From Edaphobacter dinghuensis (GTDB taxonomy: Bacteria > Acidobacteriota > Terriglobia > Terriglobales > Acidobacteriaceae): a stretch of 64,000 nt of DNA. Made by a program: the position numbers and the translations under genes. Positions 1 through 64,000 of the stretch are shown here, in pieces. Location: positions 248,001 to 312,000 of the forward strand of contig NZ_BMGT01000004.1 of the NCBI RefSeq assembly GCF_014640335.1, given 5' to 3'. How positions within the stretch are numbered: position 1 is the stretch's first letter; each line of letters begins with the position of its first letter. The notes beneath the pieces were generated by a model that saw only the letters and a program-made list of their open reading frames with translations, made no database searches and was not told the DNA's origin.

Positions 1-1088
1 CGGAGTGGAAGCTAGGATTTATTGTCGCAATCATTGTTTTTTTGTTGGGCTTGATAATCACGTTTTCAATGACTTCGCTTTTTGAAGCTACGGCTAGCTT
101 GCTTCCTCACGAAAGTATGGTGCAGACAAATAGTCTTGCAGCGATGTTTTCTGCAAAGAGCCCTGAAGATATGTACCTCGGTTTGCTGGAGAGCCGAAGT
201 GTTGCCGATCAAGTAATCGATCGAACGGATCTTATGCGCATCTTTCATGCAAAGAACCGCACTATGGCTCGTGCAAAGTTGAAGGATGCCAGTAAGTTCA
301 CCATCGGAAAAGAAGACACTCTTGTCCATATACGCGTCAGAAATGCAGATGCTAAGAAAGCAGCTGATATTGCGAATGCCTATATTGATGCTTTGCAGAG
401 TCAGCAAGAGTCAATGTCCGAATCGCAAGCGAGGATCCGGCGCATTATTTTTGAAAAGGAGATGGAAGAAGAGAAAGAAGCCCTTACCTCTGCCGAGATT
501 GATTTAAAGAAAGATCAAGAAGCATCTGGTCTTGTGCAGATCACATCTCAAACAGAGCTTGGGTTGACTGCGATTGCAAGCGTAAGAGCCCAACTAACAA
601 GTTTGCAAGTTCAACTGGCGGCACTTTTGACGAGCTATACAGAAGACAGCCCTCAAGTAAAGACGCTAAGGTCGCAAATCATGCGACTAACCGAGCATGA
701 ACGCGAATTGGAATCGGGAGCAAACAATGTGGTAGGAGCTGCCTTGCCGACGGGTAAAATGCCGGAAGCCAACCTTGAGTATCTACGGAAATACCGTGAA
801 GTTAAATATCACGAGGCACTTTTAACTGCGCTAGCAACTCAATATGAGACTGCTCACTTTGCCGAAGATAATTCGATTACACAATTCCAAGTAGTTGATC
901 GAGCTGCTGTCCCCGAACGAAAATCTTGGCCGCCGCGGCTAATTTTTCTTTTTCTTTCCTTGATTTTTGGTGGAATTATAGGTTCAGGTGCAATTGTGCT
1001 GAGAATATTAGTCCGTCGAATATATGCGGATCCTATTCAGCGTCAACATCTCCATGCCATTCGAGAAAGTTTTCGTTTTGCTAAATAA
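1..1088 (+). CDS. Wzz/GumC-type polysaccharide chain-length determinant (5' partial)
   Basis: The reading frame is open to the left edge, so the start lies outside the window; codons from position 3 already encode the first membrane helix (E-W-K-L-G-F-I-V-A-I-I-V-F-L-L-G). The layout is that of the Wzz / polysaccharide co-polymerase family: an N-terminal TM helix, a long charged periplasmic segment with coiled-coil character (roughly residues 130-250 of the visible part), a PERKSWPPR segment, and a second TM helix (LIFLFLSLIFGGIIGSG) near the C-terminus. No Walker motifs of a BY-kinase domain follow, so this is a stand-alone co-polymerase. Such proteins set the length of O-antigen or exopolysaccharide chains at the inner membrane. 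The next gene, a Wzy/ligase-like protein, starts 6 bases later, which suggests co-transcription. Confidence 0.85.
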   Translation, partial: EWKLGFIVAIIVFLLGLIITFSMTSLFEATASLLPHESMVQTNSLAAMFSAKSPEDMYLGLLESRSVADQVIDRTDLMRIFHAKNRTMARAKLKDASKFTIGKEDTLVHIRVRNADAKKAADIANAYIDALQSQQESMSESQARIRRIIFEKEMEEEKEALTSAEIDLKKDQEASGLVQITSQTELGLTAIASVRAQLTSLQVQLAALLTSYTEDSPQVKTLRSQIMRLTEHERELESGANNVVGAALPTGKMPEANLEYLRKYREVKYHEALLTALATQYETAHFAEDNSITQFQVVDRAAVPERKSWPPRLIFLFLSLIFGGIIGSGAIVLRILVRRIYADPIQRQHLHAIRESFRFAK

Positions 1089-1094
1089 GATCGT

Positions 1095-2399
1095 ATGAGG
1101 TTATCGATCGGTATTCGACGGCATCCGATTGCAGCAGTAGTGTCCTGGCTATTGCTTACCTTTCTTGTCCTCTTGCCAAAAGGGGGAGTCAAAGCGGGAG
1201 ATACGCCGCTAACGTGGGGATATCTTATCCTTGGTATCACAGCGGTTCCGCTGTGCCTTGTACGATTACTCACCTCACCGCTTAAATTCTCGCCGCGAGT
1301 AATTTTTGCGATGGCATCGATTGTGCCATTTCAGGCCGTATACATTTTCAGTTACTTCGTAAATGGCGTTGATGATCTTGGATACGCGATTAGTATCTTT
1401 GTTAGTTTTTTTGTGCTTCCTGGAGTTTTCTTTTTCATCTATCCACCATTTCTTCCTTGTATCGATCGATCGCGGTTTGAAAGATATCTGCGCACTTGCA
1501 TCTTATGGGCTGCGATTTATGGTATTTTTTTGTTCTTTTGGCATCCTCTCACAGGCAATTTTATAGAGATACCCTATCTAACGATTAATGCTGCTGATTA
1601 CGGCCTTCTTGAGACAACTAAAAACATCGCTCGTGGTGATTTTTTCAAATTAATTGCCACCTATAACAATGGCAATCTTTATGGCGTTGCTACTCTGATT
1701 CTGTTACCGCTTTATAATTTGTTAGAGCCTAAGCTCTGGCGGCGGAATGTGATGAAGGTTGCCCTTGTCTTAACGCTCTCCCGCACAGTGTGGGCTGGTC
1801 TCATCGTCGATCAAGTTCTGTCACTCCTTTGGTTGCTTCGAAAGAATATATTTACGTTTCCACGTCTTTATCTTCAAGGTGCCGTGGCTCGTGTTGCAGC
1901 TGTGGTGGTCATGATAGGGACAGTACTTTCGGCGTTGCTCTTTAATGCAAAAACGATTGCCTTTTTGTTCGATCCCACTTTGGGTGGGCGTTCGGGGGAA
2001 TCGGCTGCATTTCTACATCCGACCTTTCTACCCGATATGCCAGTGGCAGGATTTGCCGAGATGCTCTATAGCTCTGCTCTAACGGATTATGGGATTATTG
2101 GGTTTCTTTCGATTCTGCTCATATTTTTGGGGCCGATTTTACTTTTTGTGACAGACACACGAATCGTAAACTCGCCTGTTCGAATGGCAGCCTTGAAGGG
2201 ACTAATTTTGTATGCTATTGTCGCTACGATCGATGGAGCTACGAATCTAATTCCAGTGATGGCATTTTACTGGTTCGCTTATATGACATTTCTTTTCGGG
2301 TTGCCTGGGAAGAGCCCGGAGATAGTTTTAAATGGAAAGCAGGAAATGCCTGAGACGAAAGCATCCATTAATAATAACGAACGATTAGTGTGTGATTAA
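1095..2399 (+). CDS. O-antigen ligase/polymerase-like (Wzy/WaaL-type) membrane protein
   Basis: A 434-residue protein made almost entirely of hydrophobic segments, about 10-12 predicted TM helices. A larger hydrophilic stretch in the second half contains a DPTLGGRSGES segment, of the kind found in the periplasmic loop of Wzy_C/O-antigen ligase proteins. An LSRTVWAGL motif precedes a TM helix, resembling the conserved S-R-(G/T) signature of that family. Members polymerise lipid-linked repeat units or transfer the finished chain to an acceptor in the periplasm. It begins 6 bases after the Wzz-like gene and precedes the rml genes. Polymerase and ligase cannot be told apart from sequence alone. 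Base composition is visibly more AT-rich than the rml genes downstream, which is common for such variable-locus genes. Confidence 0.75.
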   Translation: MRLSIGIRRHPIAAVVSWLLLTFLVLLPKGGVKAGDTPLTWGYLILGITAVPLCLVRLLTSPLKFSPRVIFAMASIVPFQAVYIFSYFVNGVDDLGYAISIFVSFFVLPGVFFFIYPPFLPCIDRSRFERYLRTCILWAAIYGIFLFFWHPLTGNFIEIPYLTINAADYGLLETTKNIARGDFFKLIATYNNGNLYGVATLILLPLYNLLEPKLWRRNVMKVALVLTLSRTVWAGLIVDQVLSLLWLLRKNIFTFPRLYLQGAVARVAAVVVMIGTVLSALLFNAKTIAFLFDPTLGGRSGESAAFLHPTFLPDMPVAGFAEMLYSSALTDYGIIGFLSILLIFLGPILLFVTDTRIVNSPVRMAALKGLILYAIVATIDGATNLIPVMAFYWFAYMTFLFGLPGKSPEIVLNGKQEMPETKASINNNERLVCD

Positions 2400-2475
2400 T
2401 TTACTCCACTCAAGCGGACGGCAACAGATGTTCCTTGATTTCATGCATTGATTGACAGACAGAGAGGGTTATATT

Positions 2476-3600
2476 TTGAGCGAACTGCAACCCATTTTGA
2501 TTAGTGGCGGAGTTGGATTTATTGGCTCGAATTTTGTGCAGCATTGGTTCTCGAAAGGTTTCGGACCAGTGGTCAATCTGGATAAGTTGACCTATGCGGG
2601 AAACCCCGAAAATCTGGCTTCGATAGAAGGTGATCCAGCTTACACCTTTGCGCATGGCGATATCTGCGATGCGAAGTTAGTAGCCCAGTTGATGAAACAG
2701 CACCACCCGCGTGCAGTGGTTCATTTTGCGGCTGAAAGCCATGTTGATCGTTCTATCGCAGGCCCAGAAGCGTTTCTAAGAACAAACATCGATGGCACAT
2801 TTACATTACTGCAGGCTGCGCGCGAATATTATGCGACCTTGACTGGCTCCGAACGAGAGAGTTTTCGCTTTCTTCATGTGTCAACCGATGAGGTGTACGG
2901 AACTCTCAACCCGGATGATCCTGCATTTCATGAAGAGACACCTTATTCGCCGAATAGTCCTTATGCTGCATCCAAGGCGGCAAGCGATCACCTGGTGCGC
3001 GCCTGGGTGCACACTTACGGTTTGCCGGCGATCATTACAAATTGCTCGAATAACTACGGGCCGTATCAATTTCCTGAGAAACTTATTCCACTCATGATTG
3101 CGAATGCGCTTCAAGGAAAGCCTCTTCCCATCTATGGAGATGGTCAGCAGGTAAGAGACTGGCTTTTTGTGCTGGACCATTGCCGGGCTCTTCAAACTGT
3201 TCTAGAACGAGGTCGTGTTGGGGAGACATATAACGTTGGTGGAGGAAATCAACGAAGCAATCTGGAGGTCGTGACGACACTTTGCGCTTTGTTGGATGAG
3301 TTGGTTCCCGAGTCGAAGTTCAAGCCACATTTCCAGCTCGTAAAGTATGTCACTGACAGGCCGGGGCATGATCGACGCTATGCCATTGATGCGCGAAAGC
3401 TCGAGACGGAGCTTGGCTGGCGGGCGGAAGAGAGTTTTGAAACCGGGCTAAGGAAGACGGTCGAATGGTATCTTGCGAACTCGGCTTGGGTGCAAAATGT
3501 CACCAGCGGCGCTTATCAGCAATGGGTCGCGCAGAACTATGACAGTCGAGCTGTGTCAGAGAACCCGGCAAGCAGGACAACGGCCAAGGAGGCTCTGTGA
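2476..3600 (+). CDS. rmlB: dTDP-glucose 4,6-dehydratase
   Basis: An extended SDR enzyme that converts dTDP-glucose to dTDP-4-keto-6-deoxyglucose, the second step to dTDP-L-rhamnose. The NAD-binding motif [10 protein letters not shown] is at the N-terminus, [12 protein letters not shown] follows, [11 protein letters not shown] is conserved, and the YxxxK pair lies in [28 protein letters not shown] is diagnostic of RmlB. I prefer TTG at 2476 because a GAGAGG Shine-Dalgarno lies 8-9 bases upstream; an in-frame TTG at 2452 would add 8 residues. The stop codon overlaps the rmlA start (GTGA). Function is secure; the start is moderately so. Confidence 0.93.
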
Positions 3601-4472
3601 AGGGGATTATTCTTGCAGGTGGGTCCGGTACCAGATTGCATCCGGTAACGCAGGTGGTCTCAAAACAGCTTTTACCGGTCTACGACAAGCCGATGATTTA
3701 CTATCCGCTATCGGTGTTGATGCTTGCAGGCATTCGTGAGATATTGCTCATCTCCACTCCGGAAGATACGCCTCGCTTCAGGCAGCTCCTGGGATCGGGG
3801 GAACAGTGGGGTATCAAGATCGAATATGCCGTACAGCCTTCGCCCGATGGATTAGCGCAGGCGTTTCTGATTGGCAAAGAGTTTCTTGCCGGAGATGGAT
3901 GTTGCCTCGTGTTGGGTGACAACATCTTTTATGGGCACGACTTTGCGGCAACGCTTCAGCAGGCGGCTGCGGGTGGACCGGGTGCAACCGTTTTCGCTTA
4001 TCCGGTACTGGATCCGGAGCGATATGGCGTCGTGGAGTTTGATAAAGAGGGGCGAGCCATATCCCTTGAAGAAAAACCGCTTAAGCCGAAGTCGCGATAT
4101 GCGGTGACAGGAATCTATTTTTACGATGCTCAGGTAGTTGGCATCGCCGAGGGGCTTAAGCCCTCTCCGCGTGGCGAGCTTGAGATTACGGATGTCAACC
4201 GATGGTATCTGGAACGCGGGCAGCTGCGAACTGAGCTTCTAGGCCGCGGAATGGCATGGCTGGACACGGGCACGCACGATTCATTATTAGAAGCGGCGAC
4301 GTTTATCCATACGATTGAGCAACGCCAGGGTCTGAAGGTGGCATGTCCTGAAGAGATTGCCTATCGTCTTGGTTACATCGATGCAGAACAGATGAAAGCG
4401 CTCGCGGCGAAGATCGCAAAGAGCACTTATGGACAATACTTGCTGCGTCTGCTCGAAGATACGGTGTATTGA
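3597..4472 (+). CDS. rmlA: glucose-1-phosphate thymidylyltransferase
   Basis: Forms dTDP-glucose from glucose-1-phosphate and dTTP, the committed step to dTDP-rhamnose. The nucleotidyltransferase signature [13 protein letters not shown] begins at residue 5 and is followed by [28 protein letters not shown] and YGVVEFD are further RmlA hallmarks, as is [13 protein letters not shown] near residue 200. The length of 292 residues is normal. The GTG start at 3597 overlaps the rmlB stop and has a strong AAGGAGG 4-5 bases upstream, so translation is coupled. The end overlaps rmlD. Confidence 0.95.
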
Positions 4473-5407
4473 TGCACGCCGAAGCTGCTTCTAAGGTAGA
4501 TGGGCCGATTCTTGTCACTGGAGGAACAGGGCAGGTTGGCGGCCAATTGGTAAAGATGCTTGCACCGTGGGCAGAGGTGGTTGCCCCTGGACGAGCTGAG
4601 TTGGATCTCACGAGTGCCGAAAGCATACGCAGCGTTATTCGAGCGATACAGCCTCGTTGGATTGTGAATCCTGCGGCATATACGGCAGTGGATAAAGCAG
4701 AAAGCGAGCCAGAACTTGCCTACGCCATCAATGCTGAAGCAGTGCGCGTGCTCGGCGAGGAAGCACGGCAGATCGGTGCGGCAGTAATCCATTTTTCAAC
4801 GGACTATGTCTTCGATGGGGTAGGTTCTGCTCCATATAAGGAGACGGATACAACGACTCCGGCAAGTGTATACGGAGCGAGCAAGCTGGCAGGAGAGCAG
4901 GCACTCGTGAACAGCGGCGCTGCCTACATGATTTTTCGTACTAGCTGGGTGTACGGATCGCAAGGCAAGAACTTCTTGCTGACGATCTTGAAGCTGGCAC
5001 GCGAGAAGGAGACGTTGCGTGTGGTTGCCGACCAGCATGGCGCACCGACCTGGAGCCGCGATCTGGCAGAGATGACGGCTCATGTAATTCGTCGTTGTGA
5101 GGAGAGAGCTGGTCAGAACCGCAAGCAGCCGCTCGAAGCATTAGCCCGGTGGGGAGGTCTTTACCATGCAGCGGGCTCAGGCGAGACCACATGGCATGGA
5201 TTTGCTCAGGAAGCGGTTCGGTTGCAGCAGATGCAGGAACCTGAAAAGAAGTTTGCAGAGATCGTAGCGATCTCGACGGCCGAGTATCCTACTCCTGCAC
5301 GTCGTCCGGCAAATTCGCGTCTGAGTTGCAGTAAGTTACAAGAAAATCTTGGATGGCGGATGATGGATTGGCGTGAGTCTTTGCAAAAGGTGATGACTGA
5401 GCTGTAG
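4472..5407 (+). CDS. rmlD: dTDP-4-dehydrorhamnose reductase
   Basis: An SDR enzyme that reduces dTDP-4-keto-rhamnose to dTDP-L-rhamnose with NAD(P)H. The motif VTGGTGQVGGQLV occupies residues ~13-25, STDYVFDG marks the catalytic Thr region, YGASKLAGE holds the YxxxK pair, and RTSWVYGSQGKNFL and ADQHGAPTWSRDLAE are characteristic of RmlD. ATG at 4472 overlaps the rmlA TGA, so I prefer it to TTG one codon upstream. The epimerase gene rmlC, which supplies its substrate, does not occur between or near these genes in the window and must lie elsewhere or be replaced. Confidence 0.93.
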   Translation: MHAEAASKVDGPILVTGGTGQVGGQLVKMLAPWAEVVAPGRAELDLTSAESIRSVIRAIQPRWIVNPAAYTAVDKAESEPELAYAINAEAVRVLGEEARQIGAAVIHFSTDYVFDGVGSAPYKETDTTTPASVYGASKLAGEQALVNSGAAYMIFRTSWVYGSQGKNFLLTILKLAREKETLRVVADQHGAPTWSRDLAEMTAHVIRRCEERAGQNRKQPLEALARWGGLYHAAGSGETTWHGFAQEAVRLQQMQEPEKKFAEIVAISTAEYPTPARRPANSRLSCSKLQENLGWRMMDWRESLQKVMTEL

Positions 5408-5515
5408 TGCAGCGACTAGGCGCATGCATATACATTAGGTGCCGTGTCTAAGGGGTAGTGCGACAGGAATAAACATTTAAGCTTCGAGATCTAAAAAGAG
5501 ACTTGTAGACTCTAG

Positions 5516-6448
5516 ATGTGCCGTTCGTTAAAGGATGCTGTGACCGAGCTCTCCATGTTGGGAAGTGCTGCTGAGATGAATCCCCGGGTCATTTGTGTGG
5601 TGGTGAACTGGAATGGCTGGCAGGATACGATAGAGTGTCTTTTTTCATTGCGTCAGCAGGATTATGACAGGTTGGAAGTTCTCGTCGTTGACAACGGTTC
5701 CACAAATGATTCATCCCAACGGATTTTGGATGCTCATCCTTGGGTTACGTTGATTCAACTGAAAAACAATGTCGGTTTCCCTTCGGGCTGCAATGCGGGT
5801 ACTCGATTGGCAATACAAAGAGGTGCCGATTATGTTTGGCTACTGAACAACGATACGATTGTTCCCGCAGATACTGTTCGAAAACTTTTGCGTGTAGCTT
5901 TATCTAATCCTCAAGCTGGAGCAGTTGGTGCGGTTCTGTATTATATGTACAGTCCGACTAAGGTGCAGGCTTGGGGTGGTGGACGTATCAATGTTTGGAC
6001 GGGCTTTGTCACGCATTTTGAACAGGCAACCAGTTTTGAGGGGAATACATATTTAACGGGAGCGTGCATGCTTCTGCCTCGAAAGGTATGCCAAGAGGTC
6101 GGCATATTTTACGAAGGATTTTTTATGTATTGCGATGACAGTGATTTTTGTCTTCGTTTACGTAGTGCGGGGTATGAACTGTCTATCGCTAAAGATACCG
6201 CGATCTTGCACAAGGAAGGTGCAAGTAGTCCGAAACGCAGCCCACTCATTGACCGCTTTGCAACCACATCGGGGATGCGGTTGCTCAAAAGACATGCTCC
6301 CCTGCCATTTATCTCCATTACGCTTTTTCTTCTCCTCCGAATGGCAAATCGTGTGCGCCGGATTGAATGGAAAAATCTGTACGCTGTATGGCAGGGCATT
6401 GTGGTCTATCTGAAGGAGAGGCATCTCAAGTTTACGGATCAAATTTGA
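5516..6448 (+). CDS. family 2 glycosyltransferase, rhamnosyltransferase-like
   Basis: A GT-A fold, cytoplasmic inverting glycosyltransferase. The N-terminal strand VICVVVNWNGWQDTIECL is followed by VVDNGSTNDS and by LLNNDTIVP, which holds the region equivalent to the DxD motif. FMYCDDSDFCLRLRSAGY carries the family's conserved ED-like catalytic segment. The (L/V)NxDT and YxDDxDFxxR patterns are typical of WbbL-like rhamnosyltransferases, and placement right after rmlBAD agrees with a dTDP-rhamnose donor; that substrate is an inference. ATG at 5516 is the first start, but ATG at 5576, at the family's usual N-terminus with GGAAG about 11 bases upstream, is equally plausible. Confidence 0.85.
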   Translation: MCRSLKDAVTELSMLGSAAEMNPRVICVVVNWNGWQDTIECLFSLRQQDYDRLEVLVVDNGSTNDSSQRILDAHPWVTLIQLKNNVGFPSGCNAGTRLAIQRGADYVWLLNNDTIVPADTVRKLLRVALSNPQAGAVGAVLYYMYSPTKVQAWGGGRINVWTGFVTHFEQATSFEGNTYLTGACMLLPRKVCQEVGIFYEGFFMYCDDSDFCLRLRSAGYELSIAKDTAILHKEGASSPKRSPLIDRFATTSGMRLLKRHAPLPFISITLFLLLRMANRVRRIEWKNLYAVWQGIVVYLKERHLKFTDQI

Positions 6449-6493
6449 CCAAGCTTCCATTATCTTGTTGTCAACGGATAGAATGCTGATGTC

Positions 6494-7309
6494 ATGTCAC
6501 TTATCTCTCCTCTTAGTTCTCCTTCGGTTTTTGATACGTTAGTTTCTCAATTTCGCGCTGCCGAACCCTTCCATCATGTTGTTGTCGATAATTTTCTTTC
6601 CGCTGAGGTTGCAGAAGCAGTGGCTAGCGAATTTCCGGCGTTCGATGGATCTGTGTGGAACGAGTACAACAACGCTATCGAGATAAAGAAGGCTTGCAAT
6701 CACTGGGATCGCTTTCCACGAGCGACATATCAGTTGTTCCGTTATCTCAATTCCGAAGAGTTCGTGGGTGAAATGAGTAAGTTGGCAGGTGAGCAGCTTT
6801 ATGCGGACCCAGGATTACACGGTGGTGGCTGGCATTCACATGCAACCGGTGGCAAACTCAACATGCACTTGGACTACTCAATACATCCTAAGACCGGCTT
6901 AGAGCGGCGGTTGAATCTGATTATCTACATGCAGCCAGGGTGGCAGTTAGAATGGGGCGGCGCTTTGGGGTTCTGGAAGCATGACGAAGCAAAGAATGCT
7001 CCAGGAGAACTAGTCACCCAAATTCCCTGCCTGTTTAATCGTGCTGTTATTTTTGACACGTCGCAGAATTCCTGGCATGGCCTGCCTGACCCTGTTGCAT
7101 GCCCTCCCAATAAGCCTCGTAACAGCCTTGCTATTTATTACCTTTGCAAGCCACGGCAGTTTGCTGCTGAGAGGGGACGTGCTCTATTTGCACCAAGCAG
7201 TGAACAGGCGAATGATCCAGAGGTACTGGAGCTCATCAAATTGCGCAGTCAGGTTCAAACTTCAGGTTCGGTTTACCGGCAAGAAGATAATCATAGACAC
7301 AAGAAATAG
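6494..7309 (+). CDS. 2-oxoglutarate/Fe(II)-dependent oxygenase, prolyl-4-hydroxylase-like
   Basis: The 271-residue protein has the jelly-roll oxygenase pattern. His125-x-Asp127 lies in NMHLDYSIHPKTG, the distal His195 in NSWHGLPDPV, and a basic residue for 2-oxoglutarate in PPNKPRNSLAIYY. LNLIIYMQPGWQLEWGGAL is a classic P4Hc/2OG-FeII_Oxy_3 segment. These enzymes hydroxylate peptide or small-molecule substrates with O2 and 2-oxoglutarate. Here the gene sits between a GT2 and a GT9 glycosyltransferase in a surface-glycan locus, so modification of a glycan precursor or of a protein acceptor is possible, but the substrate is unknown. Confidence 0.85.
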   Translation: MSLISPLSSPSVFDTLVSQFRAAEPFHHVVVDNFLSAEVAEAVASEFPAFDGSVWNEYNNAIEIKKACNHWDRFPRATYQLFRYLNSEEFVGEMSKLAGEQLYADPGLHGGGWHSHATGGKLNMHLDYSIHPKTGLERRLNLIIYMQPGWQLEWGGALGFWKHDEAKNAPGELVTQIPCLFNRAVIFDTSQNSWHGLPDPVACPPNKPRNSLAIYYLCKPRQFAAERGRALFAPSSEQANDPEVLELIKLRSQVQTSGSVYRQEDNHRHKK

Positions 7310-7413
7310 TCTGTAACTATTGTTAGGTTGCCTTCTGTTGTGTGGAATGATACATGTGACTGTTCCTCAGAACATTTAAGCTGTGTTTCACGGGGACAGA
7401 TGCTTGGTCGCGC

Positions 7414-8481
7414 ATGATGCAACGAGTTCTTATCATTAAATTTGGAGCTATTGGCGATGTCGTCATGGCGGTTCCCGCTGCATACGCATTGCACCTTGGC
7501 GGTGCCGAGATTGATTGGGTATGTGGGCCAGCGGTTGTTCCTCTATTACAGTGCTACCCGTGGATACGAACGATTCCTGTAGACGATCAGGCAATGTTCA
7601 GCGGAACGATAACTGAAAAATTGATCGCGCTGGCCGCGTTGTGGCGGGCGATCGGTTGGAAAAAGTATGATCTTTGCGCAACGCTTTATTATGATGCGCG
7701 TTACCGAGTCGTAATGTTGCCAGTGCATGCGCGCCGGAAAATAATGCTATCGCGAAAGAATCGAACGTGGATGCTCTTGGCGGGACGGCATCACACAGAT
7801 GAGTATGCGCGGATTCTACTGCGACTGGAGGATGGAGAGCGTCCCTTAGGATTGGCTCCGGTGCGTCCAGAGAACTTGCCTGAGTCTCCACTGATTCGAG
7901 TAGATACACGTTCGCGAGTGGTGTTGGTTCCGGCAGGAGCCAAAAATATGATTCGTGACGATGCGCTGAGACGTTGGCCGGTAGAGAATTACGTTGCCTT
8001 GGCGTCGGCTCTTATAGAGCGTGGTGTGGAAGTGATACTCGCTGGTGGCCCAGGAGATAGATGGGCCATTCCTTTCTTTGAAGGAATGGCAGTTACCAAT
8101 CTGATTGGAAATCTTGAACTGCCTGAGATGCTTGCATTGCTGGACGACAGCGATGTGATCGTGACGCATGATACAGGCCCTTTGCATCTTGCGGGAGTTA
8201 CGAAAGTAGGTATCGTGAGTATCTTTGGACCAACAGACCCCCGAGGACGATTGCCACAGCGGACGAATACGGTGGCGTTATGGGGTGGTGAAGGATTTGC
8301 TTGCAGGCCTTGCTATGACGGACGGGACTTTGCTCCATGTCTGCATAATGGATGCATGAGGCAGGTTTCGGTGGAGATGGTGCTTCGTGAGGTGTATGCC
8401 GTGCTGGAACAGCGGCAATCGGGACGATCGATGCCACCGCGGATTATAACTCCAGTGAGTACGGTGGTAGCAGAGTTATGA
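7414..8481 (+). CDS. family 9 glycosyltransferase (ADP-heptose:LPS heptosyltransferase-like)
   Basis: A GT-B fold of the WaaC/WaaF family, acting at the cytoplasmic face of the inner membrane on LPS core or a similar acceptor. The N-terminal motif RVLIIKFGAIGDVVMAVP, and the C-terminal motifs VTHDTGPLHLAGV and VSIFGPTDPRGRLP, are diagnostic. CRPCYDGRDFAPCLHNGCM resembles the Cys-rich tail seen in many GT9 members. The end overlaps the next gene, a heptose-phosphate phosphatase homologue, by four bases (ATGA). That pairing supports a heptose donor. Two adjacent ATGs (7414, 7417) are possible starts. Confidence 0.88.
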   Translation: MMQRVLIIKFGAIGDVVMAVPAAYALHLGGAEIDWVCGPAVVPLLQCYPWIRTIPVDDQAMFSGTITEKLIALAALWRAIGWKKYDLCATLYYDARYRVVMLPVHARRKIMLSRKNRTWMLLAGRHHTDEYARILLRLEDGERPLGLAPVRPENLPESPLIRVDTRSRVVLVPAGAKNMIRDDALRRWPVENYVALASALIERGVEVILAGGPGDRWAIPFFEGMAVTNLIGNLELPEMLALLDDSDVIVTHDTGPLHLAGVTKVGIVSIFGPTDPRGRLPQRTNTVALWGGEGFACRPCYDGRDFAPCLHNGCMRQVSVEMVLREVYAVLEQRQSGRSMPPRIITPVSTVVAEL

Positions 8482-9026
8482 GCCGACGTGCATTATTTTT
8501 AGACCGGGATGGGGTGATCAATCACGAGGTAGGGTATCTGCACCGGGTGGAGGACGTGCGGTTTGTGGATGGCATCTTTTCTCTTTGCCGGACGGCCGCC
8601 GGGCTGGGTTATCGATTGATTGTGGTGACGAATCAGGCTGGAATTGCACGAGGTTTTTACTCGGAGGCGGACTTCGACGCTTTAATGGTTTGGATGAAAG
8701 ACGCTTTCCGAGCTGAAGGAGTGGAGTTAGATGCGGTGTATCACTGTCCTTTTCACCCCGAGCATGGAGTCGGTGAATATAAGCGGGAGCATGAAGACCG
8801 CAAACCAGGAACGGGCATGTTGCGCCGTGGGGTGCGGGAGTTTGGAATTGAGCTGGACGCGAGCGTCATGGTAGGTGATCGCTGCAGCGATATTGCAGCC
8901 GCAAATACTGCGGGGTTGCGGCAGGCTTTTTTAATCAGTGGGACGGAGACCGAGAGATGCAGCGGCGAATATCTCGCGGTGGACGGACTGATCGAAGTGG
9001 AACAGTGGCTGACCGAGCGCGACTAA
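8478..9026 (+). CDS. gmhB: HAD phosphatase, D-glycero-D-manno-heptose 1,7-bisphosphate 7-phosphatase-like
   Basis: A HAD-superfamily histidinol-phosphatase/GmhB-type enzyme of normal size (182 residues). The nucleophile motif FLDRDGVIN has Asp9 and Asp11, motif II is VVTNQAGIARGFYSE, and motif III/IV is RKPGTGM with MVGDRCSDIAAA. It would dephosphorylate heptose bisphosphate on the ADP-heptose pathway, feeding the GT9 enzyme whose gene it overlaps. Unusual: the zinc loop keeps the first Cys and His (YHCPFHPEH) but lacks the later Cys-x-Cys pair that GmhB proteins normally have before RKP; the sequence there reads KREHEDRKP. Zinc binding is therefore doubtful. No gmhA or hldE is in the window. 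Confidence 0.85.
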   Translation: MSRRALFLDRDGVINHEVGYLHRVEDVRFVDGIFSLCRTAAGLGYRLIVVTNQAGIARGFYSEADFDALMVWMKDAFRAEGVELDAVYHCPFHPEHGVGEYKREHEDRKPGTGMLRRGVREFGIELDASVMVGDRCSDIAAANTAGLRQAFLISGTETERCSGEYLAVDGLIEVEQWLTERD

Positions 9027-9036
9027 CGCAAATAAG

Positions 9037-9762
9037 TCAGGCCCACTTGGCTACTGTGACGAATCGCATTCCGATGGGTTTGTAGCGCTGCAACAGAAGA
9101 TCAGTGGCTTCGACCGAAGGCATACGAGGCTGGCCGATACCAAGATGTCCGCCATCGTGGAGCAGGACGTTAGAAGAGCGCTTACGGTTATGGTTGTGTT
9201 CGATACCACGCGTAATGTTGCTCAGAATTTCCGCTGCGGAAATAGGGTTCCAGTCGAACGCTGTGATGTTCCACTGAACGGCGGTGATGCCGAGTTCGCT
9301 CGCGATCCGTAAGACAACCGGACGGCGGGCGCCATGTGGCGCGCGGAAGAAGCGGACCGGTGCTCCCAGCGTATCTTCAAGCACGGCGTTGCAGCCTGCA
9401 AGCTCCTGGCGAATGCGTGCCGTCGACTGCCACGAGAGCCATGGGTGAGTCATCGTGTGATTGCCAACGACATGACCGGCAGCAGCAATCGACCGCACCA
9501 GCGCTGGTCGCTGGCGAACAAAGTCGCCGATCAGAAAAAAAGTAGCGTGTACCTCGTGGCGGGCAAGAACTTCAAGCAAACGTTCGGTAGCGGTGTCGTT
9601 GGGGCCGTCGTCGTAGGTAAGAGCGATTTCATTTGAATCGGAGCCTGCAACCAACACGCGTCCAAAGAGCTGAGACTGCGGCCAAAGAGCTGCATAAGCG
9701 GCAGCTCCGGCAACGGCGGCGGTGGTAAGAGCAGCAGCGGCAGCCAGTTGGATTGATGTCAT
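9037..9762 (-). CDS. polysaccharide deacetylase (NodB domain)
   Basis: A CE4 family metal-dependent deacetylase with a hydrophobic N-terminal signal or anchor (residues ~5-30). Motif 1 is ALTYDDGPND, motif 2 is GNHTMTHPWLSW with the His-x3-His metal ligands, motif 3 is RFFRAPHGARRP, and a later LLHDGGH supplies the catalytic His. It should remove N-acetyl groups from a cell-envelope or exopolysaccharide substrate outside the cytoplasm. A GAGAGGGACGGAAG ribosome-binding stretch precedes ATG at 9762. It converges on gmhB with only a 10-base gap. Confidence 0.9.
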   Translation of the reverse strand: MTSIQLAAAAALTTAAVAGAAAYAALWPQSQLFGRVLVAGSDSNEIALTYDDGPNDTATERLLEVLARHEVHATFFLIGDFVRQRPALVRSIAAAGHVVGNHTMTHPWLSWQSTARIRQELAGCNAVLEDTLGAPVRFFRAPHGARRPVVLRIASELGITAVQWNITAFDWNPISAAEILSNITRGIEHNHNRKRSSNVLLHDGGHLGIGQPRMPSVEATDLLLQRYKPIGMRFVTVAKWA

Positions 9763-9795
9763 CTTCCGTCCCTCTCTGGCCGTCGCTCGGCTGGC

Positions 9796-10278
9796 TTAGG
9801 CGTGGGTCGGCGTGGCGTGCAGCAGTTCCAACACCTCTTCGGCGTGGTTCTCTGGCTTCACCTTGGGAAAGATGTGCAGCAGGCGCTGGCCGGAGCCGGT
9901 GTCAGGACTGATGATTAACGTAGTTCTCTCGACGCCTTTGACCAGCTTTCCGTACATGCTCTTGGGGCGGAGCAGGTCATAGCGCTTAATGAGGATCATC
10001 TCCGGGTCGGCGAGCAGATCATATGGAAGGTTGTATTTTCGCTGGAAGTTCTTCTGTGCCTTTGGTGTATCACGCGAGACGCCGAGTACAATGACTCCGG
10101 CCTGTTGAAGCTTCTGGAAAGCATCGCGGAAGCCGCAGGCCTCGATGGTACAGCCTGAGGTATTGGCGCGAGGGTAGAAGAACAGTACAACCGGCTTGTC
10201 GGCGAAGTCGGTGAGATTGACGGTCTGTCCGTCCTGGTTCTGGAGGGTAAAGTTTTCTACTTTATCGTTGATCTGCAT
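9796..10278 (-). CDS. bcp: thioredoxin-dependent peroxiredoxin, Bcp/PrxQ family
   Basis: A 160-residue cytoplasmic thiol peroxidase. The active site FYPRANTSGCTIEACGFRD has the peroxidatic Cys followed five residues later by the resolving Cys, the PrxQ/Bcp arrangement. The family FYP-x4-T-x2-C motif is present, and GVSRDTPKAQKNFQRKYNLPYDLLAD matches the rest of the fold. AGAGGA lies 6 bases before ATG at 10278. It probably protects against hydroperoxides. It lies between nodB and fabD on the same strand but with no functional link to them. Confidence 0.93.
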   Translation of the reverse strand: MQINDKVENFTLQNQDGQTVNLTDFADKPVVLFFYPRANTSGCTIEACGFRDAFQKLQQAGVIVLGVSRDTPKAQKNFQRKYNLPYDLLADPEMILIKRYDLLRPKSMYGKLVKGVERTTLIISPDTGSGQRLLHIFPKVKPENHAEEVLELLHATPTHA

Positions 10279-10336
10279 TGCAATCCTCTGGCGAATTTTA
10301 ATGAACAGCTCACGGTCTTTGGCGTGATAAATACAG

Positions 10337-11392
10337 TCATGAAGCGATCAAGGCATCGATGGTCTTCTCAAGCGATGCCGAATCCTCGACGTTGAGTGTG
10401 CTCTGGCTGCGGTCGATCTGGCGCATGAGGCCTGTAAGTACCTTGCCGGGGCCAACCTCGATGAAGTGGGTGGCGCCCTGAGCGATCAAAAGCTGAATGC
10501 ACTCGACCCAGCGAACAGAGCCGGTGACCTGGCGGACGAGGCAGTCGCGGGCTTCGGCACGACGGGTAATGAGTCGGGCATCGACGTTGCAAGCGATCGG
10601 GAACTGGGGATCGTTGAAGATAAGGGCCTCGAGATCGGTAGCGAGCGCCTTCTGTGCGGGTTGCATAAGGGCGCAATGGAAGGGGGCGCTGACGGCAAGC
10701 ATAACGGTGCGCTTAGCTCCCGCTTGCTTGCACAGATCGGCGACGCGATGGACAGCCTCAGTTGCGCCCGAGATGACGGTCTGATCGGGAGAGTTCAGGT
10801 TGGCCGGTGAGACGACGGCGCTGTTGGGCGAAAAGGCCTGCGCTTGGGGGCTGGTGATATTGGCGGTGGGTAGCGGGGTGAGATCGTCGGAGACCTGGGC
10901 GCAGATATCGTTGATCAGGTCTGCGGACATCCCAAGAATGGCAGCCATCGCGCCCTCGCCCGGAGGGACGGCCTGCTGCATATAGCGGCCACGATTACGG
11001 ACGGTGCGGACGGCATCGGCAAATGAGAGGGTTCCGGCGACAACGTGAGCGGAGTACTCGCCGAGAGAGTGGCCGGCGGCAAAGGCCGGCATGATGCCCT
11101 TGCCTGCAAGGATGCGCGCAGCAGCGACGGAGACGGTGAGGATGGCGGGCTGCGTGTGCTCGGTAAGTTTGAGCTGATCTTCCGGTCCTTCGAAGATGAG
11201 TTTGGAGAGAGAGAAGCCGAGGGCTTCATCCGCTTCGTCGAAGATGGCCCGGGCGGCGGGAAAGTTTTCGTAGAGATCTCTGCCCATGCCGACAGATTGG
11301 GACCCTTGGCCGGGGAAGAGGAACGCTGTTTTCGTCATTGGACTTAATGGTAAATCAACCGAGGCCTGAGAGTTGATTGCAGGCAAAGACAT
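10337..11392 (-). CDS. fabD: malonyl-CoA:ACP transacylase
   Basis: Transfers malonyl groups from CoA to acyl carrier protein for fatty-acid synthesis. LFPGQGSQSVGMGRDL is the N-terminal signature, GHSLGEYSAHVVAG contains the catalytic Ser, APFHCALMQPA the catalytic His region, and GPGKVLTGLMRQID closes the fold. At up to 351 residues it is longer than the usual ~310. Part of this is a Pro/Ser/Asn-rich insertion of about 25 residues around positions 165-195, and part is an N-terminal extension that disappears if ATG at 11338 (MTKTAFLFPGQGSQ) is the real start. Neither start has a clear Shine-Dalgarno. The rest of the fab cluster is absent here. Confidence 0.92.
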   Translation of the reverse strand: MSLPAINSQASVDLPLSPMTKTAFLFPGQGSQSVGMGRDLYENFPAARAIFDEADEALGFSLSKLIFEGPEDQLKLTEHTQPAILTVSVAAARILAGKGIMPAFAAGHSLGEYSAHVVAGTLSFADAVRTVRNRGRYMQQAVPPGEGAMAAILGMSADLINDICAQVSDDLTPLPTANITSPQAQAFSPNSAVVSPANLNSPDQTVISGATEAVHRVADLCKQAGAKRTVMLAVSAPFHCALMQPAQKALATDLEALIFNDPQFPIACNVDARLITRRAEARDCLVRQVTGSVRWVECIQLLIAQGATHFIEVGPGKVLTGLMRQIDRSQSTLNVEDSASLEKTIDALIAS

Positions 11393-11470
11393 TTGGAGGG
11401 TTTCGCCGGTGGCTTGAGGAAAGATCGGACCGCCCTAGATGTCAGTTCTCGCTTCTTCGAGGCGTTCTGA

Positions 11471-12331
11471 TTATCCCAGAGAGGATTGGGACTGAGAGAT
11501 TTCTTTGAAATTAATGGAGGCGATATTCTCGTCCTTTATGCAGAACTCCCTTCCGCTTGCACTATGAAAGCGGAAGAAGGGAAGCGACGAGCCCTGCCCC
11601 GGCAAAAGCCAGTCGTGAGGTTCCATAATAATGAGAGGAAAGCGGTTAATGTCAGAACAGTCACCAGAGAATAACGATTCTTCGCCGCCTTCGACATCGA
11701 TTTTGAGAATAAAAGGAACGAAGCGATCTTCGGGTTTCGAGGCGAGCAGACTTGCCATGGTCACCATGGCGATCTCGGGGCCCTGTTCGGTCTCTACTGT
11801 CCGGTAAGCCATGGTGCCCCAGCCGGCGTCGGCAAGATGTGAGATACCGTCGGTAGCGCCAATCCCGGCCTTCCGGAGATCTACATCTAGCCCGGTGCAA
11901 TTTCTTTGCAATAGCGAAAAGTTATCTGGTGCAGGCTCGACGGCGAGCACGTGAGCCTCGGGGTACCGGGCCGTAAACCAGATCACGCTGGCCCCGATGT
12001 TGGCTCCGCAATCGATGATTAAGGGCCGCTTCCCCGAGGTAAGAATCTTCTGGTAAAAACGCTCAATCAGAACGCCATGATCTCGTCCGGGCATGTCGTA
12101 CTGATTCTGCTCGAAGCATTGGCTGATCGCGGTCTTATCGGCATAGGTGCGCCTGTGGAAGATCGCTAGGCTTTTGCCGCGGAAGGTGACCTTGCAGACG
12201 CCAAGACTTGTGGGAATGCTGGGATGGACGATTTTGCGGGTTAGGTGCAAGGTTCGGCGAGCTGCCTGATAAGCAATCCGACCGAGAGAAGTCGAGTTCA
12301 GTGTTTCAGTGGCTTCAGCTTGAAAGCTCAT
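11471..12331 (-). CDS. FkbM family SAM-dependent methyltransferase
   Basis: A 286-residue protein with the class I methyltransferase fold. SAM-binding motif I is LIIDCGANIGASVIWF, motif II is HVLAVEPAPDNFSLL, and ILKIDVEGGEESLF is the strand-4 signature of Methyltransf_21 (FkbM) proteins. FkbM enzymes O-methylate sugars or polyketides; many work on surface glycans, and that is a reasonable guess given the polysaccharide genes upstream in the window. The acceptor cannot be read from the sequence. It is a lone gene, downstream of the DUF4230 pair on the same strand but 120 bases away. Confidence 0.85.
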   Translation of the reverse strand: MSFQAEATETLNSTSLGRIAYQAARRTLHLTRKIVHPSIPTSLGVCKVTFRGKSLAIFHRRTYADKTAISQCFEQNQYDMPGRDHGVLIERFYQKILTSGKRPLIIDCGANIGASVIWFTARYPEAHVLAVEPAPDNFSLLQRNCTGLDVDLRKAGIGATDGISHLADAGWGTMAYRTVETEQGPEIAMVTMASLLASKPEDRFVPFILKIDVEGGEESLFSGDCSDINRFPLIIMEPHDWLLPGQGSSLPFFRFHSASGREFCIKDENIASINFKEISQSQSSLG

Positions 12332-12452
12332 GGGAAATGCCCCAGTAACTAAGTCAGTCCGATTGAACCTCAGAACATATCACGCACAACTGTAGGTTCA
12401 CATCCTTTATATGAATCAGATGCATATTTTCCAAGGCTGAATGCCTCGGATG

Positions 12453-12782
12453 CTAGATGCCGAGGCCGAAGTCTACGTCTTCCTCATCGCCGGCGTGGGC
12501 GTAGAAATCGTAGGGAGTGCGATGGTTGAACTTGTAGCGGAGACGAAGTTCGCGGCCCACAAACAGACCCAAGGCTACGGCCCCAAGACCGGCCGAGATC
12601 CAGCCGATGGTCTTGATGAGTGCCGATTCCTGCTCATCTGCAGCTACGACATCCTCGGCAGCAGGGGATGAAACCTCTGCGGGATTCTTGCTAACGCTGC
12701 GGGAGTGAGAACTGAACCTCATATTGTGGATGATAGCGCAGGTTTGCCACGGATGGGAGGGGGGTATTGAATTGGATGCCAT
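12453..12782 (-). CDS. small single-TM protein of unknown function
   Basis: A 109-residue protein. A Ser/Ala/Glu-rich N-terminal half is followed by one predicted membrane helix (IGWISAGLGAVALGLFVG) and a short acidic tail ending in EEDVDFGLGI. I do not recognise a family. It starts 3 bases after the stop of the upstream DUF4230 gene, and GAGGT within that gene's last codons sits about 9 bases before ATG at 12782. This supports both the start and translational coupling. The pair probably forms a two-gene envelope unit. Confidence 0.65.
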   Translation of the reverse strand: MASNSIPPSHPWQTCAIIHNMRFSSHSRSVSKNPAEVSSPAAEDVVAADEQESALIKTIGWISAGLGAVALGLFVGRELRLRYKFNHRTPYDFYAHAGDEEDVDFGLGI

Positions 12783-12785
12783 TGG

Positions 12786-13433
12786 TTACATTACCTCGAC
12801 ATGTTGAAAACCTAGACCGTACAGCAGGGTGGTAATCGTTGCGCAGGCATTCTTGCGAGCGGCGTCGAGGATGCCGTCACTGAGAGCATCTTTCTGCAAC
12901 TGGTCCTGAGCGTGGGCACGCGTCTCGGACTCCAGATTCTGGTCGGCTGAGGTGAGCAGGCCGGTGGAACGTGCATAGACCCGGGTGTGTTGATTGTCGA
13001 TTGTTGTGACGAAGAGTTCAGAGGGCGGAAGGGTGACGCGGATTGATCGGCCGTCGATGTGGACGTCTTCGGGATGGAGCTTGGAGAGGTCGACTCCGGC
13101 GATGGACTGGCCGTGAACGATTAGCAGGATGCGATCGCCGGCGAGAAGGTCAGGCAAAACTGCGCTTGACTTCGAACCTTCGACGACGGTATCGAGCGAG
13201 TAGACGACGGTTTCGAGGCGATCGAGGCGCTGGATCTTCTGAACGATGGCAGGGACCGAGGTGTCGAACGTTGTCGTCGTACGGCCGGTCATCGCGGTAG
13301 CAAGCTGGGAGAGCACTCCGGTAGTGGCATGGCGGAGGAAGACAACCATCACCAACGCTCCCAAAAACAAGGCGAAGAGGAAGACAAGAATAGCGCCGGA
13401 GAAGCTGCGGCGGGAGTTATGTTCAGTCGTCAT
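12786..13433 (-). CDS. DUF4230 domain membrane-anchored protein
   Basis: An N-terminal TM helix (ILVFLFALFLGALVMVVFL) is followed by a soluble domain. The domain has IQRLDRLETVVYSLDTVVEG near its start, a VDLSKL segment, IRVTLPPSELFVTTIDNQ in the middle, and an amphipathic C-terminal region. This is the DUF4230 pattern, a family of membrane-anchored proteins of unknown function with a SPFH-like feel. I choose ATG at 13433, 12 residues before the TM helix; GTG at 13472 would add 13 residues and has no better ribosome-binding site. Its stop lies 3 bases before the next gene. Function is unknown. Confidence 0.75.
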   Translation of the reverse strand: MTTEHNSRRSFSGAILVFLFALFLGALVMVVFLRHATTGVLSQLATAMTGRTTTTFDTSVPAIVQKIQRLDRLETVVYSLDTVVEGSKSSAVLPDLLAGDRILLIVHGQSIAGVDLSKLHPEDVHIDGRSIRVTLPPSELFVTTIDNQHTRVYARSTGLLTSADQNLESETRAHAQDQLQKDALSDGILDAARKNACATITTLLYGLGFQHVEVM

Positions 13434-13622
13434 AAAAGATTGGATGCCGACCGAAGGCAGATCAGCATCCACTCTAGCGCAGAGAGGTGCAGAGGGATTG
13501 CCTCGTAAATATTAGTTTCATCTCCAACCGAAATGGTAGACCGGCTACCCCGTTTTTGGGAACTATTTTTCTATTGATATAGCGATGAAGAATTCATTAT
13601 GCAATGGCAAATATATGGGAGT

Positions 13623-13638
13623 TGATATCGTGATATCA
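13623..13638. promoter_or_regulatory. palindrome TGATATC-GT-GATATCA
   Basis: A perfect 7-bp inverted repeat with a 2-base centre lies 31 bases upstream of the metallophosphoesterase start at 13670. It could be an operator or a short leader hairpin. No regulator in the window is linked to it. Confidence 0.3.
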
Positions 13639-13669
13639 GTCGGAAGTGATTGAGGAACAAGGTGAAGCG

Positions 13670-15136
13670 ATGATTCTGCAGAGAGCCGCTTTGATTTGTG
13701 GGGTGCTGGCAATCTTCTGCATCTCTGCGGTGCATTCCGCTATCGGTCAATCGCCCCGTGCGCAGTCGGGGCATACAGCTTCTGCTCTTCTGATCAGCGA
13801 TATTCACTTTGATCCGTTCCATGATCCGGGCAAGGTGGCGAAGCTGGTGAAGTCTCCTGCGAGCGAATGGGAGAGAATCCTGGAGGAGCCAGCCTCGGCG
13901 GATCAGCCGACGGCGTTTGCTGCCTTGCAGCAGCGATGCGGTGTGCGTGGCGTCGACACTCCTTACGAATTGTTTCGCTCTAGTTTGCAGGCAGAACGGG
14001 GCGAAGCACCTAATGCAAAGTTCATTACCTTGAGCGGAGATCTGGTGACCCATGGATTCAGTTGCAAATATGCGGCGCTGGTCTCTGCGAAGACGCTGAG
14101 CGACTATGTTGCCTTTGTCGCCAAAACGGTGGAGTTTGTGACGGGCCAGTTGCGTAAGACTTTTCCGGGGATGCCCCTCTATGTGGCGTTGGGCAATAAC
14201 GACTCGGGCTGCGGCGACTACCGATTAAATGAAGCAAGCGATTTTTTAAAAGCGACAGCAAAGAGCGTGATAGCAGGATTGCCGAAGTCCGCGGATCGAA
14301 AGAAGGCTCTGGCGGACTTTATGGCTGGCGGTTACTACAGCGTGATGATGGCTACCCCGATGAGCAATACGCGGCTGATTGTTCTGGACGATATCTTCAT
14401 GTCGCAGAAGTACGCGACCTGTGGCGGCCAGAGAGATGCTGCTGCCGCGGTAGCGCAGATCGCATGGCTGCAAAAGGAATTGGCCGAGGCCAGACAGCAT
14501 CGGCAGAGAGTCTGGGTCATGGGGCATATTCCACCGGGAGTCGATATCTACTCGATCTTTATGAAGATGCGGAATGTCTGTGCAAACGATAAGCCGGAGA
14601 TGTTTCTCTCTTCCGACCAATTAGGCGATGCGCTTGTGAAGAACGCCGATGTGATACGGCTGGGGATTTTTGCCCACACACACATGGACGAGCTGCGTTT
14701 GCTGGAGCCTGAGCATGGCACCGAGGGTAATGGCGAGGTTGCGATCAAGATGGTCTCGTCGATCTCGCCCATCAACGCGAACAATCCATCCTTTACCGTG
14801 GCCAGCATCGATGTTGCTGCGGCCACGCTGGCAGACTATCAGGTCTTTGCCGCTTCGAATCTGACTGGCGTGAATGCCTCGTGGTCAAAGGAATATGACT
14901 TTGCGCAGTCTTATGAGGAGACGGAATTTTCCGCTGCTACGGTAAAGACGCTGATTGAGGAGTTTCGCGTCGACCCGGATGCAACGACCAACGCGAGTCG
15001 ATCGTATATCGGCAATTTTTTTCCAGGCGACCACTCATCTTTAATCAAGCCGCTTTGGCCGCAGTATGTGTGCGCTTTATCGCACTACACAGCCGAAGGG
15101 TTTGATCGTTGCGTGTGCGACATGGCAAACAAATAA
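13670..15136 (+). CDS. secreted metallophosphoesterase, acid-sphingomyelinase-like
   Basis: A calcineurin-like phosphoesterase with a signal peptide (residues ~1-27: hydrophobic core, then SAIGQS). Metal-binding motifs appear in order: LLISDIHFDPF (Asp44, His46), LSGDLVTHG, ALGNNDSGCGDY (the GN-N/H-D/E motif), VWVMGHIPPGVD, and FAHTHMDELR. Length (488 residues) and the late Cys-containing tail resemble acid sphingomyelinase-like phosphodiesterases that act on phosphodiesters outside the cytoplasm. ATG at 13670 has AAGGTG about 5 bases upstream and is preferred to GTG at 13646. It is a single-gene unit followed by a hairpin shared with pyrG. Confidence 0.85.
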   Translation: MILQRAALICGVLAIFCISAVHSAIGQSPRAQSGHTASALLISDIHFDPFHDPGKVAKLVKSPASEWERILEEPASADQPTAFAALQQRCGVRGVDTPYELFRSSLQAERGEAPNAKFITLSGDLVTHGFSCKYAALVSAKTLSDYVAFVAKTVEFVTGQLRKTFPGMPLYVALGNNDSGCGDYRLNEASDFLKATAKSVIAGLPKSADRKKALADFMAGGYYSVMMATPMSNTRLIVLDDIFMSQKYATCGGQRDAAAAVAQIAWLQKELAEARQHRQRVWVMGHIPPGVDIYSIFMKMRNVCANDKPEMFLSSDQLGDALVKNADVIRLGIFAHTHMDELRLLEPEHGTEGNGEVAIKMVSSISPINANNPSFTVASIDVAAATLADYQVFAASNLTGVNASWSKEYDFAQSYEETEFSAATVKTLIEEFRVDPDATTNASRSYIGNFFPGDHSSLIKPLWPQYVCALSHYTAEGFDRCVCDMANK

Positions 15137-15170
15137 ACTGGCCGGACGATATGCGAAACATCCGGCCAGT
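15137..15170. terminator. bidirectional hairpin between convergent genes
   Basis: A perfect 10-bp inverted repeat ACTGGCCGGA / TCCGGCCAGT with a 14-base loop starts right after the stop of the phosphoesterase gene and ends 6 bases before the pyrG stop. Neither side carries a good U-tract, so termination strength is uncertain. Confidence 0.6.
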
Positions 15171-15176
15171 CGAGGT

Positions 15177-16910
<1,734 letters not shown>

Positions 16911-17726
16911 TTAACGCGATGATTGGCTGTCTGGGCGAAGATTTCTAAGATAATGCGAGGGCGGAATGCCCAGCGATTTGCGAAACATCGCTGAAAACGC
17001 CGCGTGGCTGTCGTAACCGAGGGCCTTTGCAATGCGCGAGCTAGACTGTCCCTGCGCCAAGCGAATCTGCGCTTCAAGCAGCAACAATTGAAGCCGCCAC
17101 TCCTGGAAGCTCATCTTCAACTCTTTGCGAAAGAGCCTCGACAGTGTGCGGCTGCTGATGCCCATCTCTGCGGCCCAGAAGTCCATGCTTCCGGTGAGGC
17201 TCGGCCTTCTCTGCATCGCCTCGCATATCTTTCGTAGTCCTGGGTCTTTCGGCCAGGGAAGATGCAGAGGCAGCGTGTGGGTAAAGCGCAGTTCATTGCA
17301 GATGAGAGCGGCCAGATGCGCGGCGCGGCCATCGGGTGGATAGGCTCGCGGTTCGCTCAACATGCTCACGATGAGCTCGCGCAGGAGCGGTGACACCTCG
17401 ACGACGGCGCAGCCCTTCGCCGGTCCGGCAACGGTGTCGTCAAAGTAGGCCGAACGCATCCGCAGTCTGCTCCGCATGCGTATCGAGTGCCGCATCTTTG
17501 CCGGTACCCATATCGCGCGAGTCGGCAGCAGAACCCACTGGCCCTCCTGCGTAGTCACCGTCATGGTGCCTTCGATGGCGTAGATCAGCTGTGCCTTGGC
17601 ATGCTCGTGCATCGGGATGCGATCCCCAGCGTCATAGTCGTAAGCCAGCAATGCGACGGGACGATCTACATTGAGGCACTCTTTTAATGCTGCATCTGTC
17701 CGCTTATCGATAGGTTCTGTCTGCAT
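16911..17726 (-). CDS. AraC family regulator with N-terminal cupin
   Basis: The N-terminal half is a cupin sensor (IPMHEHAKAQLIYAIEGTMTV). The C-terminal ~100 residues hold the two helix-turn-helix motifs of AraC/XylS proteins: a first around ISSRTLSRLFRKELKMSF, a second around SSRIAKALGYDSHAAFSAMFRKS, then the closing LGIPPSHY. ATG at 17726 gives 272 residues with a normal N-terminus; longer readings from further upstream overlap the divergent transporter and lack support. It is divergent from the DHA2 pump, which it probably controls in response to a small ligand. Confidence 0.88.
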   Translation of the reverse strand: MQTEPIDKRTDAALKECLNVDRPVALLAYDYDAGDRIPMHEHAKAQLIYAIEGTMTVTTQEGQWVLLPTRAIWVPAKMRHSIRMRSRLRMRSAYFDDTVAGPAKGCAVVEVSPLLRELIVSMLSEPRAYPPDGRAAHLAALICNELRFTHTLPLHLPWPKDPGLRKICEAMQRRPSLTGSMDFWAAEMGISSRTLSRLFRKELKMSFQEWRLQLLLLEAQIRLAQGQSSSRIAKALGYDSHAAFSAMFRKSLGIPPSHYLRNLRPDSQSSR

Positions 17727-17775
17727 ATCGCTTTCATGACACTCTAGCCTCCCACTATAAGGGAGGAAAAGAACG

Positions 17776-19434
17776 ATTTTACGGAAGCACAACATATGGT
17801 TTATCGCGATTGCCGCGATTATCGCTCCTTTTATGGAGGTGCTCGACACTTCCATTGCGAACGTCGCCCTTCCTTATATTGCGGGCAACCTGTCCTCGTC
17901 CCTGGATGAGTCGGTTTGGGTGCTCACTTCCTATCTGGTGGCGAATGCCATCGTCCTGCCAACCAGCGGATGGATCTCCGGAAGAATCGGGCGAAAGCGC
18001 TTCTACCTGATCTCAATCTTTCTCTTCACCCTCAGCTCGTTCTTCTGCGGCATCGCGCCCAACCTTACGGCGCTGATCTTCTTTCGTATCCTTCAGGGGT
18101 TGGGCGGTGGCGGGTTACAGCCAACAACACAGGCGATCCTTGCCGACGTCTTCCCCAAAGAACGCATTGCCTCTGCCTTCACTCTGTACTCCATCGTCAT
18201 CGTGCTTGCCCCCACGCTTGGCCCGGTTTTGGGCGGATGGCTCAGCGACAACTGCGGTTGGCGCTGGATCTTCTTTCTCAACATCCCCTTCGGCATCGCA
18301 GCTTATTTTATGAACCGCGAGCTACAGCCGGAGACGGAGATCGTTCAGCCCAGGGGCAGCCAGATCGACTACCTCGGGCTCTCCGGTGTGGCACTCGGTC
18401 TTGGCTGTCTGGAGTACGTGATGGACCGCGGCGAGCGCTCCGACTGGTTCGCCTCGCCTGCCATCACCGTCTGCGCAATTATCTCCGGCGCGGCATTAAC
18501 TCTGTTGGTCTATCACCAGCTCTACCGGTCGAAACATCCGATCCTGCAACTTCGCCTGCTGGCGAACAGAAATTTTCTGCTGGCAAATGTCATGATCTTC
18601 TTCACTTACTTTGCCCGCTACGCCAGCACCACGCTGCTGCCGGAGTTTACGCACGGAATGCTGAACTACACCGCGACCGACAGCGGCCTTGTGCTCTCTC
18701 CCGGCTCGTTCGTTCTGCTGCTGTTCCTGCCCCTGGTGACGTGGCTCATGAAGCACGTCGATCTTCGCATACTGATCTTCAGTGGCCTTATGGTGACTAG
18801 TTTTTCCTTCTACCGCTTGAGTTCACTCTCTCTCGCTGTGGACTATTCGATAATCGTTAAATTCCGCATCTTAGAGAGTTCAGGAGTTGCGCTTTTTCTA
18901 ACGCCGGTAAGCGTCCTTGCCTACTCGCAACTGAAGTCAGGCAAGAATGACGCAGCGGCTTCGTTATACGGTCTGTTCCGTAATCTCGGATCGGCGATTG
19001 GTATCTCCACCGTAAACACCATGCTCGTGCGCAGGGCACAGGTTCACCGAGTCTACCTCGGTGCCAACATCACTTCAGGTTTGCCGATGCTTCGAGAAGC
19101 ATTCGCTGCTCCGCTTTGTATCTTGCAAACTCATGGCGGAGATAGCTTCAGCACTGCGGCCATGCGATCGTTGGGCTTGCTCAATGAAGAACTGAATCGG
19201 CAAGCGACCATACTCACCTATATGGACTGCTTTCGGTTGTTGATGTGGATTTCGATATGTCTGTCTCCGGTGGCGCTATTTTTCACAATTCAAAGGAAGC
19301 AGAAGCCAAAGAGCCCATCCAGAGTCTTTTCAGTGAAGCGGGCGTATCGATTTGAAGATACGAATAACGAAAAAATGAAGACGAGACATACACTGGAGGA
19401 ATTACCCGAAGAAGAGACTCTAGAGGGAGTTTGA
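17776..19434 (+). CDS. DHA2 family MFS multidrug efflux pump (EmrB/QacA-like)
   Basis: A 14-TM drug:H+ antiporter. MEVLDTSIANVALPYIAG in TM1, WVLTSYLVANAIVLPTSGWI in TM2, GRIGRKRFYL in the first loop, and a motif-C-like GPVLGGWL segment later are diagnostic. The first canonical ATG (17833) falls inside TM1 and would delete half of it. The frame is open from 17761, after an in-frame TAA at 17758, and encodes KHNIWFIAIAAIIAPF directly upstream. No ATG, GTG or TTG exists in that stretch. The best candidate is ATT at 17776, with GGGAGG 9 bases before it, so I use that. The C-terminus has an extra ~40 hydrophilic residues. Confidence 0.85.
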   Translation: MLRKHNIWFIAIAAIIAPFMEVLDTSIANVALPYIAGNLSSSLDESVWVLTSYLVANAIVLPTSGWISGRIGRKRFYLISIFLFTLSSFFCGIAPNLTALIFFRILQGLGGGGLQPTTQAILADVFPKERIASAFTLYSIVIVLAPTLGPVLGGWLSDNCGWRWIFFLNIPFGIAAYFMNRELQPETEIVQPRGSQIDYLGLSGVALGLGCLEYVMDRGERSDWFASPAITVCAIISGAALTLLVYHQLYRSKHPILQLRLLANRNFLLANVMIFFTYFARYASTTLLPEFTHGMLNYTATDSGLVLSPGSFVLLLFLPLVTWLMKHVDLRILIFSGLMVTSFSFYRLSSLSLAVDYSIIVKFRILESSGVALFLTPVSVLAYSQLKSGKNDAAASLYGLFRNLGSAIGISTVNTMLVRRAQVHRVYLGANITSGLPMLREAFAAPLCILQTHGGDSFSTAAMRSLGLLNEELNRQATILTYMDCFRLLMWISICLSPVALFFTIQRKQKPKSPSRVFSVKRAYRFEDTNNEKMKTRHTLEELPEEETLEGV

Positions 19435-19436
19435 AG

Positions 19437-21275
19437 ATGAAGTCTGGTGATTGGCTGCTGGGAGCGTTGATTCTGCTCTTGAATGTTATCTCTGGAGTCG
19501 CTCAGGTAGACGTATTGACGCAGCACAATAACCTCGAGCGGACCGGCGCAAATCTGCACGAGACCGTTCTGACGCACGAGAACGTCAACGTGAAGCAGTT
19601 CGGCATGCTCTTCAAGCGTGTGGTAGACGATCAGGTTTATGGCCAGCCGCTCTATGTATCGCACGTAAAAGTGGGCGGCGGTTTTCACGATGTGGTCTAC
19701 GTGACGACTGTGAACAATAGCGTCTATGCCTTCGATGCCAATGACGCGGGTGCATCGACTCCAATTTGGCATGTAAACTTCGGCGCACCGGCGGACTTGC
19801 ATGACGCAAAATTCGGCTGCCTCGATATCAATGGCAAGATGGGGATCATCGGAACTCCGGTGATCGATCGCCAGAGCGGTACGTTCTATGTTGTGGCGCT
19901 CACGCGCGTGGGTGGTGGTTTCATGCAGCGGCTTCATGCTCTGGATATTGCGACCGGCGCGGATATGCCGGACAGCCCTGTGACTATCACGGCGAAAGAC
20001 TTTGATCCGCTGATGGAGAATCAGCGACCTGCTCTTCTGCTCTCGCATGGGGTGGTGTATGTGGGCTACGCCTCGCACTGCGATAAGGAGCCGTACCACG
20101 GCTTTCTGATGGGTTACGATGCGAAGACCCTGCACCAGACGGCTGTGCTGAACACATCACCGACAGGCTCTGAGGCGAGTATCTGGCAGTCTGGCCAGGC
20201 GCCGGCCGTAGATGCGGAGGGCAATATCTATGTGGTTACGGGGAACGGTTCGTGGGACGGCAAAGTTAACTTCAGCGAGAGCTTTCTGCGGCTCAGCCCG
20301 GAGTTGAAGCTGCTGGACTGGTTTACCCCGACCAATCACCTTGAGCTGGATGCGAAGGACATGGACCTTGACTCCTCCGGTGCGACGCTCATCCCCGGAA
20401 CAAACCTTGTGCTGGGCGGCGGCAAGCAGGGCGTTCTGTATGTTCTCGACAAGCGGCACCTTGGACATCTCGGTGATGAAAATGCGTTACAGCACTTTCA
20501 GGCTGGTAAATCGCACCTGCACAGCTTCGTTTACTGGAAGAGCGACAGCAAAGGCTCTCTGCTCTACCTGTGGGGACAAACTGACCGATTACGCGTCTTT
20601 GGATTGAACGGAGATAAAGTAACCGAAACTCCAGTGATGACAAGGTCTGAGGTAAACCAGGGACATCCAGGTGCCATGCTGTCGATTTCGGCTAACGGCG
20701 GCAAAGAAGGAATTTTATGGGCTGCCATTCATGCGACCGGAGATTCATGGCACGAGTCCCGGCCCGGAGTTCTTCATGCCTACGACGCTGACGATATCAG
20801 CCATGAGCTTTGGAACTCGCTTGAAGACCCTGCGCGCGACGACTGCAACAACTACTCAAAGATGGCTCCTCCTACGATTGCGAACGGCAAGGTATACCTC
20901 GCCAGCTTTGGCACGGAAAACATAGGAACGGGACAGTTCTGCGTCTATGGGTTACTGCCGGATGGGCCACCTCCCGCAGCTCCCGAGGGGCTTCGTGCCA
21001 GTGTGCAGGATGGTGTAGTCTCGCTCACCTGGGTTGCTGTGTCGGGAGCGAGAACTTATACCGTAAAGGCTTTGAATACCGCCAACGGCGAACCGAACAC
21101 GCTTGCCACGGGCTTAGTCTCAACAGGATTTACCGGAATTACGCCATACGAAGGAACGTCTACTTACGTCGTCACAGCATTGAACTCAAATGGCGAGAGC
21201 ATTTCTTCCAAGCCTGTTACCGTTGATCTGCGACACGCTGCCGCCGTTCAGCGAAGCCATGTAATGATGCACTGA
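19437..21275 (+). CDS. secreted PQQ-type beta-propeller protein with C-terminal fibronectin III domain
   Basis: A signal peptide (residues 1-23, ending GVAQ) is followed by a long propeller region. Repeating strands such as VYVTTVNNSVYAFDA, FYVVALTRVGG, IYVVTGNGSWDG and VLYVLDKRHLG are typical of PQQ/YVTN-like propellers common in acidobacteria. After a Pro-rich linker (PDGPPPAAPEG) comes one FN3 domain (about residues 515-605). No catalytic PQQ-dehydrogenase residues are evident, so a surface-binding or structural role is likely. ATG at 19437 has GAGGGAG 7 bases upstream and lies 2 bases after the pump's stop, so it is probably co-transcribed with it. Confidence 0.75.
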   Translation: MKSGDWLLGALILLLNVISGVAQVDVLTQHNNLERTGANLHETVLTHENVNVKQFGMLFKRVVDDQVYGQPLYVSHVKVGGGFHDVVYVTTVNNSVYAFDANDAGASTPIWHVNFGAPADLHDAKFGCLDINGKMGIIGTPVIDRQSGTFYVVALTRVGGGFMQRLHALDIATGADMPDSPVTITAKDFDPLMENQRPALLLSHGVVYVGYASHCDKEPYHGFLMGYDAKTLHQTAVLNTSPTGSEASIWQSGQAPAVDAEGNIYVVTGNGSWDGKVNFSESFLRLSPELKLLDWFTPTNHLELDAKDMDLDSSGATLIPGTNLVLGGGKQGVLYVLDKRHLGHLGDENALQHFQAGKSHLHSFVYWKSDSKGSLLYLWGQTDRLRVFGLNGDKVTETPVMTRSEVNQGHPGAMLSISANGGKEGILWAAIHATGDSWHESRPGVLHAYDADDISHELWNSLEDPARDDCNNYSKMAPPTIANGKVYLASFGTENIGTGQFCVYGLLPDGPPPAAPEGLRASVQDGVVSLTWVAVSGARTYTVKALNTANGEPNTLATGLVSTGFTGITPYEGTSTYVVTALNSNGESISSKPVTVDLRHAAAVQRSHVMMH

Positions 21276-21763
21276 TGTTCAAGGGGACGCGCACCATGAG
21301 AACCGCTATCGGACTCGATTTGCAGGTATGGGCCCTGCGGCGTATGGACACACTGAACAGGCGGTTCCGGCGCACGCCGTCCACGGCAGAGCATCTTGCC
21401 ACAGGCCTGCGTGGCGAACGGGAAGCACTCTTTCATCTGCGAACTCTCGGCTACACCGTCGTAGCGCGACGATGGAAGAGCGCAAAGCTACGCGGTGACG
21501 TCGACCTGATCGGCTGGGATGAGGACTGGCTCTGCTTCATTGAAGTTAAGACGAGGACAGGAAGAGATCCGCTGGCGCCTGCCGAGTTTGCCGTAGACGC
21601 CGACAAGCAGGAGATGTTGCGAAAGATGGCACGCGCTTATCTGCGCAGTTTTCCCGAGAAGTTACGGCGTGAGGTTCCAGTGCGTTTCGATATCGTTTCG
21701 GTGTATTTGCAACAGGCTACGGTCGAGTTCGACGTATACAAAGGAGCATTCGGATGGGAGTGA
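21275..21763 (+). CDS. YraN/UPF0102 family nuclease-like protein
   Basis: The UPF0102 core is clear: GLRGEREALFHLRTLGYTVVARRWKS, then RGDVDLIGWDEDWLCFIEVKTRTG, which contains the restriction-endonuclease-like D-x(n)-E-x-K active-site pattern. Family members are small cytoplasmic proteins usually found next to rnhB and are linked to DNA processing. Here it has an unusual neighbour, the propeller gene, whose TGA overlaps its ATG. ATG at 21296 is an alternative start that removes 7 residues. Confidence 0.85.
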   Translation: MFKGTRTMRTAIGLDLQVWALRRMDTLNRRFRRTPSTAEHLATGLRGEREALFHLRTLGYTVVARRWKSAKLRGDVDLIGWDEDWLCFIEVKTRTGRDPLAPAEFAVDADKQEMLRKMARAYLRSFPEKLRREVPVRFDIVSVYLQQATVEFDVYKGAFGWE

Positions 21764-22245
21764 CTTACACGCAGGGAACTAAGTTAGAACTGCTCGATCC
21801 AATTGAGCTGGGTAAGCAGGTGACAGCGGTAGTGCGGCAGGCTCTGCCATGGCTGCAAACACTTACAGAAGCTTCGGCCAGTCGTCCCGAAAAGACAGGT
21901 AAGTGGTGTGCGAAAGAGGTTATTGGTCACCTGACCGATTCGGCGATCAACAATCACGCAAGGGTGATGAGGTTGCAGATTGAGACCGAACCAAACCTGC
22001 GCGGCTATGAGCAAATGGCCTGGGTCGATCTGCAGCGCTATGCGGACCGGGAATGGAGCAAAGTGCTTGAGAGTTGGGCCATGTTAAACGAGCATTTTGC
22101 CTGGGCGGTCAGCCACGTTGACAAGGCGCACCTGACAAATATGGGAACGATAGAGGGAGACGAACTGACCCTCGGGTTTTTGATCGAAGACTATATCGCG
22201 CACATGGAGCACCATCTGCGTGCATTGAAAACCTGGACGATATAG
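21754..22245 (+). CDS. DinB-like (DUF664/DinB_2) four-helix protein
   Basis: A 163-residue helical protein of the DinB/YfiT superfamily. The metal-binding His residues are visible in VIGHLTDSAINNH (first helix) and DYIAHMEHHLRALKTW (last helix), and WCAKEVIGHL is the usual motif. Members are thiol-dependent transferases or of unknown function, often stress related. It overlaps the yraN end by 10 bases, so the two are translationally linked. Confidence 0.8.
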   Translation: MGVTYTQGTKLELLDPIELGKQVTAVVRQALPWLQTLTEASASRPEKTGKWCAKEVIGHLTDSAINNHARVMRLQIETEPNLRGYEQMAWVDLQRYADREWSKVLESWAMLNEHFAWAVSHVDKAHLTNMGTIEGDELTLGFLIEDYIAHMEHHLRALKTWTI

Positions 22246-22314
22246 CGAGTCCATGCAACATCCATTTTTGCGGCGGCGGTGTCTAATATAGGTGGATACC
22301 GAGGTGAAGAGACG

Positions 22315-22785
22315 ATGACGCTGCTGAATGCTCCGCAATATAACGCCCACCGCGAGGCGCGAAACCGTAATTTATTGGTAGGTGGCGGAGTTTTGATCGT
22401 GGTATTGGTAGTGCTCTACTTGGGTGGCTATATGCTGGGGCACGGATGGTTCTTCTCGAACCTTCCGGTCGAGCACAAGATCAATACGTTTATGACCGAT
22501 CTCCAAAATAAGGATTACAAGACGGCATATGGCATCTGGATGAATGACCCCAAATGGGAGCAGCATCCGCAGAATTACGATTACAAGTTGCAGCGGTTCA
22601 TCGAGGATTGGACGACCGCCAGCGACTGGGGTCCCATCACATCGCATCACGTAGACATCTCCAAGCGTGACGGCTCTGGCATCATCATCGCGGTGACCGT
22701 GAACAACAGCCCCAAGAAGTTGTTTCTTTGGTACGAGCGATCGAACGGAACGTTGACCTACTCGCCGCGCGAACTACAGTATTAG
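22315..22785 (+). CDS. single-TM hypothetical protein
   Basis: A 156-residue protein with one TM helix after a short basic cytoplasmic segment (GGGVLIVVLVVLYLGGYMLG). A soluble domain of ~105 residues follows, with FMTDLQNKDYKTAYGIW and a beta-rich C-terminus. The layout resembles NTF2-like DUF4878 proteins, where a pair of helices is followed by a curved sheet; that assignment is only tentative. ATG at 22315 has a GAGGTGAAGA stretch just upstream and is preferred to GTG at 22279. Confidence 0.65.
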   Translation: MTLLNAPQYNAHREARNRNLLVGGGVLIVVLVVLYLGGYMLGHGWFFSNLPVEHKINTFMTDLQNKDYKTAYGIWMNDPKWEQHPQNYDYKLQRFIEDWTTASDWGPITSHHVDISKRDGSGIIIAVTVNNSPKKLFLWYERSNGTLTYSPRELQY

Positions 22786-22878
22786 CGCGGCTCCGGCGTC
22801 ACTGCGTGCAATGCGAAACGAAGACCATGTAAAGTTCTCCTACGCTCTTTTTAAAGAAAAGTCGGGGAGATCAGTCCA

Positions 22879-25590
22879 TTGCGTATACGATTTCAGCGGT
22901 CAGTACTATCCTGCATGGTTGCCGGAGTTTTAGCTTTGTTCAGCACGCCTCCTGCCTCGGCAAGTTCTGCTCTCCCCGCGCCTGTCGTGGTCTCTTCCGG
23001 CTGGCAGTTGCAGGATGCCGCTAAAGTCTCGCAATCCGGAGACGCCGTCTCACTCCCTACCTTCACTCCGCAGAACTGGTATGCCGCAACCGTCCCCGGT
23101 ACAGTGCTCACCAGCCTCGTCAATAATGGCGTCTACCCCGAGCCGCTCTACGGCGAAAACAACCGTCCCGACAAAATTCCCGAGAGCCTCTGCCGCACAC
23201 CCTATTGGTATCGCGCCGTCATCACTGTGCCGAAGTCTTACGATCACCATCAAACGTGGCTCAACTTCGACGGCATCAACTACGCCTCTCAAATCTGGCT
23301 GAACGGCAAACAGATCGGCACCACCAAGGGTGCCTTCATCCGTGGAACCTTCGACATCACATCGCTCGTCAAGCCGGGCAAGCAAGCTGTACTGGCAGTG
23401 CTCGTCTCGCCGCAGCCACATCCCGGCGTTCCACACGAGCACACCATCCGCAACGGCATGGGGCTGAACGGCGGCATCACTGCCATCGATGGACCGACAT
23501 TTCTCTCCACCATCGGCTGGGATTGGATTCCTGCTATTCGCGACCGCGACACCGGTATCTGGCGTAAGGTCTACCTCTCTGCAAGTGGGCCTGTCGTTAT
23601 CAAAAATCCCCGAGTAGAAACCGACTTGCCTCTGCCCAAGTTAGATTCGGCGGATGTCTCTATCCAGACCACCGTCGAGAACACGAGCGATCAACCCCAA
23701 AAAGGCAGCCTCAAAGGCAGTTTCGGCGGCATCAACTTTCAGACAGAGGTAGAGCTTGCACCGCACGCCTCAACGCTCGTTGCGCTCGACCCAAAAAACA
23801 TGCCGGTGCTGCGCGTCAGCAATCCGAAGCTCTGGTGGCCAAACGGCTACGGCCCGCAAAATCTCTATAACCTTCACCTCAGCTTCCAGATCAAGAAGCA
23901 GATCTCCGACACGAGCGATGTCAGCTTCGGCATCCGCAAGATCACCTACTCTGTTCCCGACTCTGAAAACCTCACCGTCTCCGTCAACGGTGTTCGTATC
24001 TTCATCCGCGGAGGCGACTGGGGCCTCGACGAGGCGATGAAGCGCATTCCCCGCGAGCGCCTCGAAGCTGAGATTCGCATGCACAAAATGGCCAACATCA
24101 ATCTCATTCGCAACTGGGTCGGCCAAAGCACGAACGAGGACTTCTACGAGCTATGCGACAAGTACGGCATCCTTCTCTGGGACGAGTTCTTCCAGCCCAA
24201 CCCCAGCGATGGCCCCAACCCTACCGACCTGCCAACGTACATGGCCAACGTCCGCGACAAGATTCTCCGTTTCCGCAACCATCCCTCCATCGCAATCTGG
24301 TGCGCGCGCAACGAAGGCTATCCACCTAAGGAGATCGATGATCTGCTGCGTCCTATGATGGCAGAGCTCGATCCCAACCGCCTCTATCAGCCCAGCTCCA
24401 CCGCAGGCCACGGTGTCTTTTCGAGCGGTCCGTACCATTGGCGCACACCGCGCGAGTTCTACGACTTCAAGCATGCCTTCAAGACCGAGATCGGCAGTGT
24501 CTCCATTCCTACGCTCGAGTCCATCCACGGCATGATGCCGCAGAAGGACTGGGAGATCATCAACGACGACTGGGCCGAACATGATTTCGCCCGCGGCGCC
24601 TCCGGCGGCGATACCTACCGCAATGTGATCGAGGCTCGCTACGGCAAGCTGGCCAATCTCGCCGACTTCGTTCGCAAGGCCCAGCTCGCCAACTACGAGG
24701 CCTTCCGCGCCATGTATGAGGGCCGCAACGCCAAGCTCTTCAACCCCAGCACCGCCATCATTACGTGGATGAGCAATCCGGCGCAGCCGAGCTTCGTCTG
24801 GCAGCTCTATCACCACGACCTCGAGCCCAACTCGTCTCTCTTCGCCGTTGAGAAGGCAGGCGAGCTCCAGCACATCCAACTGAACGAGAGCAACGGCGAC
24901 GTTCAGGTCATCAATAATCTCCCCATCGCATTGACGGGTGTCACCGCGCACATCTCCATCTATAACCTCGACGGCTCCATCCCTTATCAGCACGACTTTA
25001 ACGTCACCGCTCCACCCAGTGTCGCCACCAGTCTTGGCATAGTGCCGTGGCCTGCGAACCTGTCGGCCGTCCACTTCGTCAAGCTCGACCTGCACGACGC
25101 CTCCGGCAAACTTCTCTCCACCAACTTCTACTGGCGCGCTCTGCCCGAGCATCAGGACGACCTCACCGCTCTCAATCAGTTACGCACCGTTACTCTAGAC
25201 GCCAAGGTTGAGCGCCACGACGCCGACGGCAAATGCCTGCTCACGGTCACGCTGCACAACCCCGGTTCACAGGTAGCGTTGATGGCTCACCTGCAACTGC
25301 GTCGCCAGCACTCAGGCGAGCGCGTCCTTCCCGTCTTCTATAGCGACAACTACGTCTCGCTCGTTCCTAACGAGACCAGGACCATCTCGATTGAAGCCAG
25401 CGCAGCCGATCTCAAGGGCGAGACGCCGTTGGTTGTCCTCGATGGTTGGAACATCGCAGTCACGCCATCCTCATCATCCGCTGCCGCCATTGCACTCAAC
25501 GTCGATGCCCAGGTCAATCACTGGCCCGTCACCGGCATTCCCATGTACGTTCCGCCTCCGGTACCCGCGGCCTCGGGACAGACAAACTAA
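22879..25590 (+). CDS. secreted GH2 glycoside hydrolase (beta-mannosidase / exo-beta-glucosaminidase-like)
   Basis: A retaining exo-glycosidase with a signal peptide (residues ~1-29, ending ASAS). A GH2 sugar-binding domain follows (TPYWYRAVITVP, WLNFDGINYASQIWLNGKQIG), then Ig-like domains and a TIM barrel. In the barrel the acid/base Glu479 lies in WCARNEGYP and the candidate nucleophile Glu537 in FKTEIGSVSIPT. The order fits the beta-mannosidase and exo-beta-D-glucosaminidase (CsxA) branch; the substrate is not determined. The TTG start at 22879 has GGGGAGAT 8 bases upstream. Codon use is strongly C-ending, unlike its neighbours. A sugar-acid type MFS transporter begins 9 bases after the stop. 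Confidence 0.88.
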   Translation: MRIRFQRSVLSCMVAGVLALFSTPPASASSALPAPVVVSSGWQLQDAAKVSQSGDAVSLPTFTPQNWYAATVPGTVLTSLVNNGVYPEPLYGENNRPDKIPESLCRTPYWYRAVITVPKSYDHHQTWLNFDGINYASQIWLNGKQIGTTKGAFIRGTFDITSLVKPGKQAVLAVLVSPQPHPGVPHEHTIRNGMGLNGGITAIDGPTFLSTIGWDWIPAIRDRDTGIWRKVYLSASGPVVIKNPRVETDLPLPKLDSADVSIQTTVENTSDQPQKGSLKGSFGGINFQTEVELAPHASTLVALDPKNMPVLRVSNPKLWWPNGYGPQNLYNLHLSFQIKKQISDTSDVSFGIRKITYSVPDSENLTVSVNGVRIFIRGGDWGLDEAMKRIPRERLEAEIRMHKMANINLIRNWVGQSTNEDFYELCDKYGILLWDEFFQPNPSDGPNPTDLPTYMANVRDKILRFRNHPSIAIWCARNEGYPPKEIDDLLRPMMAELDPNRLYQPSSTAGHGVFSSGPYHWRTPREFYDFKHAFKTEIGSVSIPTLESIHGMMPQKDWEIINDDWAEHDFARGASGGDTYRNVIEARYGKLANLADFVRKAQLANYEAFRAMYEGRNAKLFNPSTAIITWMSNPAQPSFVWQLYHHDLEPNSSLFAVEKAGELQHIQLNESNGDVQVINNLPIALTGVTAHISIYNLDGSIPYQHDFNVTAPPSVATSLGIVPWPANLSAVHFVKLDLHDASGKLLSTNFYWRALPEHQDDLTALNQLRTVTLDAKVERHDADGKCLLTVTLHNPGSQVALMAHLQLRRQHSGERVLPVFYSDNYVSLVPNETRTISIEASAADLKGETPLVVLDGWNIAVTPSSSSAAAIALNVDAQVNHWPVTGIPMYVPPPVPAASGQTN

Positions 25591-25599
25591 AGTGGAGTA

Positions 25600-26907
25600 A
25601 TGGTGCAGGCAGTGGAATCAGTTAACGGCAGGGAAGTCTACGCGAAGATCACGCTGCGGCTTATCCCGTATCTCTTCCTGCTCTACATCGTGGCGTATCT
25701 TGACCGCGTCAATGTCGGCTTCGCCGCCATGGACATGCAGCGCGAGCTGCACTACAGCAACACCGTCTACGGAACCGGCGCGGGCATCTTCTTTATTGGC
25801 TCCGCGCTCTTCGATCTTCCCAGCAACCTCATGCTGGCCCGCGTCGGCGCAAAGGTCTGGATCGCACGCATCATGATCTCGTGGGGCATCATCTCCACCT
25901 GCATGATGTTCGTGCGCTCGCCCGAATCGTTCTACATCCTTCGTTTTCTTCTCGGAGCCTGCGAGGCCGGATTCTTTCCCGGCATGATCTTCTATCTCAC
26001 CTACTGGTACCCTTCGCACGAGCGCGCCCGCGCCGTAGCCAAGTTCATGACCGCAACTTCGCTTGCCGGTGTAGTTGGCGGCCCGCTCTCCAGCGCCTTG
26101 CTGCGCCTCGACGGCTTCAAAGGATTGGCGGGCTGGCAGTGGCTCTTCCTCTCCGAAGGCATACCAACCATCCTGCTCGGCATCTCCGTACTCTTCCTGC
26201 TAAAGAACAAGCCCGAAGAAGTTCATTGGCTCAAGCCGGAAGAGAAGGCATGGCTCGCCGACGAGTTGCAGCGCGACCGCATCCGCTACGGCGCAGCGGA
26301 GCATCACGCCCTGCGCGACGCCATCCGCCTGCCCATGCTCTGGCTGCTCGCCGGAGCCTACTTCGTCAGCCAGGTCGGTGTCTACATCGTCAACCTGTGG
26401 ATGCCGCTCATCCTCAGCACGTTCTCCGGTGGCGCGCATACGGCCAGCGTCATCGCACGTTATGCCACGCTGCCGTATCTCGCTGCAGCCATCTTTACCG
26501 TGATCGTAGGCTGGAACTCCGATCGCACCACCGAGCGCCGCTGGCACATCGCCGGCTGCCTGCTACTCGCCGCAACCGGCTTCGCGTGGACGGCGGTTGC
26601 GCACAACATCGTGGTCGCCATTGTCGCCATGACCTTCGCCGCCATGGGCCTGTGGAGCATGATGGGCCCCTTCTGGACGTTGACCACCAGCGTCCTCGGC
26701 GACGCAGCAGCAGCGGCAGCCGTTGCCATTCTCACTACCATCGGCGGTGTAGGCGCCTTCCTCGGCCCATACTCCATCGGCAGAATCCGCGACATCACCC
26801 ACAGTTTTCAAGGCGGCCTCTACGCCATGAGCGCACTGGCAGTCGGCGCCGCGTTGCTGGCTCTTGCCGCAAGATCAGGGAAACAGTCGCCCAAGACAAA
26901 ATCCTGA
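25600..26907 (+). CDS. MFS transporter, anion:cation symporter (ACS) family
   Basis: A 12-TM major facilitator. YLFLLYIVAYLDRVNVGFAAM in TM1, GIFFIGSALFDLPSNLML in TM2, and RFLLGACEAGFFPGMIFYLTYWYP in TM4 are the signatures of ACS transporters for tartrate, galactonate, hexuronate and related organic anions. It follows the GH2 gene by 9 bases and shares its C-rich codon use, so the two probably form an operon in which the enzyme releases and the transporter imports a sugar or sugar acid. The substrate is inferred only. Confidence 0.9.
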   Translation: MVQAVESVNGREVYAKITLRLIPYLFLLYIVAYLDRVNVGFAAMDMQRELHYSNTVYGTGAGIFFIGSALFDLPSNLMLARVGAKVWIARIMISWGIISTCMMFVRSPESFYILRFLLGACEAGFFPGMIFYLTYWYPSHERARAVAKFMTATSLAGVVGGPLSSALLRLDGFKGLAGWQWLFLSEGIPTILLGISVLFLLKNKPEEVHWLKPEEKAWLADELQRDRIRYGAAEHHALRDAIRLPMLWLLAGAYFVSQVGVYIVNLWMPLILSTFSGGAHTASVIARYATLPYLAAAIFTVIVGWNSDRTTERRWHIAGCLLLAATGFAWTAVAHNIVVAIVAMTFAAMGLWSMMGPFWTLTTSVLGDAAAAAAVAILTTIGGVGAFLGPYSIGRIRDITHSFQGGLYAMSALAVGAALLALAARSGKQSPKTKS

Positions 26908-26958
26908 TTTTCAGAGTGGTCGAATGTAATGAAATGGTTTAGTTCTAAATAGTTGAAT

Positions 26959-26990
26959 GAGTAAATAGTTTAGTATCGAACTATTTGCTC
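26959..26990. promoter_or_regulatory. AT-rich inverted repeat upstream of the MarR gene
   Basis: GAGTAAATAGTT (26959-26970) pairs with AACTATTTGCTC (26979-26990) at 11 of 12 positions around an 8-base centre. A further direct copy of AAATAGTT lies at 26947-26954. It sits ~125 bases upstream of the MarR start and downstream of the MFS stop. It could be a MarR operator or a weak terminator hairpin. A TTGACA at 27023-27028 with GATGTT 16 bases on may be the marR promoter. Confidence 0.4.
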
Positions 26991-27114
26991 ATAGGCAAAT
27001 GCTGATTCCTTGCGTTCCATTTTTGACATTCCGTAGTCCATTTCGATGTTTCTGCGGTCATTTAATACATCATGTTGAGATGTAAATTGAATCTCGTTGC
27101 GATATACTATATTC

Positions 27115-27591
27115 ATGACGCCGCAATCTTCCTACGAGGCGCTTCCATCCGCTACGGCCCAGACTCAAGCCGATGATGCGATTCGGAACCTTGCATGGTT
27201 TCGCTATAACCTCCGCAAATTTTTGCGATTCAGCGAGAAGGCTGCGCGGCAATGCGGAGTCACGCCGCAACAGCATCAACTGATGCTGGGTGTTGCCGGA
27301 TACACCGGACGAGGAACTGCGACCGTTTCAGAGCTGGCCGAATTCCTGCAGGAGCGTCACAACTCTGTAGTGGGATTGGTGGAACGTGCTGCACAGCGCG
27401 GCTTGGTCCGTAAGGAGCATGACACGCAGGATCGCAGGTTTGTCCTGGTTTCGTTGACTCCGCAAGGAGAACAGATTCTTGCACGGCTGACGGAGCTGCA
27501 CAAGGAAGAGGTAAAAGCTGCGCGAGAGGCCCTGGTCAAGGTGCCGAAGGTGCCTGCACAGGTACTTGAAGTAAAGAAAAAGGCCGTGTGA
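27115..27591 (+). CDS. MarR family transcriptional regulator
   Basis: A winged helix protein of 158 residues. TVSELAEFLQERHNSVVGLVERAAQRGLV is the helix-turn-helix and DTQDRRFVLVSLTPQGEQIL the wing, the standard MarR pattern. ATG at 27115 is preferred to TTG 6 codons upstream. It is a dimeric DNA-binding repressor that usually responds to phenolic or stress ligands. The gene stands 79 bases before the ClC gene and may control it, itself, or the preceding transporter. Confidence 0.88.
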   Translation: MTPQSSYEALPSATAQTQADDAIRNLAWFRYNLRKFLRFSEKAARQCGVTPQQHQLMLGVAGYTGRGTATVSELAEFLQERHNSVVGLVERAAQRGLVRKEHDTQDRRFVLVSLTPQGEQILARLTELHKEEVKAAREALVKVPKVPAQVLEVKKKAV

Positions 27592-27670
27592 CGCGAAGAT
27601 CGCTCACAATGGCTAGGTTTCGAAAATATCCAACAATCTTGGAACGGCAAAGGCAAAGACAGTCGATCAA

Positions 27671-29482
27671 ATGGACCGGACGCAAACCATCAAGACGAGA
27701 AGAGATAACTGGGTGCTGAGGCATCCTTTGTTACGCAAGTACATGCCGCTGGTGCATGAAGATCTTACCGCGACGTATTCGCGCGACCTGCATAAATGGC
27801 TGATTATTGCTCCTATCATCGGCGTAACCACTGGGTTGGCCATTACCTCGATCGCTATTGTCGTGTTGGGCAAGGTGTGGCCGGTTGTTCTGGGCTACTA
27901 TCTGGGGCATCACTGGGCGATTGTGCCCGGACTGGTGGCCGCTTTTGCGGTGACTGGTTTGATCATGCAGTTTCTGACACCCGATCCGGATGAGCATTCC
28001 ACCGAAGAGGTCATTCGGTCTTATCACGAGCATCAGGGTGACATTAACATGCGGCCGTTTCTGCCGAAGCTGCTGGCGGCCATTACAACGGTGGCCTTTG
28101 GAGGCAGCACCGCGCTGGAAGGACCAAGTATCTATGGCGGTGCGGCGATTGGCTCGTGGCTATGGGCTAAGCTGCGGTGGCTGCGTTTGGATAGCCGAGA
28201 TCGTCGCGTCATGCTGATCTGCGGCGCAGCGGCAGGTATGTCGGCGGTCTTCCGCGCGCCTTTGACTGGTATCGTCTTTGCGCTGGAGATGCCTTATAAG
28301 GACGATCTGGCGCACGAAGCTCTGGTGCCGTCGCTGATCGCCTCGGTGATCTCCTACATCACGCTTAGCTCATTTCTTGGCGGAGCGCCGCTGTTCGACT
28401 TTGCCAGTTCGACATCGTTCACCGGGCGGGACCTTGTGTGGTGCGCCTTGCTTGGACTGGTAATCGGGCTCATCGCAATGGCATTTGTAATTACCTTCCG
28501 CCGGATGCGCGTGTTCTTTGTGAAATCTTCTCTTCCGCACTGGGTGAAGATGGCGATCGGCGGGTTGTTGACTGGTCTTTGCGGCCTGACCTTCCTGTAC
28601 TTCTATCATGGGACGCTGGTTCCGATCGGTCCCAATTATGAAGCTGTAGGAATGATTCTCGGCATACACCACAGCACGCTCGAGCTGGTGACCTTTGGTG
28701 TCCTTAAACTTGCGGCCAGCGCATTTACGCTGGGTGTTGGTGGCGTCAGCGCTCTGTTCGTTCCGTTATTTTTGTCGGGCGGCAGCTTTGGCGTAGCCTT
28801 TGCACAGGCTGTTGTTCATAGCTCTTCGATTGAATTGTATGCAGCGGTGGGCATGGCTGCATTTATCGCTGCGGGTTATAAGACGCCGCTGGCGGCAGTG
28901 GTGTTCGTTGCTGAAGCTACTGGTGGCCATGCGTTCATTATTCCTGCGCTGATCGGCTCGGCGGTGGCATATGCGGTGTCCGGAGATGCATCGGCATCAG
29001 GAGATCAGCGGATACATGAAGGCGTCAGGGTGCAGGAACTGCGGCATGTGATTGTTGGCAGCGTGATGCAGCAGAAGGTGATATCAGTGCAGGCATCATT
29101 GACGCTGAGCGAGTTTACCGAGTTGCTCTCTCCTCACTATCATCACTCGACGTTTCCGGTGTTCGAAGAGGATGAGCTGCTTGGGACTGTCGATGTATGG
29201 TCGGTCGCGAAGGTGCCCACACAAAAATGGCAGACAATGCGGATCCGAGAGCTTACGGACCGGCACATTGCGCGGATTCCTTTTGACTGCGATGTGACGG
29301 AAGGTCTGCGCCTGTTGATGAGCGAGCACCCGCAACATATGTTGCTGGTGACCTCCGCTGCCGGCAAGCTGGAAGGCATCGTGACGAAGACGGATATTTT
29401 GCAGGCCTTGAAGACGCGCAGAGATGCGCCGACGCAAGCAAGTCTTGAGACGGTATCGAGGGAGCCGAGCTTGGTGGAGTGA
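27671..29482 (+). CDS. ClC family chloride channel/antiporter with C-terminal CBS pair (paralogue 1)
   Basis: An integral membrane ClC protein (603 residues). The filter region STALEGPSIYGGA carries the gating glutamate Glu150, and RAPLTGIVFALEMPY is the conserved helix after it. The loop where many ClCs have GSGIP shows no such motif here, and the later G-G-x-F-x-P element reads VSALFVP, so the selectivity filter is atypical. Two CBS domains occupy about residues 455-590 (VMQQKVISVQASL... and GIVTKTDILQAL). It could be a H+-coupled anion exchanger. It is followed after 133 bases by a second ClC gene. Confidence 0.9.
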   Translation: MDRTQTIKTRRDNWVLRHPLLRKYMPLVHEDLTATYSRDLHKWLIIAPIIGVTTGLAITSIAIVVLGKVWPVVLGYYLGHHWAIVPGLVAAFAVTGLIMQFLTPDPDEHSTEEVIRSYHEHQGDINMRPFLPKLLAAITTVAFGGSTALEGPSIYGGAAIGSWLWAKLRWLRLDSRDRRVMLICGAAAGMSAVFRAPLTGIVFALEMPYKDDLAHEALVPSLIASVISYITLSSFLGGAPLFDFASSTSFTGRDLVWCALLGLVIGLIAMAFVITFRRMRVFFVKSSLPHWVKMAIGGLLTGLCGLTFLYFYHGTLVPIGPNYEAVGMILGIHHSTLELVTFGVLKLAASAFTLGVGGVSALFVPLFLSGGSFGVAFAQAVVHSSSIELYAAVGMAAFIAAGYKTPLAAVVFVAEATGGHAFIIPALIGSAVAYAVSGDASASGDQRIHEGVRVQELRHVIVGSVMQQKVISVQASLTLSEFTELLSPHYHHSTFPVFEEDELLGTVDVWSVAKVPTQKWQTMRIRELTDRHIARIPFDCDVTEGLRLLMSEHPQHMLLVTSAAGKLEGIVTKTDILQALKTRRDAPTQASLETVSREPSLVE

Positions 29483-29559
29483 CATCGCGATAGGATTTTG
29501 AGATCGTGCCGCCGAGAACCTGGCTGGTCATCAGGGCTGCTCTCTGCATAAGAGTTTTG

Positions 29560-29585
29560 CCGGATCGATGCAGTGATCGATCCGG
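29560..29585. other. hairpin between the two ClC genes
   Basis: A perfect 10-bp inverted repeat CCGGATCGAT / ATCGATCCGG with a GCAGTG loop, located 30 bases before the second ClC start. It has no U-tract; it may be a leader hairpin, an mRNA processing site or a weak attenuator. Confidence 0.35.
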
Positions 29586-29615
29586 GATGCTTGAGACGAA
29601 GTGCGGAGGTTTCCG

Positions 29616-31430
29616 ATGGCCGATTATCCATTCACGGAAGTGACGACGCCGAACCCTGATAGCAAGCCTCAGAAAAAAGGTCAATTTGGTGTAGCGCTCG
29701 AGCCGGAGGTCATTAAGATATGCGGCTATGCATTGCTGATTGGACTCATCGGCGGCCTGGTGGCGGAAGGCCTGCTGGAGCTAATTTACCTCTTCACCAA
29801 TTTATTTTTCTATGGCAAGGTCTCGTTTGCAATTACGAACCCTGCGTATAACCATCTGGGCTGGTGGGTGATTCTGATTCCGCCGATTGGCGGGCTGCTG
29901 GTAGGCATCATGGTGCATTACTGGGAGCCAACGCTGAAGGGGCATGGGATTCCCGAAGCGATGGAAGCAGTGTTGTTTGGTCACAGCCGAATGCGAATTC
30001 GCGTGGCACTGCTGAAGCCATTAGCTACCGCACTGGCGATTGGTACAGGCGGCCCGTTTGGAGCAGAGGGCCCGATCATTCAAACGGGTGCAGCCTTCGG
30101 ATCGCTGTTCGGACAAGCAGTTGGTTTAACACCGTACTACCGACGCGTGCTGCTTGCATCAGGCGCGGCTGCTGGTATGGCTGCTACTTTTACCGCCCCA
30201 CTCGCAGGGATTCTCGTCGCAATTGAACTGCTGCTGTTCGAATTGCGAGCACGCTCGTTTATTCCTGTGGCGCTTGCAGCCGCAGTTGCTACTGGAGTGC
30301 GCATTCATTTTGTAGGATGGGCTCCGTTATTTCCGACGCCAGCTTTTAAGCTGACCAGCATGAATGAGCTTTGGCTCTTCGGCCTTATGGGAATCCTGAT
30401 GGGGATCGTTGGGTTGGCAATGATTCGTGCATTGGCATGGACAGAAGATTTCTTTGACGAGATTCCTCTCAAACATGCTCTGATCTGGTCGCCCGCAATC
30501 GGCGCATTAATTCTTGGTGTGATTGGATATTTTTATCCTCAGGTCTTCGGCACTGGCTACGACACGATTCGCGATATGTTGAATGACCGGCTGACGACAA
30601 GCAAGCTGCTAGGCATCTCAGTAGCAAAGTTTTGGGCGTTGGTGATTTCTTTAGGATCGGGAACGACGGGAGGTGTATTCGCGCCTTCGCTGATTGTAGG
30701 CGGTGGTATTGGTGCGACGTTTGCCATTGGCTTTCAACATGTTTTTCCGCATCTGGTCAGCAATCCGGCGTTCTATGCGTTGGTGGCGATGGCAGCGGTA
30801 TTTGGGGGGATTGCACGCGCTCCGTTTACGAGCATCGTATTTTTGTTTGAGCTAAGCCATAACCCCAATGCGCTGCTTCCGCTGATTGTCTGCGTCATGG
30901 TTTCAGATGGGTTTGTGCGGCTGTTCAGTCGGGATTCGATCATGACTGGGAAGCTGGTCAAACGAGGGTTGATCATTCTGCAGGACTACTCGGTGCCGGT
31001 ACTGATGCGCGCACGAATCGACCAGATCATGCAGAAGCAGTTCACGACGATCGATGCGGATGAGGAGTTGCGGACGGTGCTGACGACGCTCACTCCAGGC
31101 AGTGGCATCGGGCTAATGCCAGTAGTGGAGAAAGATGGATCTCTGGTAGGCATTGTGGAGGCGCATGATCTGCTGAAGATCGAACCGCCGGACCACCACT
31201 TTAAAATGCGCGAGCTCGCACGGCAAGACTATGTGCTGGCCTATCCGGAAGAGGCCGTCGATCAGGTGAACCGCGACATGCTGCTGAAAAATATCGAAAA
31301 TGTCGTTGTGGTGCAGTCGCATGGGTCGCGCAAACCGATTGGAATTGCGCGAGCAAATGACATTTTGCAGTTGCGCCGCTGGCTGATGGAAGAGGAGACT
31401 CGCGAAGTCGTAGCCAAGAGCAAGGCTTAA
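29616..31430 (+). CDS. ClC family chloride channel/antiporter with C-terminal CBS pair (paralogue 2)
   Basis: A second ClC (604 residues). Unlike the first it has the full set of filter motifs: GHGIPE (equivalent to GSGIP, residues ~109-114), GGPFGAEGP with gating Glu151, and GSGTTGGVFAPSLIVGG (GGxFxP). Two CBS domains follow (about residues 460-595). The start is ATG at 29616, with GGAGGT 5 bases upstream. The retained gating glutamate suggests Cl-/H+ exchange as in bacterial antiporters. The difference in filter sequence between the two tandem copies suggests different anion specificity or a heteromeric role. Confidence 0.92.
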   Translation: MADYPFTEVTTPNPDSKPQKKGQFGVALEPEVIKICGYALLIGLIGGLVAEGLLELIYLFTNLFFYGKVSFAITNPAYNHLGWWVILIPPIGGLLVGIMVHYWEPTLKGHGIPEAMEAVLFGHSRMRIRVALLKPLATALAIGTGGPFGAEGPIIQTGAAFGSLFGQAVGLTPYYRRVLLASGAAAGMAATFTAPLAGILVAIELLLFELRARSFIPVALAAAVATGVRIHFVGWAPLFPTPAFKLTSMNELWLFGLMGILMGIVGLAMIRALAWTEDFFDEIPLKHALIWSPAIGALILGVIGYFYPQVFGTGYDTIRDMLNDRLTTSKLLGISVAKFWALVISLGSGTTGGVFAPSLIVGGGIGATFAIGFQHVFPHLVSNPAFYALVAMAAVFGGIARAPFTSIVFLFELSHNPNALLPLIVCVMVSDGFVRLFSRDSIMTGKLVKRGLIILQDYSVPVLMRARIDQIMQKQFTTIDADEELRTVLTTLTPGSGIGLMPVVEKDGSLVGIVEAHDLLKIEPPDHHFKMRELARQDYVLAYPEEAVDQVNRDMLLKNIENVVVVQSHGSRKPIGIARANDILQLRRWLMEEETREVVAKSKA

Positions 31431-31449
31431 TGTGTTGTTATTACACAAA

Positions 31450-31486
31450 AACTCCCGCCGTTCGATTTCGACGAGCGGCAGGAGTT
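31450..31486. terminator. hairpin terminator after the ClC pair
   Basis: AACTCCCGCCGTTCG (31450-31464) pairs with CGAGCGGCAGGAGTT (31472-31486) with 13 of 15 positions matching. A run of A residues on the left gives a U-tract only for minus-strand transcription. It marks the end of the ClC transcript. Confidence 0.55.
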
Positions 31487-31841
31487 CTAGCGCCTGATGC
31501 TTATAGGCTGCTGCCTGCTTTTTAGAGGTAAATCTTTGCCGCATTTCTCCTTGACGTGCAGCGTTCAATGCCGAGCTGGTGGTTCCTGCTGAAAAGGTAT
31601 CGATGTTTGTTGCTGGAACTGCGAAGGCTGATTCGCTATATTTGGCAGATACTAAATGAAATTTAGATCGCAATAAATGATTAATATCAATGATAAAATC
31701 ACAGATAATGATCGTAAATACCTATTTTTATGGCATTAATAAGAAGGTTTACTAATATGCTGGAGCGTGTTGAATGAGGTAAGTATTGACTCCTCAGGCT
31801 TTAGTTACTAATTATTTGTTGTTTTTTAGTTGGAGGTTGCG
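31487..31841. other. AT-rich intergenic region upstream of the leader ORF
   Basis: No gene is supported here; a long minus-strand frame crossing it is a shadow of the ClC gene. Between 31675 and 31715 the element AATGAT occurs three times in 40 bases, in one orientation. Such repeats would suit a DeoR-type regulator, like the one encoded convergently downstream, but this is only a suggestion. A TTGACT at 31786-31791 may be part of the promoter. Confidence 0.35.
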
Positions 31842-31895
31842 ATGGGTGTTCTTACAGCGGATTCTGATGGTTGTTGTGCGGGGGGACAGTTATGA
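31842..31895 (+). CDS. 17-codon leader ORF overlapping the isomerase start
   Basis: ATG at 31842 has a strong TTGGAGG Shine-Dalgarno 5-6 bases upstream and opens a frame encoding MGVLTADSDGCCAGGQL. Its TGA (31893-31895) overlaps the ATG (31892) of the isomerase-like gene in an ATGA arrangement. The geometry is that of a translationally coupled leader peptide. There is no run of one amino acid that would suggest classical attenuation, though two adjacent Cys codons are present. It was found by direct reading and could be fortuitous. Confidence 0.45.
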   Translation: MGVLTADSDGCCAGGQL

Positions 31896-33649
31896 GGGGG
31901 TTCCATAACTACGATCTGAACCCAGTGATTTACCTGCCAGCTTATGGAGAGCGGGATTGTCTTGAAGGCTGGAGTGAAGTTACGGCCCGCATCCAGGAGT
32001 GCCTTCCGCCGACAGGTAAGTACACGATTGCGATTGAGTGCTATCCGGGAGTGATGCTCGATGCGCTACAGAGAAAAATTGCTGCGGCATTCCCCCAAAG
32101 CACCATTCTGAATGTAGAAGATGCATATAGCGATGCAGCGGTTTTGAGAGAACAATTTCAGGAGACATTCACAGCGGACCCAGTTTTCGGGAGGATGCGC
32201 CTCTGGCCGATGGCGAGCTATTTTGATGAGCATCGCACAGCGGAGTTGAAAGCCAAAATTGCGCAGAGTGCATCGGTGGTATTTCTTGTTGGTGCGGGTA
32301 CTCAACAGGTCGTTACGAATCCGGATCTGCTTGTTTATGCGAACGTAACGCGCTGGGAGCTGCAGAAGCGTCAACGCAGCAAAAGCATTTGTAATCTCGG
32401 GCTCCAGAACTATGAGGATTCTGCGCAGCTCTTGTACAAGAACGCATACTTTCTCGAATGGAGAGTTGCGGACGAGATGCGTCATGCTCTCTATGGAAGG
32501 GTTGTTTACTTCCTCGATCTGGACGACCAGGAAATTCCCCGAATGGTGAAAGGCGATGTACTCCGGGATGCTATTTCGACGGTAGTCAGGCAGCCTTTTC
32601 GGGTGGTGCCGTTTTTCGATCCGGGACCGTGGGGAGGCTCCTGGATGATGCGGACCTTCGATCTTCCGCAAAATGTCCCGAACTACGCATGGTGTTTCGA
32701 CTGCGTTCCGGAAGAAAACAGCGCCACGCTGGGCTTTGGGCCCCGGCGATTCCAGCTTCCCGCAATTCTGTTAGTACACGAGCAGCCAATTGCGTTATTA
32801 GGAGAGGCTATCTATAGATATTTCGGGGCAGAATTCCCCATCCGCTTTGATCTACTAGACACAGTTGGGGGCTCGAATCTCTCCTTGCAGGTGCATCCTC
32901 TGCGCGAGTATATCCAGCAGCATTTCGGAATTCCTTACACGCAGGACGAGAGCTACTACATTCTTGATCAATGCGGTGATTCTCAGATTTATCTTGGGGT
33001 GCGTACCGGAACGGAACGCGATGACATGCGCAGGGACCTGGAAGAGGCTCAGGCAGGCGGACCGCCTTTCCCGGCTGAACGCTATGTCAATCTATTGCCG
33101 ACCCATAAGCATGATCATTTTTCCATCCCGGCTGGGACGATTCATTGTTCGGGCAGCGATAATTTGGTACTTGAGATCAGTGCCACGCCCTATATTTTTA
33201 CGTTCAAGCTATGGGATTGGGGCCGCTTAGGATTGGACGGCAGGCCGCGTCCGATCCATCTTGAGCATGGCCTTGCCAATATCCAGTGGAACCGCAACAC
33301 GGAATGGGTGAGAAGGGAACTGCTGAACCAGACCGAGCCTGTTGCAACAGGCGATGGTTGGCGCGAGGAACGAACGGGGCTCCATCACACTCAGTTTCTT
33401 GAGACGCGCCGCACATGGTTTACAAAAGCAGTGACGCACAATACAGAAGGGAATCTGCATGTCTTGAATCTTGTCGAAGGAGAAGCTGTCAGTGTGGAAA
33501 GTCCTGACGGCAAATTTCCGCCGATCGAGATCCACTATGCAGAAACCTTTATTGTGCCGGCCTCGGTTGGAGCGTACACCATTCGGCCTCTAGGCAAGAC
33601 GAATGAACCGTTGGCAATTATTAGAGCGTATCTGCGCAACATGGATTAA
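31892..33649 (+). CDS. class I mannose-6-phosphate isomerase-like protein with extra N-terminal domain
   Basis: The C-terminal ~300 residues carry the type I phosphomannose isomerase zinc site: LSLQVHPLREY (Gln and His), an ESYYIL Glu, SIPAGTIHCSG (His), and LEISATPYIFTFKLWDWGR. The enzyme interconverts mannose-6-P and fructose-6-P. The first ~270 residues are not part of a standard ManA; they contain YTIAIECYPGVMLDAL where a P-loop kinase would have its nucleotide loop, then alternating strand/helix text. I read this tentatively as a kinase-like domain without a working P-loop. Total length is 585, against ~310-390 for plain ManA. ATG 31892 follows GGGGGA and overlaps the leader ORF stop. 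It converges on a DeoR repressor. Confidence 0.82.
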   Translation: MRGFHNYDLNPVIYLPAYGERDCLEGWSEVTARIQECLPPTGKYTIAIECYPGVMLDALQRKIAAAFPQSTILNVEDAYSDAAVLREQFQETFTADPVFGRMRLWPMASYFDEHRTAELKAKIAQSASVVFLVGAGTQQVVTNPDLLVYANVTRWELQKRQRSKSICNLGLQNYEDSAQLLYKNAYFLEWRVADEMRHALYGRVVYFLDLDDQEIPRMVKGDVLRDAISTVVRQPFRVVPFFDPGPWGGSWMMRTFDLPQNVPNYAWCFDCVPEENSATLGFGPRRFQLPAILLVHEQPIALLGEAIYRYFGAEFPIRFDLLDTVGGSNLSLQVHPLREYIQQHFGIPYTQDESYYILDQCGDSQIYLGVRTGTERDDMRRDLEEAQAGGPPFPAERYVNLLPTHKHDHFSIPAGTIHCSGSDNLVLEISATPYIFTFKLWDWGRLGLDGRPRPIHLEHGLANIQWNRNTEWVRRELLNQTEPVATGDGWREERTGLHHTQFLETRRTWFTKAVTHNTEGNLHVLNLVEGEAVSVESPDGKFPPIEIHYAETFIVPASVGAYTIRPLGKTNEPLAIIRAYLRNMD

Positions 33650-33657
33650 CGATAAGC

Positions 33658-34449
33658 TCAAGCCAATATTACGGAGATTCCGAGTTTTTCAAACGGTGCA
33701 ATCGCTTCTGCGGTTGCACCGTGGTCCGTGATCAGACAGTCGATTTCCTCTGTTTTGCATAGAAGCCATTTGCTGACTGTGCCCAGCTTGCTTCGATCGG
33801 CAACGACGACTTTCTTTTTAGAATGCTGAGCCAGTTTGCGGAGCACCTCGGCTTCAGCCGGATTCGTGCAGGTCAAGCCCTGTTGCGCATCAATCCCGTC
33901 CACTCCGATAAACATAATGTCCGCAAAGAGCATTTCGGTTGCCGCATTCGCAAGAGGGCCGAGCAGGGTAAACCAGTTTCCGCGAAGGATGCCTCCGGTA
34001 ACAATGACTTCGATGTCCTTACGGTTGCTGAGCTCCATCGCGACATTGATTGTATTGGTGATGATTGAAATATCGCTGAGCACCTTCAGGCTTCGAACGA
34101 CCTCGGTAGTTGTTGTCCCGCCGCTCAACGCAATGGTTTGGCCTGTTTGAACCAATTCTGCTGCGGCACGTGCGATGCGGCGTTTTTCTTCTGCGAAGCT
34201 GGCAATCTTGTCCTGGAAGGATGCGTCGTGGCGGAAGGGCTCGTAGAAGAGTGGCCCGATCGGTATAGCACCTCCGCGAACGCGCTTGAGCAGCGACCGG
34301 TTTTCCAGATCTTCAAGGTCGCGCCGTATGGTCGCAATCGAAGCTCCCAAAGCAGAACAAAGATCATCAATCGAGACACTACCAGTCGCTTGAAGGTTGC
34401 GAAGAATGAATTCCTGCCTTGCAACCAAATTATCTGTCTTATTCCCCAT
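33658..34449 (-). CDS. DeoR/GlpR family transcriptional repressor
   Basis: An N-terminal helix-turn-helix (ATGSVSIDDLCSALGASIATIRRDLEDLE, then LLKRVRGGA) joins a sugar-phosphate-sensing domain. Key pieces are IALSGGTTTTEVVRSL, VIVTGGILRG, FIGVDGIDAQQGLTCTNPAEAEV and VVVADRSKLGTVS, all standard for the family. Such proteins respond to phosphorylated sugars. It ends 8 bases from the end of the mannose-6-phosphate-isomerase-like gene, which it faces. ATG at 34449 gives the normal N-terminus; no good Shine-Dalgarno is visible for it. Confidence 0.9.
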   Translation of the reverse strand: MGNKTDNLVARQEFILRNLQATGSVSIDDLCSALGASIATIRRDLEDLENRSLLKRVRGGAIPIGPLFYEPFRHDASFQDKIASFAEEKRRIARAAAELVQTGQTIALSGGTTTTEVVRSLKVLSDISIITNTINVAMELSNRKDIEVIVTGGILRGNWFTLLGPLANAATEMLFADIMFIGVDGIDAQQGLTCTNPAEAEVLRKLAQHSKKKVVVADRSKLGTVSKWLLCKTEEIDCLITDHGATAEAIAPFEKLGISVILA

Positions 34450-34866
34450 AAAGGGAGCATACCAAAGGGCAATTGCGATCAAACCTTGGATACTCGGGGC
34501 CAATGTTTCTGCACTTTAACAGGATCAGATCTCGCGCAACGCGAGCAGATTGCCAGACAAAGAATCTATTGAAGCGGTGGATGCCCTGGACATGCAGATG
34601 CCAATTTTGGGGGAAGAATAGCGTGCAACCCGTTGGCCGGTTGATATATATGAGTTTTAAATCATTAAATATGATTGCAATATGGACAATCAATCTTTTG
34701 ATGGAGTAGTATTCGTTCGTATTTGATATTGGAGTATTAGTGCAGGTGAATTTAGGAATGGCCAAGAGCGAAAAATCACTTGAAACTATTGTATACAGTA
34801 TGCAGGCGGGCTATTGAGATACAGAGATTCGTGCGTAGCGAAACTCGAAATTATGGGAGGCATCAG
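34450..34866. other. divergent intergenic region: DeoR repressor / TonB receptor
   Basis: 417 bases without a supported gene. It is AT-rich in its second half. It holds one GntR-type operator (34790-34804) and, 113 bases before that, the sequence TTAAATCATTAAATATGATT (34657-34676). The latter has a near-copy (17 of 20) in the intergenic region next to the UxuA operon at 51899-51918. Promoter hexamers cannot be assigned with confidence. Confidence 0.4.
34790..34804 (+). promoter_or_regulatory. GntR/FCD-type operator, copy 1 (TonB receptor)
   Basis: TGTATACAGTATGCA, an odd-length palindrome (TGTATAC-A-GTATGCA, one mismatched pair). It is identical to copy 3 at 45805-45819. It lies 62 bases before the TonB-receptor start. 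GntR regulators of the FCD subfamily typically bind TTGTATACAA-like sites; the GntR gene at 45061 is the obvious candidate. Confidence 0.75.
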
Positions 34867-37800
34867 ATGATGAAAAGAGTTGCTCTATTAATTTTGATTG
34901 GGTGTTCCTTCGTGCTCTGTGCGCCAGCGCAAACCACGAACGGACTCATAACAGGCACAGTGACAGACCCAAGCGGGGCGGTTGTGCCGAATTCTCAAAT
35001 TGAGATCACAAACCAGGGAACCGGTATAAAGAGAGCTACAGTAAGTGGGGCGGATGGGCACTATATTGTGCCTCAGTTGGCTCCGGGAATTTACGACATC
35101 GTTGTAACGACGGCGGGGTTTGGCCAGCAGAACCAAAAGAACGTTCAGTTGGAGGTCAACCAAAGCCTTACGCTGGATTTTAAGCTTGGGCTAGCGTCTG
35201 CTGCTCAGACTGTGCAGGTCACGACCGCTCCTCCCATGCTGAACACGACTTCCGCGACTTTGACTAATGTTGTGAATCATGAGGAAACCGTTGATCTGCC
35301 GCTGAACGGGCGCGAATTCACGCAACTGGCATTGCTGTCTCCAGGAGCATCGCCCGTAGAAAATGGCCAGCAAAGCGGCTTTGTGGTCGCACTTGGTGCT
35401 GGTGGAATCAGCCCATCCATGAATGGACAGCGCGGCGAACAGAACAACTTTACGATGGACGGTATTCTGAACAACCAGATTTACACGAATACCTGGGTGA
35501 TTGCGCCTCCTCCAGATGCCATCCAGGAGTTCAATGTCCAGTCGCACATCACAGACGCACAGTTTTCTATCAGCAGCGGTGCGAACATCAATGTTGCAAC
35601 GCGTGCCGGTACAAATACATTTCACGGTGCTGTTTGGGAGTTTTTCCGAAACGATGCACTCGATGCGCAGACCTACCCCGATACAAGCCGGTTGCCTTAC
35701 CGGCAGAATCAGTACGGTGTTTATTTTGGCGGTCCTGTGATGCTGCCGAAGGTGGTCAACGGGAAGAACAATACCTGGTTCTCCTTGTACTGGGAAGGGT
35801 TCCGCTCTGCTAAAACGACGTCCTATTTAGCAAGTGTTCTGACTCCTAATATGATCGCTGGGAATTTTGCGTCTGCCTTAGGTAGCCAGATAGGAACAGA
35901 TAGTCTGGGACGACCTGAATATTCAGGCGAAATCTATGATCCGGAGACCAGCAGACCAGATCCGAACAATCCGGGAGAATCTCTGCGCGACCCCTTCCCG
36001 GGCAATGTAATTCCCTCTGGTCGGATCAATCAGGCCAGCCTGCTCTATCTACAGAAGTACTATCCAGCACCGAATCTTAACGTTGCTGACAATGTTTTTC
36101 CCAATTACCAATTTTCAGGAGCAAATAACACCGCCAGCGATATATTTGGAATCCGACTGGATCACCAGCTTACGCAAAATGACATTATCTTTGCACGGTT
36201 CAATCGTTCGAAGCAGACACTGACTACGCCGGAAAGCCTGCCGACATATTCGCATCTGCTCATTAACTATGGGCAGCAGGCAGCGCTTGGATATACCCAC
36301 GTCTTCAACCCCAAGACGATTTTGAATTTCCGATACGGCTATTCCTACATCAACTATGACGATACGGACGAGGCCGCCGGAACCGCCTTTGCTCAATCGA
36401 TCAATTCGACTGAGGCCTTCCCGGTTCACGATGGTGTACAACTGGCTCCGGCGCTGAGCATCGCAAACGGATTTACCGGAACGAGTCAGTTCGCGGTTCC
36501 TCTTGGTCCCATGGAAGCGATGGACTATCACGTCGATTTATCAAAGGTAGTCTCGAATCATACTTTGGGCGTGGGAGGGATGTACTATCACCTTCGCAGT
36601 TACGATGATGGTTGGACGGCTGGTGCAAACTTCACACAGAACGCTACCTCTCAGGATGGTACGGCAGGACCGACAGGCTATGGCGCAGCCAGTTTCCTGC
36701 TTGGAGCGCTCGATAGTTATACCCCATGGCTTGGAAACACCGGAGCAGATCAAACCGTAAACTGGTACGGCTTCTATGCGCAGGACCAATGGCAGGCTAC
36801 GAAGAAACTCGTACTGACTGCGGGAATTCGCTGGGACTACGTCAGCCCGCCGAACTATCACAAAATTGTTTCCGGCTTGAACGTCTTAAATGGGCAGTTT
36901 ATTGTTACCGGGGCTGTGCCTCCCAGCGTTACTGAAGCTAATGGGCCTCGAGGATTCTTCAATCCCCAATACAACGGTTGGGAGCCACGCTTTGGGCTCG
37001 TGTATCAGTTTACGGACCGCACAGTCCTGCATGGCGCATTTGCAATGCTGGATGATCACAACAACACACTTATCCAGGAAAATCAGAACATTCGTTTGTC
37101 CTGGCCCAGTGGCGTTGCGGCGAATCTGACCAGTTTGGATCTTGGGATTCCGAGTACGTATTTGAATAATCTTCCACCTGCATCGTCATTGCTGGGAGGT
37201 CTCGCTCCTTATGCGAGCTACGGAGCCGACCCCGACAACAAAATCCCATATGTGTTGGAGTACAACCTTGGAGTGCAACAGCAACTATCAGCGTCAACTA
37301 CGTTGAAGTTGGATTATGTTGGTTCGCTGGGTCGACATCAATACATTGTGCCGGAAGCGAATACGGCACTTTATCCGGGAGCTGGACCAGTGCTGGCCCG
37401 GGAACCCTTCCCCCAATATGGAGGTCCGTTCTCGTTCTCATGGAATGAAATGCCTTCGAGCTACAACGCTCTTCAAGCGCAACTGCAAAAGAGCTTAAGT
37501 AATGGGCTATTTTTACAGGCGTCCTATACGTGGTCGAAGTCTATGGACTGGCAATCGGATCCATACACTAACTCAGAACCGAATTTCTATAACCTGCACA
37601 TGGACTGGGGGCCTTCGGACTACAACAAGACGAACATGGTTGTTCTGACCGAGGTCTATCAATTGCCTTTCGGCCAAAACAGAACATATTTGCGTGGAGC
37701 CAATAAATTAGTGCAGGGCGTGGCAGGTGACTGGATGCTTGGCTCGATCGTGACGCTGAACTCCGGCGCGCCGTTCAACGTATTCGCCGGTGGCGATATT

Positions 37801-38175
37801 GCCAATACCGGCTCACCGGGACAGCGTGCAGAAAGAACAAGTGCTGCTCCGTATGCTGGCTCGGGCTTTGTACAGTCACGGACAGATTGGCTCAATAAGC
37901 TGGCATTTACTCAGCCTGCGCAATATACGTTCGGAAACGAACATCGAAATGATCTTGTTGGTCCGAGGTATGACAACTTCGATGTGAACCTCTCGAAAAA
38001 CTTTCCGCTTTTCGAAAGTTCAACCCTTCAATTCCGGTCGGAGTTCTTCAATATCTTCAATCACACGAACCTCTCCAACCCTGACAACACTATTACTGAT
38101 GGATCGTTCGGCAAGATATTGAGCGCTGCGGGTTCCGGGCGGGAGATTCAATTTGCGCTGAAGATATTGTTCTAA
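34867..38175 (+). CDS. Oar-like TonB-dependent outer-membrane receptor
   Basis: A 1102-residue outer-membrane protein. A signal peptide (MMKRVALLILIGCSFVLCAPAQ) is followed by a carboxypeptidase-regulatory-like domain (~residues 25-105: GLITGTVTDPSGAVVPNSQI, YIVPQLAPGIYDIVV). Next comes a plug region with VDLPLNGREFTQLALLSPG, then a long beta-barrel ending FALKILF with the C-terminal Phe needed for BAM insertion. This is the acidobacterial Oar/TonB_dep pattern; such receptors are often tied to glycan uptake. ATG at 34867 has GGGAGG 6 bases upstream. The gene carries a GntR-type operator upstream and a terminator downstream, and precedes a secreted alpha-mannosidase, so import of a mannosidic glycan fragment is likely. 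Confidence 0.93.
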   Translation: MMKRVALLILIGCSFVLCAPAQTTNGLITGTVTDPSGAVVPNSQIEITNQGTGIKRATVSGADGHYIVPQLAPGIYDIVVTTAGFGQQNQKNVQLEVNQSLTLDFKLGLASAAQTVQVTTAPPMLNTTSATLTNVVNHEETVDLPLNGREFTQLALLSPGASPVENGQQSGFVVALGAGGISPSMNGQRGEQNNFTMDGILNNQIYTNTWVIAPPPDAIQEFNVQSHITDAQFSISSGANINVATRAGTNTFHGAVWEFFRNDALDAQTYPDTSRLPYRQNQYGVYFGGPVMLPKVVNGKNNTWFSLYWEGFRSAKTTSYLASVLTPNMIAGNFASALGSQIGTDSLGRPEYSGEIYDPETSRPDPNNPGESLRDPFPGNVIPSGRINQASLLYLQKYYPAPNLNVADNVFPNYQFSGANNTASDIFGIRLDHQLTQNDIIFARFNRSKQTLTTPESLPTYSHLLINYGQQAALGYTHVFNPKTILNFRYGYSYINYDDTDEAAGTAFAQSINSTEAFPVHDGVQLAPALSIANGFTGTSQFAVPLGPMEAMDYHVDLSKVVSNHTLGVGGMYYHLRSYDDGWTAGANFTQNATSQDGTAGPTGYGAASFLLGALDSYTPWLGNTGADQTVNWYGFYAQDQWQATKKLVLTAGIRWDYVSPPNYHKIVSGLNVLNGQFIVTGAVPPSVTEANGPRGFFNPQYNGWEPRFGLVYQFTDRTVLHGAFAMLDDHNNTLIQENQNIRLSWPSGVAANLTSLDLGIPSTYLNNLPPASSLLGGLAPYASYGADPDNKIPYVLEYNLGVQQQLSASTTLKLDYVGSLGRHQYIVPEANTALYPGAGPVLAREPFPQYGGPFSFSWNEMPSSYNALQAQLQKSLSNGLFLQASYTWSKSMDWQSDPYTNSEPNFYNLHMDWGPSDYNKTNMVVLTEVYQLPFGQNRTYLRGANKLVQGVAGDWMLGSIVTLNSGAPFNVFAGGDIANTGSPGQRAERTSAAPYAGSGFVQSRTDWLNKLAFTQPAQYTFGNEHRNDLVGPRYDNFDVNLSKNFPLFESSTLQFRSEFFNIFNHTNLSNPDNTITDGSFGKILSAAGSGREIQFALKILF

Positions 38176-38183
38176 CTGCAATT

Positions 38184-38206
38184 GGGCCGTCTTCTATAGG
38201 CGGCCC
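38184..38206 (+). terminator. terminator after the TonB receptor
   Basis: GGGCCGTC / GGCGGCCC stem (8 bp including one G-U) with a 7-base loop, followed by TTCACCTTTTG. It begins 8 bases after the receptor's stop codon. Confidence 0.6.
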
Positions 38207-38266
38207 TTCACCTTTTGCCAGTCGCGAGCCTATTCGTGAAAAGAAGTAGTAGAGAGATCGGTGGCC

Positions 38267-41200
38267 ATGTTCAATAAGAAAGCAGTTACAGGTTTTGTTC
38301 TGTTTGGGGTGTGTTTACTGGCGGGGTACAGTGCCTTTGGAGACACGAACGAGAGTAATCAGAATGCAGTCGTCTTTAAGCTTGGAAGTTTCGACCGCTC
38401 TTCATTCGAGTTCGCATCGGACAGCCCGAAGCAGCCAGTGAACTTTATTGTTGGCCAAAGCAATCCGGCAAAGGATTGGTATGCAACGCAACCGGCGGTG
38501 TTGAGTTCCGCTTCCGGGCAGACAAGAACGGATGTAGCCTCCGCACCCAGAGCAATCCACTTTTCTATCGATAGTAGACCGGAGGATAGGTATCGGCTGC
38601 GCGTATCCTTATTAATTGAAGCCGCTAGTGTGCCTGCTCTCCGCATCGATATTAATGGACGGCGGGGCATGCTTTATCTCCATCCCAAGCTCGATTACAG
38701 CAATGGCGATCAGGGCGACTCTTTTTATCCCGCATATTCACATGCTGAAACTACATTCGAATTTCCTGCCGGCTATCTGAAGCATGGCGAAAATTCAATT
38801 GCGTTCCAGGCGGTTGAGCAGGCAGATCAGGCTGTACCAGACGCCAGTCTTACTTATGATGCGATCGAGCTTGATCGTGTGACTGGTGTGGGTACTCCGA
38901 ATGCCTCTTCAGCTTTGGTTGTGCCTACGATCTTCTTCCGCCAAGAGGGCGGTAGCATCAAGGAACAGGTCGACGCCTTTATCCAGTCTGCAAAGCCATT
39001 TAAAGCCGGTGCCGAAGTTGAGCTGGCGGTCAACGGCAAGACCTATCACCAAAACGTGCAAGGCAGTCAGGACTTCGGCGAAGAGAAGGTGAGCTTTTTA
39101 GTCCCTGAGTTTACGAAAGATACGCATGCTCAACTTACCTGGAAGAGTGTGGGGCGTCCGCAACACAGCGATCAAACCATCAGTCCACAAAAAAAATGGA
39201 CGATCTTCATCGTGCCTCATATCCACGTAGACGTGGGTTACTCAGATTACCAGCCCAAGGTAGCGGCAATTCAGAGCCGAGATATTGATGAAGCGTTGGA
39301 CATGATCGATAAAAATCCCAGCTTCAGGTATAGCCTGGATGGGGCATGGGATCTGGAGCAGTTTTTGAAGACACATACTGCTGCCGATCAAGCTCGTGCG
39401 ATCAAGGCCGTGCAGGAACAAAAACTCTATGTGCCCGCGCAGTATGCGAATCTGCTGACGGGATTCCCAACATCTGAAACACTGATTCGCTCCCTCTATC
39501 CAAGCGCAAATTTCAGCCGGGAGCATGGATCACCATTCAATTACGCAAATATCACCGATGTTCCTTCCTATTCGTGGTCCTATGCTTCGGTCTTGGCTGC
39601 TGCAGGAATCCACTATCTTGCCGGCGGGAGCAATAACTATCGCGCTCCTGTTCTGCTTCAGGGAAGATTAAATGAGAATTCGCCGATGTGGTGGGAGGGA
39701 CCGGACGGAAACAAAGTTCTACTATGGTATTCGCGTATTTATCAGCAGATGCAGATGCTCTTTGGATTGCCTCCGGTACTGGATGCCGGTCGCGACACAC
39801 TGCCATTGTTCCTGCAGATGTATGAGCATCCGGGCTATGTTGCCGATGAGACGATCATGTACGGCACTCAGGTAGAGAACACGGATCTCTTTCCGCAGCA
39901 GTCGGAGCTAGCGCAAAAGTGGAATGAAACCTACGCCTATCCGCATCTGAAGTACTCCGGCTTTCACGACGCTCTTCAGTCGATTCAGCAGCAGTTTGGC
40001 AACAACATTCCCAGTATTCGCGGCGACGGTGGCCCCTACTGGGAAGATGGTATTGCATCGGATGCTTATTATGCCGGTATGGAGCGCTGGAACGAGGGCC
40101 GAGCTCCAACAGCGGAAAAGTTCGCCACGCTCACTTCGATCGTGAATCCGCGCACGCGAGCCGATAAGGCTTCTCTCGATCGCATGTGGAGAAACATGGT
40201 CTTGATGGATGAGCATACCTGGGACTCGTACAACAGTACTTCTGATCCGACCAGTATGGAAGCGGTTAAACAGCTAGCCGTGAAGGATCAGTATGCCGTG
40301 AACGCGCAGGCTTTGGCTGATTTCATCACACAGAACACCATGGCAAGTCTGACCAGTGCCATTCCGGTTGGGGCAGGGAAGGTGATCATCTTTAACAGTC
40401 TCAATTGGAAACGGAGTGGATTAGTTTCGATTGATATCGACAAAAAAACCGAGCTGGTTGACACAACAACCGATCAGAAGGTCCCGTTCAAAATTCTCCA
40501 GAGCGGCCCCAATTTCGATCACATTCAGTTTGTGGCTACCGATATCCCGGCCGTTGGATACAAGGTCTACAAGATGCAGCCGTCAACATCTCCTGCACCG
40601 AGTACAGCAACGCAACAGAACCTGACGATGGAGAATTCTTATTATCGAGTGACACTTGATCCATCAACTGGCGCAGTCAAGAGCATCTATGACAAGCAGT
40701 TGAACCACGAGTTGGTAAACGAAAGCAGCCCGTATCGCTTTGGGCAGTATCTGTACGTCACCGGGGGCGACAAAGCTTCGAACACGGTTCTGCAATACAG
40801 CCATGTTTATCCGAAGCCTGCACTGGAAGTCCATCCTGCAGAGGGCGGCAGCTTAGTCTCCGTCGCTCAGACGCCTTATGGGTGGGTTGCGCGCATGCGG
40901 AGTCACTCTGTTAACACTCCTGCTATAACCAGCGAGATTCGGCTCTTTGATCGGACCAAGAAGATCGAGTTTGTAGAGGATGTGGAGAAGAAAGATGTCG
41001 ACACGAAAGAGGGCGTATATTTTGCATTCCCGTTCGCGATGGGCCATCCGAAGTTTGAATACGAGATTCAAAATGGAGTAGTCAACCCGGCGAAAGATAT
41101 GTATCCGGGTGCAGGTCATGAGTGGTTTTCTGTCCAGCACTGGATTGCATTGCAGGAAGGCGGCGTTTCTGTCGGTCTGCTTCCGCTGGATGCAGGCTTG

Positions 41201-41824
41201 GCAACGTTTGGCGACATCAATCGAGGACAATGGCCGGATCATTTTGGAGATCGCCCAGGTTCTGTCTTCTCTTACATCATGAACAACTATTGGGACACGA
41301 ACTATCGAGCCGGGCAAGGGGGACACTTCAAATTTCACTACGTCCTTACAAGCGCATCTTCCACCAATGCGTCTGAGCTGAGCCGTCTGGGATGGGAGGA
41401 GATCACTCCGCTGGAAGCGGACATCGTCACAACTCAGGACAAAGCTCTCTCGTCACCCGAGGGAGAAGATCACGGCGCCAGTCCCTCGAATTCGGTTGCC
41501 GGTGCCGGTTCGCCGTGCGTTCTAGATCCGAAGGAAGACAGTTTTCTAAACGTGGACGATCCTAATGTTCTATTTGAGACCTGGAAACCTGCAGAAGACG
41601 GCAACGGCACTATCCTCCGTTTCCTTGATATAGGAGGCGATCAACGAACGGTAACTGTTCATGTCCCGCTCCTGCATATTGAAGAGGCATGGCAGAGCAA
41701 TGCAGTGGAAAAGGATGGAGAGAAGCTTTCTCTTTCGGGAGATCATGATTTCAGCTTTGTCATCCACCCACATGAAATTGCCTCAATTCGGATCGTCGGG
41801 TCCGATGCATGCAAGGCCAATTGA
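38267..41824 (+). CDS. secreted GH38 family alpha-mannosidase
   Basis: 1186 residues with an N-terminal signal peptide (hydrophobic residues ~8-22). An N-terminal extension of ~300 residues, probably carbohydrate-binding beta domains, precedes the catalytic domain. The zinc motif is PHIHVDVGY (His320, Asp322), the candidate nucleophile Asp431 lies in NITDVPSYSWSY, and a further zinc ligand is probably His650 in MDEHTWDS. C-terminal GH38 beta domains follow (VTLDPSTGAVKSIYDKQLNHELV is the typical start). It hydrolyses alpha-mannosides outside the cytoplasm. It follows the TonB receptor and shares all three active-site motifs with the DUF5054-type protein at 45834. ATG 38267 is preferred to GTG 38261. 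Confidence 0.9.
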   Translation: MFNKKAVTGFVLFGVCLLAGYSAFGDTNESNQNAVVFKLGSFDRSSFEFASDSPKQPVNFIVGQSNPAKDWYATQPAVLSSASGQTRTDVASAPRAIHFSIDSRPEDRYRLRVSLLIEAASVPALRIDINGRRGMLYLHPKLDYSNGDQGDSFYPAYSHAETTFEFPAGYLKHGENSIAFQAVEQADQAVPDASLTYDAIELDRVTGVGTPNASSALVVPTIFFRQEGGSIKEQVDAFIQSAKPFKAGAEVELAVNGKTYHQNVQGSQDFGEEKVSFLVPEFTKDTHAQLTWKSVGRPQHSDQTISPQKKWTIFIVPHIHVDVGYSDYQPKVAAIQSRDIDEALDMIDKNPSFRYSLDGAWDLEQFLKTHTAADQARAIKAVQEQKLYVPAQYANLLTGFPTSETLIRSLYPSANFSREHGSPFNYANITDVPSYSWSYASVLAAAGIHYLAGGSNNYRAPVLLQGRLNENSPMWWEGPDGNKVLLWYSRIYQQMQMLFGLPPVLDAGRDTLPLFLQMYEHPGYVADETIMYGTQVENTDLFPQQSELAQKWNETYAYPHLKYSGFHDALQSIQQQFGNNIPSIRGDGGPYWEDGIASDAYYAGMERWNEGRAPTAEKFATLTSIVNPRTRADKASLDRMWRNMVLMDEHTWDSYNSTSDPTSMEAVKQLAVKDQYAVNAQALADFITQNTMASLTSAIPVGAGKVIIFNSLNWKRSGLVSIDIDKKTELVDTTTDQKVPFKILQSGPNFDHIQFVATDIPAVGYKVYKMQPSTSPAPSTATQQNLTMENSYYRVTLDPSTGAVKSIYDKQLNHELVNESSPYRFGQYLYVTGGDKASNTVLQYSHVYPKPALEVHPAEGGSLVSVAQTPYGWVARMRSHSVNTPAITSEIRLFDRTKKIEFVEDVEKKDVDTKEGVYFAFPFAMGHPKFEYEIQNGVVNPAKDMYPGAGHEWFSVQHWIALQEGGVSVGLLPLDAGLATFGDINRGQWPDHFGDRPGSVFSYIMNNYWDTNYRAGQGGHFKFHYVLTSASSTNASELSRLGWEEITPLEADIVTTQDKALSSPEGEDHGASPSNSVAGAGSPCVLDPKEDSFLNVDDPNVLFETWKPAEDGNGTILRFLDIGGDQRTVTVHVPLLHIEEAWQSNAVEKDGEKLSLSGDHDFSFVIHPHEIASIRIVGSDACKAN

Positions 41825-41967
41825 ACGGACTAGCGGAGTATATGGAATTACGTGTAAAAGGTATGTGAAAGGGGCTGCATGGACTTGCGTTTCAACTGGG
41901 ATTGAGTGTCCTTCGATCCTTCGTCTGAAGCGTCCCAATGAGCCATTGGAGGTATTTTCCTTCACGC

Positions 41968-43734
41968 ATGAGCTTTTCTCGTCGCAGCTTTCTCTACTTA
42001 TCCGGTAGCGCATGGGGCATGGAGCTCCTTGGACAGGTTGCAACAAGAGGCCTGAAGCAAGGAGCTCTTTCCGCACCGTCGGGGCGTCCGTTCGACGCTC
42101 ATTTTGTCGACGTGGCGGCAAGTGCAGGATTGATATCTCCGACCATCTATGGAGGTGTCGATCATAAGAAGTACATCCTCGAAGCAGATGGATGCGGCTG
42201 CGCCTTTATTGACTATGACAACGATGGATGGATGGACATTTTTATCCTTTCGGGCATGCGTCTGAATGGTGTTCCGGAAAATACCGGCAACCGGCTCTAT
42301 AAGAACAACCGCGATGGAACATTTATGAATGTCACGGAAAAGGCTGGCTTGAGCTCATCCGGCTGGGCGATGGGCGTGTGTGTGGGGGACTATAACAACG
42401 ACGGCTTTGAGGATTTGTTCTGTACCTATTACGGACAAAACAAACTCTATCGCAACAACCGCGATGGAACGTTTACAGATGTGACACAGCAGGCTGGCCT
42501 GGCGTTGTCGGCCAATCCTCCTGCCTGGGGAGCTGGATGCTCTTTTATTGACTACGATCGTGATGGAAATCTGGACTTGTTCCTCTCCACCTACGTTGAG
42601 TTTGATCTGAAGACTACGCCTACAGCGGAACACGATGTGAACTGTAACTGGAAAGGGATTCCCGTGAACTGTGGGCCTCGTGGCCTGCCTCCGAGCTTTC
42701 CTGGAGCGCATGTGCTCTATCGCAATAATGGCGACGGAACGTTTACCGATGTGACGAAGCAGGCCAAGATCGACGGGCCGCGACGTGCTTATGGAATGAC
42801 CGTCGTCGCGGCGGATTTTGACGAGGATGGGTGGCAGGACATCTATGTGGCGTGCGATTCCACGCCAAGCCTCCTCTATATGAACAATCACGATGGAACC
42901 TTTCGCGAAGAGGGGCTTTTCCGCGGAGTTGCATTGAGTGAAGATGGAGGGGAACAGGCCGGGATGGGAGTCGGCCTGGGTGACTATAACCGCGACGGGC
43001 ACCTCGATATCTTCAAGACAAATTTTTCAGATGACACAAGCGATCTCTATCGAAACGACGGTCACGCTAATTTTCAAGATGTATCGCGAGCCAGCCGGAT
43101 TGCGGAAGAGTCGCGTTACACAAGTTGGGGGACGGGGATCGTCGACTTAGACAATAATGGGGACCCTGATATTTTCCTTGTTACCGGCAGTGTCTACCCT
43201 GAAGTAGAAAAAAAGCTTTCCCAATATCCGAATAAAAGCCCAAGGCTTCTGTTCAGAAACCTGGGCGATGGCACATTTGAGGAGATTGGCCAGCAGGCGG
43301 GTACAGGAGTTACGACACCTCATTCCAGCAGAGGCTGTGCCTTTGGGGATTTTGATAATGATGGAGATCTCGACATCCTGATTGTGAATATGAACGAGCC
43401 GCCATCGTTGCTGCGGAATGACATAAAAGGCAACTATCACTGGATCAAGGTAAAACTGATCGGCACAAAATCGAATCGAAGCGCGATCGGCGCACGGGTA
43501 GTGGCTCACTACGGCGGAAAAAGCAATGTTCAAACTTTGGCCAGCCAGTCGAGTTATCTTTCTGCAAATGATCCACGGCTCCATTTTGGACTGGGTGACG
43601 CACAGCAGGTAGATGTCGACATATTCTGGCCCAGTGGAGAGGTTGAGCATCTGAAAGCAGTCAAGGCCGATCAACTGATTACAGTGCAGGAAGGCAAGGG
43701 GATTATTGCCAAAACACAGTTTCGTAACACTTAG
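41968..43734 (+). CDS. CRTAC1/UnbV-type FG-GAP repeat protein with Tat signal
   Basis: The N-terminus MSFSRRSFLYLSGSAWG is a twin-arginine signal (S-R-R-S-F-L). The body is built of VCBS/FG-GAP repeats with calcium-binding-like Asp-rich loops (FIDYDNDGWMDIFI, VGDYNNDGFEDLF, FGDFDNDGDLDIL) forming a beta-propeller. The last ~90 residues are an ASPIC/UnbV domain (YHWIKVKLIGTKSNRSAIGARV...LHFGLGDA). The family is common in acidobacteria and has no settled biochemical function; a surface or periplasmic binding role is likely. ATG 41968 is chosen because it gives an intact Tat signal, though GGAGG is 15 bases away; ATG at 41938 is the alternative. It lies between GH38 and a TPR gene. Confidence 0.85.
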   Translation: MSFSRRSFLYLSGSAWGMELLGQVATRGLKQGALSAPSGRPFDAHFVDVAASAGLISPTIYGGVDHKKYILEADGCGCAFIDYDNDGWMDIFILSGMRLNGVPENTGNRLYKNNRDGTFMNVTEKAGLSSSGWAMGVCVGDYNNDGFEDLFCTYYGQNKLYRNNRDGTFTDVTQQAGLALSANPPAWGAGCSFIDYDRDGNLDLFLSTYVEFDLKTTPTAEHDVNCNWKGIPVNCGPRGLPPSFPGAHVLYRNNGDGTFTDVTKQAKIDGPRRAYGMTVVAADFDEDGWQDIYVACDSTPSLLYMNNHDGTFREEGLFRGVALSEDGGEQAGMGVGLGDYNRDGHLDIFKTNFSDDTSDLYRNDGHANFQDVSRASRIAEESRYTSWGTGIVDLDNNGDPDIFLVTGSVYPEVEKKLSQYPNKSPRLLFRNLGDGTFEEIGQQAGTGVTTPHSSRGCAFGDFDNDGDLDILIVNMNEPPSLLRNDIKGNYHWIKVKLIGTKSNRSAIGARVVAHYGGKSNVQTLASQSSYLSANDPRLHFGLGDAQQVDVDIFWPSGEVEHLKAVKADQLITVQEGKGIIAKTQFRNT

Positions 43735-43753
43735 AGCAGGAATGGAGAGCTGC

Positions 43754-44959
43754 ATGATGCGGCGCAGTCGGCAGATAATTTGTCGAGTCTGCCTCACTCT
43801 GACTTTTATCTTCATTGCCGGTGCCATCAGTCCGACTTGGGCGCAGAGTAGCGCACAACAAAACGAGAATGTTTGCGATGTGCACAGCACACTGCACCGT
43901 GTCGACGGACTCTTGAAGCTGCATCGGGAAGCAGAAGCGCAGCTTCTACTTCAGAGGGTAGTGAAATGTTCGCATCTGTCCCAGATCGAAACTTTTAATA
44001 TTGCCTGGTCTTATGGCAGAATGCATGACTTCAAGACAGCTCTCAGGCTCTTTGCTACCGTCGATGCGAATGTGCCCGACCTGCAAACGCATGCTTATGC
44101 GGTTGCACTCGGCCAGTTTGAGATGAGCGATTATCCGTCGGTGATTAAAACTCTCAAAACAGTGCAGGATAAACAAGCGCTAAACCCTGACTGCGTGAAT
44201 CTTCTCGCTGTATCGTATGCGAAACTGGGCCAATATCAGGATGCATACGTGCTTCTTCAGGGACAGATTCAGGAGCATCCGCGGGATTTATTTTCCTATC
44301 TGAACCTGATAACGCTGTTGACCGATGCTGGCCAGTTTGCTGAAGCGCAAAAGGTGGCGACCGAGTGTGTTGCGGTTTTTCCGCAAAACTCGGAGGTGTT
44401 TGTTGTCCGGGGCGCCACGGAGACCTTGCTGGGGCAGTTGGATAAGGCACGCAGCGACTTTGACAATGCGGTGAAAATTTCACCCGAAAAGAAGGATCCT
44501 CGATTCTTTTTAGCACTAACTGACTACAAGTTAAGCAACTACGCAGCGGCGGTCGCTGATCTGAGAAGTGCAATGCATGCTGGAGTTATCAGTGCGGATT
44601 TAGAGTACCTGTTGGCTGAATGCATGCTGAAACTCGATCCGACGAAACCGGCCGATGCACTTGCCGAACTGGATATGGCAATCCGGCTTGATGAAAATTC
44701 CGCGCCTTCCCGCACACTGCGGGGCAAGCTTCTTTTAGAAGAAGGGAATCCGAAGAAAGCGGTTGCGGATTTAGAGATCGCTCACAAGATCGACCCTGCG
44801 ATGCGGAGTGCTACCTATAATTTGGCTCGCGCGTATTTTGCCGTCGGCAAACAAAAGGAAGCGCAGACTCTTTATCAGCAGTTACAAGAACAGACAACGG
44901 ACACGGTTACAGAGTTGAGTGATCGGAGAATTAAGCAAGTTCTGGCGGGAGGTCCGTAA
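43754..44959 (+). CDS. secreted tetratricopeptide-repeat protein
   Basis: A signal peptide (basic start, hydrophobic VCLTLTFIFIAGAIS, cleavage near WAQS) is followed by about ten TPR-like helix pairs, for example NLLAVSYAKLGQYQDAYVLL, LNLITLLTDAGQFAEAQKVA and YNLARAYFAVGKQKEAQTLY. It is a periplasmic protein-protein scaffold. Paired with the CRTAC1-type gene (20 bases upstream, same strand) it matches a recurrent acidobacterial CRTAC1-TPR arrangement. ATG at 43754, preceded by GGAGAG, is favoured over ATG 43742. Confidence 0.8.
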   Translation: MMRRSRQIICRVCLTLTFIFIAGAISPTWAQSSAQQNENVCDVHSTLHRVDGLLKLHREAEAQLLLQRVVKCSHLSQIETFNIAWSYGRMHDFKTALRLFATVDANVPDLQTHAYAVALGQFEMSDYPSVIKTLKTVQDKQALNPDCVNLLAVSYAKLGQYQDAYVLLQGQIQEHPRDLFSYLNLITLLTDAGQFAEAQKVATECVAVFPQNSEVFVVRGATETLLGQLDKARSDFDNAVKISPEKKDPRFFLALTDYKLSNYAAAVADLRSAMHAGVISADLEYLLAECMLKLDPTKPADALAELDMAIRLDENSAPSRTLRGKLLLEEGNPKKAVADLEIAHKIDPAMRSATYNLARAYFAVGKQKEAQTLYQQLQEQTTDTVTELSDRRIKQVLAGGP

Positions 44960-45001
44960 GTTTGCATTATGTGAGATCGAACAATGATCCGAGAAGTATA
45001 T

Positions 45002-45016
45002 TGTATACTGTAAACT
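45002..45016 (+). promoter_or_regulatory. GntR/FCD-type operator, copy 2 (autoregulatory)
   Basis: TGTATACTGTAAACT: the left half-site TGTATAC is intact, the right half (GTAAACT) is degenerate. It sits just upstream of a consensus -10 box (TATAAT, 45022-45027), covering the -35 position of that promoter, 44 bases before the GntR start. A bound repressor here would block RNA polymerase, so negative autoregulation is predicted. Confidence 0.65.
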
Positions 45017-45021
45017 CTGCC

Positions 45022-45027
45022 TATAAT
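45022..45027 (+). promoter_or_regulatory. -10 box of the GntR gene
   Basis: A perfect TATAAT 34 bases before the start codon. The -35 region falls within operator copy 2 (TTGTAT at 45001-45006, spacer 15 bases, a weak match). Confidence 0.5.
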
Positions 45028-45060
45028 CGACATTTATGTTTGAAGGAGAGCTGTAACTGA

Positions 45061-45753
45061 ATGCCGCCCACAACCCAGCTCTCGGAGCTTCCCGTAGCTA
45101 CCTTGAAGACTCATGTCGTCGAGCGAATCCGCAATGCAATTCTGACGGCTGTCTTCAAGCCTGGTGAACGACTCAATGAAACTCATCTTGCACAGCAATT
45201 TGGAGTAAGCCGGATTCCGGTGCGTGAAGCTTTATTTCAGCTCCAGGAGCAGGGGTTGGTGATGAACCATCCTCGCCGCGGCATGTTCGTTGTCATGCTC
45301 AGCGAGGAGGATGTGCAAAAGATCAACAGCCTGCGGATTGTCCTTGAGGCTGAGGCCATCAAATTGTGTCGCGCGAATCTAATACCCAGCTACGAAAAGC
45401 GGCTTGAAGCGCTGGTGGAAAAGATGGAGAGCACGACCACAGAGTCTGACTTCGATGCTTCAAAGTTGGATCTGGAATTTCACCGGACAGTTTGGGCGGT
45501 ATCTGGAAACTCCTATCTGGAGAAGACGTTGAATTCCTTGGTGACGGTACTGTTCTCGCATCAGGCGCTTGCTTATATGACAGCACATGATCCGCTTCAT
45601 TGGCCGTTGCGTCATCACCGCGATCTTCTGGATGTGATTCTAGGCAAGTCAAACATGAGTCCGGAGGCCGCGATTGTGAAACATCTTCGTCATCGCTATA
45701 CGAATCCAGAGCGCTATTCCAGCCTGGCCCATACGCAGGTTACCCTCACCTAA
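45061..45753 (+). CDS. GntR family regulator, FadR/FCD subfamily
   Basis: A winged helix N-terminal domain (VVERIRNAILTAVFKPGERLNETHLAQQFGVSRIPVREALFQLQEQGLV) is followed by an all-helical FCD ligand domain. Metal-binding positions are visible as LDLEFHRTVW and HRDLLDVIL (Asp/His pattern). The length of 230 residues is normal. FCD regulators often control sugar-acid genes (UxuR, ExuR, LgoR) and bind TTGTATACAA-like palindromes. The shared operator in front of the TonB receptor, this gene, the DUF5054-type gene and the UxuA operon makes it the predicted master regulator of the block. Confidence 0.92.
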   Translation: MPPTTQLSELPVATLKTHVVERIRNAILTAVFKPGERLNETHLAQQFGVSRIPVREALFQLQEQGLVMNHPRRGMFVVMLSEEDVQKINSLRIVLEAEAIKLCRANLIPSYEKRLEALVEKMESTTTESDFDASKLDLEFHRTVWAVSGNSYLEKTLNSLVTVLFSHQALAYMTAHDPLHWPLRHHRDLLDVILGKSNMSPEAAIVKHLRHRYTNPERYSSLAHTQVTLT

Positions 45754-45804
45754 GCCTGTGGCATGCAAGCGCTACTTATAGGAAAGAAGTACGTTCATTA
45801 TTTC

Positions 45805-45819
45805 TGTATACAGTATGCA
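45805..45819 (+). promoter_or_regulatory. GntR/FCD-type operator, copy 3 (DUF5054-type gene)
   Basis: TGTATACAGTATGCA, identical to copy 1. It lies only 14 bases before the start codon, just upstream of the AGGAGA ribosome-binding site. It is thus probably downstream of, or overlapping, the transcription start, acting as a roadblock or start-site operator. Confidence 0.75.
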
Positions 45820-45833
45820 AATAGGAGAAAGAT

Positions 45834-47981
45834 ATGGATCGCCGCGACTTTCTGAAGGGAATGACTATCGCTTCCATTAGCCCGCTTGCTGCTCATGCAA
45901 GCGCACTGGAGGCTCAATCGCAGGAGACGGTGAATACCGTATATGTCGTTTCCAAATGTCATCTCGATATCGGCTTTACGGACATCGAGCGAAATATTTT
46001 ACTGACGTATTTTGATGACTATCTTCCGCGCGCAATGGACCTGGCAGCAACTTTCCGCAACTCACAGGGAGAAGAGCGTTATGTATGGACGATTGCGTCA
46101 TGGATGATTTATCAGTACCTGGAGCAGGCATCGACGAAAGATCGCAAGCGAATGGAAGATGCCATCCTGGCCGGTGACATCGCCTGGCATGCGATGCCAT
46201 TTACATGGCAGTCGGAGATGTTGGACCGCTCCTTGATCTCATCTGCATTGAAGATCTCTGCTGTCCTTGATCAGAGGTTCGGTAAAAAAACAATTGCGGG
46301 CAAATTAACTGATGTGCCAAGCCATACCCGCGGGTTGATTGCTCCTGTAGTAGAAGCGGGCGTTGAGTTTTTGGATATTGGCGACAATCCAGGATGCAGA
46401 GCTCCTGATGTGCCTTTCCTTCCTGCGAGTGGCACGGCTGCTCGTTCAGCAACGGAGGGTGCCGAACCGCTGGAGCCTCACTGCCACTTGTTCAATTGGC
46501 GCAATCCAGAAGGGCAGCAGGTCATGGTGCTTTATCATCCGCTGGGATATGGCGGTACGGTGGCAGTTCCAGGAACGGACATCGCAGTTTCAATCCGAGT
46601 TGCGATCGACAACTCCGGTCCTCATACTGCACAGCAGGTGAAAGAGTATTACGCAGCCTTACGTAGCCGCTTCCCCGGAGCGAGAATTGTTGCCACGAAT
46701 CTGAGTACGGTTGCCACTGCGCTGCGTAAGGTGCGCGATCGTCTGCCAGTCGTTACGCAGGATATAGGAGACACCTGGATTTATGGCCCGGCGAGCGATC
46801 CGGGCAAGGTTGCGCGGTATCGCGAGCTATGCCGCTTGCGGCAGGAATGGCTGACCGCGGGACGACTCCATGCTGGAGATGCGGTGGACATGGCATTTAC
46901 GTCTAGATTGATCCTGATGCCCGAACATAATTGGGGACTCTCTACAGGGCAGTATCTGAAGAACCCAGAGATCTATAACGTCAGTCAGCTTCGCAAAGCG
47001 AGGATTGAAAAACCTGAATTTCAAAAGATGGACGATGAGTGGGGTGCTAAGCGGCGCAACGTGGATATTGCGGTCCTGACACTTCCTTCTGCACTGCAGC
47101 AAGAGGCAAACTCCAGACTGGAGACTCTCAAGCCCAGTCTTCCTGATCGGCAGTCGCTAAATGAGTTCAACCCTGCGAGTAATCTCCAGACATCAAATTT
47201 TGATGTCTCTCTCGATCCTGCGCATGGGGCGATCGTAAAGCTGAGAGACAGGAAGACTGGTCGTGAATGGGCATCCTCAGAGCATCCGCTCGCTCTTTTC
47301 AGATATCAGACATTTACAAGCGCGGACTTTGCTCGTTTCAATGCCCAATACAATACTCAGGAATTTGCCTACAATGATTTTGGCAAGCCGGGGATGAATC
47401 AGTATCGTGCCGAGAGCAAAACTTGGGAACCGGAATTGCAGCAGTGTAGAGCTGGAGAGGATGCCAAGGGGCACCGTATCGTTGTAGACCTGCAGATGCC
47501 GAAGCCTGATCCATCGTTAGTAGATTTAATTGGCTGGCCAGAACATTCGACGGTCGAACTGTCGTTTCCCTCCGACGAGCGTGCTGTGTACATCACCTTA
47601 CAATGTTTTCGAAAGCGCCCCAACCGCATGGCAGAGGCGATGTGGTTTTCCTTCTCGCCGAATGCTCCTGACCCCAATGGATGGCAGTTTGAAAAGGTGA
47701 ATCAGTCGATATCGCCGCTGGATGTAATCGAAAACGGCAATCGCCACTTACATGCGGTTACAAAAGACGTTAGCTATCGCGATGAAAAGGGAAGTTTCAC
47801 GCTGGAAACGCTGGATGCACCCCTTGTGGCTCCCGGCCAGAGATCGCTGTTGGACTTTAATAACAAACAGCCGGACATGCGCGAGGGCGTGCATGTAAAT
47901 CTCTACAACAATCTTTGGGGCACCGCCTTTCCGCAGTGGTACGGAAGTGACATGCGGTTTCGTTTTGTAATTAGGCTGTGA
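45834..47981 (+). CDS. Tat-exported DUF5054-type protein, GH38-related
   Basis: 715 residues beginning MDRRDFLKGMTIASIS, a clear twin-arginine signal. The rest matches the DUF5054 style of GH38-related proteins. Three active-site segments are shared with the alpha-mannosidase at 38267: SKCHLDIGFTD (His43, Asp45), LTDVPSHTRGL (Asp160), and PEHNWGLSTG (His365). These fit zinc ligands plus catalytic nucleophile, so a glycosidase acting on mannosides or similar sugars is predicted; this is not an established function of the family. AGGAGA precedes ATG 45834, and operator copy 3 lies just upstream. A strong hairpin ends the gene. Confidence 0.82.
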   Translation: MDRRDFLKGMTIASISPLAAHASALEAQSQETVNTVYVVSKCHLDIGFTDIERNILLTYFDDYLPRAMDLAATFRNSQGEERYVWTIASWMIYQYLEQASTKDRKRMEDAILAGDIAWHAMPFTWQSEMLDRSLISSALKISAVLDQRFGKKTIAGKLTDVPSHTRGLIAPVVEAGVEFLDIGDNPGCRAPDVPFLPASGTAARSATEGAEPLEPHCHLFNWRNPEGQQVMVLYHPLGYGGTVAVPGTDIAVSIRVAIDNSGPHTAQQVKEYYAALRSRFPGARIVATNLSTVATALRKVRDRLPVVTQDIGDTWIYGPASDPGKVARYRELCRLRQEWLTAGRLHAGDAVDMAFTSRLILMPEHNWGLSTGQYLKNPEIYNVSQLRKARIEKPEFQKMDDEWGAKRRNVDIAVLTLPSALQQEANSRLETLKPSLPDRQSLNEFNPASNLQTSNFDVSLDPAHGAIVKLRDRKTGREWASSEHPLALFRYQTFTSADFARFNAQYNTQEFAYNDFGKPGMNQYRAESKTWEPELQQCRAGEDAKGHRIVVDLQMPKPDPSLVDLIGWPEHSTVELSFPSDERAVYITLQCFRKRPNRMAEAMWFSFSPNAPDPNGWQFEKVNQSISPLDVIENGNRHLHAVTKDVSYRDEKGSFTLETLDAPLVAPGQRSLLDFNNKQPDMREGVHVNLYNNLWGTAFPQWYGSDMRFRFVIRL

Positions 47982-48013
47982 CCTGGGTGGACTGCAGATA
48001 GGACAAAACAACG

Positions 48014-48045
48014 CTCTTCGGTACATTCATGAATGCACCGAAGAG
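48014..48045. terminator. bidirectional terminator hairpin
   Basis: A near-perfect inverted repeat of 16 pairs with one mismatch (CTCTTCGGT... / ...ACCGAAGAG). It lies between the convergent DUF5054-type and RhaT-like genes. T-runs follow on both sides (TCTTT on +, TTGTTTT on -). Confidence 0.75.
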
Positions 48046-48055
48046 TCTTTACTGT

Positions 48056-49084
48056 CTACCGATAGTAATTGCCGATGCATATTAGGACCATCGACGAAAG
48101 CAGGCATGCGAGGCTTCCGGTAAGCGCTGTCCATGCGCTTGTGCCAGCCTGCTTCCACTCGCCTTGAAACAGGCCGGCAGCAGTAGAGCTCAGAACAATC
48201 ATGCCGACGAATAGGGCCCAACCAACCGAAGAGCCTAAAGCTCCAAGCAGCGAAGGGGAGATTGCCATCCCCCAAAGTGCGACGCTCGCTGAGTAGAGAA
48301 TCGCCATTGCAAGAACAAGTCCCCAGTAAAGATAACTACGATTTATCTTGTAATGACGGCAGGTGCGATTCTTCCATAAGAGGTATATACAGTAGCCGCA
48401 ATTTGGAATTGCTCCTCCAAAAAGAATCAGGGACAGTACGGCATTCGATGCTCCAACCGAGGATGCGCTGCCATAGTGAATCGCAGAGTCGAAAAGACGA
48501 TGTTCCCAGGGCATTGCCATCGCAACAGGCAAAAATCCGGAAAGTATTCCTCCGAGCACCGCCAGGATTGAACCCAAGATACGTTTTGAGGGAGCCTGAG
48601 ATACATCCACCTGAGTTTTTCTGTTCCATTTGCCGGCTAGAAATCCTAAAACGACAGAGAGAGTTGAAAGTGCTACGCCAGCGAGAACAAGCCAGTCACC
48701 TGTCGAGCCCAGCAGAGAACGGTTGAACAACAGCCGAGGGACCAGAATGCCGACAGCATTCATGGATCCGACAAGCAGGGCAAAACTCAAGGTAAGACCG
48801 GCGTAGACGATAGAGATGCCAAATAATAGTGATCCTGTATAAACGAGCACACCACAGGCTATTGCTGCAGCCATGTCAGCAAGATGCGCATGCCGACATG
48901 CAAGCAGGAGCTGAGGCACGGTATACCAGGCGATGATTCCAGGAAAGAGCGCGAGAGATAAAAAGCTAAATGGGAGCCAGTTGTTTTCCCACGCCCATAC
49001 CTTGTTAGCTTTCATCGGCAGTGGAAACAATCCGTTCATCACCCCGGCGATAGAAGCAATTGCAATCCCGGCGCTGATATTCAC
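48056..49084 (-). CDS. RhaT-like sugar:H+ symporter (DMT superfamily)
   Basis: A 343-residue membrane protein with about 10 TM helices. IASIAGVMNGLFPLPMKANKVWAWENNWLPF is the signature N-terminus of L-rhamnose-proton symporter family proteins, and the length equals that of RhaT (~344). GTG at 49084 overlaps the UxuA TGA (GTGA), which sets the start; a longer reading from 49192 would overlap uxuA by 112 bases. It is the last gene of the operon. Members transport L-rhamnose or related sugars; in a mannonate-dehydratase operon it may carry the pathway's sugar or sugar acid. Confidence 0.85.
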   Translation of the reverse strand: MNISAGIAIASIAGVMNGLFPLPMKANKVWAWENNWLPFSFLSLALFPGIIAWYTVPQLLLACRHAHLADMAAAIACGVLVYTGSLLFGISIVYAGLTLSFALLVGSMNAVGILVPRLLFNRSLLGSTGDWLVLAGVALSTLSVVLGFLAGKWNRKTQVDVSQAPSKRILGSILAVLGGILSGFLPVAMAMPWEHRLFDSAIHYGSASSVGASNAVLSLILFGGAIPNCGYCIYLLWKNRTCRHYKINRSYLYWGLVLAMAILYSASVALWGMAISPSLLGALGSSVGWALFVGMIVLSSTAAGLFQGEWKQAGTSAWTALTGSLACLLSSMVLICIGNYYR

Positions 49085-50184
49085 TGGTTTGTTCCTGGCC
49101 GATGAGAGAGATGTTCTCTTTCGAGATTCATAAGCGCCGCGCGCATGAATCCCAGTGTGTGCGCCATGCCGGCATGCCAGGGAGCAGTACAACTCATCTG
49201 CGGAGTGTGGTCGGGAATAAGAACGCCATCAAATCCGTTGTGATCGAGGATGGACAGGATCCTGAGCATATCGATATCGCCGTCGTCGATAAAGGCTTCT
49301 TTGTAATTTGGAACCTTGCCGCGAACATTGCGGAAATGAATGTAAGCGATGCGATGCTGCTTGCTATATCGATCAACAGTGCTATAGATATCACCTTCGC
49401 TCATTTCAGCAAGCGTTCCCAGGCAAAACTCAAGGCCGTTTCTGGAGCTGTGATTGATGTCTATCAACCTTTGATACATATCTGGTTGATAGACCAATCT
49501 AGGCTGCTGACGCATCGTTGGCAGAGGCGGATCATCGGGATGGGCGGCAAGCGTTACGCCGGCTTCTTCCGCAACAGGAAGAACCTCTTCGAGAAATCGC
49601 TCGAGTCTCGTCCATAGTTCTTCGTGTGAAATAGAGGTAAGTGTGCCCGCGGGAGCATGCTGATCGTAAATCATGTTCCAGACCATGCCGTTTGGAATGG
49701 GTGTCTCGACAGGTCCATCGAGACCCACAGACACGGCACCACCTCTTGCGAATGGTCCCTGGATACGTCCGCAGACACCGGCCAGACTGAAGTTATAGCC
49801 GAGGATCGGGATTCCGGCTTCTCCCATTCGGCGAATGATGGTTTTGACATTCTCAATATGAGCAGCCCGCTTGGGGCCGTCGAGCAAAATATCGTGCCAA
49901 TGGGCTGGGTCGAGGTTTTCGATTGCTTCAAGGCGAAGCCCGAAAGCTTCTATCTCGGTCTTTAAGCCGCTAAGCTCTTTTTGTGTCCAGATATGCTCCG
50001 GATCTCCGGCGATTCCCCACGGGCTATCTTTTCCACCTGTAGGTTGATTGTTGGCCGGGTTAGAAGCACCGCCCTTGAAGTAATCAACCAAGTGGACGAC
50101 GACGTGAGTACATCCTGCCTGAGCAGCGAAGGCATAGTGCTCGGGGGTTAACATGTGGCGATATAAGCCAAGACCAAGTTTCAT
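49081..50184 (-). CDS. uxuA: D-mannonate dehydratase (UxuA family)
   Basis: A TIM-barrel metalloenzyme that dehydrates D-mannonate to 2-keto-3-deoxygluconate. Recognisable blocks are TLAAHPDDPPLPT, GLEFCLGTLAEM, IAYIHFRNVRGKVPNYKEAFIDDGDIDM and GVLIPDHTPQM, matching the UxuA family and covering its metal ligands. The length of 367 is in the lower part of the family range. It starts 9 bases after the SDR stop and overlaps the RhaT-like start. Together with the SDR it fits the fructuronate/mannonate part of hexuronate degradation, although uxaC, kdgK and kdgA are not in the window. Confidence 0.9.
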   Translation of the reverse strand: MKLGLGLYRHMLTPEHYAFAAQAGCTHVVVHLVDYFKGGASNPANNQPTGGKDSPWGIAGDPEHIWTQKELSGLKTEIEAFGLRLEAIENLDPAHWHDILLDGPKRAAHIENVKTIIRRMGEAGIPILGYNFSLAGVCGRIQGPFARGGAVSVGLDGPVETPIPNGMVWNMIYDQHAPAGTLTSISHEELWTRLERFLEEVLPVAEEAGVTLAAHPDDPPLPTMRQQPRLVYQPDMYQRLIDINHSSRNGLEFCLGTLAEMSEGDIYSTVDRYSKQHRIAYIHFRNVRGKVPNYKEAFIDDGDIDMLRILSILDHNGFDGVLIPDHTPQMSCTAPWHAGMAHTLGFMRAALMNLEREHLSHRPGTNQ

Positions 50185-50193
50185 ATCTAGGAA

Positions 50194-50970
50194 TCATCCA
50201 ATCTTCGGGATGCTGACGCCGAAATCTACTCGGAGTATCTGACCCGTTATCTCCCCTGCCATCTCGGAGCAGAGGAATACAAATGCATCCGCAATTGCTT
50301 CTGGCGAATTGCGCTTTCCCATCGGAGCAACGCGAAGTACGAATTCTCGATACTCCTGGTCCTCTTCAAAGACCTTGAGCGAACTACCTGCAGCCACATT
50401 CCCCGGAGAGATCGCGTTGACCCGTATGCCCGCCGGGGCATATTCAAGGGCGAGGCAGCGGGTAAGGTGCTCTAATGCAGCCTTTGCTGTAGCGTAGGCC
50501 GGTATCCGGGTATGTGGAATTTGTGCCACATAGGACGAAGTGAAGATCAGGTGGCCGGTAACTTTGCGGCGCACCCATTGCGCAAGGAAAGCGCGCGCCA
50601 GATAAGTTTGTGCAAAATAATTGAACTTGAAGATGCGATCAAAGTCAGCTTCTGCTGTTTCGGCGAACGGATGAAGTCCACATCCTCCAGCATGGCCCAA
50701 AACAGTGTCCAGGTTTGAGTAGCGACCCATCATGTCATGGACGATTGCTTCTACTTCAGATGAATTTGTTACATCCATCTGGTGATAGACGTACCTTGAA
50801 GGGTGAAGCTTCCAACTCTCGATTACAGAAAGAGCCTCTGCATTGGATTTTGCGTCAGTGAGAATAAGAAAGGCGCCGGCTTCTTCGAGCTTGCGGACGA
50901 TATGTTCGGCAATCGCACCAAGAGCGCCTGTAATCAGGATGGATTTTTGCCGCAGGTCGATGTTGATCAT
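50194..50970 (-). CDS. SDR oxidoreductase, possible mannonate/fructuronate oxidoreductase
   Basis: A classical short-chain dehydrogenase of 258 residues. The Rossmann motif ILITGALGAIAEHIV is a variant of TGxxxGxG; LGHAGGCG takes the NNAG position; the catalytic Ser lies in LIFTSSYVAQ and Tyr-x3-Lys in AYATAKAALEHL. ISPGNV and a C-terminal GQILRVDFGVS complete the fold. In Bacillus-type hexuronate operons an SDR (UxuB/YjmF) reduces fructuronate to mannonate beside UxuA, so that role is plausible here; oxidation of mannose is an alternative. ATG at 50970 has AAGGTG 6 bases upstream. Confidence 0.85.
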   Translation of the reverse strand: MINIDLRQKSILITGALGAIAEHIVRKLEEAGAFLILTDAKSNAEALSVIESWKLHPSRYVYHQMDVTNSSEVEAIVHDMMGRYSNLDTVLGHAGGCGLHPFAETAEADFDRIFKFNYFAQTYLARAFLAQWVRRKVTGHLIFTSSYVAQIPHTRIPAYATAKAALEHLTRCLALEYAPAGIRVNAISPGNVAAGSSLKVFEEDQEYREFVLRVAPMGKRNSPEAIADAFVFLCSEMAGEITGQILRVDFGVSIPKIG

Positions 50971-51080
50971 GAGATTCACCTTGCTGTTGTACTGAGAATT
51001 TCAGTGCTCCACTGTAATCGCGTCTTTAATGTCCGCAGAGTAATGGAGAACTATTCCGTCCAAACCCAATCGAGAGCCCT

Positions 51081-51773
51081 TCACATAATTCCGTGTTCGG
51101 AATATGCGGCAACTGCACTTAGTCCAGCTTCAAGGGATTTCTTGACCAACTTTTCGCCACGAGCTTTTTCAAGAGCCTTGCTGAAGACTTCTCGCTCTGC
51201 TTCCTTCGGAACAATGCAAACGCCATCAATATCGCCAAAGATAATATCGCCTGGGTGAATCCTGACAGCTCCTATCTCAATAGGCACTCGGAAATCGTGC
51301 ACCTTATAGCGAGGGGCAGAGTCCTGACCGTAGGAGCCATAGCCAAAGGTCGGAAAATTCATTCGAATCAATCCCTTTGTGTCCCGGTAATAGCCGTCTA
51401 AAACCGCTCCTCTTGCTCCCAGTTTTGTGGCTCGGGTCGCCATCATTTCACCCCATGTGGCATTTCTCGGAGCAGATCCGGTGCAGATATAGACTTCGCC
51501 TTTTTGCAAATCATCGACGGCCTCAAGCATCAGTCCGAAAGGCTTTTCCATTAGCCGGTTTGCTGAGCCCGGAGATGACTCCTCAAAGACGTTTCCGCCT
51601 AAGACGGGCATCGCGCGGCCTATAACAATCGCCTCATTGAGGATGGGCCTGATTTGAGGAGGGAGAAATTGATGGAAGAGGCAGAGTTTGTCCATGATGT
51701 CGCCGACGACACAAGTAAACAATTCACGTTCTGCAAGCGTAAAAAGTTCGTCATCTGTACTCCAAGCAGTCAT
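51081..51773 (-). CDS. RraA-like family protein (HMG aldolase-type)
   Basis: A 231-residue protein of the RraA/4-hydroxy-4-methyl-2-oxoglutarate aldolase superfamily. VVGDIMDKLCLFHQFLPPQIRPI is the N-terminal signature and GARGAVLDGYYRDTKGL holds the Arg-Asp of the active site. GDIIFGDIDGVCIVPKEAE is the conserved metal/phosphate-side motif. Homologues in sugar-acid operons are thought to be aldolases or dehydratases. ATG at 51773 has AAGGAG about 6 bases upstream. It is the first gene of the uxuA operon and carries operator copy 4 in its leader. Confidence 0.85.
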   Translation of the reverse strand: MTAWSTDDELFTLAERELFTCVVGDIMDKLCLFHQFLPPQIRPILNEAIVIGRAMPVLGGNVFEESSPGSANRLMEKPFGLMLEAVDDLQKGEVYICTGSAPRNATWGEMMATRATKLGARGAVLDGYYRDTKGLIRMNFPTFGYGSYGQDSAPRYKVHDFRVPIEIGAVRIHPGDIIFGDIDGVCIVPKEAEREVFSKALEKARGEKLVKKSLEAGLSAVAAYSEHGIM

Positions 51774-51838
51774 GTGCTCTCCTTGCTTGCCTATGGTCAG
51801 AAAAAGAAGCAAAGCTATAGCTATACTTTTTCGATAAT

Positions 51839-51853
51839 GGCATACTGTATACA
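51839..51853 (-). promoter_or_regulatory. GntR/FCD-type operator, copy 4 (UxuA operon / ROK kinase)
   Basis: On the minus strand TGTATACAGTATGCC, 14 of 15 positions identical to copies 1 and 3. It lies 65 bases before the RraA-like start, in the region divergent with the ROK kinase, so it could control both directions. The rest of the 280-base region is AT-rich; a TTAAATCATTTAATGTGATC element at 51899-51918 resembles one near the TonB promoter. Confidence 0.72.
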
Positions 51854-52053
51854 ATATGTCAAAATATAAAATCTCAAATTATGATTCTATAAAGCATATT
51901 AAATCATTTAATGTGATCTTATCTTCATAATAGAGGTTGCTTGGCATGCTTGAGGACTTGCAGATGTAGAAACCGGTAATGAGCGTAAGAGTACGTGCGG
52001 CTATGACGGTTACGAATCGGCGAAGTGCATGAGGGGCCAGACGGGAAATCTTA

Positions 52054-53028
52054 ATGCTTGCTTTATCTCTTGATATGGGTGGAACACATATTGGTTGCGC
52101 GGTGGTGCGCGACCAGAAGATACTTGCCTGCTCCTCGCTTGCAACCGAGAGTGCTAAGGGGCTCGGTTCCATACTTCCCCTGATTGCACAGACCTTGCAG
52201 CGTCTTCTAGACGAGTCCGGAGAGAATCTGGATGCGTGCTCTGGTCTCGCTGTCGGCTTTCCGGGAATCATCGATGCTCGAACCAACTGCATCCTTTCCA
52301 CGTTGAAGAAGTATGAGGACGCGAAGGAGTTGGATCTCGCTGTATGGAGCAAAGAGGTTCTTGGTTTATCTCTGCGTATGGAGAACGACGCACGCATGGC
52401 TCTGCTCGGAGAGCAATTTGCGGGAAGCGCTCAAGGGCTAAACGATGTGGTCATGATGACACTGGGGACAGGCATTGGTGGAGCAGTGATGATTCATGGC
52501 AGGCTGTTGCGCGGTGCACATGCACAGGCTGCCTGTCTCGGCGGCCATTTGCCGGTTCATTACCGGGGACGGCTTTGCAAGTGCGGCAATATCGGCTGTG
52601 CCGAGGCGGAAGCGTCCGGTTGGGCTTTACCGGGAATTATTCGGGAGCATCCAGCGTTTGCAACCAGCCTCCTTGCCCTGGAGCCGGAGCTGAACTTTCG
52701 TCAGCTCTTTGATATGGCTAACCGGGGAGATCGGGTTGCCTTGGATGTACGGCAGCACTGCCTGGAGGTTTGGGCTGCGAACACAGTGGCATTAATTCAC
52801 GCTTACGATCCCGAAGTTGTGATCATGGGAGGTGGAGTCTTGGGCGGCGCGGACGTCATATTGCCTTTCGTGCAGAACCACGTCAACAAGCATGCTTGGG
52901 CTGCATGGGGAACGCCTGTCATACGTGCCGCGGAGCTTGGCGAGAATGCCGCTCTTCTGGGGGCAGTTCCGCTGCTGGCGGAAGAACGCTCATGTGATGA
53001 GAAAGCTACCGCGACTGTAAGGGCATAG
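52054..53028 (+). CDS. ROK family sugar kinase
   Basis: 324 residues with the ASKHA fold. The ATP phosphate-binding motif LSLDMGGTHIGCAVV opens the protein, ENDARMALLGEQ holds the catalytic Asp region, and MMTLGTGIGGAVMIHG follows. The ROK zinc motif reads GRLCKCGNIGCAEAEAS. MGGGVLGGADVILP is the C-terminal signature. It phosphorylates a hexose such as glucose, mannose, fructose or an N-acetyl hexosamine. Divergent from the RraA-uxuA operon and in a mannosidase block, mannose is a reasonable substrate and would feed the mannose-6-phosphate-isomerase-like enzyme; that is inference. Confidence 0.9.
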   Translation: MLALSLDMGGTHIGCAVVRDQKILACSSLATESAKGLGSILPLIAQTLQRLLDESGENLDACSGLAVGFPGIIDARTNCILSTLKKYEDAKELDLAVWSKEVLGLSLRMENDARMALLGEQFAGSAQGLNDVVMMTLGTGIGGAVMIHGRLLRGAHAQAACLGGHLPVHYRGRLCKCGNIGCAEAEASGWALPGIIREHPAFATSLLALEPELNFRQLFDMANRGDRVALDVRQHCLEVWAANTVALIHAYDPEVVIMGGGVLGGADVILPFVQNHVNKHAWAAWGTPVIRAAELGENAALLGAVPLLAEERSCDEKATATVRA

Positions 53029-53246
53029 TCGCCTCTCTTTTTTACAGAATCTTCCCTTATTTCCTATCTCATCCACATAGCTGATCGATCATTGTGTCTT
53101 TGAATGTTGGTGCTGGCTAAGAGCCATATCTCATGGAATACATCATCGAGATACGACCCGGTGCCGAAAGCTCAGAGCGTATTCGAACTCGCGAAATGAG
53201 GCATGGTTACATCTTATAGTTCAAGACTTTACACCTGATCAGGTAC

Positions 53247-56200
53247 CTATTGAACGATAACCACCGCATTGGCGGAGGTTGTAATGCTCGAATTAGCCGA
53301 ATCCACCCCTGTCAGGGTAAACGTATAGGTACCTGCCGTGGTCGCCGGAATACTAGAGCCGCCTGGACCAGAGCCCGAACCGCCTGAGCCGGAGTTCGAA
53401 CTGTCGCTTCCAGCGCATCCAACTACACCTGCGACAACAACGATTAAGAGAAGTGCCAACATTGGCATCCAGCGTCGCCTGCGAGCGGGAACTCCGATCA
53501 GAAATAGACCGGCCAAAATCGTTCCACCGCCAAAACCAAACAGATTCATCCGAGTGGGAGCGATGAGTGCCGTAGTTGATGCTGCTTTTGTCTGCACGGT
53601 CAGCACAGTCGCTCCAGTTCCCCCGGTCGCGATTTTCACACTTGTTGGATTGAGGCTGCACGTTGGCAGACTTTGTGCGCCTGCTGGTGAGCCGACGAGG
53701 GTACAACTCATATTCATCGTGCCGGAGTAGGTACTGCCGGCAGAGAGAGTGACGTTCGTTGTTGTGCTGCCACCGGGCGGAACTCCAGCTGGTGTGAGCG
53801 TGGCAATTACAACTTGTGACACCGTGATGTTTGCGGTTCCGCTTGCCCCTGCATATGTTTCATCACCGGAATATGTGGCTGTCAGCTTGTTGGCGCCACT
53901 GCTCAGCGCTCCAGCAGGAATGGTAAAACTTGCCGCGCCGGTTGCAAGTGTCTGCTGTGCATTATAAGTGCCACTCATCAGTGTCACTGTTCCAGTGGGA
54001 CTCGGTTGGCCATTTAAACCTGCAACGGTAATAGAGACAGTATTGGTTTGCTCATTGGTGATCGTAGACGATGCAGGTGTCATAGTTACTGCTGATGCAC
54101 TCTTTACTGCAGTCGTTACGGTTACCGATGCTGCTCCGGTTGCGCCGTTATATATTGTCGAGCTAGCGCTATCCGGTGTGTAGGTAACAGCCAGGGGATC
54201 CACTCCAACTGCAAGCGAACCTGCGGGGATGTTGATTGTTGCAGTACCACTGCTAAGTGCTGCAGCGGCAGTGAAACCTCCGCCGCTAAATGTAACTGAA
54301 CCCGTAGGAGTTGCCTTGCCGCTTCCACCACTGACAGTAACTGTAGCCGTCAACGACTGTGCCGTCGTAATGGCGGTTGCAGATGGAGTGAGCGTCACTG
54401 TGGGGTTCGTCTGTGGCGGAGTATCGATCGATACGTATGCGTAGTCGGAGGTGCCGCCACCCGGCGCCGGAGTGGTCACTTGCACGTTGAGTTGGCCGGT
54501 CGCAGCGATGTCAGAGTCCAATACCTGGGCAGTAAGCGAAGTGCCGCTGACGTAAGTGGTCGCGCGAGGGCTTCCATTGATCAGCACGGTGGATGCGTTG
54601 GTGAAACCGCTTCCGGTCAACTGCATGGAATATGTCGGTCCACCGGCGTACACCTTTGCCGGCGAGACGGAGGCCAGGATTGGAATCGGCGTAATGCCGC
54701 TGGAAGTTACCAGATCGCTGGTGACAATCACAATCTGGTTTGCGCTTGGATTGGTTCCGGTTGTATCAAGAAGACGGAAGGCAAATCCGTTGATACCCCA
54801 GCGCATGAGATCAACCGCACCGGTCGAGTTGAGTCCCAAAAATGGAACAGCGCCTATTAGAGCCTCGCTTGCCTGATCATAGACATCGATACCAAGCGAC
54901 TCATATTGGGCGTACTGTGCGAATCCATCCAGAAAGTATGTATGCCCGTTGGCTGTGTCGGGAATGACGCTGCCTGTGTAGGTCAATGGATTGCCATTTG
55001 CTGCGAGGTACGTTCCCAATAGCTTTTGTGTTGATGGCTCCCAAACCTGGCCGGTGTTTGTGTAGAGCAGCGCGCCGTCGGAGCGCACGATCGAGCCCGA
55101 TTGTTGAGGAGGTTGTCCGGACATCACTCCGCCCGCCATGCGCGAGAGGCCCGAAGGGCTGACCTGAATCTCTGCAAAGAAAGTGCCGCCGGTTGGGGCG
55201 ACTGGCAAGCCATAAATGATCGACGGCGAGGAAGTAAAGGTGAAGGTGTCGAGCCAGAAAATACTGTTCCCTCCATTGACCAGACTCTGGCCGGGAATCC
55301 AGTTGACCAGGCCCGAGTCGTTGTAGAGCGCCGCTCCATCTTCGGCAGGGTCTACATTGGCAAACAGTTCGACGACGATCGACTGCGGGGAGCCGGGAAC
55401 AACGTGCATCTCCTGCACATAGGTCTGTCCCCATTCCGAATCTACGGGGAGATTGAAGGTCTTTTCGATAGCTAGTGTCTTCAGGTTGATGCGCTGCAAG
55501 ACGCCGGTCGATGCTACATAGAGTTCGCTGCCGTCGTCGGAGACAGCCAGGGCACGCGGCCCTGCCGCTACCGTGATGGGTGTCATCATAGCGCCGGTGG
55601 CGGGATTGATGGGAATGATGGTATTTGGATTTTGCGATGCAGTGGCAGGAATAGCGGCGTAGAGCAGACCGCCAACCGGGTCCACGGTCAACGCGCTGGC
55701 CGTCAATGGAAGTGAGCGATAGCCGATGAGCGGATAGGAGGAGCTGCTGCCGCCGCCTGGCGTGGGATTGACCACCGTAACCGGGATCGCACCGACTGTG
55801 TTCACGACAGAAGGATCGAAGGTGACACTAAGGCTGGTGTCGCTCTGGTATGTCGTCGGCTGGGCAACGCCGTTGATGTAGACGACGGAGGCTGCGAAGA
55901 AGTTGGTCCCCTTCACGGTCATTGTGATGGGGGTTGTTCCGCCGATCGGATAGGACGGGTTAAACAGCGCGGTGATCGTGGCAATCGGATAGGAGGCGTA
56001 GGCGGTACCTTGCAGAGGAGCACTGATTGTCGGATGAGCAGGATCGCTGCTTGAGACCGAGAGGGTTCCACTGAACGTTCCAGGTGCCTGAGGCGCGAAC
56101 TGTACGACGATTGTACAGTATTGGTGAGCTGCCAGCGTGCCGGTGCAGTTGCTGCCGGGCGCTAAGACGAAGCCGTTGGAGACGGCAGTCTGCTGCGGAT

Positions 56201-58781
56201 AAATGGTGAGTGGAACCATGCCGCCGTTGTAAACGTCAACATACCTGATTGGACTTGTTTGTCCTACCAGCAGCGACGAGAAGATCGTTGTTGAAGCACC
56301 CTGTGACCCGAACTCCGCAAGCGGTTCTGCGCCGTTGCCGCTGAGTGGTATTGAAGTAGTAGTGATCGAGGCATTGGAGGTGAAGGTCAGTTGGCCTGCA
56401 TAGGCTTGTACCGCCGTGGGCGCAAATTCGACACTCACGTCGCAGGAGCTTCCAGCCGCTAACGATCCGATGCAACTGTTAGTGCCGGCCGGCACGGTGA
56501 AGGCTGCATTGTCTGAAGTAATTGAAGTGAAGTCGAACGGCGCATCGCCGCAGTTGGTGACGTGCTCGATGAGCGATGCCGTCGTCTGGGGCAGAAGGTA
56601 GTTGAAGGAAAGCTGTGTGCTGGCTAAGCAGAGTGTTCCACTGGAGACAGCAGGGTCGATGAGTGCGACGTAGGCGTAGGTTGCGCCGCTATATCCAGGA
56701 CTGGGAGATGGGACCGAACCCGCGTATACACTCGGTGTTGTATACATTCCATATCCCGCGGCGCCGGAGACGTGCGCTTTATGGTTGGCGCCAACTGCGA
56801 CGCTGCTGGCGTATCCTGAGGCGCTCCCGCCGAGAAAGGTGGAGAACTTCAATGTCTGACCGGTGGGATCAAACTGATCGAGGGTTGAGGCAAGCGCCGG
56901 GAAAAGAGTTGTCGGAGGAAAGATTGCTTGAATAGGGTGAACCAGCGGGAACTGAGGGTTCGAAGTTTGCCCGGCCAGCCAGATATCGCCATCGGGATCG
57001 AGTGCCAGCCCATTGATTTTGTATGATGTGTCGCCGAAGACCGTGGAGTAGTCGAGGGCCGATCCGTCGGCGTTGAGCTCGGTGAGGAATGCGCCGCTAT
57101 TCCCAGTGTTTTGCTGATAGGCGTTCGCTGTCGTCGGATAGGTTGTGGCTGGACTGTTGCCTGCGACAAACACATCACCCGTGGGCAGAGCAGCGATGCC
57201 GGTTACCACGTAGGCATAGTCCAAATAGGTGGAATAGAGAATGCTCTTCGCATCCGGCGAAACCTTCGTCACAAACGGGGTCGCATACGGCATCGACCCG
57301 GTAATTTGTTTTAGGTATGCATTGCTGGAAATTGGCCATAGCGTTCCGGCCTGACCGGCAACAAAGGCATCACCGGCGGCGTCGACGGTGATGCCTGATG
57401 CCCCAGTTGGGCCTCCTCCTCCATTTTGCGGGTCTGCCGTTCCCAGCACCGCGCTGTAGACAAGAGTCCCGGTTGGACCGAACTTAGCTAGAAAAATGTC
57501 GGAGCTGTTGCGAGACATGCCTACGGCCGTCTGATCGAGCGCACCTGGCGAGATGAAAAAACCGTCTCCGGTCTCGCCGGTGACATAAGCATTTCCCGAC
57601 GAGTCGACAGCGACGGCTGTTGCATAAGTTGCCGGGACCGGTGAAACGGAAGGCGCAGTTCCCAGCATTGTCCCGTAGTTCAGAGAAGACCCATCAGCCG
57701 AGAGCGAAATGAGAAATCCGTCATATGCATTAATCGTTGTGGCAATCGTCTGCCCATTCTTGGTTGGAAAGTCAGAGGCACCCGTCCAGCCGGATACAAG
57801 CACGTTTCCATTGGCATCGACAGCAATGCCTGTCGGTTGAGCGAAGCTATTGCCTCCAAGCACGGTGGAGTAGATGAGGTTCTTGCCATCGGCGCTCAGT
57901 TTGCTGATAAAGGTCACAACAGTGTTCGTTGTACAGGTTGTGCATCCTGCAAACGCACCGGGAGTCACCGGAACTCCGAAAGTTCCATATCCTGCGACAT
58001 AATTGTTGCCGCCGGCATCGGTCGCAATCAGATTGGCATTTGGAGCCAATGGAGAAAGATAGGTGGAAAAAGAGAGGACAGGATCGATCACCAGCTTTTC
58101 CGACGTGTCATAGTTGCCCAGTTGGAAATGGATCGTTCCCTTGTGATCGACCATAAAGGCGGCGTCCACATCGCGCCGTACGCCTGCCACAGTCTGGTAA
58201 GCAATGGGCCGCCGAAAGGCGATTGCTCCGCCAGCTAAACTGACCTGCAGGTTACCGTTCTTATCTAAAGCTACCTTCTCTGCCCCATCGAGCCGAAAGG
58301 AGATCTGCTTGGGATTTGCCCCGGGCTGCACCTCGAAATCGTGCTCCAGAGACTCGCCATTACCGTAGAACACAAGATCCGTTCCGGGATAAATCCGGCT
58401 GTAGCGCACCTTTGTATAGTTAGGCAATCCGCGTAGCCAATGAGCAGGGTCGTTACCCACCAGATAGTTCGTGTGCCCTTCGAGCGCGTCACCACCAGTT
58501 ATCACAGTATCTTCACGCCCACCCACCAGACGCATCTTCACCTGCGAGGTAATCTTCTTGCCACCTGACAAACTGAAGAGAACGCCATCTTTCTCGAACC
58601 CGCCCGCTAATGTGCCTTCGCGCAGAATGTACTGAACCTCTGCAGATGCCTGGCCTCTGTTTGGCTCAAAAACCAGTGGTAACCGGGCTGTAATCGATTG
58701 AGCGGCAAAAGCCGATGTGGAACAGAGGAGAAGAACAGCAGGCAGAAATAGCAACCAACCACTTCGGTTGAAGAGTCGCAC
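53247..58781 (-). CDS. giant secreted SBBP/choice-of-anchor-D/Ig-like surface protein
   Basis: About 1844 residues. A signal peptide (GWLLFLPAVLLLCSTSAFA) is followed by the N-terminal domain starting LPLVFEPNRGQASAEVQYILREG. SBBP beta-propeller repeats come next (for example FSTYLGG..., GTVD-like AVDSSGNAYVTGETG), then ASPM/choice-of-anchor-D domains (VSVEFAPTA, IVVQFAPQAPGTFSGTL). Two IPT/TIG domains flank a YVTN-like stretch, and Big_3-type Ig repeats follow. Near the C-terminus lie two hydrophobic segments split by PARRRRW and ending VVGCAG, then a Gly/Ser linker and a last Ig-like strand set. GTG 58781 with GGAG 5 bases upstream is my preferred start; GTG 58832 is possible. A 12-base palindrome ACCTGATCAGGT (53233-53244) lies just after the stop. 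Confidence 0.82.
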   Translation of the reverse strand: MRLFNRSGWLLFLPAVLLLCSTSAFAAQSITARLPLVFEPNRGQASAEVQYILREGTLAGGFEKDGVLFSLSGGKKITSQVKMRLVGGREDTVITGGDALEGHTNYLVGNDPAHWLRGLPNYTKVRYSRIYPGTDLVFYGNGESLEHDFEVQPGANPKQISFRLDGAEKVALDKNGNLQVSLAGGAIAFRRPIAYQTVAGVRRDVDAAFMVDHKGTIHFQLGNYDTSEKLVIDPVLSFSTYLSPLAPNANLIATDAGGNNYVAGYGTFGVPVTPGAFAGCTTCTTNTVVTFISKLSADGKNLIYSTVLGGNSFAQPTGIAVDANGNVLVSGWTGASDFPTKNGQTIATTINAYDGFLISLSADGSSLNYGTMLGTAPSVSPVPATYATAVAVDSSGNAYVTGETGDGFFISPGALDQTAVGMSRNSSDIFLAKFGPTGTLVYSAVLGTADPQNGGGGPTGASGITVDAAGDAFVAGQAGTLWPISSNAYLKQITGSMPYATPFVTKVSPDAKSILYSTYLDYAYVVTGIAALPTGDVFVAGNSPATTYPTTANAYQQNTGNSGAFLTELNADGSALDYSTVFGDTSYKINGLALDPDGDIWLAGQTSNPQFPLVHPIQAIFPPTTLFPALASTLDQFDPTGQTLKFSTFLGGSASGYASSVAVGANHKAHVSGAAGYGMYTTPSVYAGSVPSPSPGYSGATYAYVALIDPAVSSGTLCLASTQLSFNYLLPQTTASLIEHVTNCGDAPFDFTSITSDNAAFTVPAGTNSCIGSLAAGSSCDVSVEFAPTAVQAYAGQLTFTSNASITTTSIPLSGNGAEPLAEFGSQGASTTIFSSLLVGQTSPIRYVDVYNGGMVPLTIYPQQTAVSNGFVLAPGSNCTGTLAAHQYCTIVVQFAPQAPGTFSGTLSVSSSDPAHPTISAPLQGTAYASYPIATITALFNPSYPIGGTTPITMTVKGTNFFAASVVYINGVAQPTTYQSDTSLSVTFDPSVVNTVGAIPVTVVNPTPGGGSSSSYPLIGYRSLPLTASALTVDPVGGLLYAAIPATASQNPNTIIPINPATGAMMTPITVAAGPRALAVSDDGSELYVASTGVLQRINLKTLAIEKTFNLPVDSEWGQTYVQEMHVVPGSPQSIVVELFANVDPAEDGAALYNDSGLVNWIPGQSLVNGGNSIFWLDTFTFTSSPSIIYGLPVAPTGGTFFAEIQVSPSGLSRMAGGVMSGQPPQQSGSIVRSDGALLYTNTGQVWEPSTQKLLGTYLAANGNPLTYTGSVIPDTANGHTYFLDGFAQYAQYESLGIDVYDQASEALIGAVPFLGLNSTGAVDLMRWGINGFAFRLLDTTGTNPSANQIVIVTSDLVTSSGITPIPILASVSPAKVYAGGPTYSMQLTGSGFTNASTVLINGSPRATTYVSGTSLTAQVLDSDIAATGQLNVQVTTPAPGGGTSDYAYVSIDTPPQTNPTVTLTPSATAITTAQSLTATVTVSGGSGKATPTGSVTFSGGGFTAAAALSSGTATINIPAGSLAVGVDPLAVTYTPDSASSTIYNGATGAASVTVTTAVKSASAVTMTPASSTITNEQTNTVSITVAGLNGQPSPTGTVTLMSGTYNAQQTLATGAASFTIPAGALSSGANKLTATYSGDETYAGASGTANITVSQVVIATLTPAGVPPGGSTTTNVTLSAGSTYSGTMNMSCTLVGSPAGAQSLPTCSLNPTSVKIATGGTGATVLTVQTKAASTTALIAPTRMNLFGFGGGTILAGLFLIGVPARRRRWMPMLALLLIVVVAGVVGCAGSDSSNSGSGGSGSGPGGSSIPATTAGTYTFTLTGVDSANSSITTSANAVVIVQ

Positions 58782-58957
58782 AGAGGCTCCATTGGAAGAC
58801 CAAGTTATCGAAGAGCTATCACTATACAACACCCTGCACTTCTGTCTTGATCTCTAGGCAGTGAAGCGATCATAAGTCTCACCCAGGGACACTGCATCCT
58901 TTTTCACACAGATTGTTGCCCCTTCCTAGTCATCTTCAAAAAGTCCAAATGGAAGAA

Positions 58958-59034
<77 letters not shown>

Positions 59035-59346
59035 AATGTACTGCGGTGAGATGTCAATGGAAGGAACGCTTCATATTGCTCAAGCACTTGGGTAGGCTTG
59101 CTGAACCGCCGTACTGACTGACTTAGTTTAGCAGATAATTGTCTGCGGTTGCGGCTAGTGTGGGTGCCATTTATAGTTATATGTATGGCGTCTCCTGTCA
59201 TCTGCGCGTGTTGTTGTTGCCGGATGGTCTTTGCGTGCTGTCCACGCTAGTGACCCATACCCCCTTTCCACAATCCAAACCCTTTGCTTAGAAGCCCTCG
59301 GTTTGTGGCCTTTGAGATTTAGCCCTTTGGGAGACATACAACTCTA
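59035..59346. other. intergenic leader region of the cys operon
   Basis: 312 bases with no supported gene. I see no recognisable riboswitch (no SAM-I, SAM-II or cobalamin pattern). It should contain the cysDNH promoter, but no good -35/-10 pair stands out. Confidence 0.4.
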
Positions 59347-60279
59347 ATGATTGCTACGGATATAGAAGCGGTAAGCCAGCCGGCTCAGTTGAATCATCTG
59401 CAGGCGCTCGAGGCAGAGAGCATCGCGATTATGCGAGAGGCGGTGGCGGAGTTTGCCCGTCCGGTCATGCTCTATTCCATCGGCAAAGACTCGTCGGTGA
59501 TGTTGCGGCTCGCGCAGAAGGCATTCTATCCCGGCAAGATCCCGTTTCCTCTGCTGCACGTCGACACCAGCTACAAGTTTCCCGAGATGATCAAGTTTCG
59601 CGACGAGTACGCAAAGGAGATCGGCGCCGATCTAATCGTGCATCGCAACGAAGAGGCGATTGCCGCGGGTGCCAACCCTTACACACTCGGAACGCAGAAC
59701 TGCTGCGGCCTCTTGAAGACTCGGAGTCTGCTCGACGGCCTCGAAGAGGGTGGTTTCGATGCCGCATTCGGCGGTGCGCGCCGCGATGAGGAGAAGAGCC
59801 GGGCCAAGGAGCGTGTCTACAGCTTCCGCGATACGGCAGGGCAGTGGGACCCGAAAAATCAGCGGCCCGAGCTGTGGAGCCTCTATAACTCCCGGCTGCG
59901 CAAGGGAGAGAGCATTCGCGTCTTTCCTCTGTCGAACTGGACGGAGTTGGATATCTGGCTCTATCTCTACGCCGAAAAGATTCCGATTGTGCCTCTCTAC
60001 TTCGCCAAAGAGCGCGAACTGATACGTCGCGGCGGCGCATTGACGCTGTATCGCGAAGGCATGAAGCTGTTGCCGGGCGAGAAGGTCGAGACGATGAAGG
60101 TTCGGATGCGCAGCCTGGGGTGCGCTCCCTGTACAGGAGCCATGCCCAGCGAAGCGGACACGCTGCCGAAGATTATTGAAGAGTTGATGACGTTCCGACG
60201 AAGCGAACGGGAGAACCGGGCGATTGATCACGACGAAGAAGGCTCGATGGAGACGAAGAAGCGGGAGGGCTACTTCTAA
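59347..60279 (+). CDS. cysD: sulfate adenylyltransferase subunit 2 (ATP sulfurylase small subunit)
   Basis: Forms adenosine 5'-phosphosulfate (APS) from ATP and sulfate, driven by GTP hydrolysis in CysN. The PP-loop [10 protein letters not shown] is at residues ~44-53, [23 protein letters not shown] and [16 protein letters not shown] are all characteristic, and LGCAPCTGA is near the C-terminus. At 310 residues it matches the family. The stop is directly followed by the cysN ATG, so the two are translated together. Confidence 0.96.
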
Positions 60280-61926
60280 ATGGCAACGCATACTGTGATA
60301 CCCGAGTCGTCTGTACGCTTCGAAGAGTTTTTGGACGCGCATCTTGAGCAGGAGATGCTGCGCTTTACCACCGCAGGCAGCGTGGACGATGGCAAGAGCA
60401 CACTGATTGGGCGCCTGCTGCACGACACTAAGAGCGTCTATGAGGACCAGCTTGCGGCAGTAGCGAAGAGCCGCGTGAATCGCGCTTCAGGCGGACATGT
60501 GGACTTTTCGCTGCTGACCGACGGCCTTAAGGCCGAGCGCGAACAGGGCATCACCATCGACGTGGCTTACCGTTATTTTTCGACGTCGAAGCGCAAGTTC
60601 ATCATCGCCGATACGCCGGGTCATGAGCAGTACACCCGCAACATGGCGACCGGTGCTTCGACGGCGGATGTCGCCATCGTGTTGATCGACGCCAAGGCTT
60701 ATCTGAAGCAGGGAAGTCTGTTGCCGCAGTCGCGCCGCCATACCTACATCGCCTCGCTGCTGGGAATTCCGCATGTGGTCGCTGCGGTCAACAAGATGGA
60801 CCTGGTGGGCTATTCGGAGGAGACCTTCGCGGCGATTCGCGGGGAGTTTCTGGAGCTGGCCCGACGGCTTGGGCTCAAGAGTGTTGAGGCGATCCCGGTG
60901 AGCGCGCTCGAGGGTGATAACGTCGTCACTTCCAGCCAGAAGACGCCGTGGTACTCCGGCCCAACGCTGCTCGAGTATCTGGAGACGGTGCCGCTGGGTG
61001 CTGGCGAGGTCAATGGTCCGGTACGCTTCCCGGTGCAGCTTGTCTTGCGGCCCGATGCCAACTTTCGCGGCTTTGCCGGTCAGGTAGCACGTGGAACGCT
61101 GCGCGCTGGCGAGCGTGTCATTGCACTACCTTCAAGACGCGAGACGACGGTCAAGCGCATCGTGACCTACGATGGCGATTTGGATGCCGCAGCCTATCCG
61201 CAGAGCGTGACCGTCGAACTCGAAGATGAGATTGACCTGAGCCGTGGCGAGATGCTGGTTTCGGCCTCGGAGGCCGAGGATGCTCTGCCGCAGATCAGCA
61301 GACACTTCCGCGCCATGGTGGTGTGGATGCACGAGGACCCTCTGGTGGTCGGGCGCACCTATGTCGCCAAACACACCACGCGGACGGTACGTGCCACAGT
61401 GCGCGCTATCCGTCATCGCGTCGATGTTGGCACGCTGGAGCAGGTCAATGCCAGCCAACTCGAGATGAATGAGATCGCGGAGGTTGAGTTCGAGACCAGC
61501 CTGCCGCTCTTCTTTGACTCCTATGCCGACAACCGGGGAACAGGCGCACTGATTCTGATCGATGGCGTGACCAACGCCACAGTTGGCGCGGGGATGATCG
61601 TCGCTGCGATGGAGACTTCGGCAGAGACGGCAGCACGTACGGTGTTGGTGTGGGTTCCCGAGCAGAAGCCGCTGGCAGCTCGGGTCGTCGAGGCTTTGCA
61701 GCTTCGCGGGGAGCGAGCTGTGCTGGTAGATGATGCTCTGATTCCGGATACAGCCTTGGCAGGCGCTGTGCGCGCGCTGCAACTGACTGGCGTTATTGCG
61801 GTTACGGCGCGTTCGTTGGATGTTGATGCGCTGGCTCGCATTGAGGGCTTCGCCGAGGACGGCGTTTTGCTGGGCGAAGGCCGCGATGAGGACGAGATTC
61901 TGCGGTTGGCAGGAGTGAGCGAATGA
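60280..61926 (+). CDS. cysN: sulfate adenylyltransferase subunit 1 (GTPase) with C-terminal remnant domain
   Basis: An EF-Tu-like GTPase that powers ATP sulfurylase. The P-loop AGSVDDGKST is at residues 32-41, DTPGHEQYTRNMATGAS carries G3, NKMDLVGYS carries G4, and beta-barrel domains follow. Plain CysN is ~475 residues; this one has 548. The extra segment (about residues 444-548) begins ARTVLVWVPEQKPLAARVVEAL and continues RGERAVLVDDALI. That is where CysNC fusions have the APS kinase (V-I-W-x-T-G-L-S-G-S-G-K-S...L-D-G-D), but the P-loop is destroyed and the domain is too short. I read it as a vestigial APS kinase. Its stop overlaps cysH (ATGA). Confidence 0.94.
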   Translation: MATHTVIPESSVRFEEFLDAHLEQEMLRFTTAGSVDDGKSTLIGRLLHDTKSVYEDQLAAVAKSRVNRASGGHVDFSLLTDGLKAEREQGITIDVAYRYFSTSKRKFIIADTPGHEQYTRNMATGASTADVAIVLIDAKAYLKQGSLLPQSRRHTYIASLLGIPHVVAAVNKMDLVGYSEETFAAIRGEFLELARRLGLKSVEAIPVSALEGDNVVTSSQKTPWYSGPTLLEYLETVPLGAGEVNGPVRFPVQLVLRPDANFRGFAGQVARGTLRAGERVIALPSRRETTVKRIVTYDGDLDAAAYPQSVTVELEDEIDLSRGEMLVSASEAEDALPQISRHFRAMVVWMHEDPLVVGRTYVAKHTTRTVRATVRAIRHRVDVGTLEQVNASQLEMNEIAEVEFETSLPLFFDSYADNRGTGALILIDGVTNATVGAGMIVAAMETSAETAARTVLVWVPEQKPLAARVVEALQLRGERAVLVDDALIPDTALAGAVRALQLTGVIAVTARSLDVDALARIEGFAEDGVLLGEGRDEDEILRLAGVSE

Positions 61927-62618
61927 GCGTACTTGAAGCGGGTATCGATTACGAAGCATTGACGGCTGAAGAACTCATGGCACAGGTTCTGCGCGATTCG
62001 GCAGGAAAGAATGTCTGCCTCACCAGCAGCTTTCAGACCGAGGACATGGTAGTTCTGCATCTGCTGCGCCAGCATCTCCGCGACGTCCCGGTCATCTTTC
62101 TGGAGACGGGGTATCACTTCAAGGAGCTGATCGCCTATCGCGATCGGATGGTCGCGGAGTGGGGACTAAACCTTATCAATGCGATGCCCCTGACCACGCT
62201 CGAAGAGCACGAAGCGAAGTACGGTCTGCTACATATCGTCCAGCCGACGCAGTGCTGCCAGATTCGCAAGGTCGAGCCGCTGATGCGCTCGCTGGAGCCA
62301 TTTGACTGGTGGTTTACTGGACTGAGACGGGAACAGTCGCCCACACGGGCTGGCCTGAAGAAAGTGGAAGACCATAAACTGCCCACTGGCAGGCACTTGA
62401 AGAAGGTGAGCGTTCTGGCTGACTGGGCTTGGGACGATGTCACCCGCTATGCAGAAAAACATGGCATTCCAGAGTTGGAGCTTTATGCCCGTGGCTACAC
62501 CAGCATCGGCTGCGAGCCCTGCACGGCGATTCCCGAAGCAGGCGCAGACGCCCGCAGCGGTCGCTGGGGAGGCAAAAAGCTGGAGTGCGGGATCCATACT
62601 TTCTCCGAGAAAAGCTAA
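61923..62618 (+). CDS. cysH: APS reductase, [4Fe-4S] type
   Basis: Reduces APS to sulfite with thioredoxin. TSSFQTEDMV and LETGYHFKEL belong to the nucleotide-binding core. Cys111-Cys112 (PTQCCQIRKVEPL) and Cys197/Cys200 (IGCEPCTAIP) are the four iron-sulfur ligands typical of APS rather than PAPS reductases, and the catalytic Cys222 lies in LECGIH. WFTGLRREQSPTR is also conserved. It is the last gene of cysDNH. Using APS directly removes the need for an APS kinase, which agrees with the broken kinase-like tail of CysN. Confidence 0.94.
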   Translation: MSVLEAGIDYEALTAEELMAQVLRDSAGKNVCLTSSFQTEDMVVLHLLRQHLRDVPVIFLETGYHFKELIAYRDRMVAEWGLNLINAMPLTTLEEHEAKYGLLHIVQPTQCCQIRKVEPLMRSLEPFDWWFTGLRREQSPTRAGLKKVEDHKLPTGRHLKKVSVLADWAWDDVTRYAEKHGIPELELYARGYTSIGCEPCTAIPEAGADARSGRWGGKKLECGIHTFSEKS

Positions 62619-62640
62619 CGTCGCTCATCTTGTAGCGATG

Positions 62641-62672
62641 AAGAGGGAGGCCCTGGCCTCCCTCTTTTATTT
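62641..62672 (+). terminator. Rho-independent terminator of cysDNH
   Basis: An 11-bp stem AAGAGGGAGGC / GCCTCCCTCTT with a CCTG tetraloop, followed by TTATTT. It starts 22 bases after the cysH stop. Confidence 0.85.
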
Positions 62673-62737
62673 GCAGTCACACTCCTTAAGTAGATCTTCC
62701 AGGTCTTCAAATAGACCTTCCGGTACAGAAATTTATT

Positions 62738-62766
62738 AAAAAAAACGGCCCCTCGTTAGAGGGGCC
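62738..62766 (-). terminator. Rho-independent terminator of the OmpA-family gene
   Basis: On the minus strand GGCCCCTC-TAAC-GAGGGGCC is followed by G and eight T residues: a perfect 8-bp GC-rich stem, tetraloop and U-tract. It lies ~120 bases after the stop of the OmpA-like gene, leaving a long 3' UTR. Confidence 0.92.
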
Positions 62767-62884
62767 AATCTGCCTTGGTTCTCTCTGGTTAGGAGAGGTT
62801 TTTGCGAGCGCGATCTTTGTCGCTGACTCGGCAAACTTGCGGGTGGCATGGATAAGTCTTTCCCATGCCACCCTTAGGGGAGGG
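62767..62884 (-). ncRNA. structured 3' UTR, candidate 3'-derived small RNA
   Basis: Between the OmpA-family stop and its terminator the transcript would fold into several stem-loops. These are an 11-bp perfect stem (62841-62851 with 62863-62873), a short GCAA/TTGC stem at 62831-62840, GCGA/TCGC at 62810-62823 and CTCTC/GAGAG at 62781-62797. No coding frame is convincing. A 3' UTR of this type can be an mRNA stabiliser or the source of a small RNA; neither is shown. Confidence 0.3.
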
Positions 62885-63787
62885 CTACTGCTCCGGAGGT
62901 GCGCTGACACCCGTCGTCGCTGAAGCTGCGGGTGAGTTAGGCACAACGTTGCTTGCTGAGTTGGAGTTCATGGTAGCCAGGCTGTTATGCATCAGAGCGA
63001 CCTTTACGCCGTTCGAGATGCCGCCATCTTCCGCAGTATTTCTGCCCATACCGGTGCGATAGATGCGATAGACAGGAACCTGATGCTCTTCAACCAGGTA
63101 ACGGACAACCGAGTCAGCCATCGCCTGCGAAGTCTGCACTCCACCGCGGCTATAGCCCTGTACTTCAACGATATAGCCCTTCTGACCGGCCAGCTTCGTG
63201 GCCAGATCGTCGAGGTCGGCCTTACCCTTCGGTCCCAGAGCTGTGCGGCCCTTGGCGAAAGGAATTGAAGCTGAAGTCACTTCTGAGTACTGGTCGAGGT
63301 TGCCGACCGTGGTGTTCAGAGCATCTGTCCGGGTGCTGGCCGTATTGGCCAGAGTTTGTGCGGAGTTAGCAGTGCTTGCTGCGCTCTGCGCATGCTCATC
63401 GGCGGTGTTCGCAGCGTCCATGGCACGGTGAATGCCAGCCTGTGCCCTGGTGTCTACGTCGCGGATGTCGTTGGCGTTCTTCGCCTGCAACTGATCCAGT
63501 TCGTTATCGCGGTCCCGGATCGGGTCGAGCTGCCTCTTTACCCACTTCTTACGGGCAAAGGGGTTCATGTGACCCCAGAAGCCTTCCTTGGATTGCATCT
63601 CCAATGGCTTGCCAGTGGCGTAGGTGCTGTTGTCCGACGGGTTCATGTTAGCCGTGCTTGCGCTAGCCGCCGTATTGTCTGTGGAGGTCTGAATGGTTGG
63701 CGTATTCGACTGCGCGAGTGCAGCCACGCCCATCGCGCCACCTAAGATGAGAACTGAGAGGCCAAAAGTGCTGCCAGATTTCATCAT
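62885..63787 (-). CDS. OmpA family outer-membrane protein
   Basis: 300 residues with a signal peptide (LSVLILGGAMGVAALAQS). A Thr/Asn/Ser-rich region and a basic stretch with FARKKWVKRQLDP come next, then an Ala-rich helical or coiled-coil segment (~residues 110-180) with AQSAASTANSAQTLANTAS. A C-terminal OmpA peptidoglycan-binding domain follows (IPFAKGRTALGPKGKADLDDLA, VEVQGYSRGGVQTSQAMADSVVRYLV, YRIYRTGMGRNT). The helical middle resembles a lipoprotein-like spacer linking outer membrane and peptidoglycan. ATG at 63787 has AAGGAG 7 bases upstream; a longer reading from 63880 is not supported. Confidence 0.9.
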   Translation of the reverse strand: MMKSGSTFGLSVLILGGAMGVAALAQSNTPTIQTSTDNTAASASTANMNPSDNSTYATGKPLEMQSKEGFWGHMNPFARKKWVKRQLDPIRDRDNELDQLQAKNANDIRDVDTRAQAGIHRAMDAANTADEHAQSAASTANSAQTLANTASTRTDALNTTVGNLDQYSEVTSASIPFAKGRTALGPKGKADLDDLATKLAGQKGYIVEVQGYSRGGVQTSQAMADSVVRYLVEEHQVPVYRIYRTGMGRNTAEDGGISNGVKVALMHNSLATMNSNSASNVVPNSPAASATTGVSAPPEQ

Positions 63788-63917
63788 CGTTTTGCTCCTT
63801 ATGTACAGTCCTGCGTCTGTTTGGTCAAACGTCGACACTGTGACTAGAGCAAACGCCATGCCAAATCGAAATATCCCCATAAATCATTCAAAATAAATAG
63901 ATTATTGGAATCGATTG

Positions 63918-64000
63918 ATGACGTGCTATCTGGACAAATTAGAGCCTCTGCAAGCAAAATCTTCCGGTCGGCAGGTAACTATTGCTGACAGCGCACGTCA
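63918..64000 (+). CDS. possible 5' end of a gene cut by the window edge
   Basis: ATG at 63918 opens a frame of 27 codons (beginning M-T-C-Y-L-D-K-L-E-P-L) that runs to the right edge without a stop. It has no clear Shine-Dalgarno and is too short to identify. It may be chance. Confidence 0.15.
   Translation, partial: MTCYLDKLEPLQAKSSGRQVTIADSAR

Follow-up and report, generated by a model that had tools for sequence, protein, structure and literature searches.

UxuR, ExuR, DgoR and GntR are FCD-type GntR regulators of sugar-acid catabolism, which is the role that we propose for the regulator at this locus, although the target set here also has mannosidases and RraA. FCD regulators bind carboxylic acids, and in the sites of UxuR and GntR 2 nt separate GT from AC, as in the GTATAC found here (PMC4494728, the part available). 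The FCD repressor Atu1419 of Agrobacterium fabrum, a VanR member according to its authors, binds ATGTATACAT, with a recognition-helix Arg contacting the G; its operator core, TGTATACA, is the same as here, it is autoregulated, and its palindromes cover the -10 or fall in the spacer between -35 and -10 (available part of PMC7797058). However, the same part of that report gives a 10 bp operator and describes no outer half-box, unlike here, and Atu1419 controls hydroxycinnamate degradation with a folate as effector and has low sequence similarity to the window GntR. Mannose oxidation through mannonate dehydratase has been proposed for Natronoglomus mannanivorans, whose mannan genes occur with a mannonate dehydratase and an RraA-family gene, as here; however, this organism is an archaeon in which KDG is cleaved only after phosphorylation, the mannans have beta linkages and the cluster regulator is IclR (PMC10963439, the part available).

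In the window, the whole stretch of 64,000 nucleotides of a soil acidobacterium that was analysed, four operators stand 5' of genes: operator 1 (TGTATACAGTATGCA, 34790-34804, plus strand) 62 bp before the ATG of the TonB-receptor gene (34867), operator 2 (TGTATACAGTATGCA, 45805-45819, plus strand) downstream of gntR and immediately ahead of the ribosome-binding site of the DUF5054 gene, operator 3 (TGTATACAGTATGCC, 51839-51853, minus strand) before the RraA gene, and the weaker operator 4 (TGTATACTGTAAACT as read on the plus strand, 45002-45016) before gntR. The window scan with TGTATACAGTATGCA gave 0 mismatches for operators 1 and 2, 1 for operator 3 (minus strand) and 3 for operator 4 (minus strand), the last having 2 against the palindromic form TGYATACWGTATRCA, which fits operators 1 and 2 exactly. 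Two exact copies, a third differing at one position and a weaker palindromic one, upstream of the TonB receptor, gntR, the DUF5054 gene and RraA-SDR-uxuA-rhaT, were what the original prediction had described, and all were recovered in these places. At <=3 mismatches the window held 9 matches to TGTATACAGTATGCA, palindromic sites being counted in both readings, while 100 shuffles gave a mean of 0.66 and a largest count of 3. Across the genome (4,535,631 bases, 9 contigs), only the three block sites matched TGTATACAGTATGCA at <=1 mismatch, and one unrelated site matched at 2 mismatches (reversed-pattern control, 1). The palindromic pattern likewise found the same three strong sites alone at <=1 mismatch. 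Chance words were thus ruled out for all three strong sites by the window shuffles and the genome-wide rarity. At <=2 mismatches the palindromic pattern showed no excess over the genome background (7 forward, control 8), and therefore the support for the gntR site comes from conservation and not from rarity.

The block and all four sites were kept in the congener G357, in which the gntR copy is weaker (3 mismatches). Operators 1, 2 and 3 were each conserved at 15/15 positions and operator 4 at 13/15, in total 58/60, and the remainder of these regions matched at 508/821 positions (Fisher p = 6e-10, treating positions as independent); this lower identity may be due in part to non-homologous DNA, as the RraA region of G357 partly borders another gene. 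Moreover, a 64-bp block upstream of operator 1 (34656-34719) is identical in G357. The scan consensus TGTATACWGTATACA was obtained by symmetrising the window's own sites, and the window and G357 are therefore not independent of it, whereas the ortholog loci are.

Operator 1 precedes, all on the plus strand, a TonB-dependent receptor gene (34867-38175; CarboxypepD_reg plus beta-barrel, Pfam), a GH38 alpha-mannosidase gene (38261-41824; Pfam GH38 N, C and C2), and the genes of an FG-GAP/ASPIC-UnbV protein (41938-43734) and a TPR protein (43706-44959), both assigned by profile match; the GH38 gene is probably on the receptor transcript. A promoter-like pair, TGGACA-18-TAGTAT (34683-34712, plus strand), lies 78 bp before operator 1 inside the 34656-34719 block, and operator 1 may therefore fall within a 5' UTR; shuffled sequences yield 1.5 such matches on average, and the pair is weak on its own. 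Operator 2 precedes the DUF5054 gene (45834-47981, plus strand), whose product has a predicted GH38-like fold: among the best 43 Foldseek matches of its AlphaFold2 model 40 were GH38 (best E 1.2e-22), with TM by query length of 0.49-0.61, rmsd of 8-15 A and identity of 8-12% for this predicted model. By sequence, PF16477 was its sole Pfam match at E<=0.001, with no match to a GH38 family, no NCBIfam match and no solved relative (best E 0.38), and the name DUF5054 did not occur in the literature searched.

Operator 3 precedes four minus-strand genes, encoding an RraA-like protein (51081-51770; family by profile), which may act as KDG aldolase, an SDR oxidoreductase (50194-50979; family by profile), a candidate mannose dehydrogenase, a UxuA-family protein (49081-50184), the proposed mannonate dehydratase, and a RhaT-family sugar transporter (48056-49099; profile match). 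The UxuA protein scored 175 bits against PF03786 (cut-off 23.7) and matched the solved mannonate dehydratase 3ban (E 1.1e-35), and it was below the cut-offs of NCBIfam PRK03906 (146.5 against 191) and TIGR00695 (104.8 against 199.55). UxaC is present elsewhere in the genome (C2:607421-608749), and therefore UxuA could serve hexuronates and a glucuronate route counts as an alternative. Taken together, the targets (TonB receptor, GH38, DUF5054 and RraA-SDR-UxuA-RhaT) suggest mannoside use through mannonate, and suggest a sugar acid as inducer. The promoter of this operon, TTGACA-17-CATTAT with an extended -10 (51834-51862, minus strand), has operator 3 filling its spacer, a position that fits repression; the scan gave 2 matches of this type in the region (shuffle mean 0.9), and TTGACA with the 17-bp spacing was also read by eye in G357 and G157.

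The gntR gene (45061-45753, plus strand) encodes an N-terminal winged helix-turn-helix domain (PF00392, E 6.8e-20, 70.9 bits over a cut-off of 27) with the recognition helix SRIPVREAL, and a C-terminal FCD domain (PF07729, E 2.9e-15, 57.2 bits over 24.3). The protein was below the cut-offs of the NCBIfam UxuR and ExuR models (31.6 bits against 442 and 22 against 396) and also of its best NCBIfam model, phnR_burk (110.1 against 271.5), and it matched the solved entry 6z74 (E 9.5e-10), which we take to be Atu1419. Judged from sequence, the four sites are very probably bound by this local FCD GntR.

Binding by another regulator, such as the DeoR-type protein (33658-34449) or another GntR, appears very improbable to us, although the DeoR gene, divergent to operator 1 and next to it, is also present in G357, and the genome has three other matches to the GntR at E <= 0.001. 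Indeed, operator sites at <=2 mismatches follow the GntR orthologs: 8 sites in 5/14 Acidobacteriota loci (shuffle mean 0.04) and 8 in 5/8 Sphingomonadales loci (shuffle mean 0.02), compared with 0/6 loci of more distant GntRs. Among homologous UxuA loci lacking this GntR, sites were present in 0/13, and in 1/16 once three omitted loci were added (L128, which is from G157 and has the site, L138 and L140), so that 15/16 lack the operator at this threshold. Operators also occur near GntR orthologs of both groups (L035-L051) without a DeoR match (tblastn, E <= 1e-8), the other window genes being matched there only distantly (receptor, ASPIC, SDR); the tblastn of ortholog loci gave no support to the DeoR gene as binder. 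In G157 the operator is present at the RraA operon with no close GntR ortholog (best match only 28% identical, E 1.6e-16), which is an exception to the tracking of operator and GntR and speaks for a different binder.

Grouped by helix, the SRIP loci had 16 sites in 10/16 loci (shuffle mean 0.05), 10/16 of them outside and 6/16 inside mechanically called ORFs, and the genes adjoining sites in ortholog loci belong to sugar catabolism (ILVD_EDD dehydratase, SDR, MFS, TonB receptor). No site at <=2 mismatches was found in 12/22 ortholog loci, some of the fetched loci being short and 6/22 having another helix; all 6 SRAP or SRTP loci of the identity-grouped scan are among its 14 Acidobacteriota loci. 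The identity- and helix-grouped scans and the dinucleotide count did not include L035 (contig of L168), L170 (contig of L038), L051 and L158; in L171 and L172 there are two GntRs per locus, one of them carrying a different helix (SRVA, SRIQ), and L043-L047 are near relatives. In G082 and G326 GntR orthologs are present and the RraA/UxuA loci have no site at <=3 mismatches, and therefore GntR control of UxuA is not general. The claim that one operator recurs at four promoters and that the block itself encodes its FCD GntR is supported by the rarity of the strong sites, conservation in the congener and the tracking of the operator with GntR orthologs, G157 excepted, rather than with homologous target operons.

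We consider it likely that the FCD GntR is the local repressor of a mannoside regulon of four units: the TonB receptor and GH38 genes (perhaps with ASPIC and TPR), gntR, the DUF5054 gene, and RraA-SDR-UxuA-RhaT. The GntR dimer would recognise the palindromic core GTATAC by means of the helix SRIPVREAL, and an outer half-box (GTATGC/GTAAAC) 7 bp away would extend the operator. On operator 3, between -35 and -10, GntR would obstruct RNA polymerase; its most likely effect at operators 1 and 2 would be a block of initiation or elongation from upstream; and at operator 4 it would repress its own gene. The likely inducer would be a mannose-derived sugar acid, D-mannonate or 2-keto-3-deoxygluconate (KDG), and mannoside uptake and breakdown would therefore switch on together. 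That GntR binds and instead activates, or is dual, at some targets seems improbable: the promoter scan found no recognisable promoter overlapping operators 1 and 2, as such a reading would allow, but operator 3 between -35 and -10, operator 2 just before the ribosome-binding site and operator 1, which the best promoter candidate precedes, are all in positions typical of repression. The original prediction had placed autorepression on an overlap with the -35 region of a gntR TATAAT promoter; a site does stand before gntR, but TATAAT (45022-45027) is weak and not conserved in G357 and was rejected as a firm promoter, the scan listing no -35/-10 pair on the gntR strand, and the promoter logic is best seen at the RraA operon.

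The core GTATAC at all four predicted sites agrees with the GT-N(2-3)-AC operator type and with the palindrome of the FCD-GntR kind that had been predicted, but GntR probably reads GTATAC, in which GT and AC are 2 nt apart, plus the outer half-box, rather than the 15-bp dyad. In a sister GntR clade SRAP replaces SRIP in the recognition helix and GTCGAC replaces GTATAC in the sites. The sister-clade loci gave 12 matches to TGTCGACWGTATACA at <=2 mismatches (shuffles 0.12), compared with 8 for the form changed in both halves (shuffles 0.42), which places the AT to CG change in the core. An operator that is a 15-bp dyad centred on A/T, with GTATAC merely part of one half, is therefore rather unlikely in our view, even though operators 1 and 2 match TGYATACWGTATRCA exactly and G357 keeps all 15 bp at three sites; the GT-2 nt-AC spacing is, moreover, known in the subfamily (available part of PMC4494728). 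The SRIP loci also matched TGTCGACWGTATACA (7 at <=2 mismatches, shuffles 0.10) and the SRAP loci matched the AT form (4 at <=3 mismatches, shuffles 0.57), the AT and CG words differing at two positions only. The SRAP/GTCGAC pattern was noticed and then counted in the same loci; the count over all 16 central dinucleotides, with some sites counted on both strands, lessens but does not remove this after-the-fact bias. L177 (SRTP) was pooled with SRAP in the helix-grouped scan and left out of the dinucleotide count. The co-variation counts as one event, because the tree, built without L035 and L051, needs a single change. The site alignment shows an AT-type outer box in the sister clade, but it kept sites whose outer box matched GTATAC at >=4 of 6 positions (L042, L043 and L047 being left out), and this box is therefore no independent proof.

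We put forward tentatively, at less than an even chance, the joint proposal that the exchange of Ile for Ala (SRIP/SRAP; HTH position 39, FadR Thr46) with core AT for CG (GTATAC/GTCGAC), the outer half-box being kept, is a natural change of operator specificity, and that the regulator of the SRIP clade originated in an oxidative sugar-acid pathway and was recruited to a mannosidase module which in other genomes operates without it. Little regulation of glycan use in Acidobacteriota has been worked out to our knowledge, and the proposed regulon offers a complete, testable case in which DUF5054 becomes attached to mannoside breakdown. It also offers a possible, testable change of specificity: two sister clades differ jointly in a residue of the recognition helix and in the centre of the operator, and therefore the FCD reading code can be tested with one substitution. 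In G214 (L086), DUF5054, RraA and UxuA surround a different GntR (35% over 62 residues), and another palindrome, noted by eye and without statistics, stands before DUF5054: TATGATAGTATCATA.

All the claimed operators, a 15-mer and its variants, were found at the positions originally noted, upstream of the TonB receptor (operator 1, 34790), DUF5054 (operator 2, 45805), the RraA-SDR-UxuA-RhaT operon (operator 3, 51839) and the FCD-type gntR gene (operator 4, 45002; gene 45061-45753, plus strand). The window held nine operator matches with ≤3 mismatches (shuffle mean 0.66), and the proposed genome-wide scan (4.54 Mb, 9 contigs) returned the three strong sites as the sole matches at ≤1 mismatch; the gntR site fell at two mismatches, where the genome background was as large as the signal. 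The congener G357 contained the entire block: its GntR was 96% identical, and each of the four sites was there, the one before gntR with 3 mismatches; three of them were the sole ≤1-mismatch matches in that genome. Operators kept 58/60 positions there versus 508/821 for the rest of the four upstream regions. The family genomes compared, 398 taken from a larger group, included 17 with a GntR match at E ≤ 1e-35 (the window's own counted), and G095 of the same family shared its GntR and operator with Paracidobacterium acidisoli. The G357 locus (L082, 2211-8686) additionally carried GH38, SDR and RhaT homologs between RraA and ROK, with none there in the window.

GntR orthologs, 43-68% identical, were present in other Acidobacteriota and in Sphingomonadales, mostly with different neighbour genes. 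Their loci contained eight sites at ≤2 mismatches in Acidobacteriota (5 of 14 loci, expected 0.04) and eight in Sphingomonadales (5 of 8 loci, expected 0.02), adjoining receptor, MFS, SDR, dehydratase, ThuA and gntR genes. At this threshold none of six loci of more distant GntRs had a site, and neither did any of 13 loci with a homologous UxuA gene but without this GntR, a control that omitted 3 of the 16 fetched loci and becomes 1/16 because one of these, from G157, carries a site. The operator accompanies the regulator GntR, not the target genes. G196 agrees with this, since close homologs of the receptor, GH38, DUF5054, RraA and UxuA were present with no GntR match at E ≤ 1e-35 and no site within the 40 kb of sequence inspected. 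In G157, where no close GntR was found in the genome, the operator lay at TTGACA-17-CAATTA, a pair picked out by eye, upstream of RraA; the SDR and RhaT matches shift frame mid-gene (L128, 8927-12407) and the contig ends shortly beyond, and our guess is a decaying copy of the operon, sequencing faults being possible. In G082 and G326 a GntR ortholog was present and the RraA/UxuA loci had no site; in these two genomes the regulator appears to control different genes. At L086 (9700-10560), DUF5054, RraA and UxuA surround a GntR other than this one, and the perfect palindrome there is also different (TATGATAGTATCATA), possibly a regulator swap.

The best promoter was that of RraA (TTGACA, 17 bp, CATTAT with extended -10), whose TTGACA is also conserved in G357 and whose spacer is operator 3, a textbook repressor position. 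No recognised promoter overlapped operators 1 and 2 in the promoter scan. Operator 2 lies between the gntR stop and the DUF5054 ribosome-binding site, and 78 bp separate operator 1 from an upstream promoter-like pair contained in a 64-bp block (34656-34719) identical in G357 amid diverged DNA. This block may be the target of a further regulator, perhaps the DeoR-type one (33658-34449), divergent from the TonB receptor and conserved in G357. As for gntR autorepression through a TATAAT promoter, the TATAAT was not conserved in G357; sites at ≤3 mismatches immediately upstream of a gntR gene in four ortholog loci (L168, L036, L171, L172), all with the SRIP recognition helix, are compatible with autoregulation.

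Alignment of the sites on their core gives (T)GTATAC-W-G(T/A)ATRC, the sites having been selected for the outer box. In the literature searched, TGTCGACA occurs together with GntR in four papers. The likely dimer unit by analogy is GTATAC, with the outer box as an extension, because GT and AC are spaced 2 or 3 nt in the FCD subfamily (excerpts of Suvorova et al., PMC4494728) and the Atu1419 target is ATGTATACAT (PMC7797058, in part; in the literature searched, this paper alone has TGTATACA alongside GntR). The outer box would perhaps serve a second predicted dimer.

In a tree of 41 GntR rows, one branch (support 95/93) split 19 SRIP from 13 SRAP helices, the other nine belonging to neither. 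Across all 16 central dinucleotides of GTnnACWGT, AT made up 11/27 in 16 SRIP loci (shuffles 0.33; CG 1, shuffles 3.10), and CG 24/44 in 11 SRAP loci (shuffles 1.97; AT 4, shuffles 0.57). At ≤2 mismatches the GTCGAC-type word TGTCGACWGTATACA gave 12 matches in 8 of 12 SRAP/SRTP loci (shuffles 0.12), where the AT-type word TGTATACWGTATACA gave none (four at ≤3, shuffles 0.57); SRIP loci had seven (shuffles 0.10) and 16 (shuffles 0.05), respectively. SRIP-locus sites lay outside all mechanically called ORFs in 10 of 16 cases and within one in six. The variable residue is HTH position 39 (FadR Thr46, with FadR Ser7 as position 0), which, in the excerpted text of PMC4494728, correlates with central operator nucleotides, Ile favouring A/T in the YtrA subfamily. 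From these sequences we offer as a hypothesis, since the change is a single evolutionary event noticed post hoc, that it alters operator specificity. In the SRAP-clade locus L174 (10820-10841), GTCGAC-type boxes overlap at 7-bp spacing.

The name DUF5054 was not found in a literature search, and a search for an acidobacterial GntR/operator/mannosidase regulon found nothing on Acidobacter-. Sequence search gave the DUF5054 protein no relative of known structure; of the 43 best structural matches to its predicted model (mean pLDDT 83), 40 were GH38 alpha-mannosidases (TM 0.49-0.61). Together with the genuine GH38 enzyme, this model points to alpha-mannosides as the regulon's substrate. The SDR would convert mannose to mannonate, UxuA mannonate to 2-keto-3-deoxygluconate, and the RraA-like aldolase would yield pyruvate and glyceraldehyde; a cell-free cascade that converts mannose into lactic acid has reportedly been published (PMC6901390), and similar mannose oxidation is proposed for an archaeon in the consulted part of PMC10963439. 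Among 30 UxuA loci of the family, the window's and that of G357 counted, 17 had an SDR ortholog ≤ about 1.5 kb away, and 16 read more widely had RraA in 13 and SDR in 12, so by gene order RraA-SDR-UxuA is a conserved operon. In G196 and G326, too, GH38 relatives neighbour RraA and UxuA. The block is adjoined by a 592-aa ORF (31871-33649; no Pfam match when read as 587 aa) and followed downstream by a very large ORF of 1861 aa (53247-58832).
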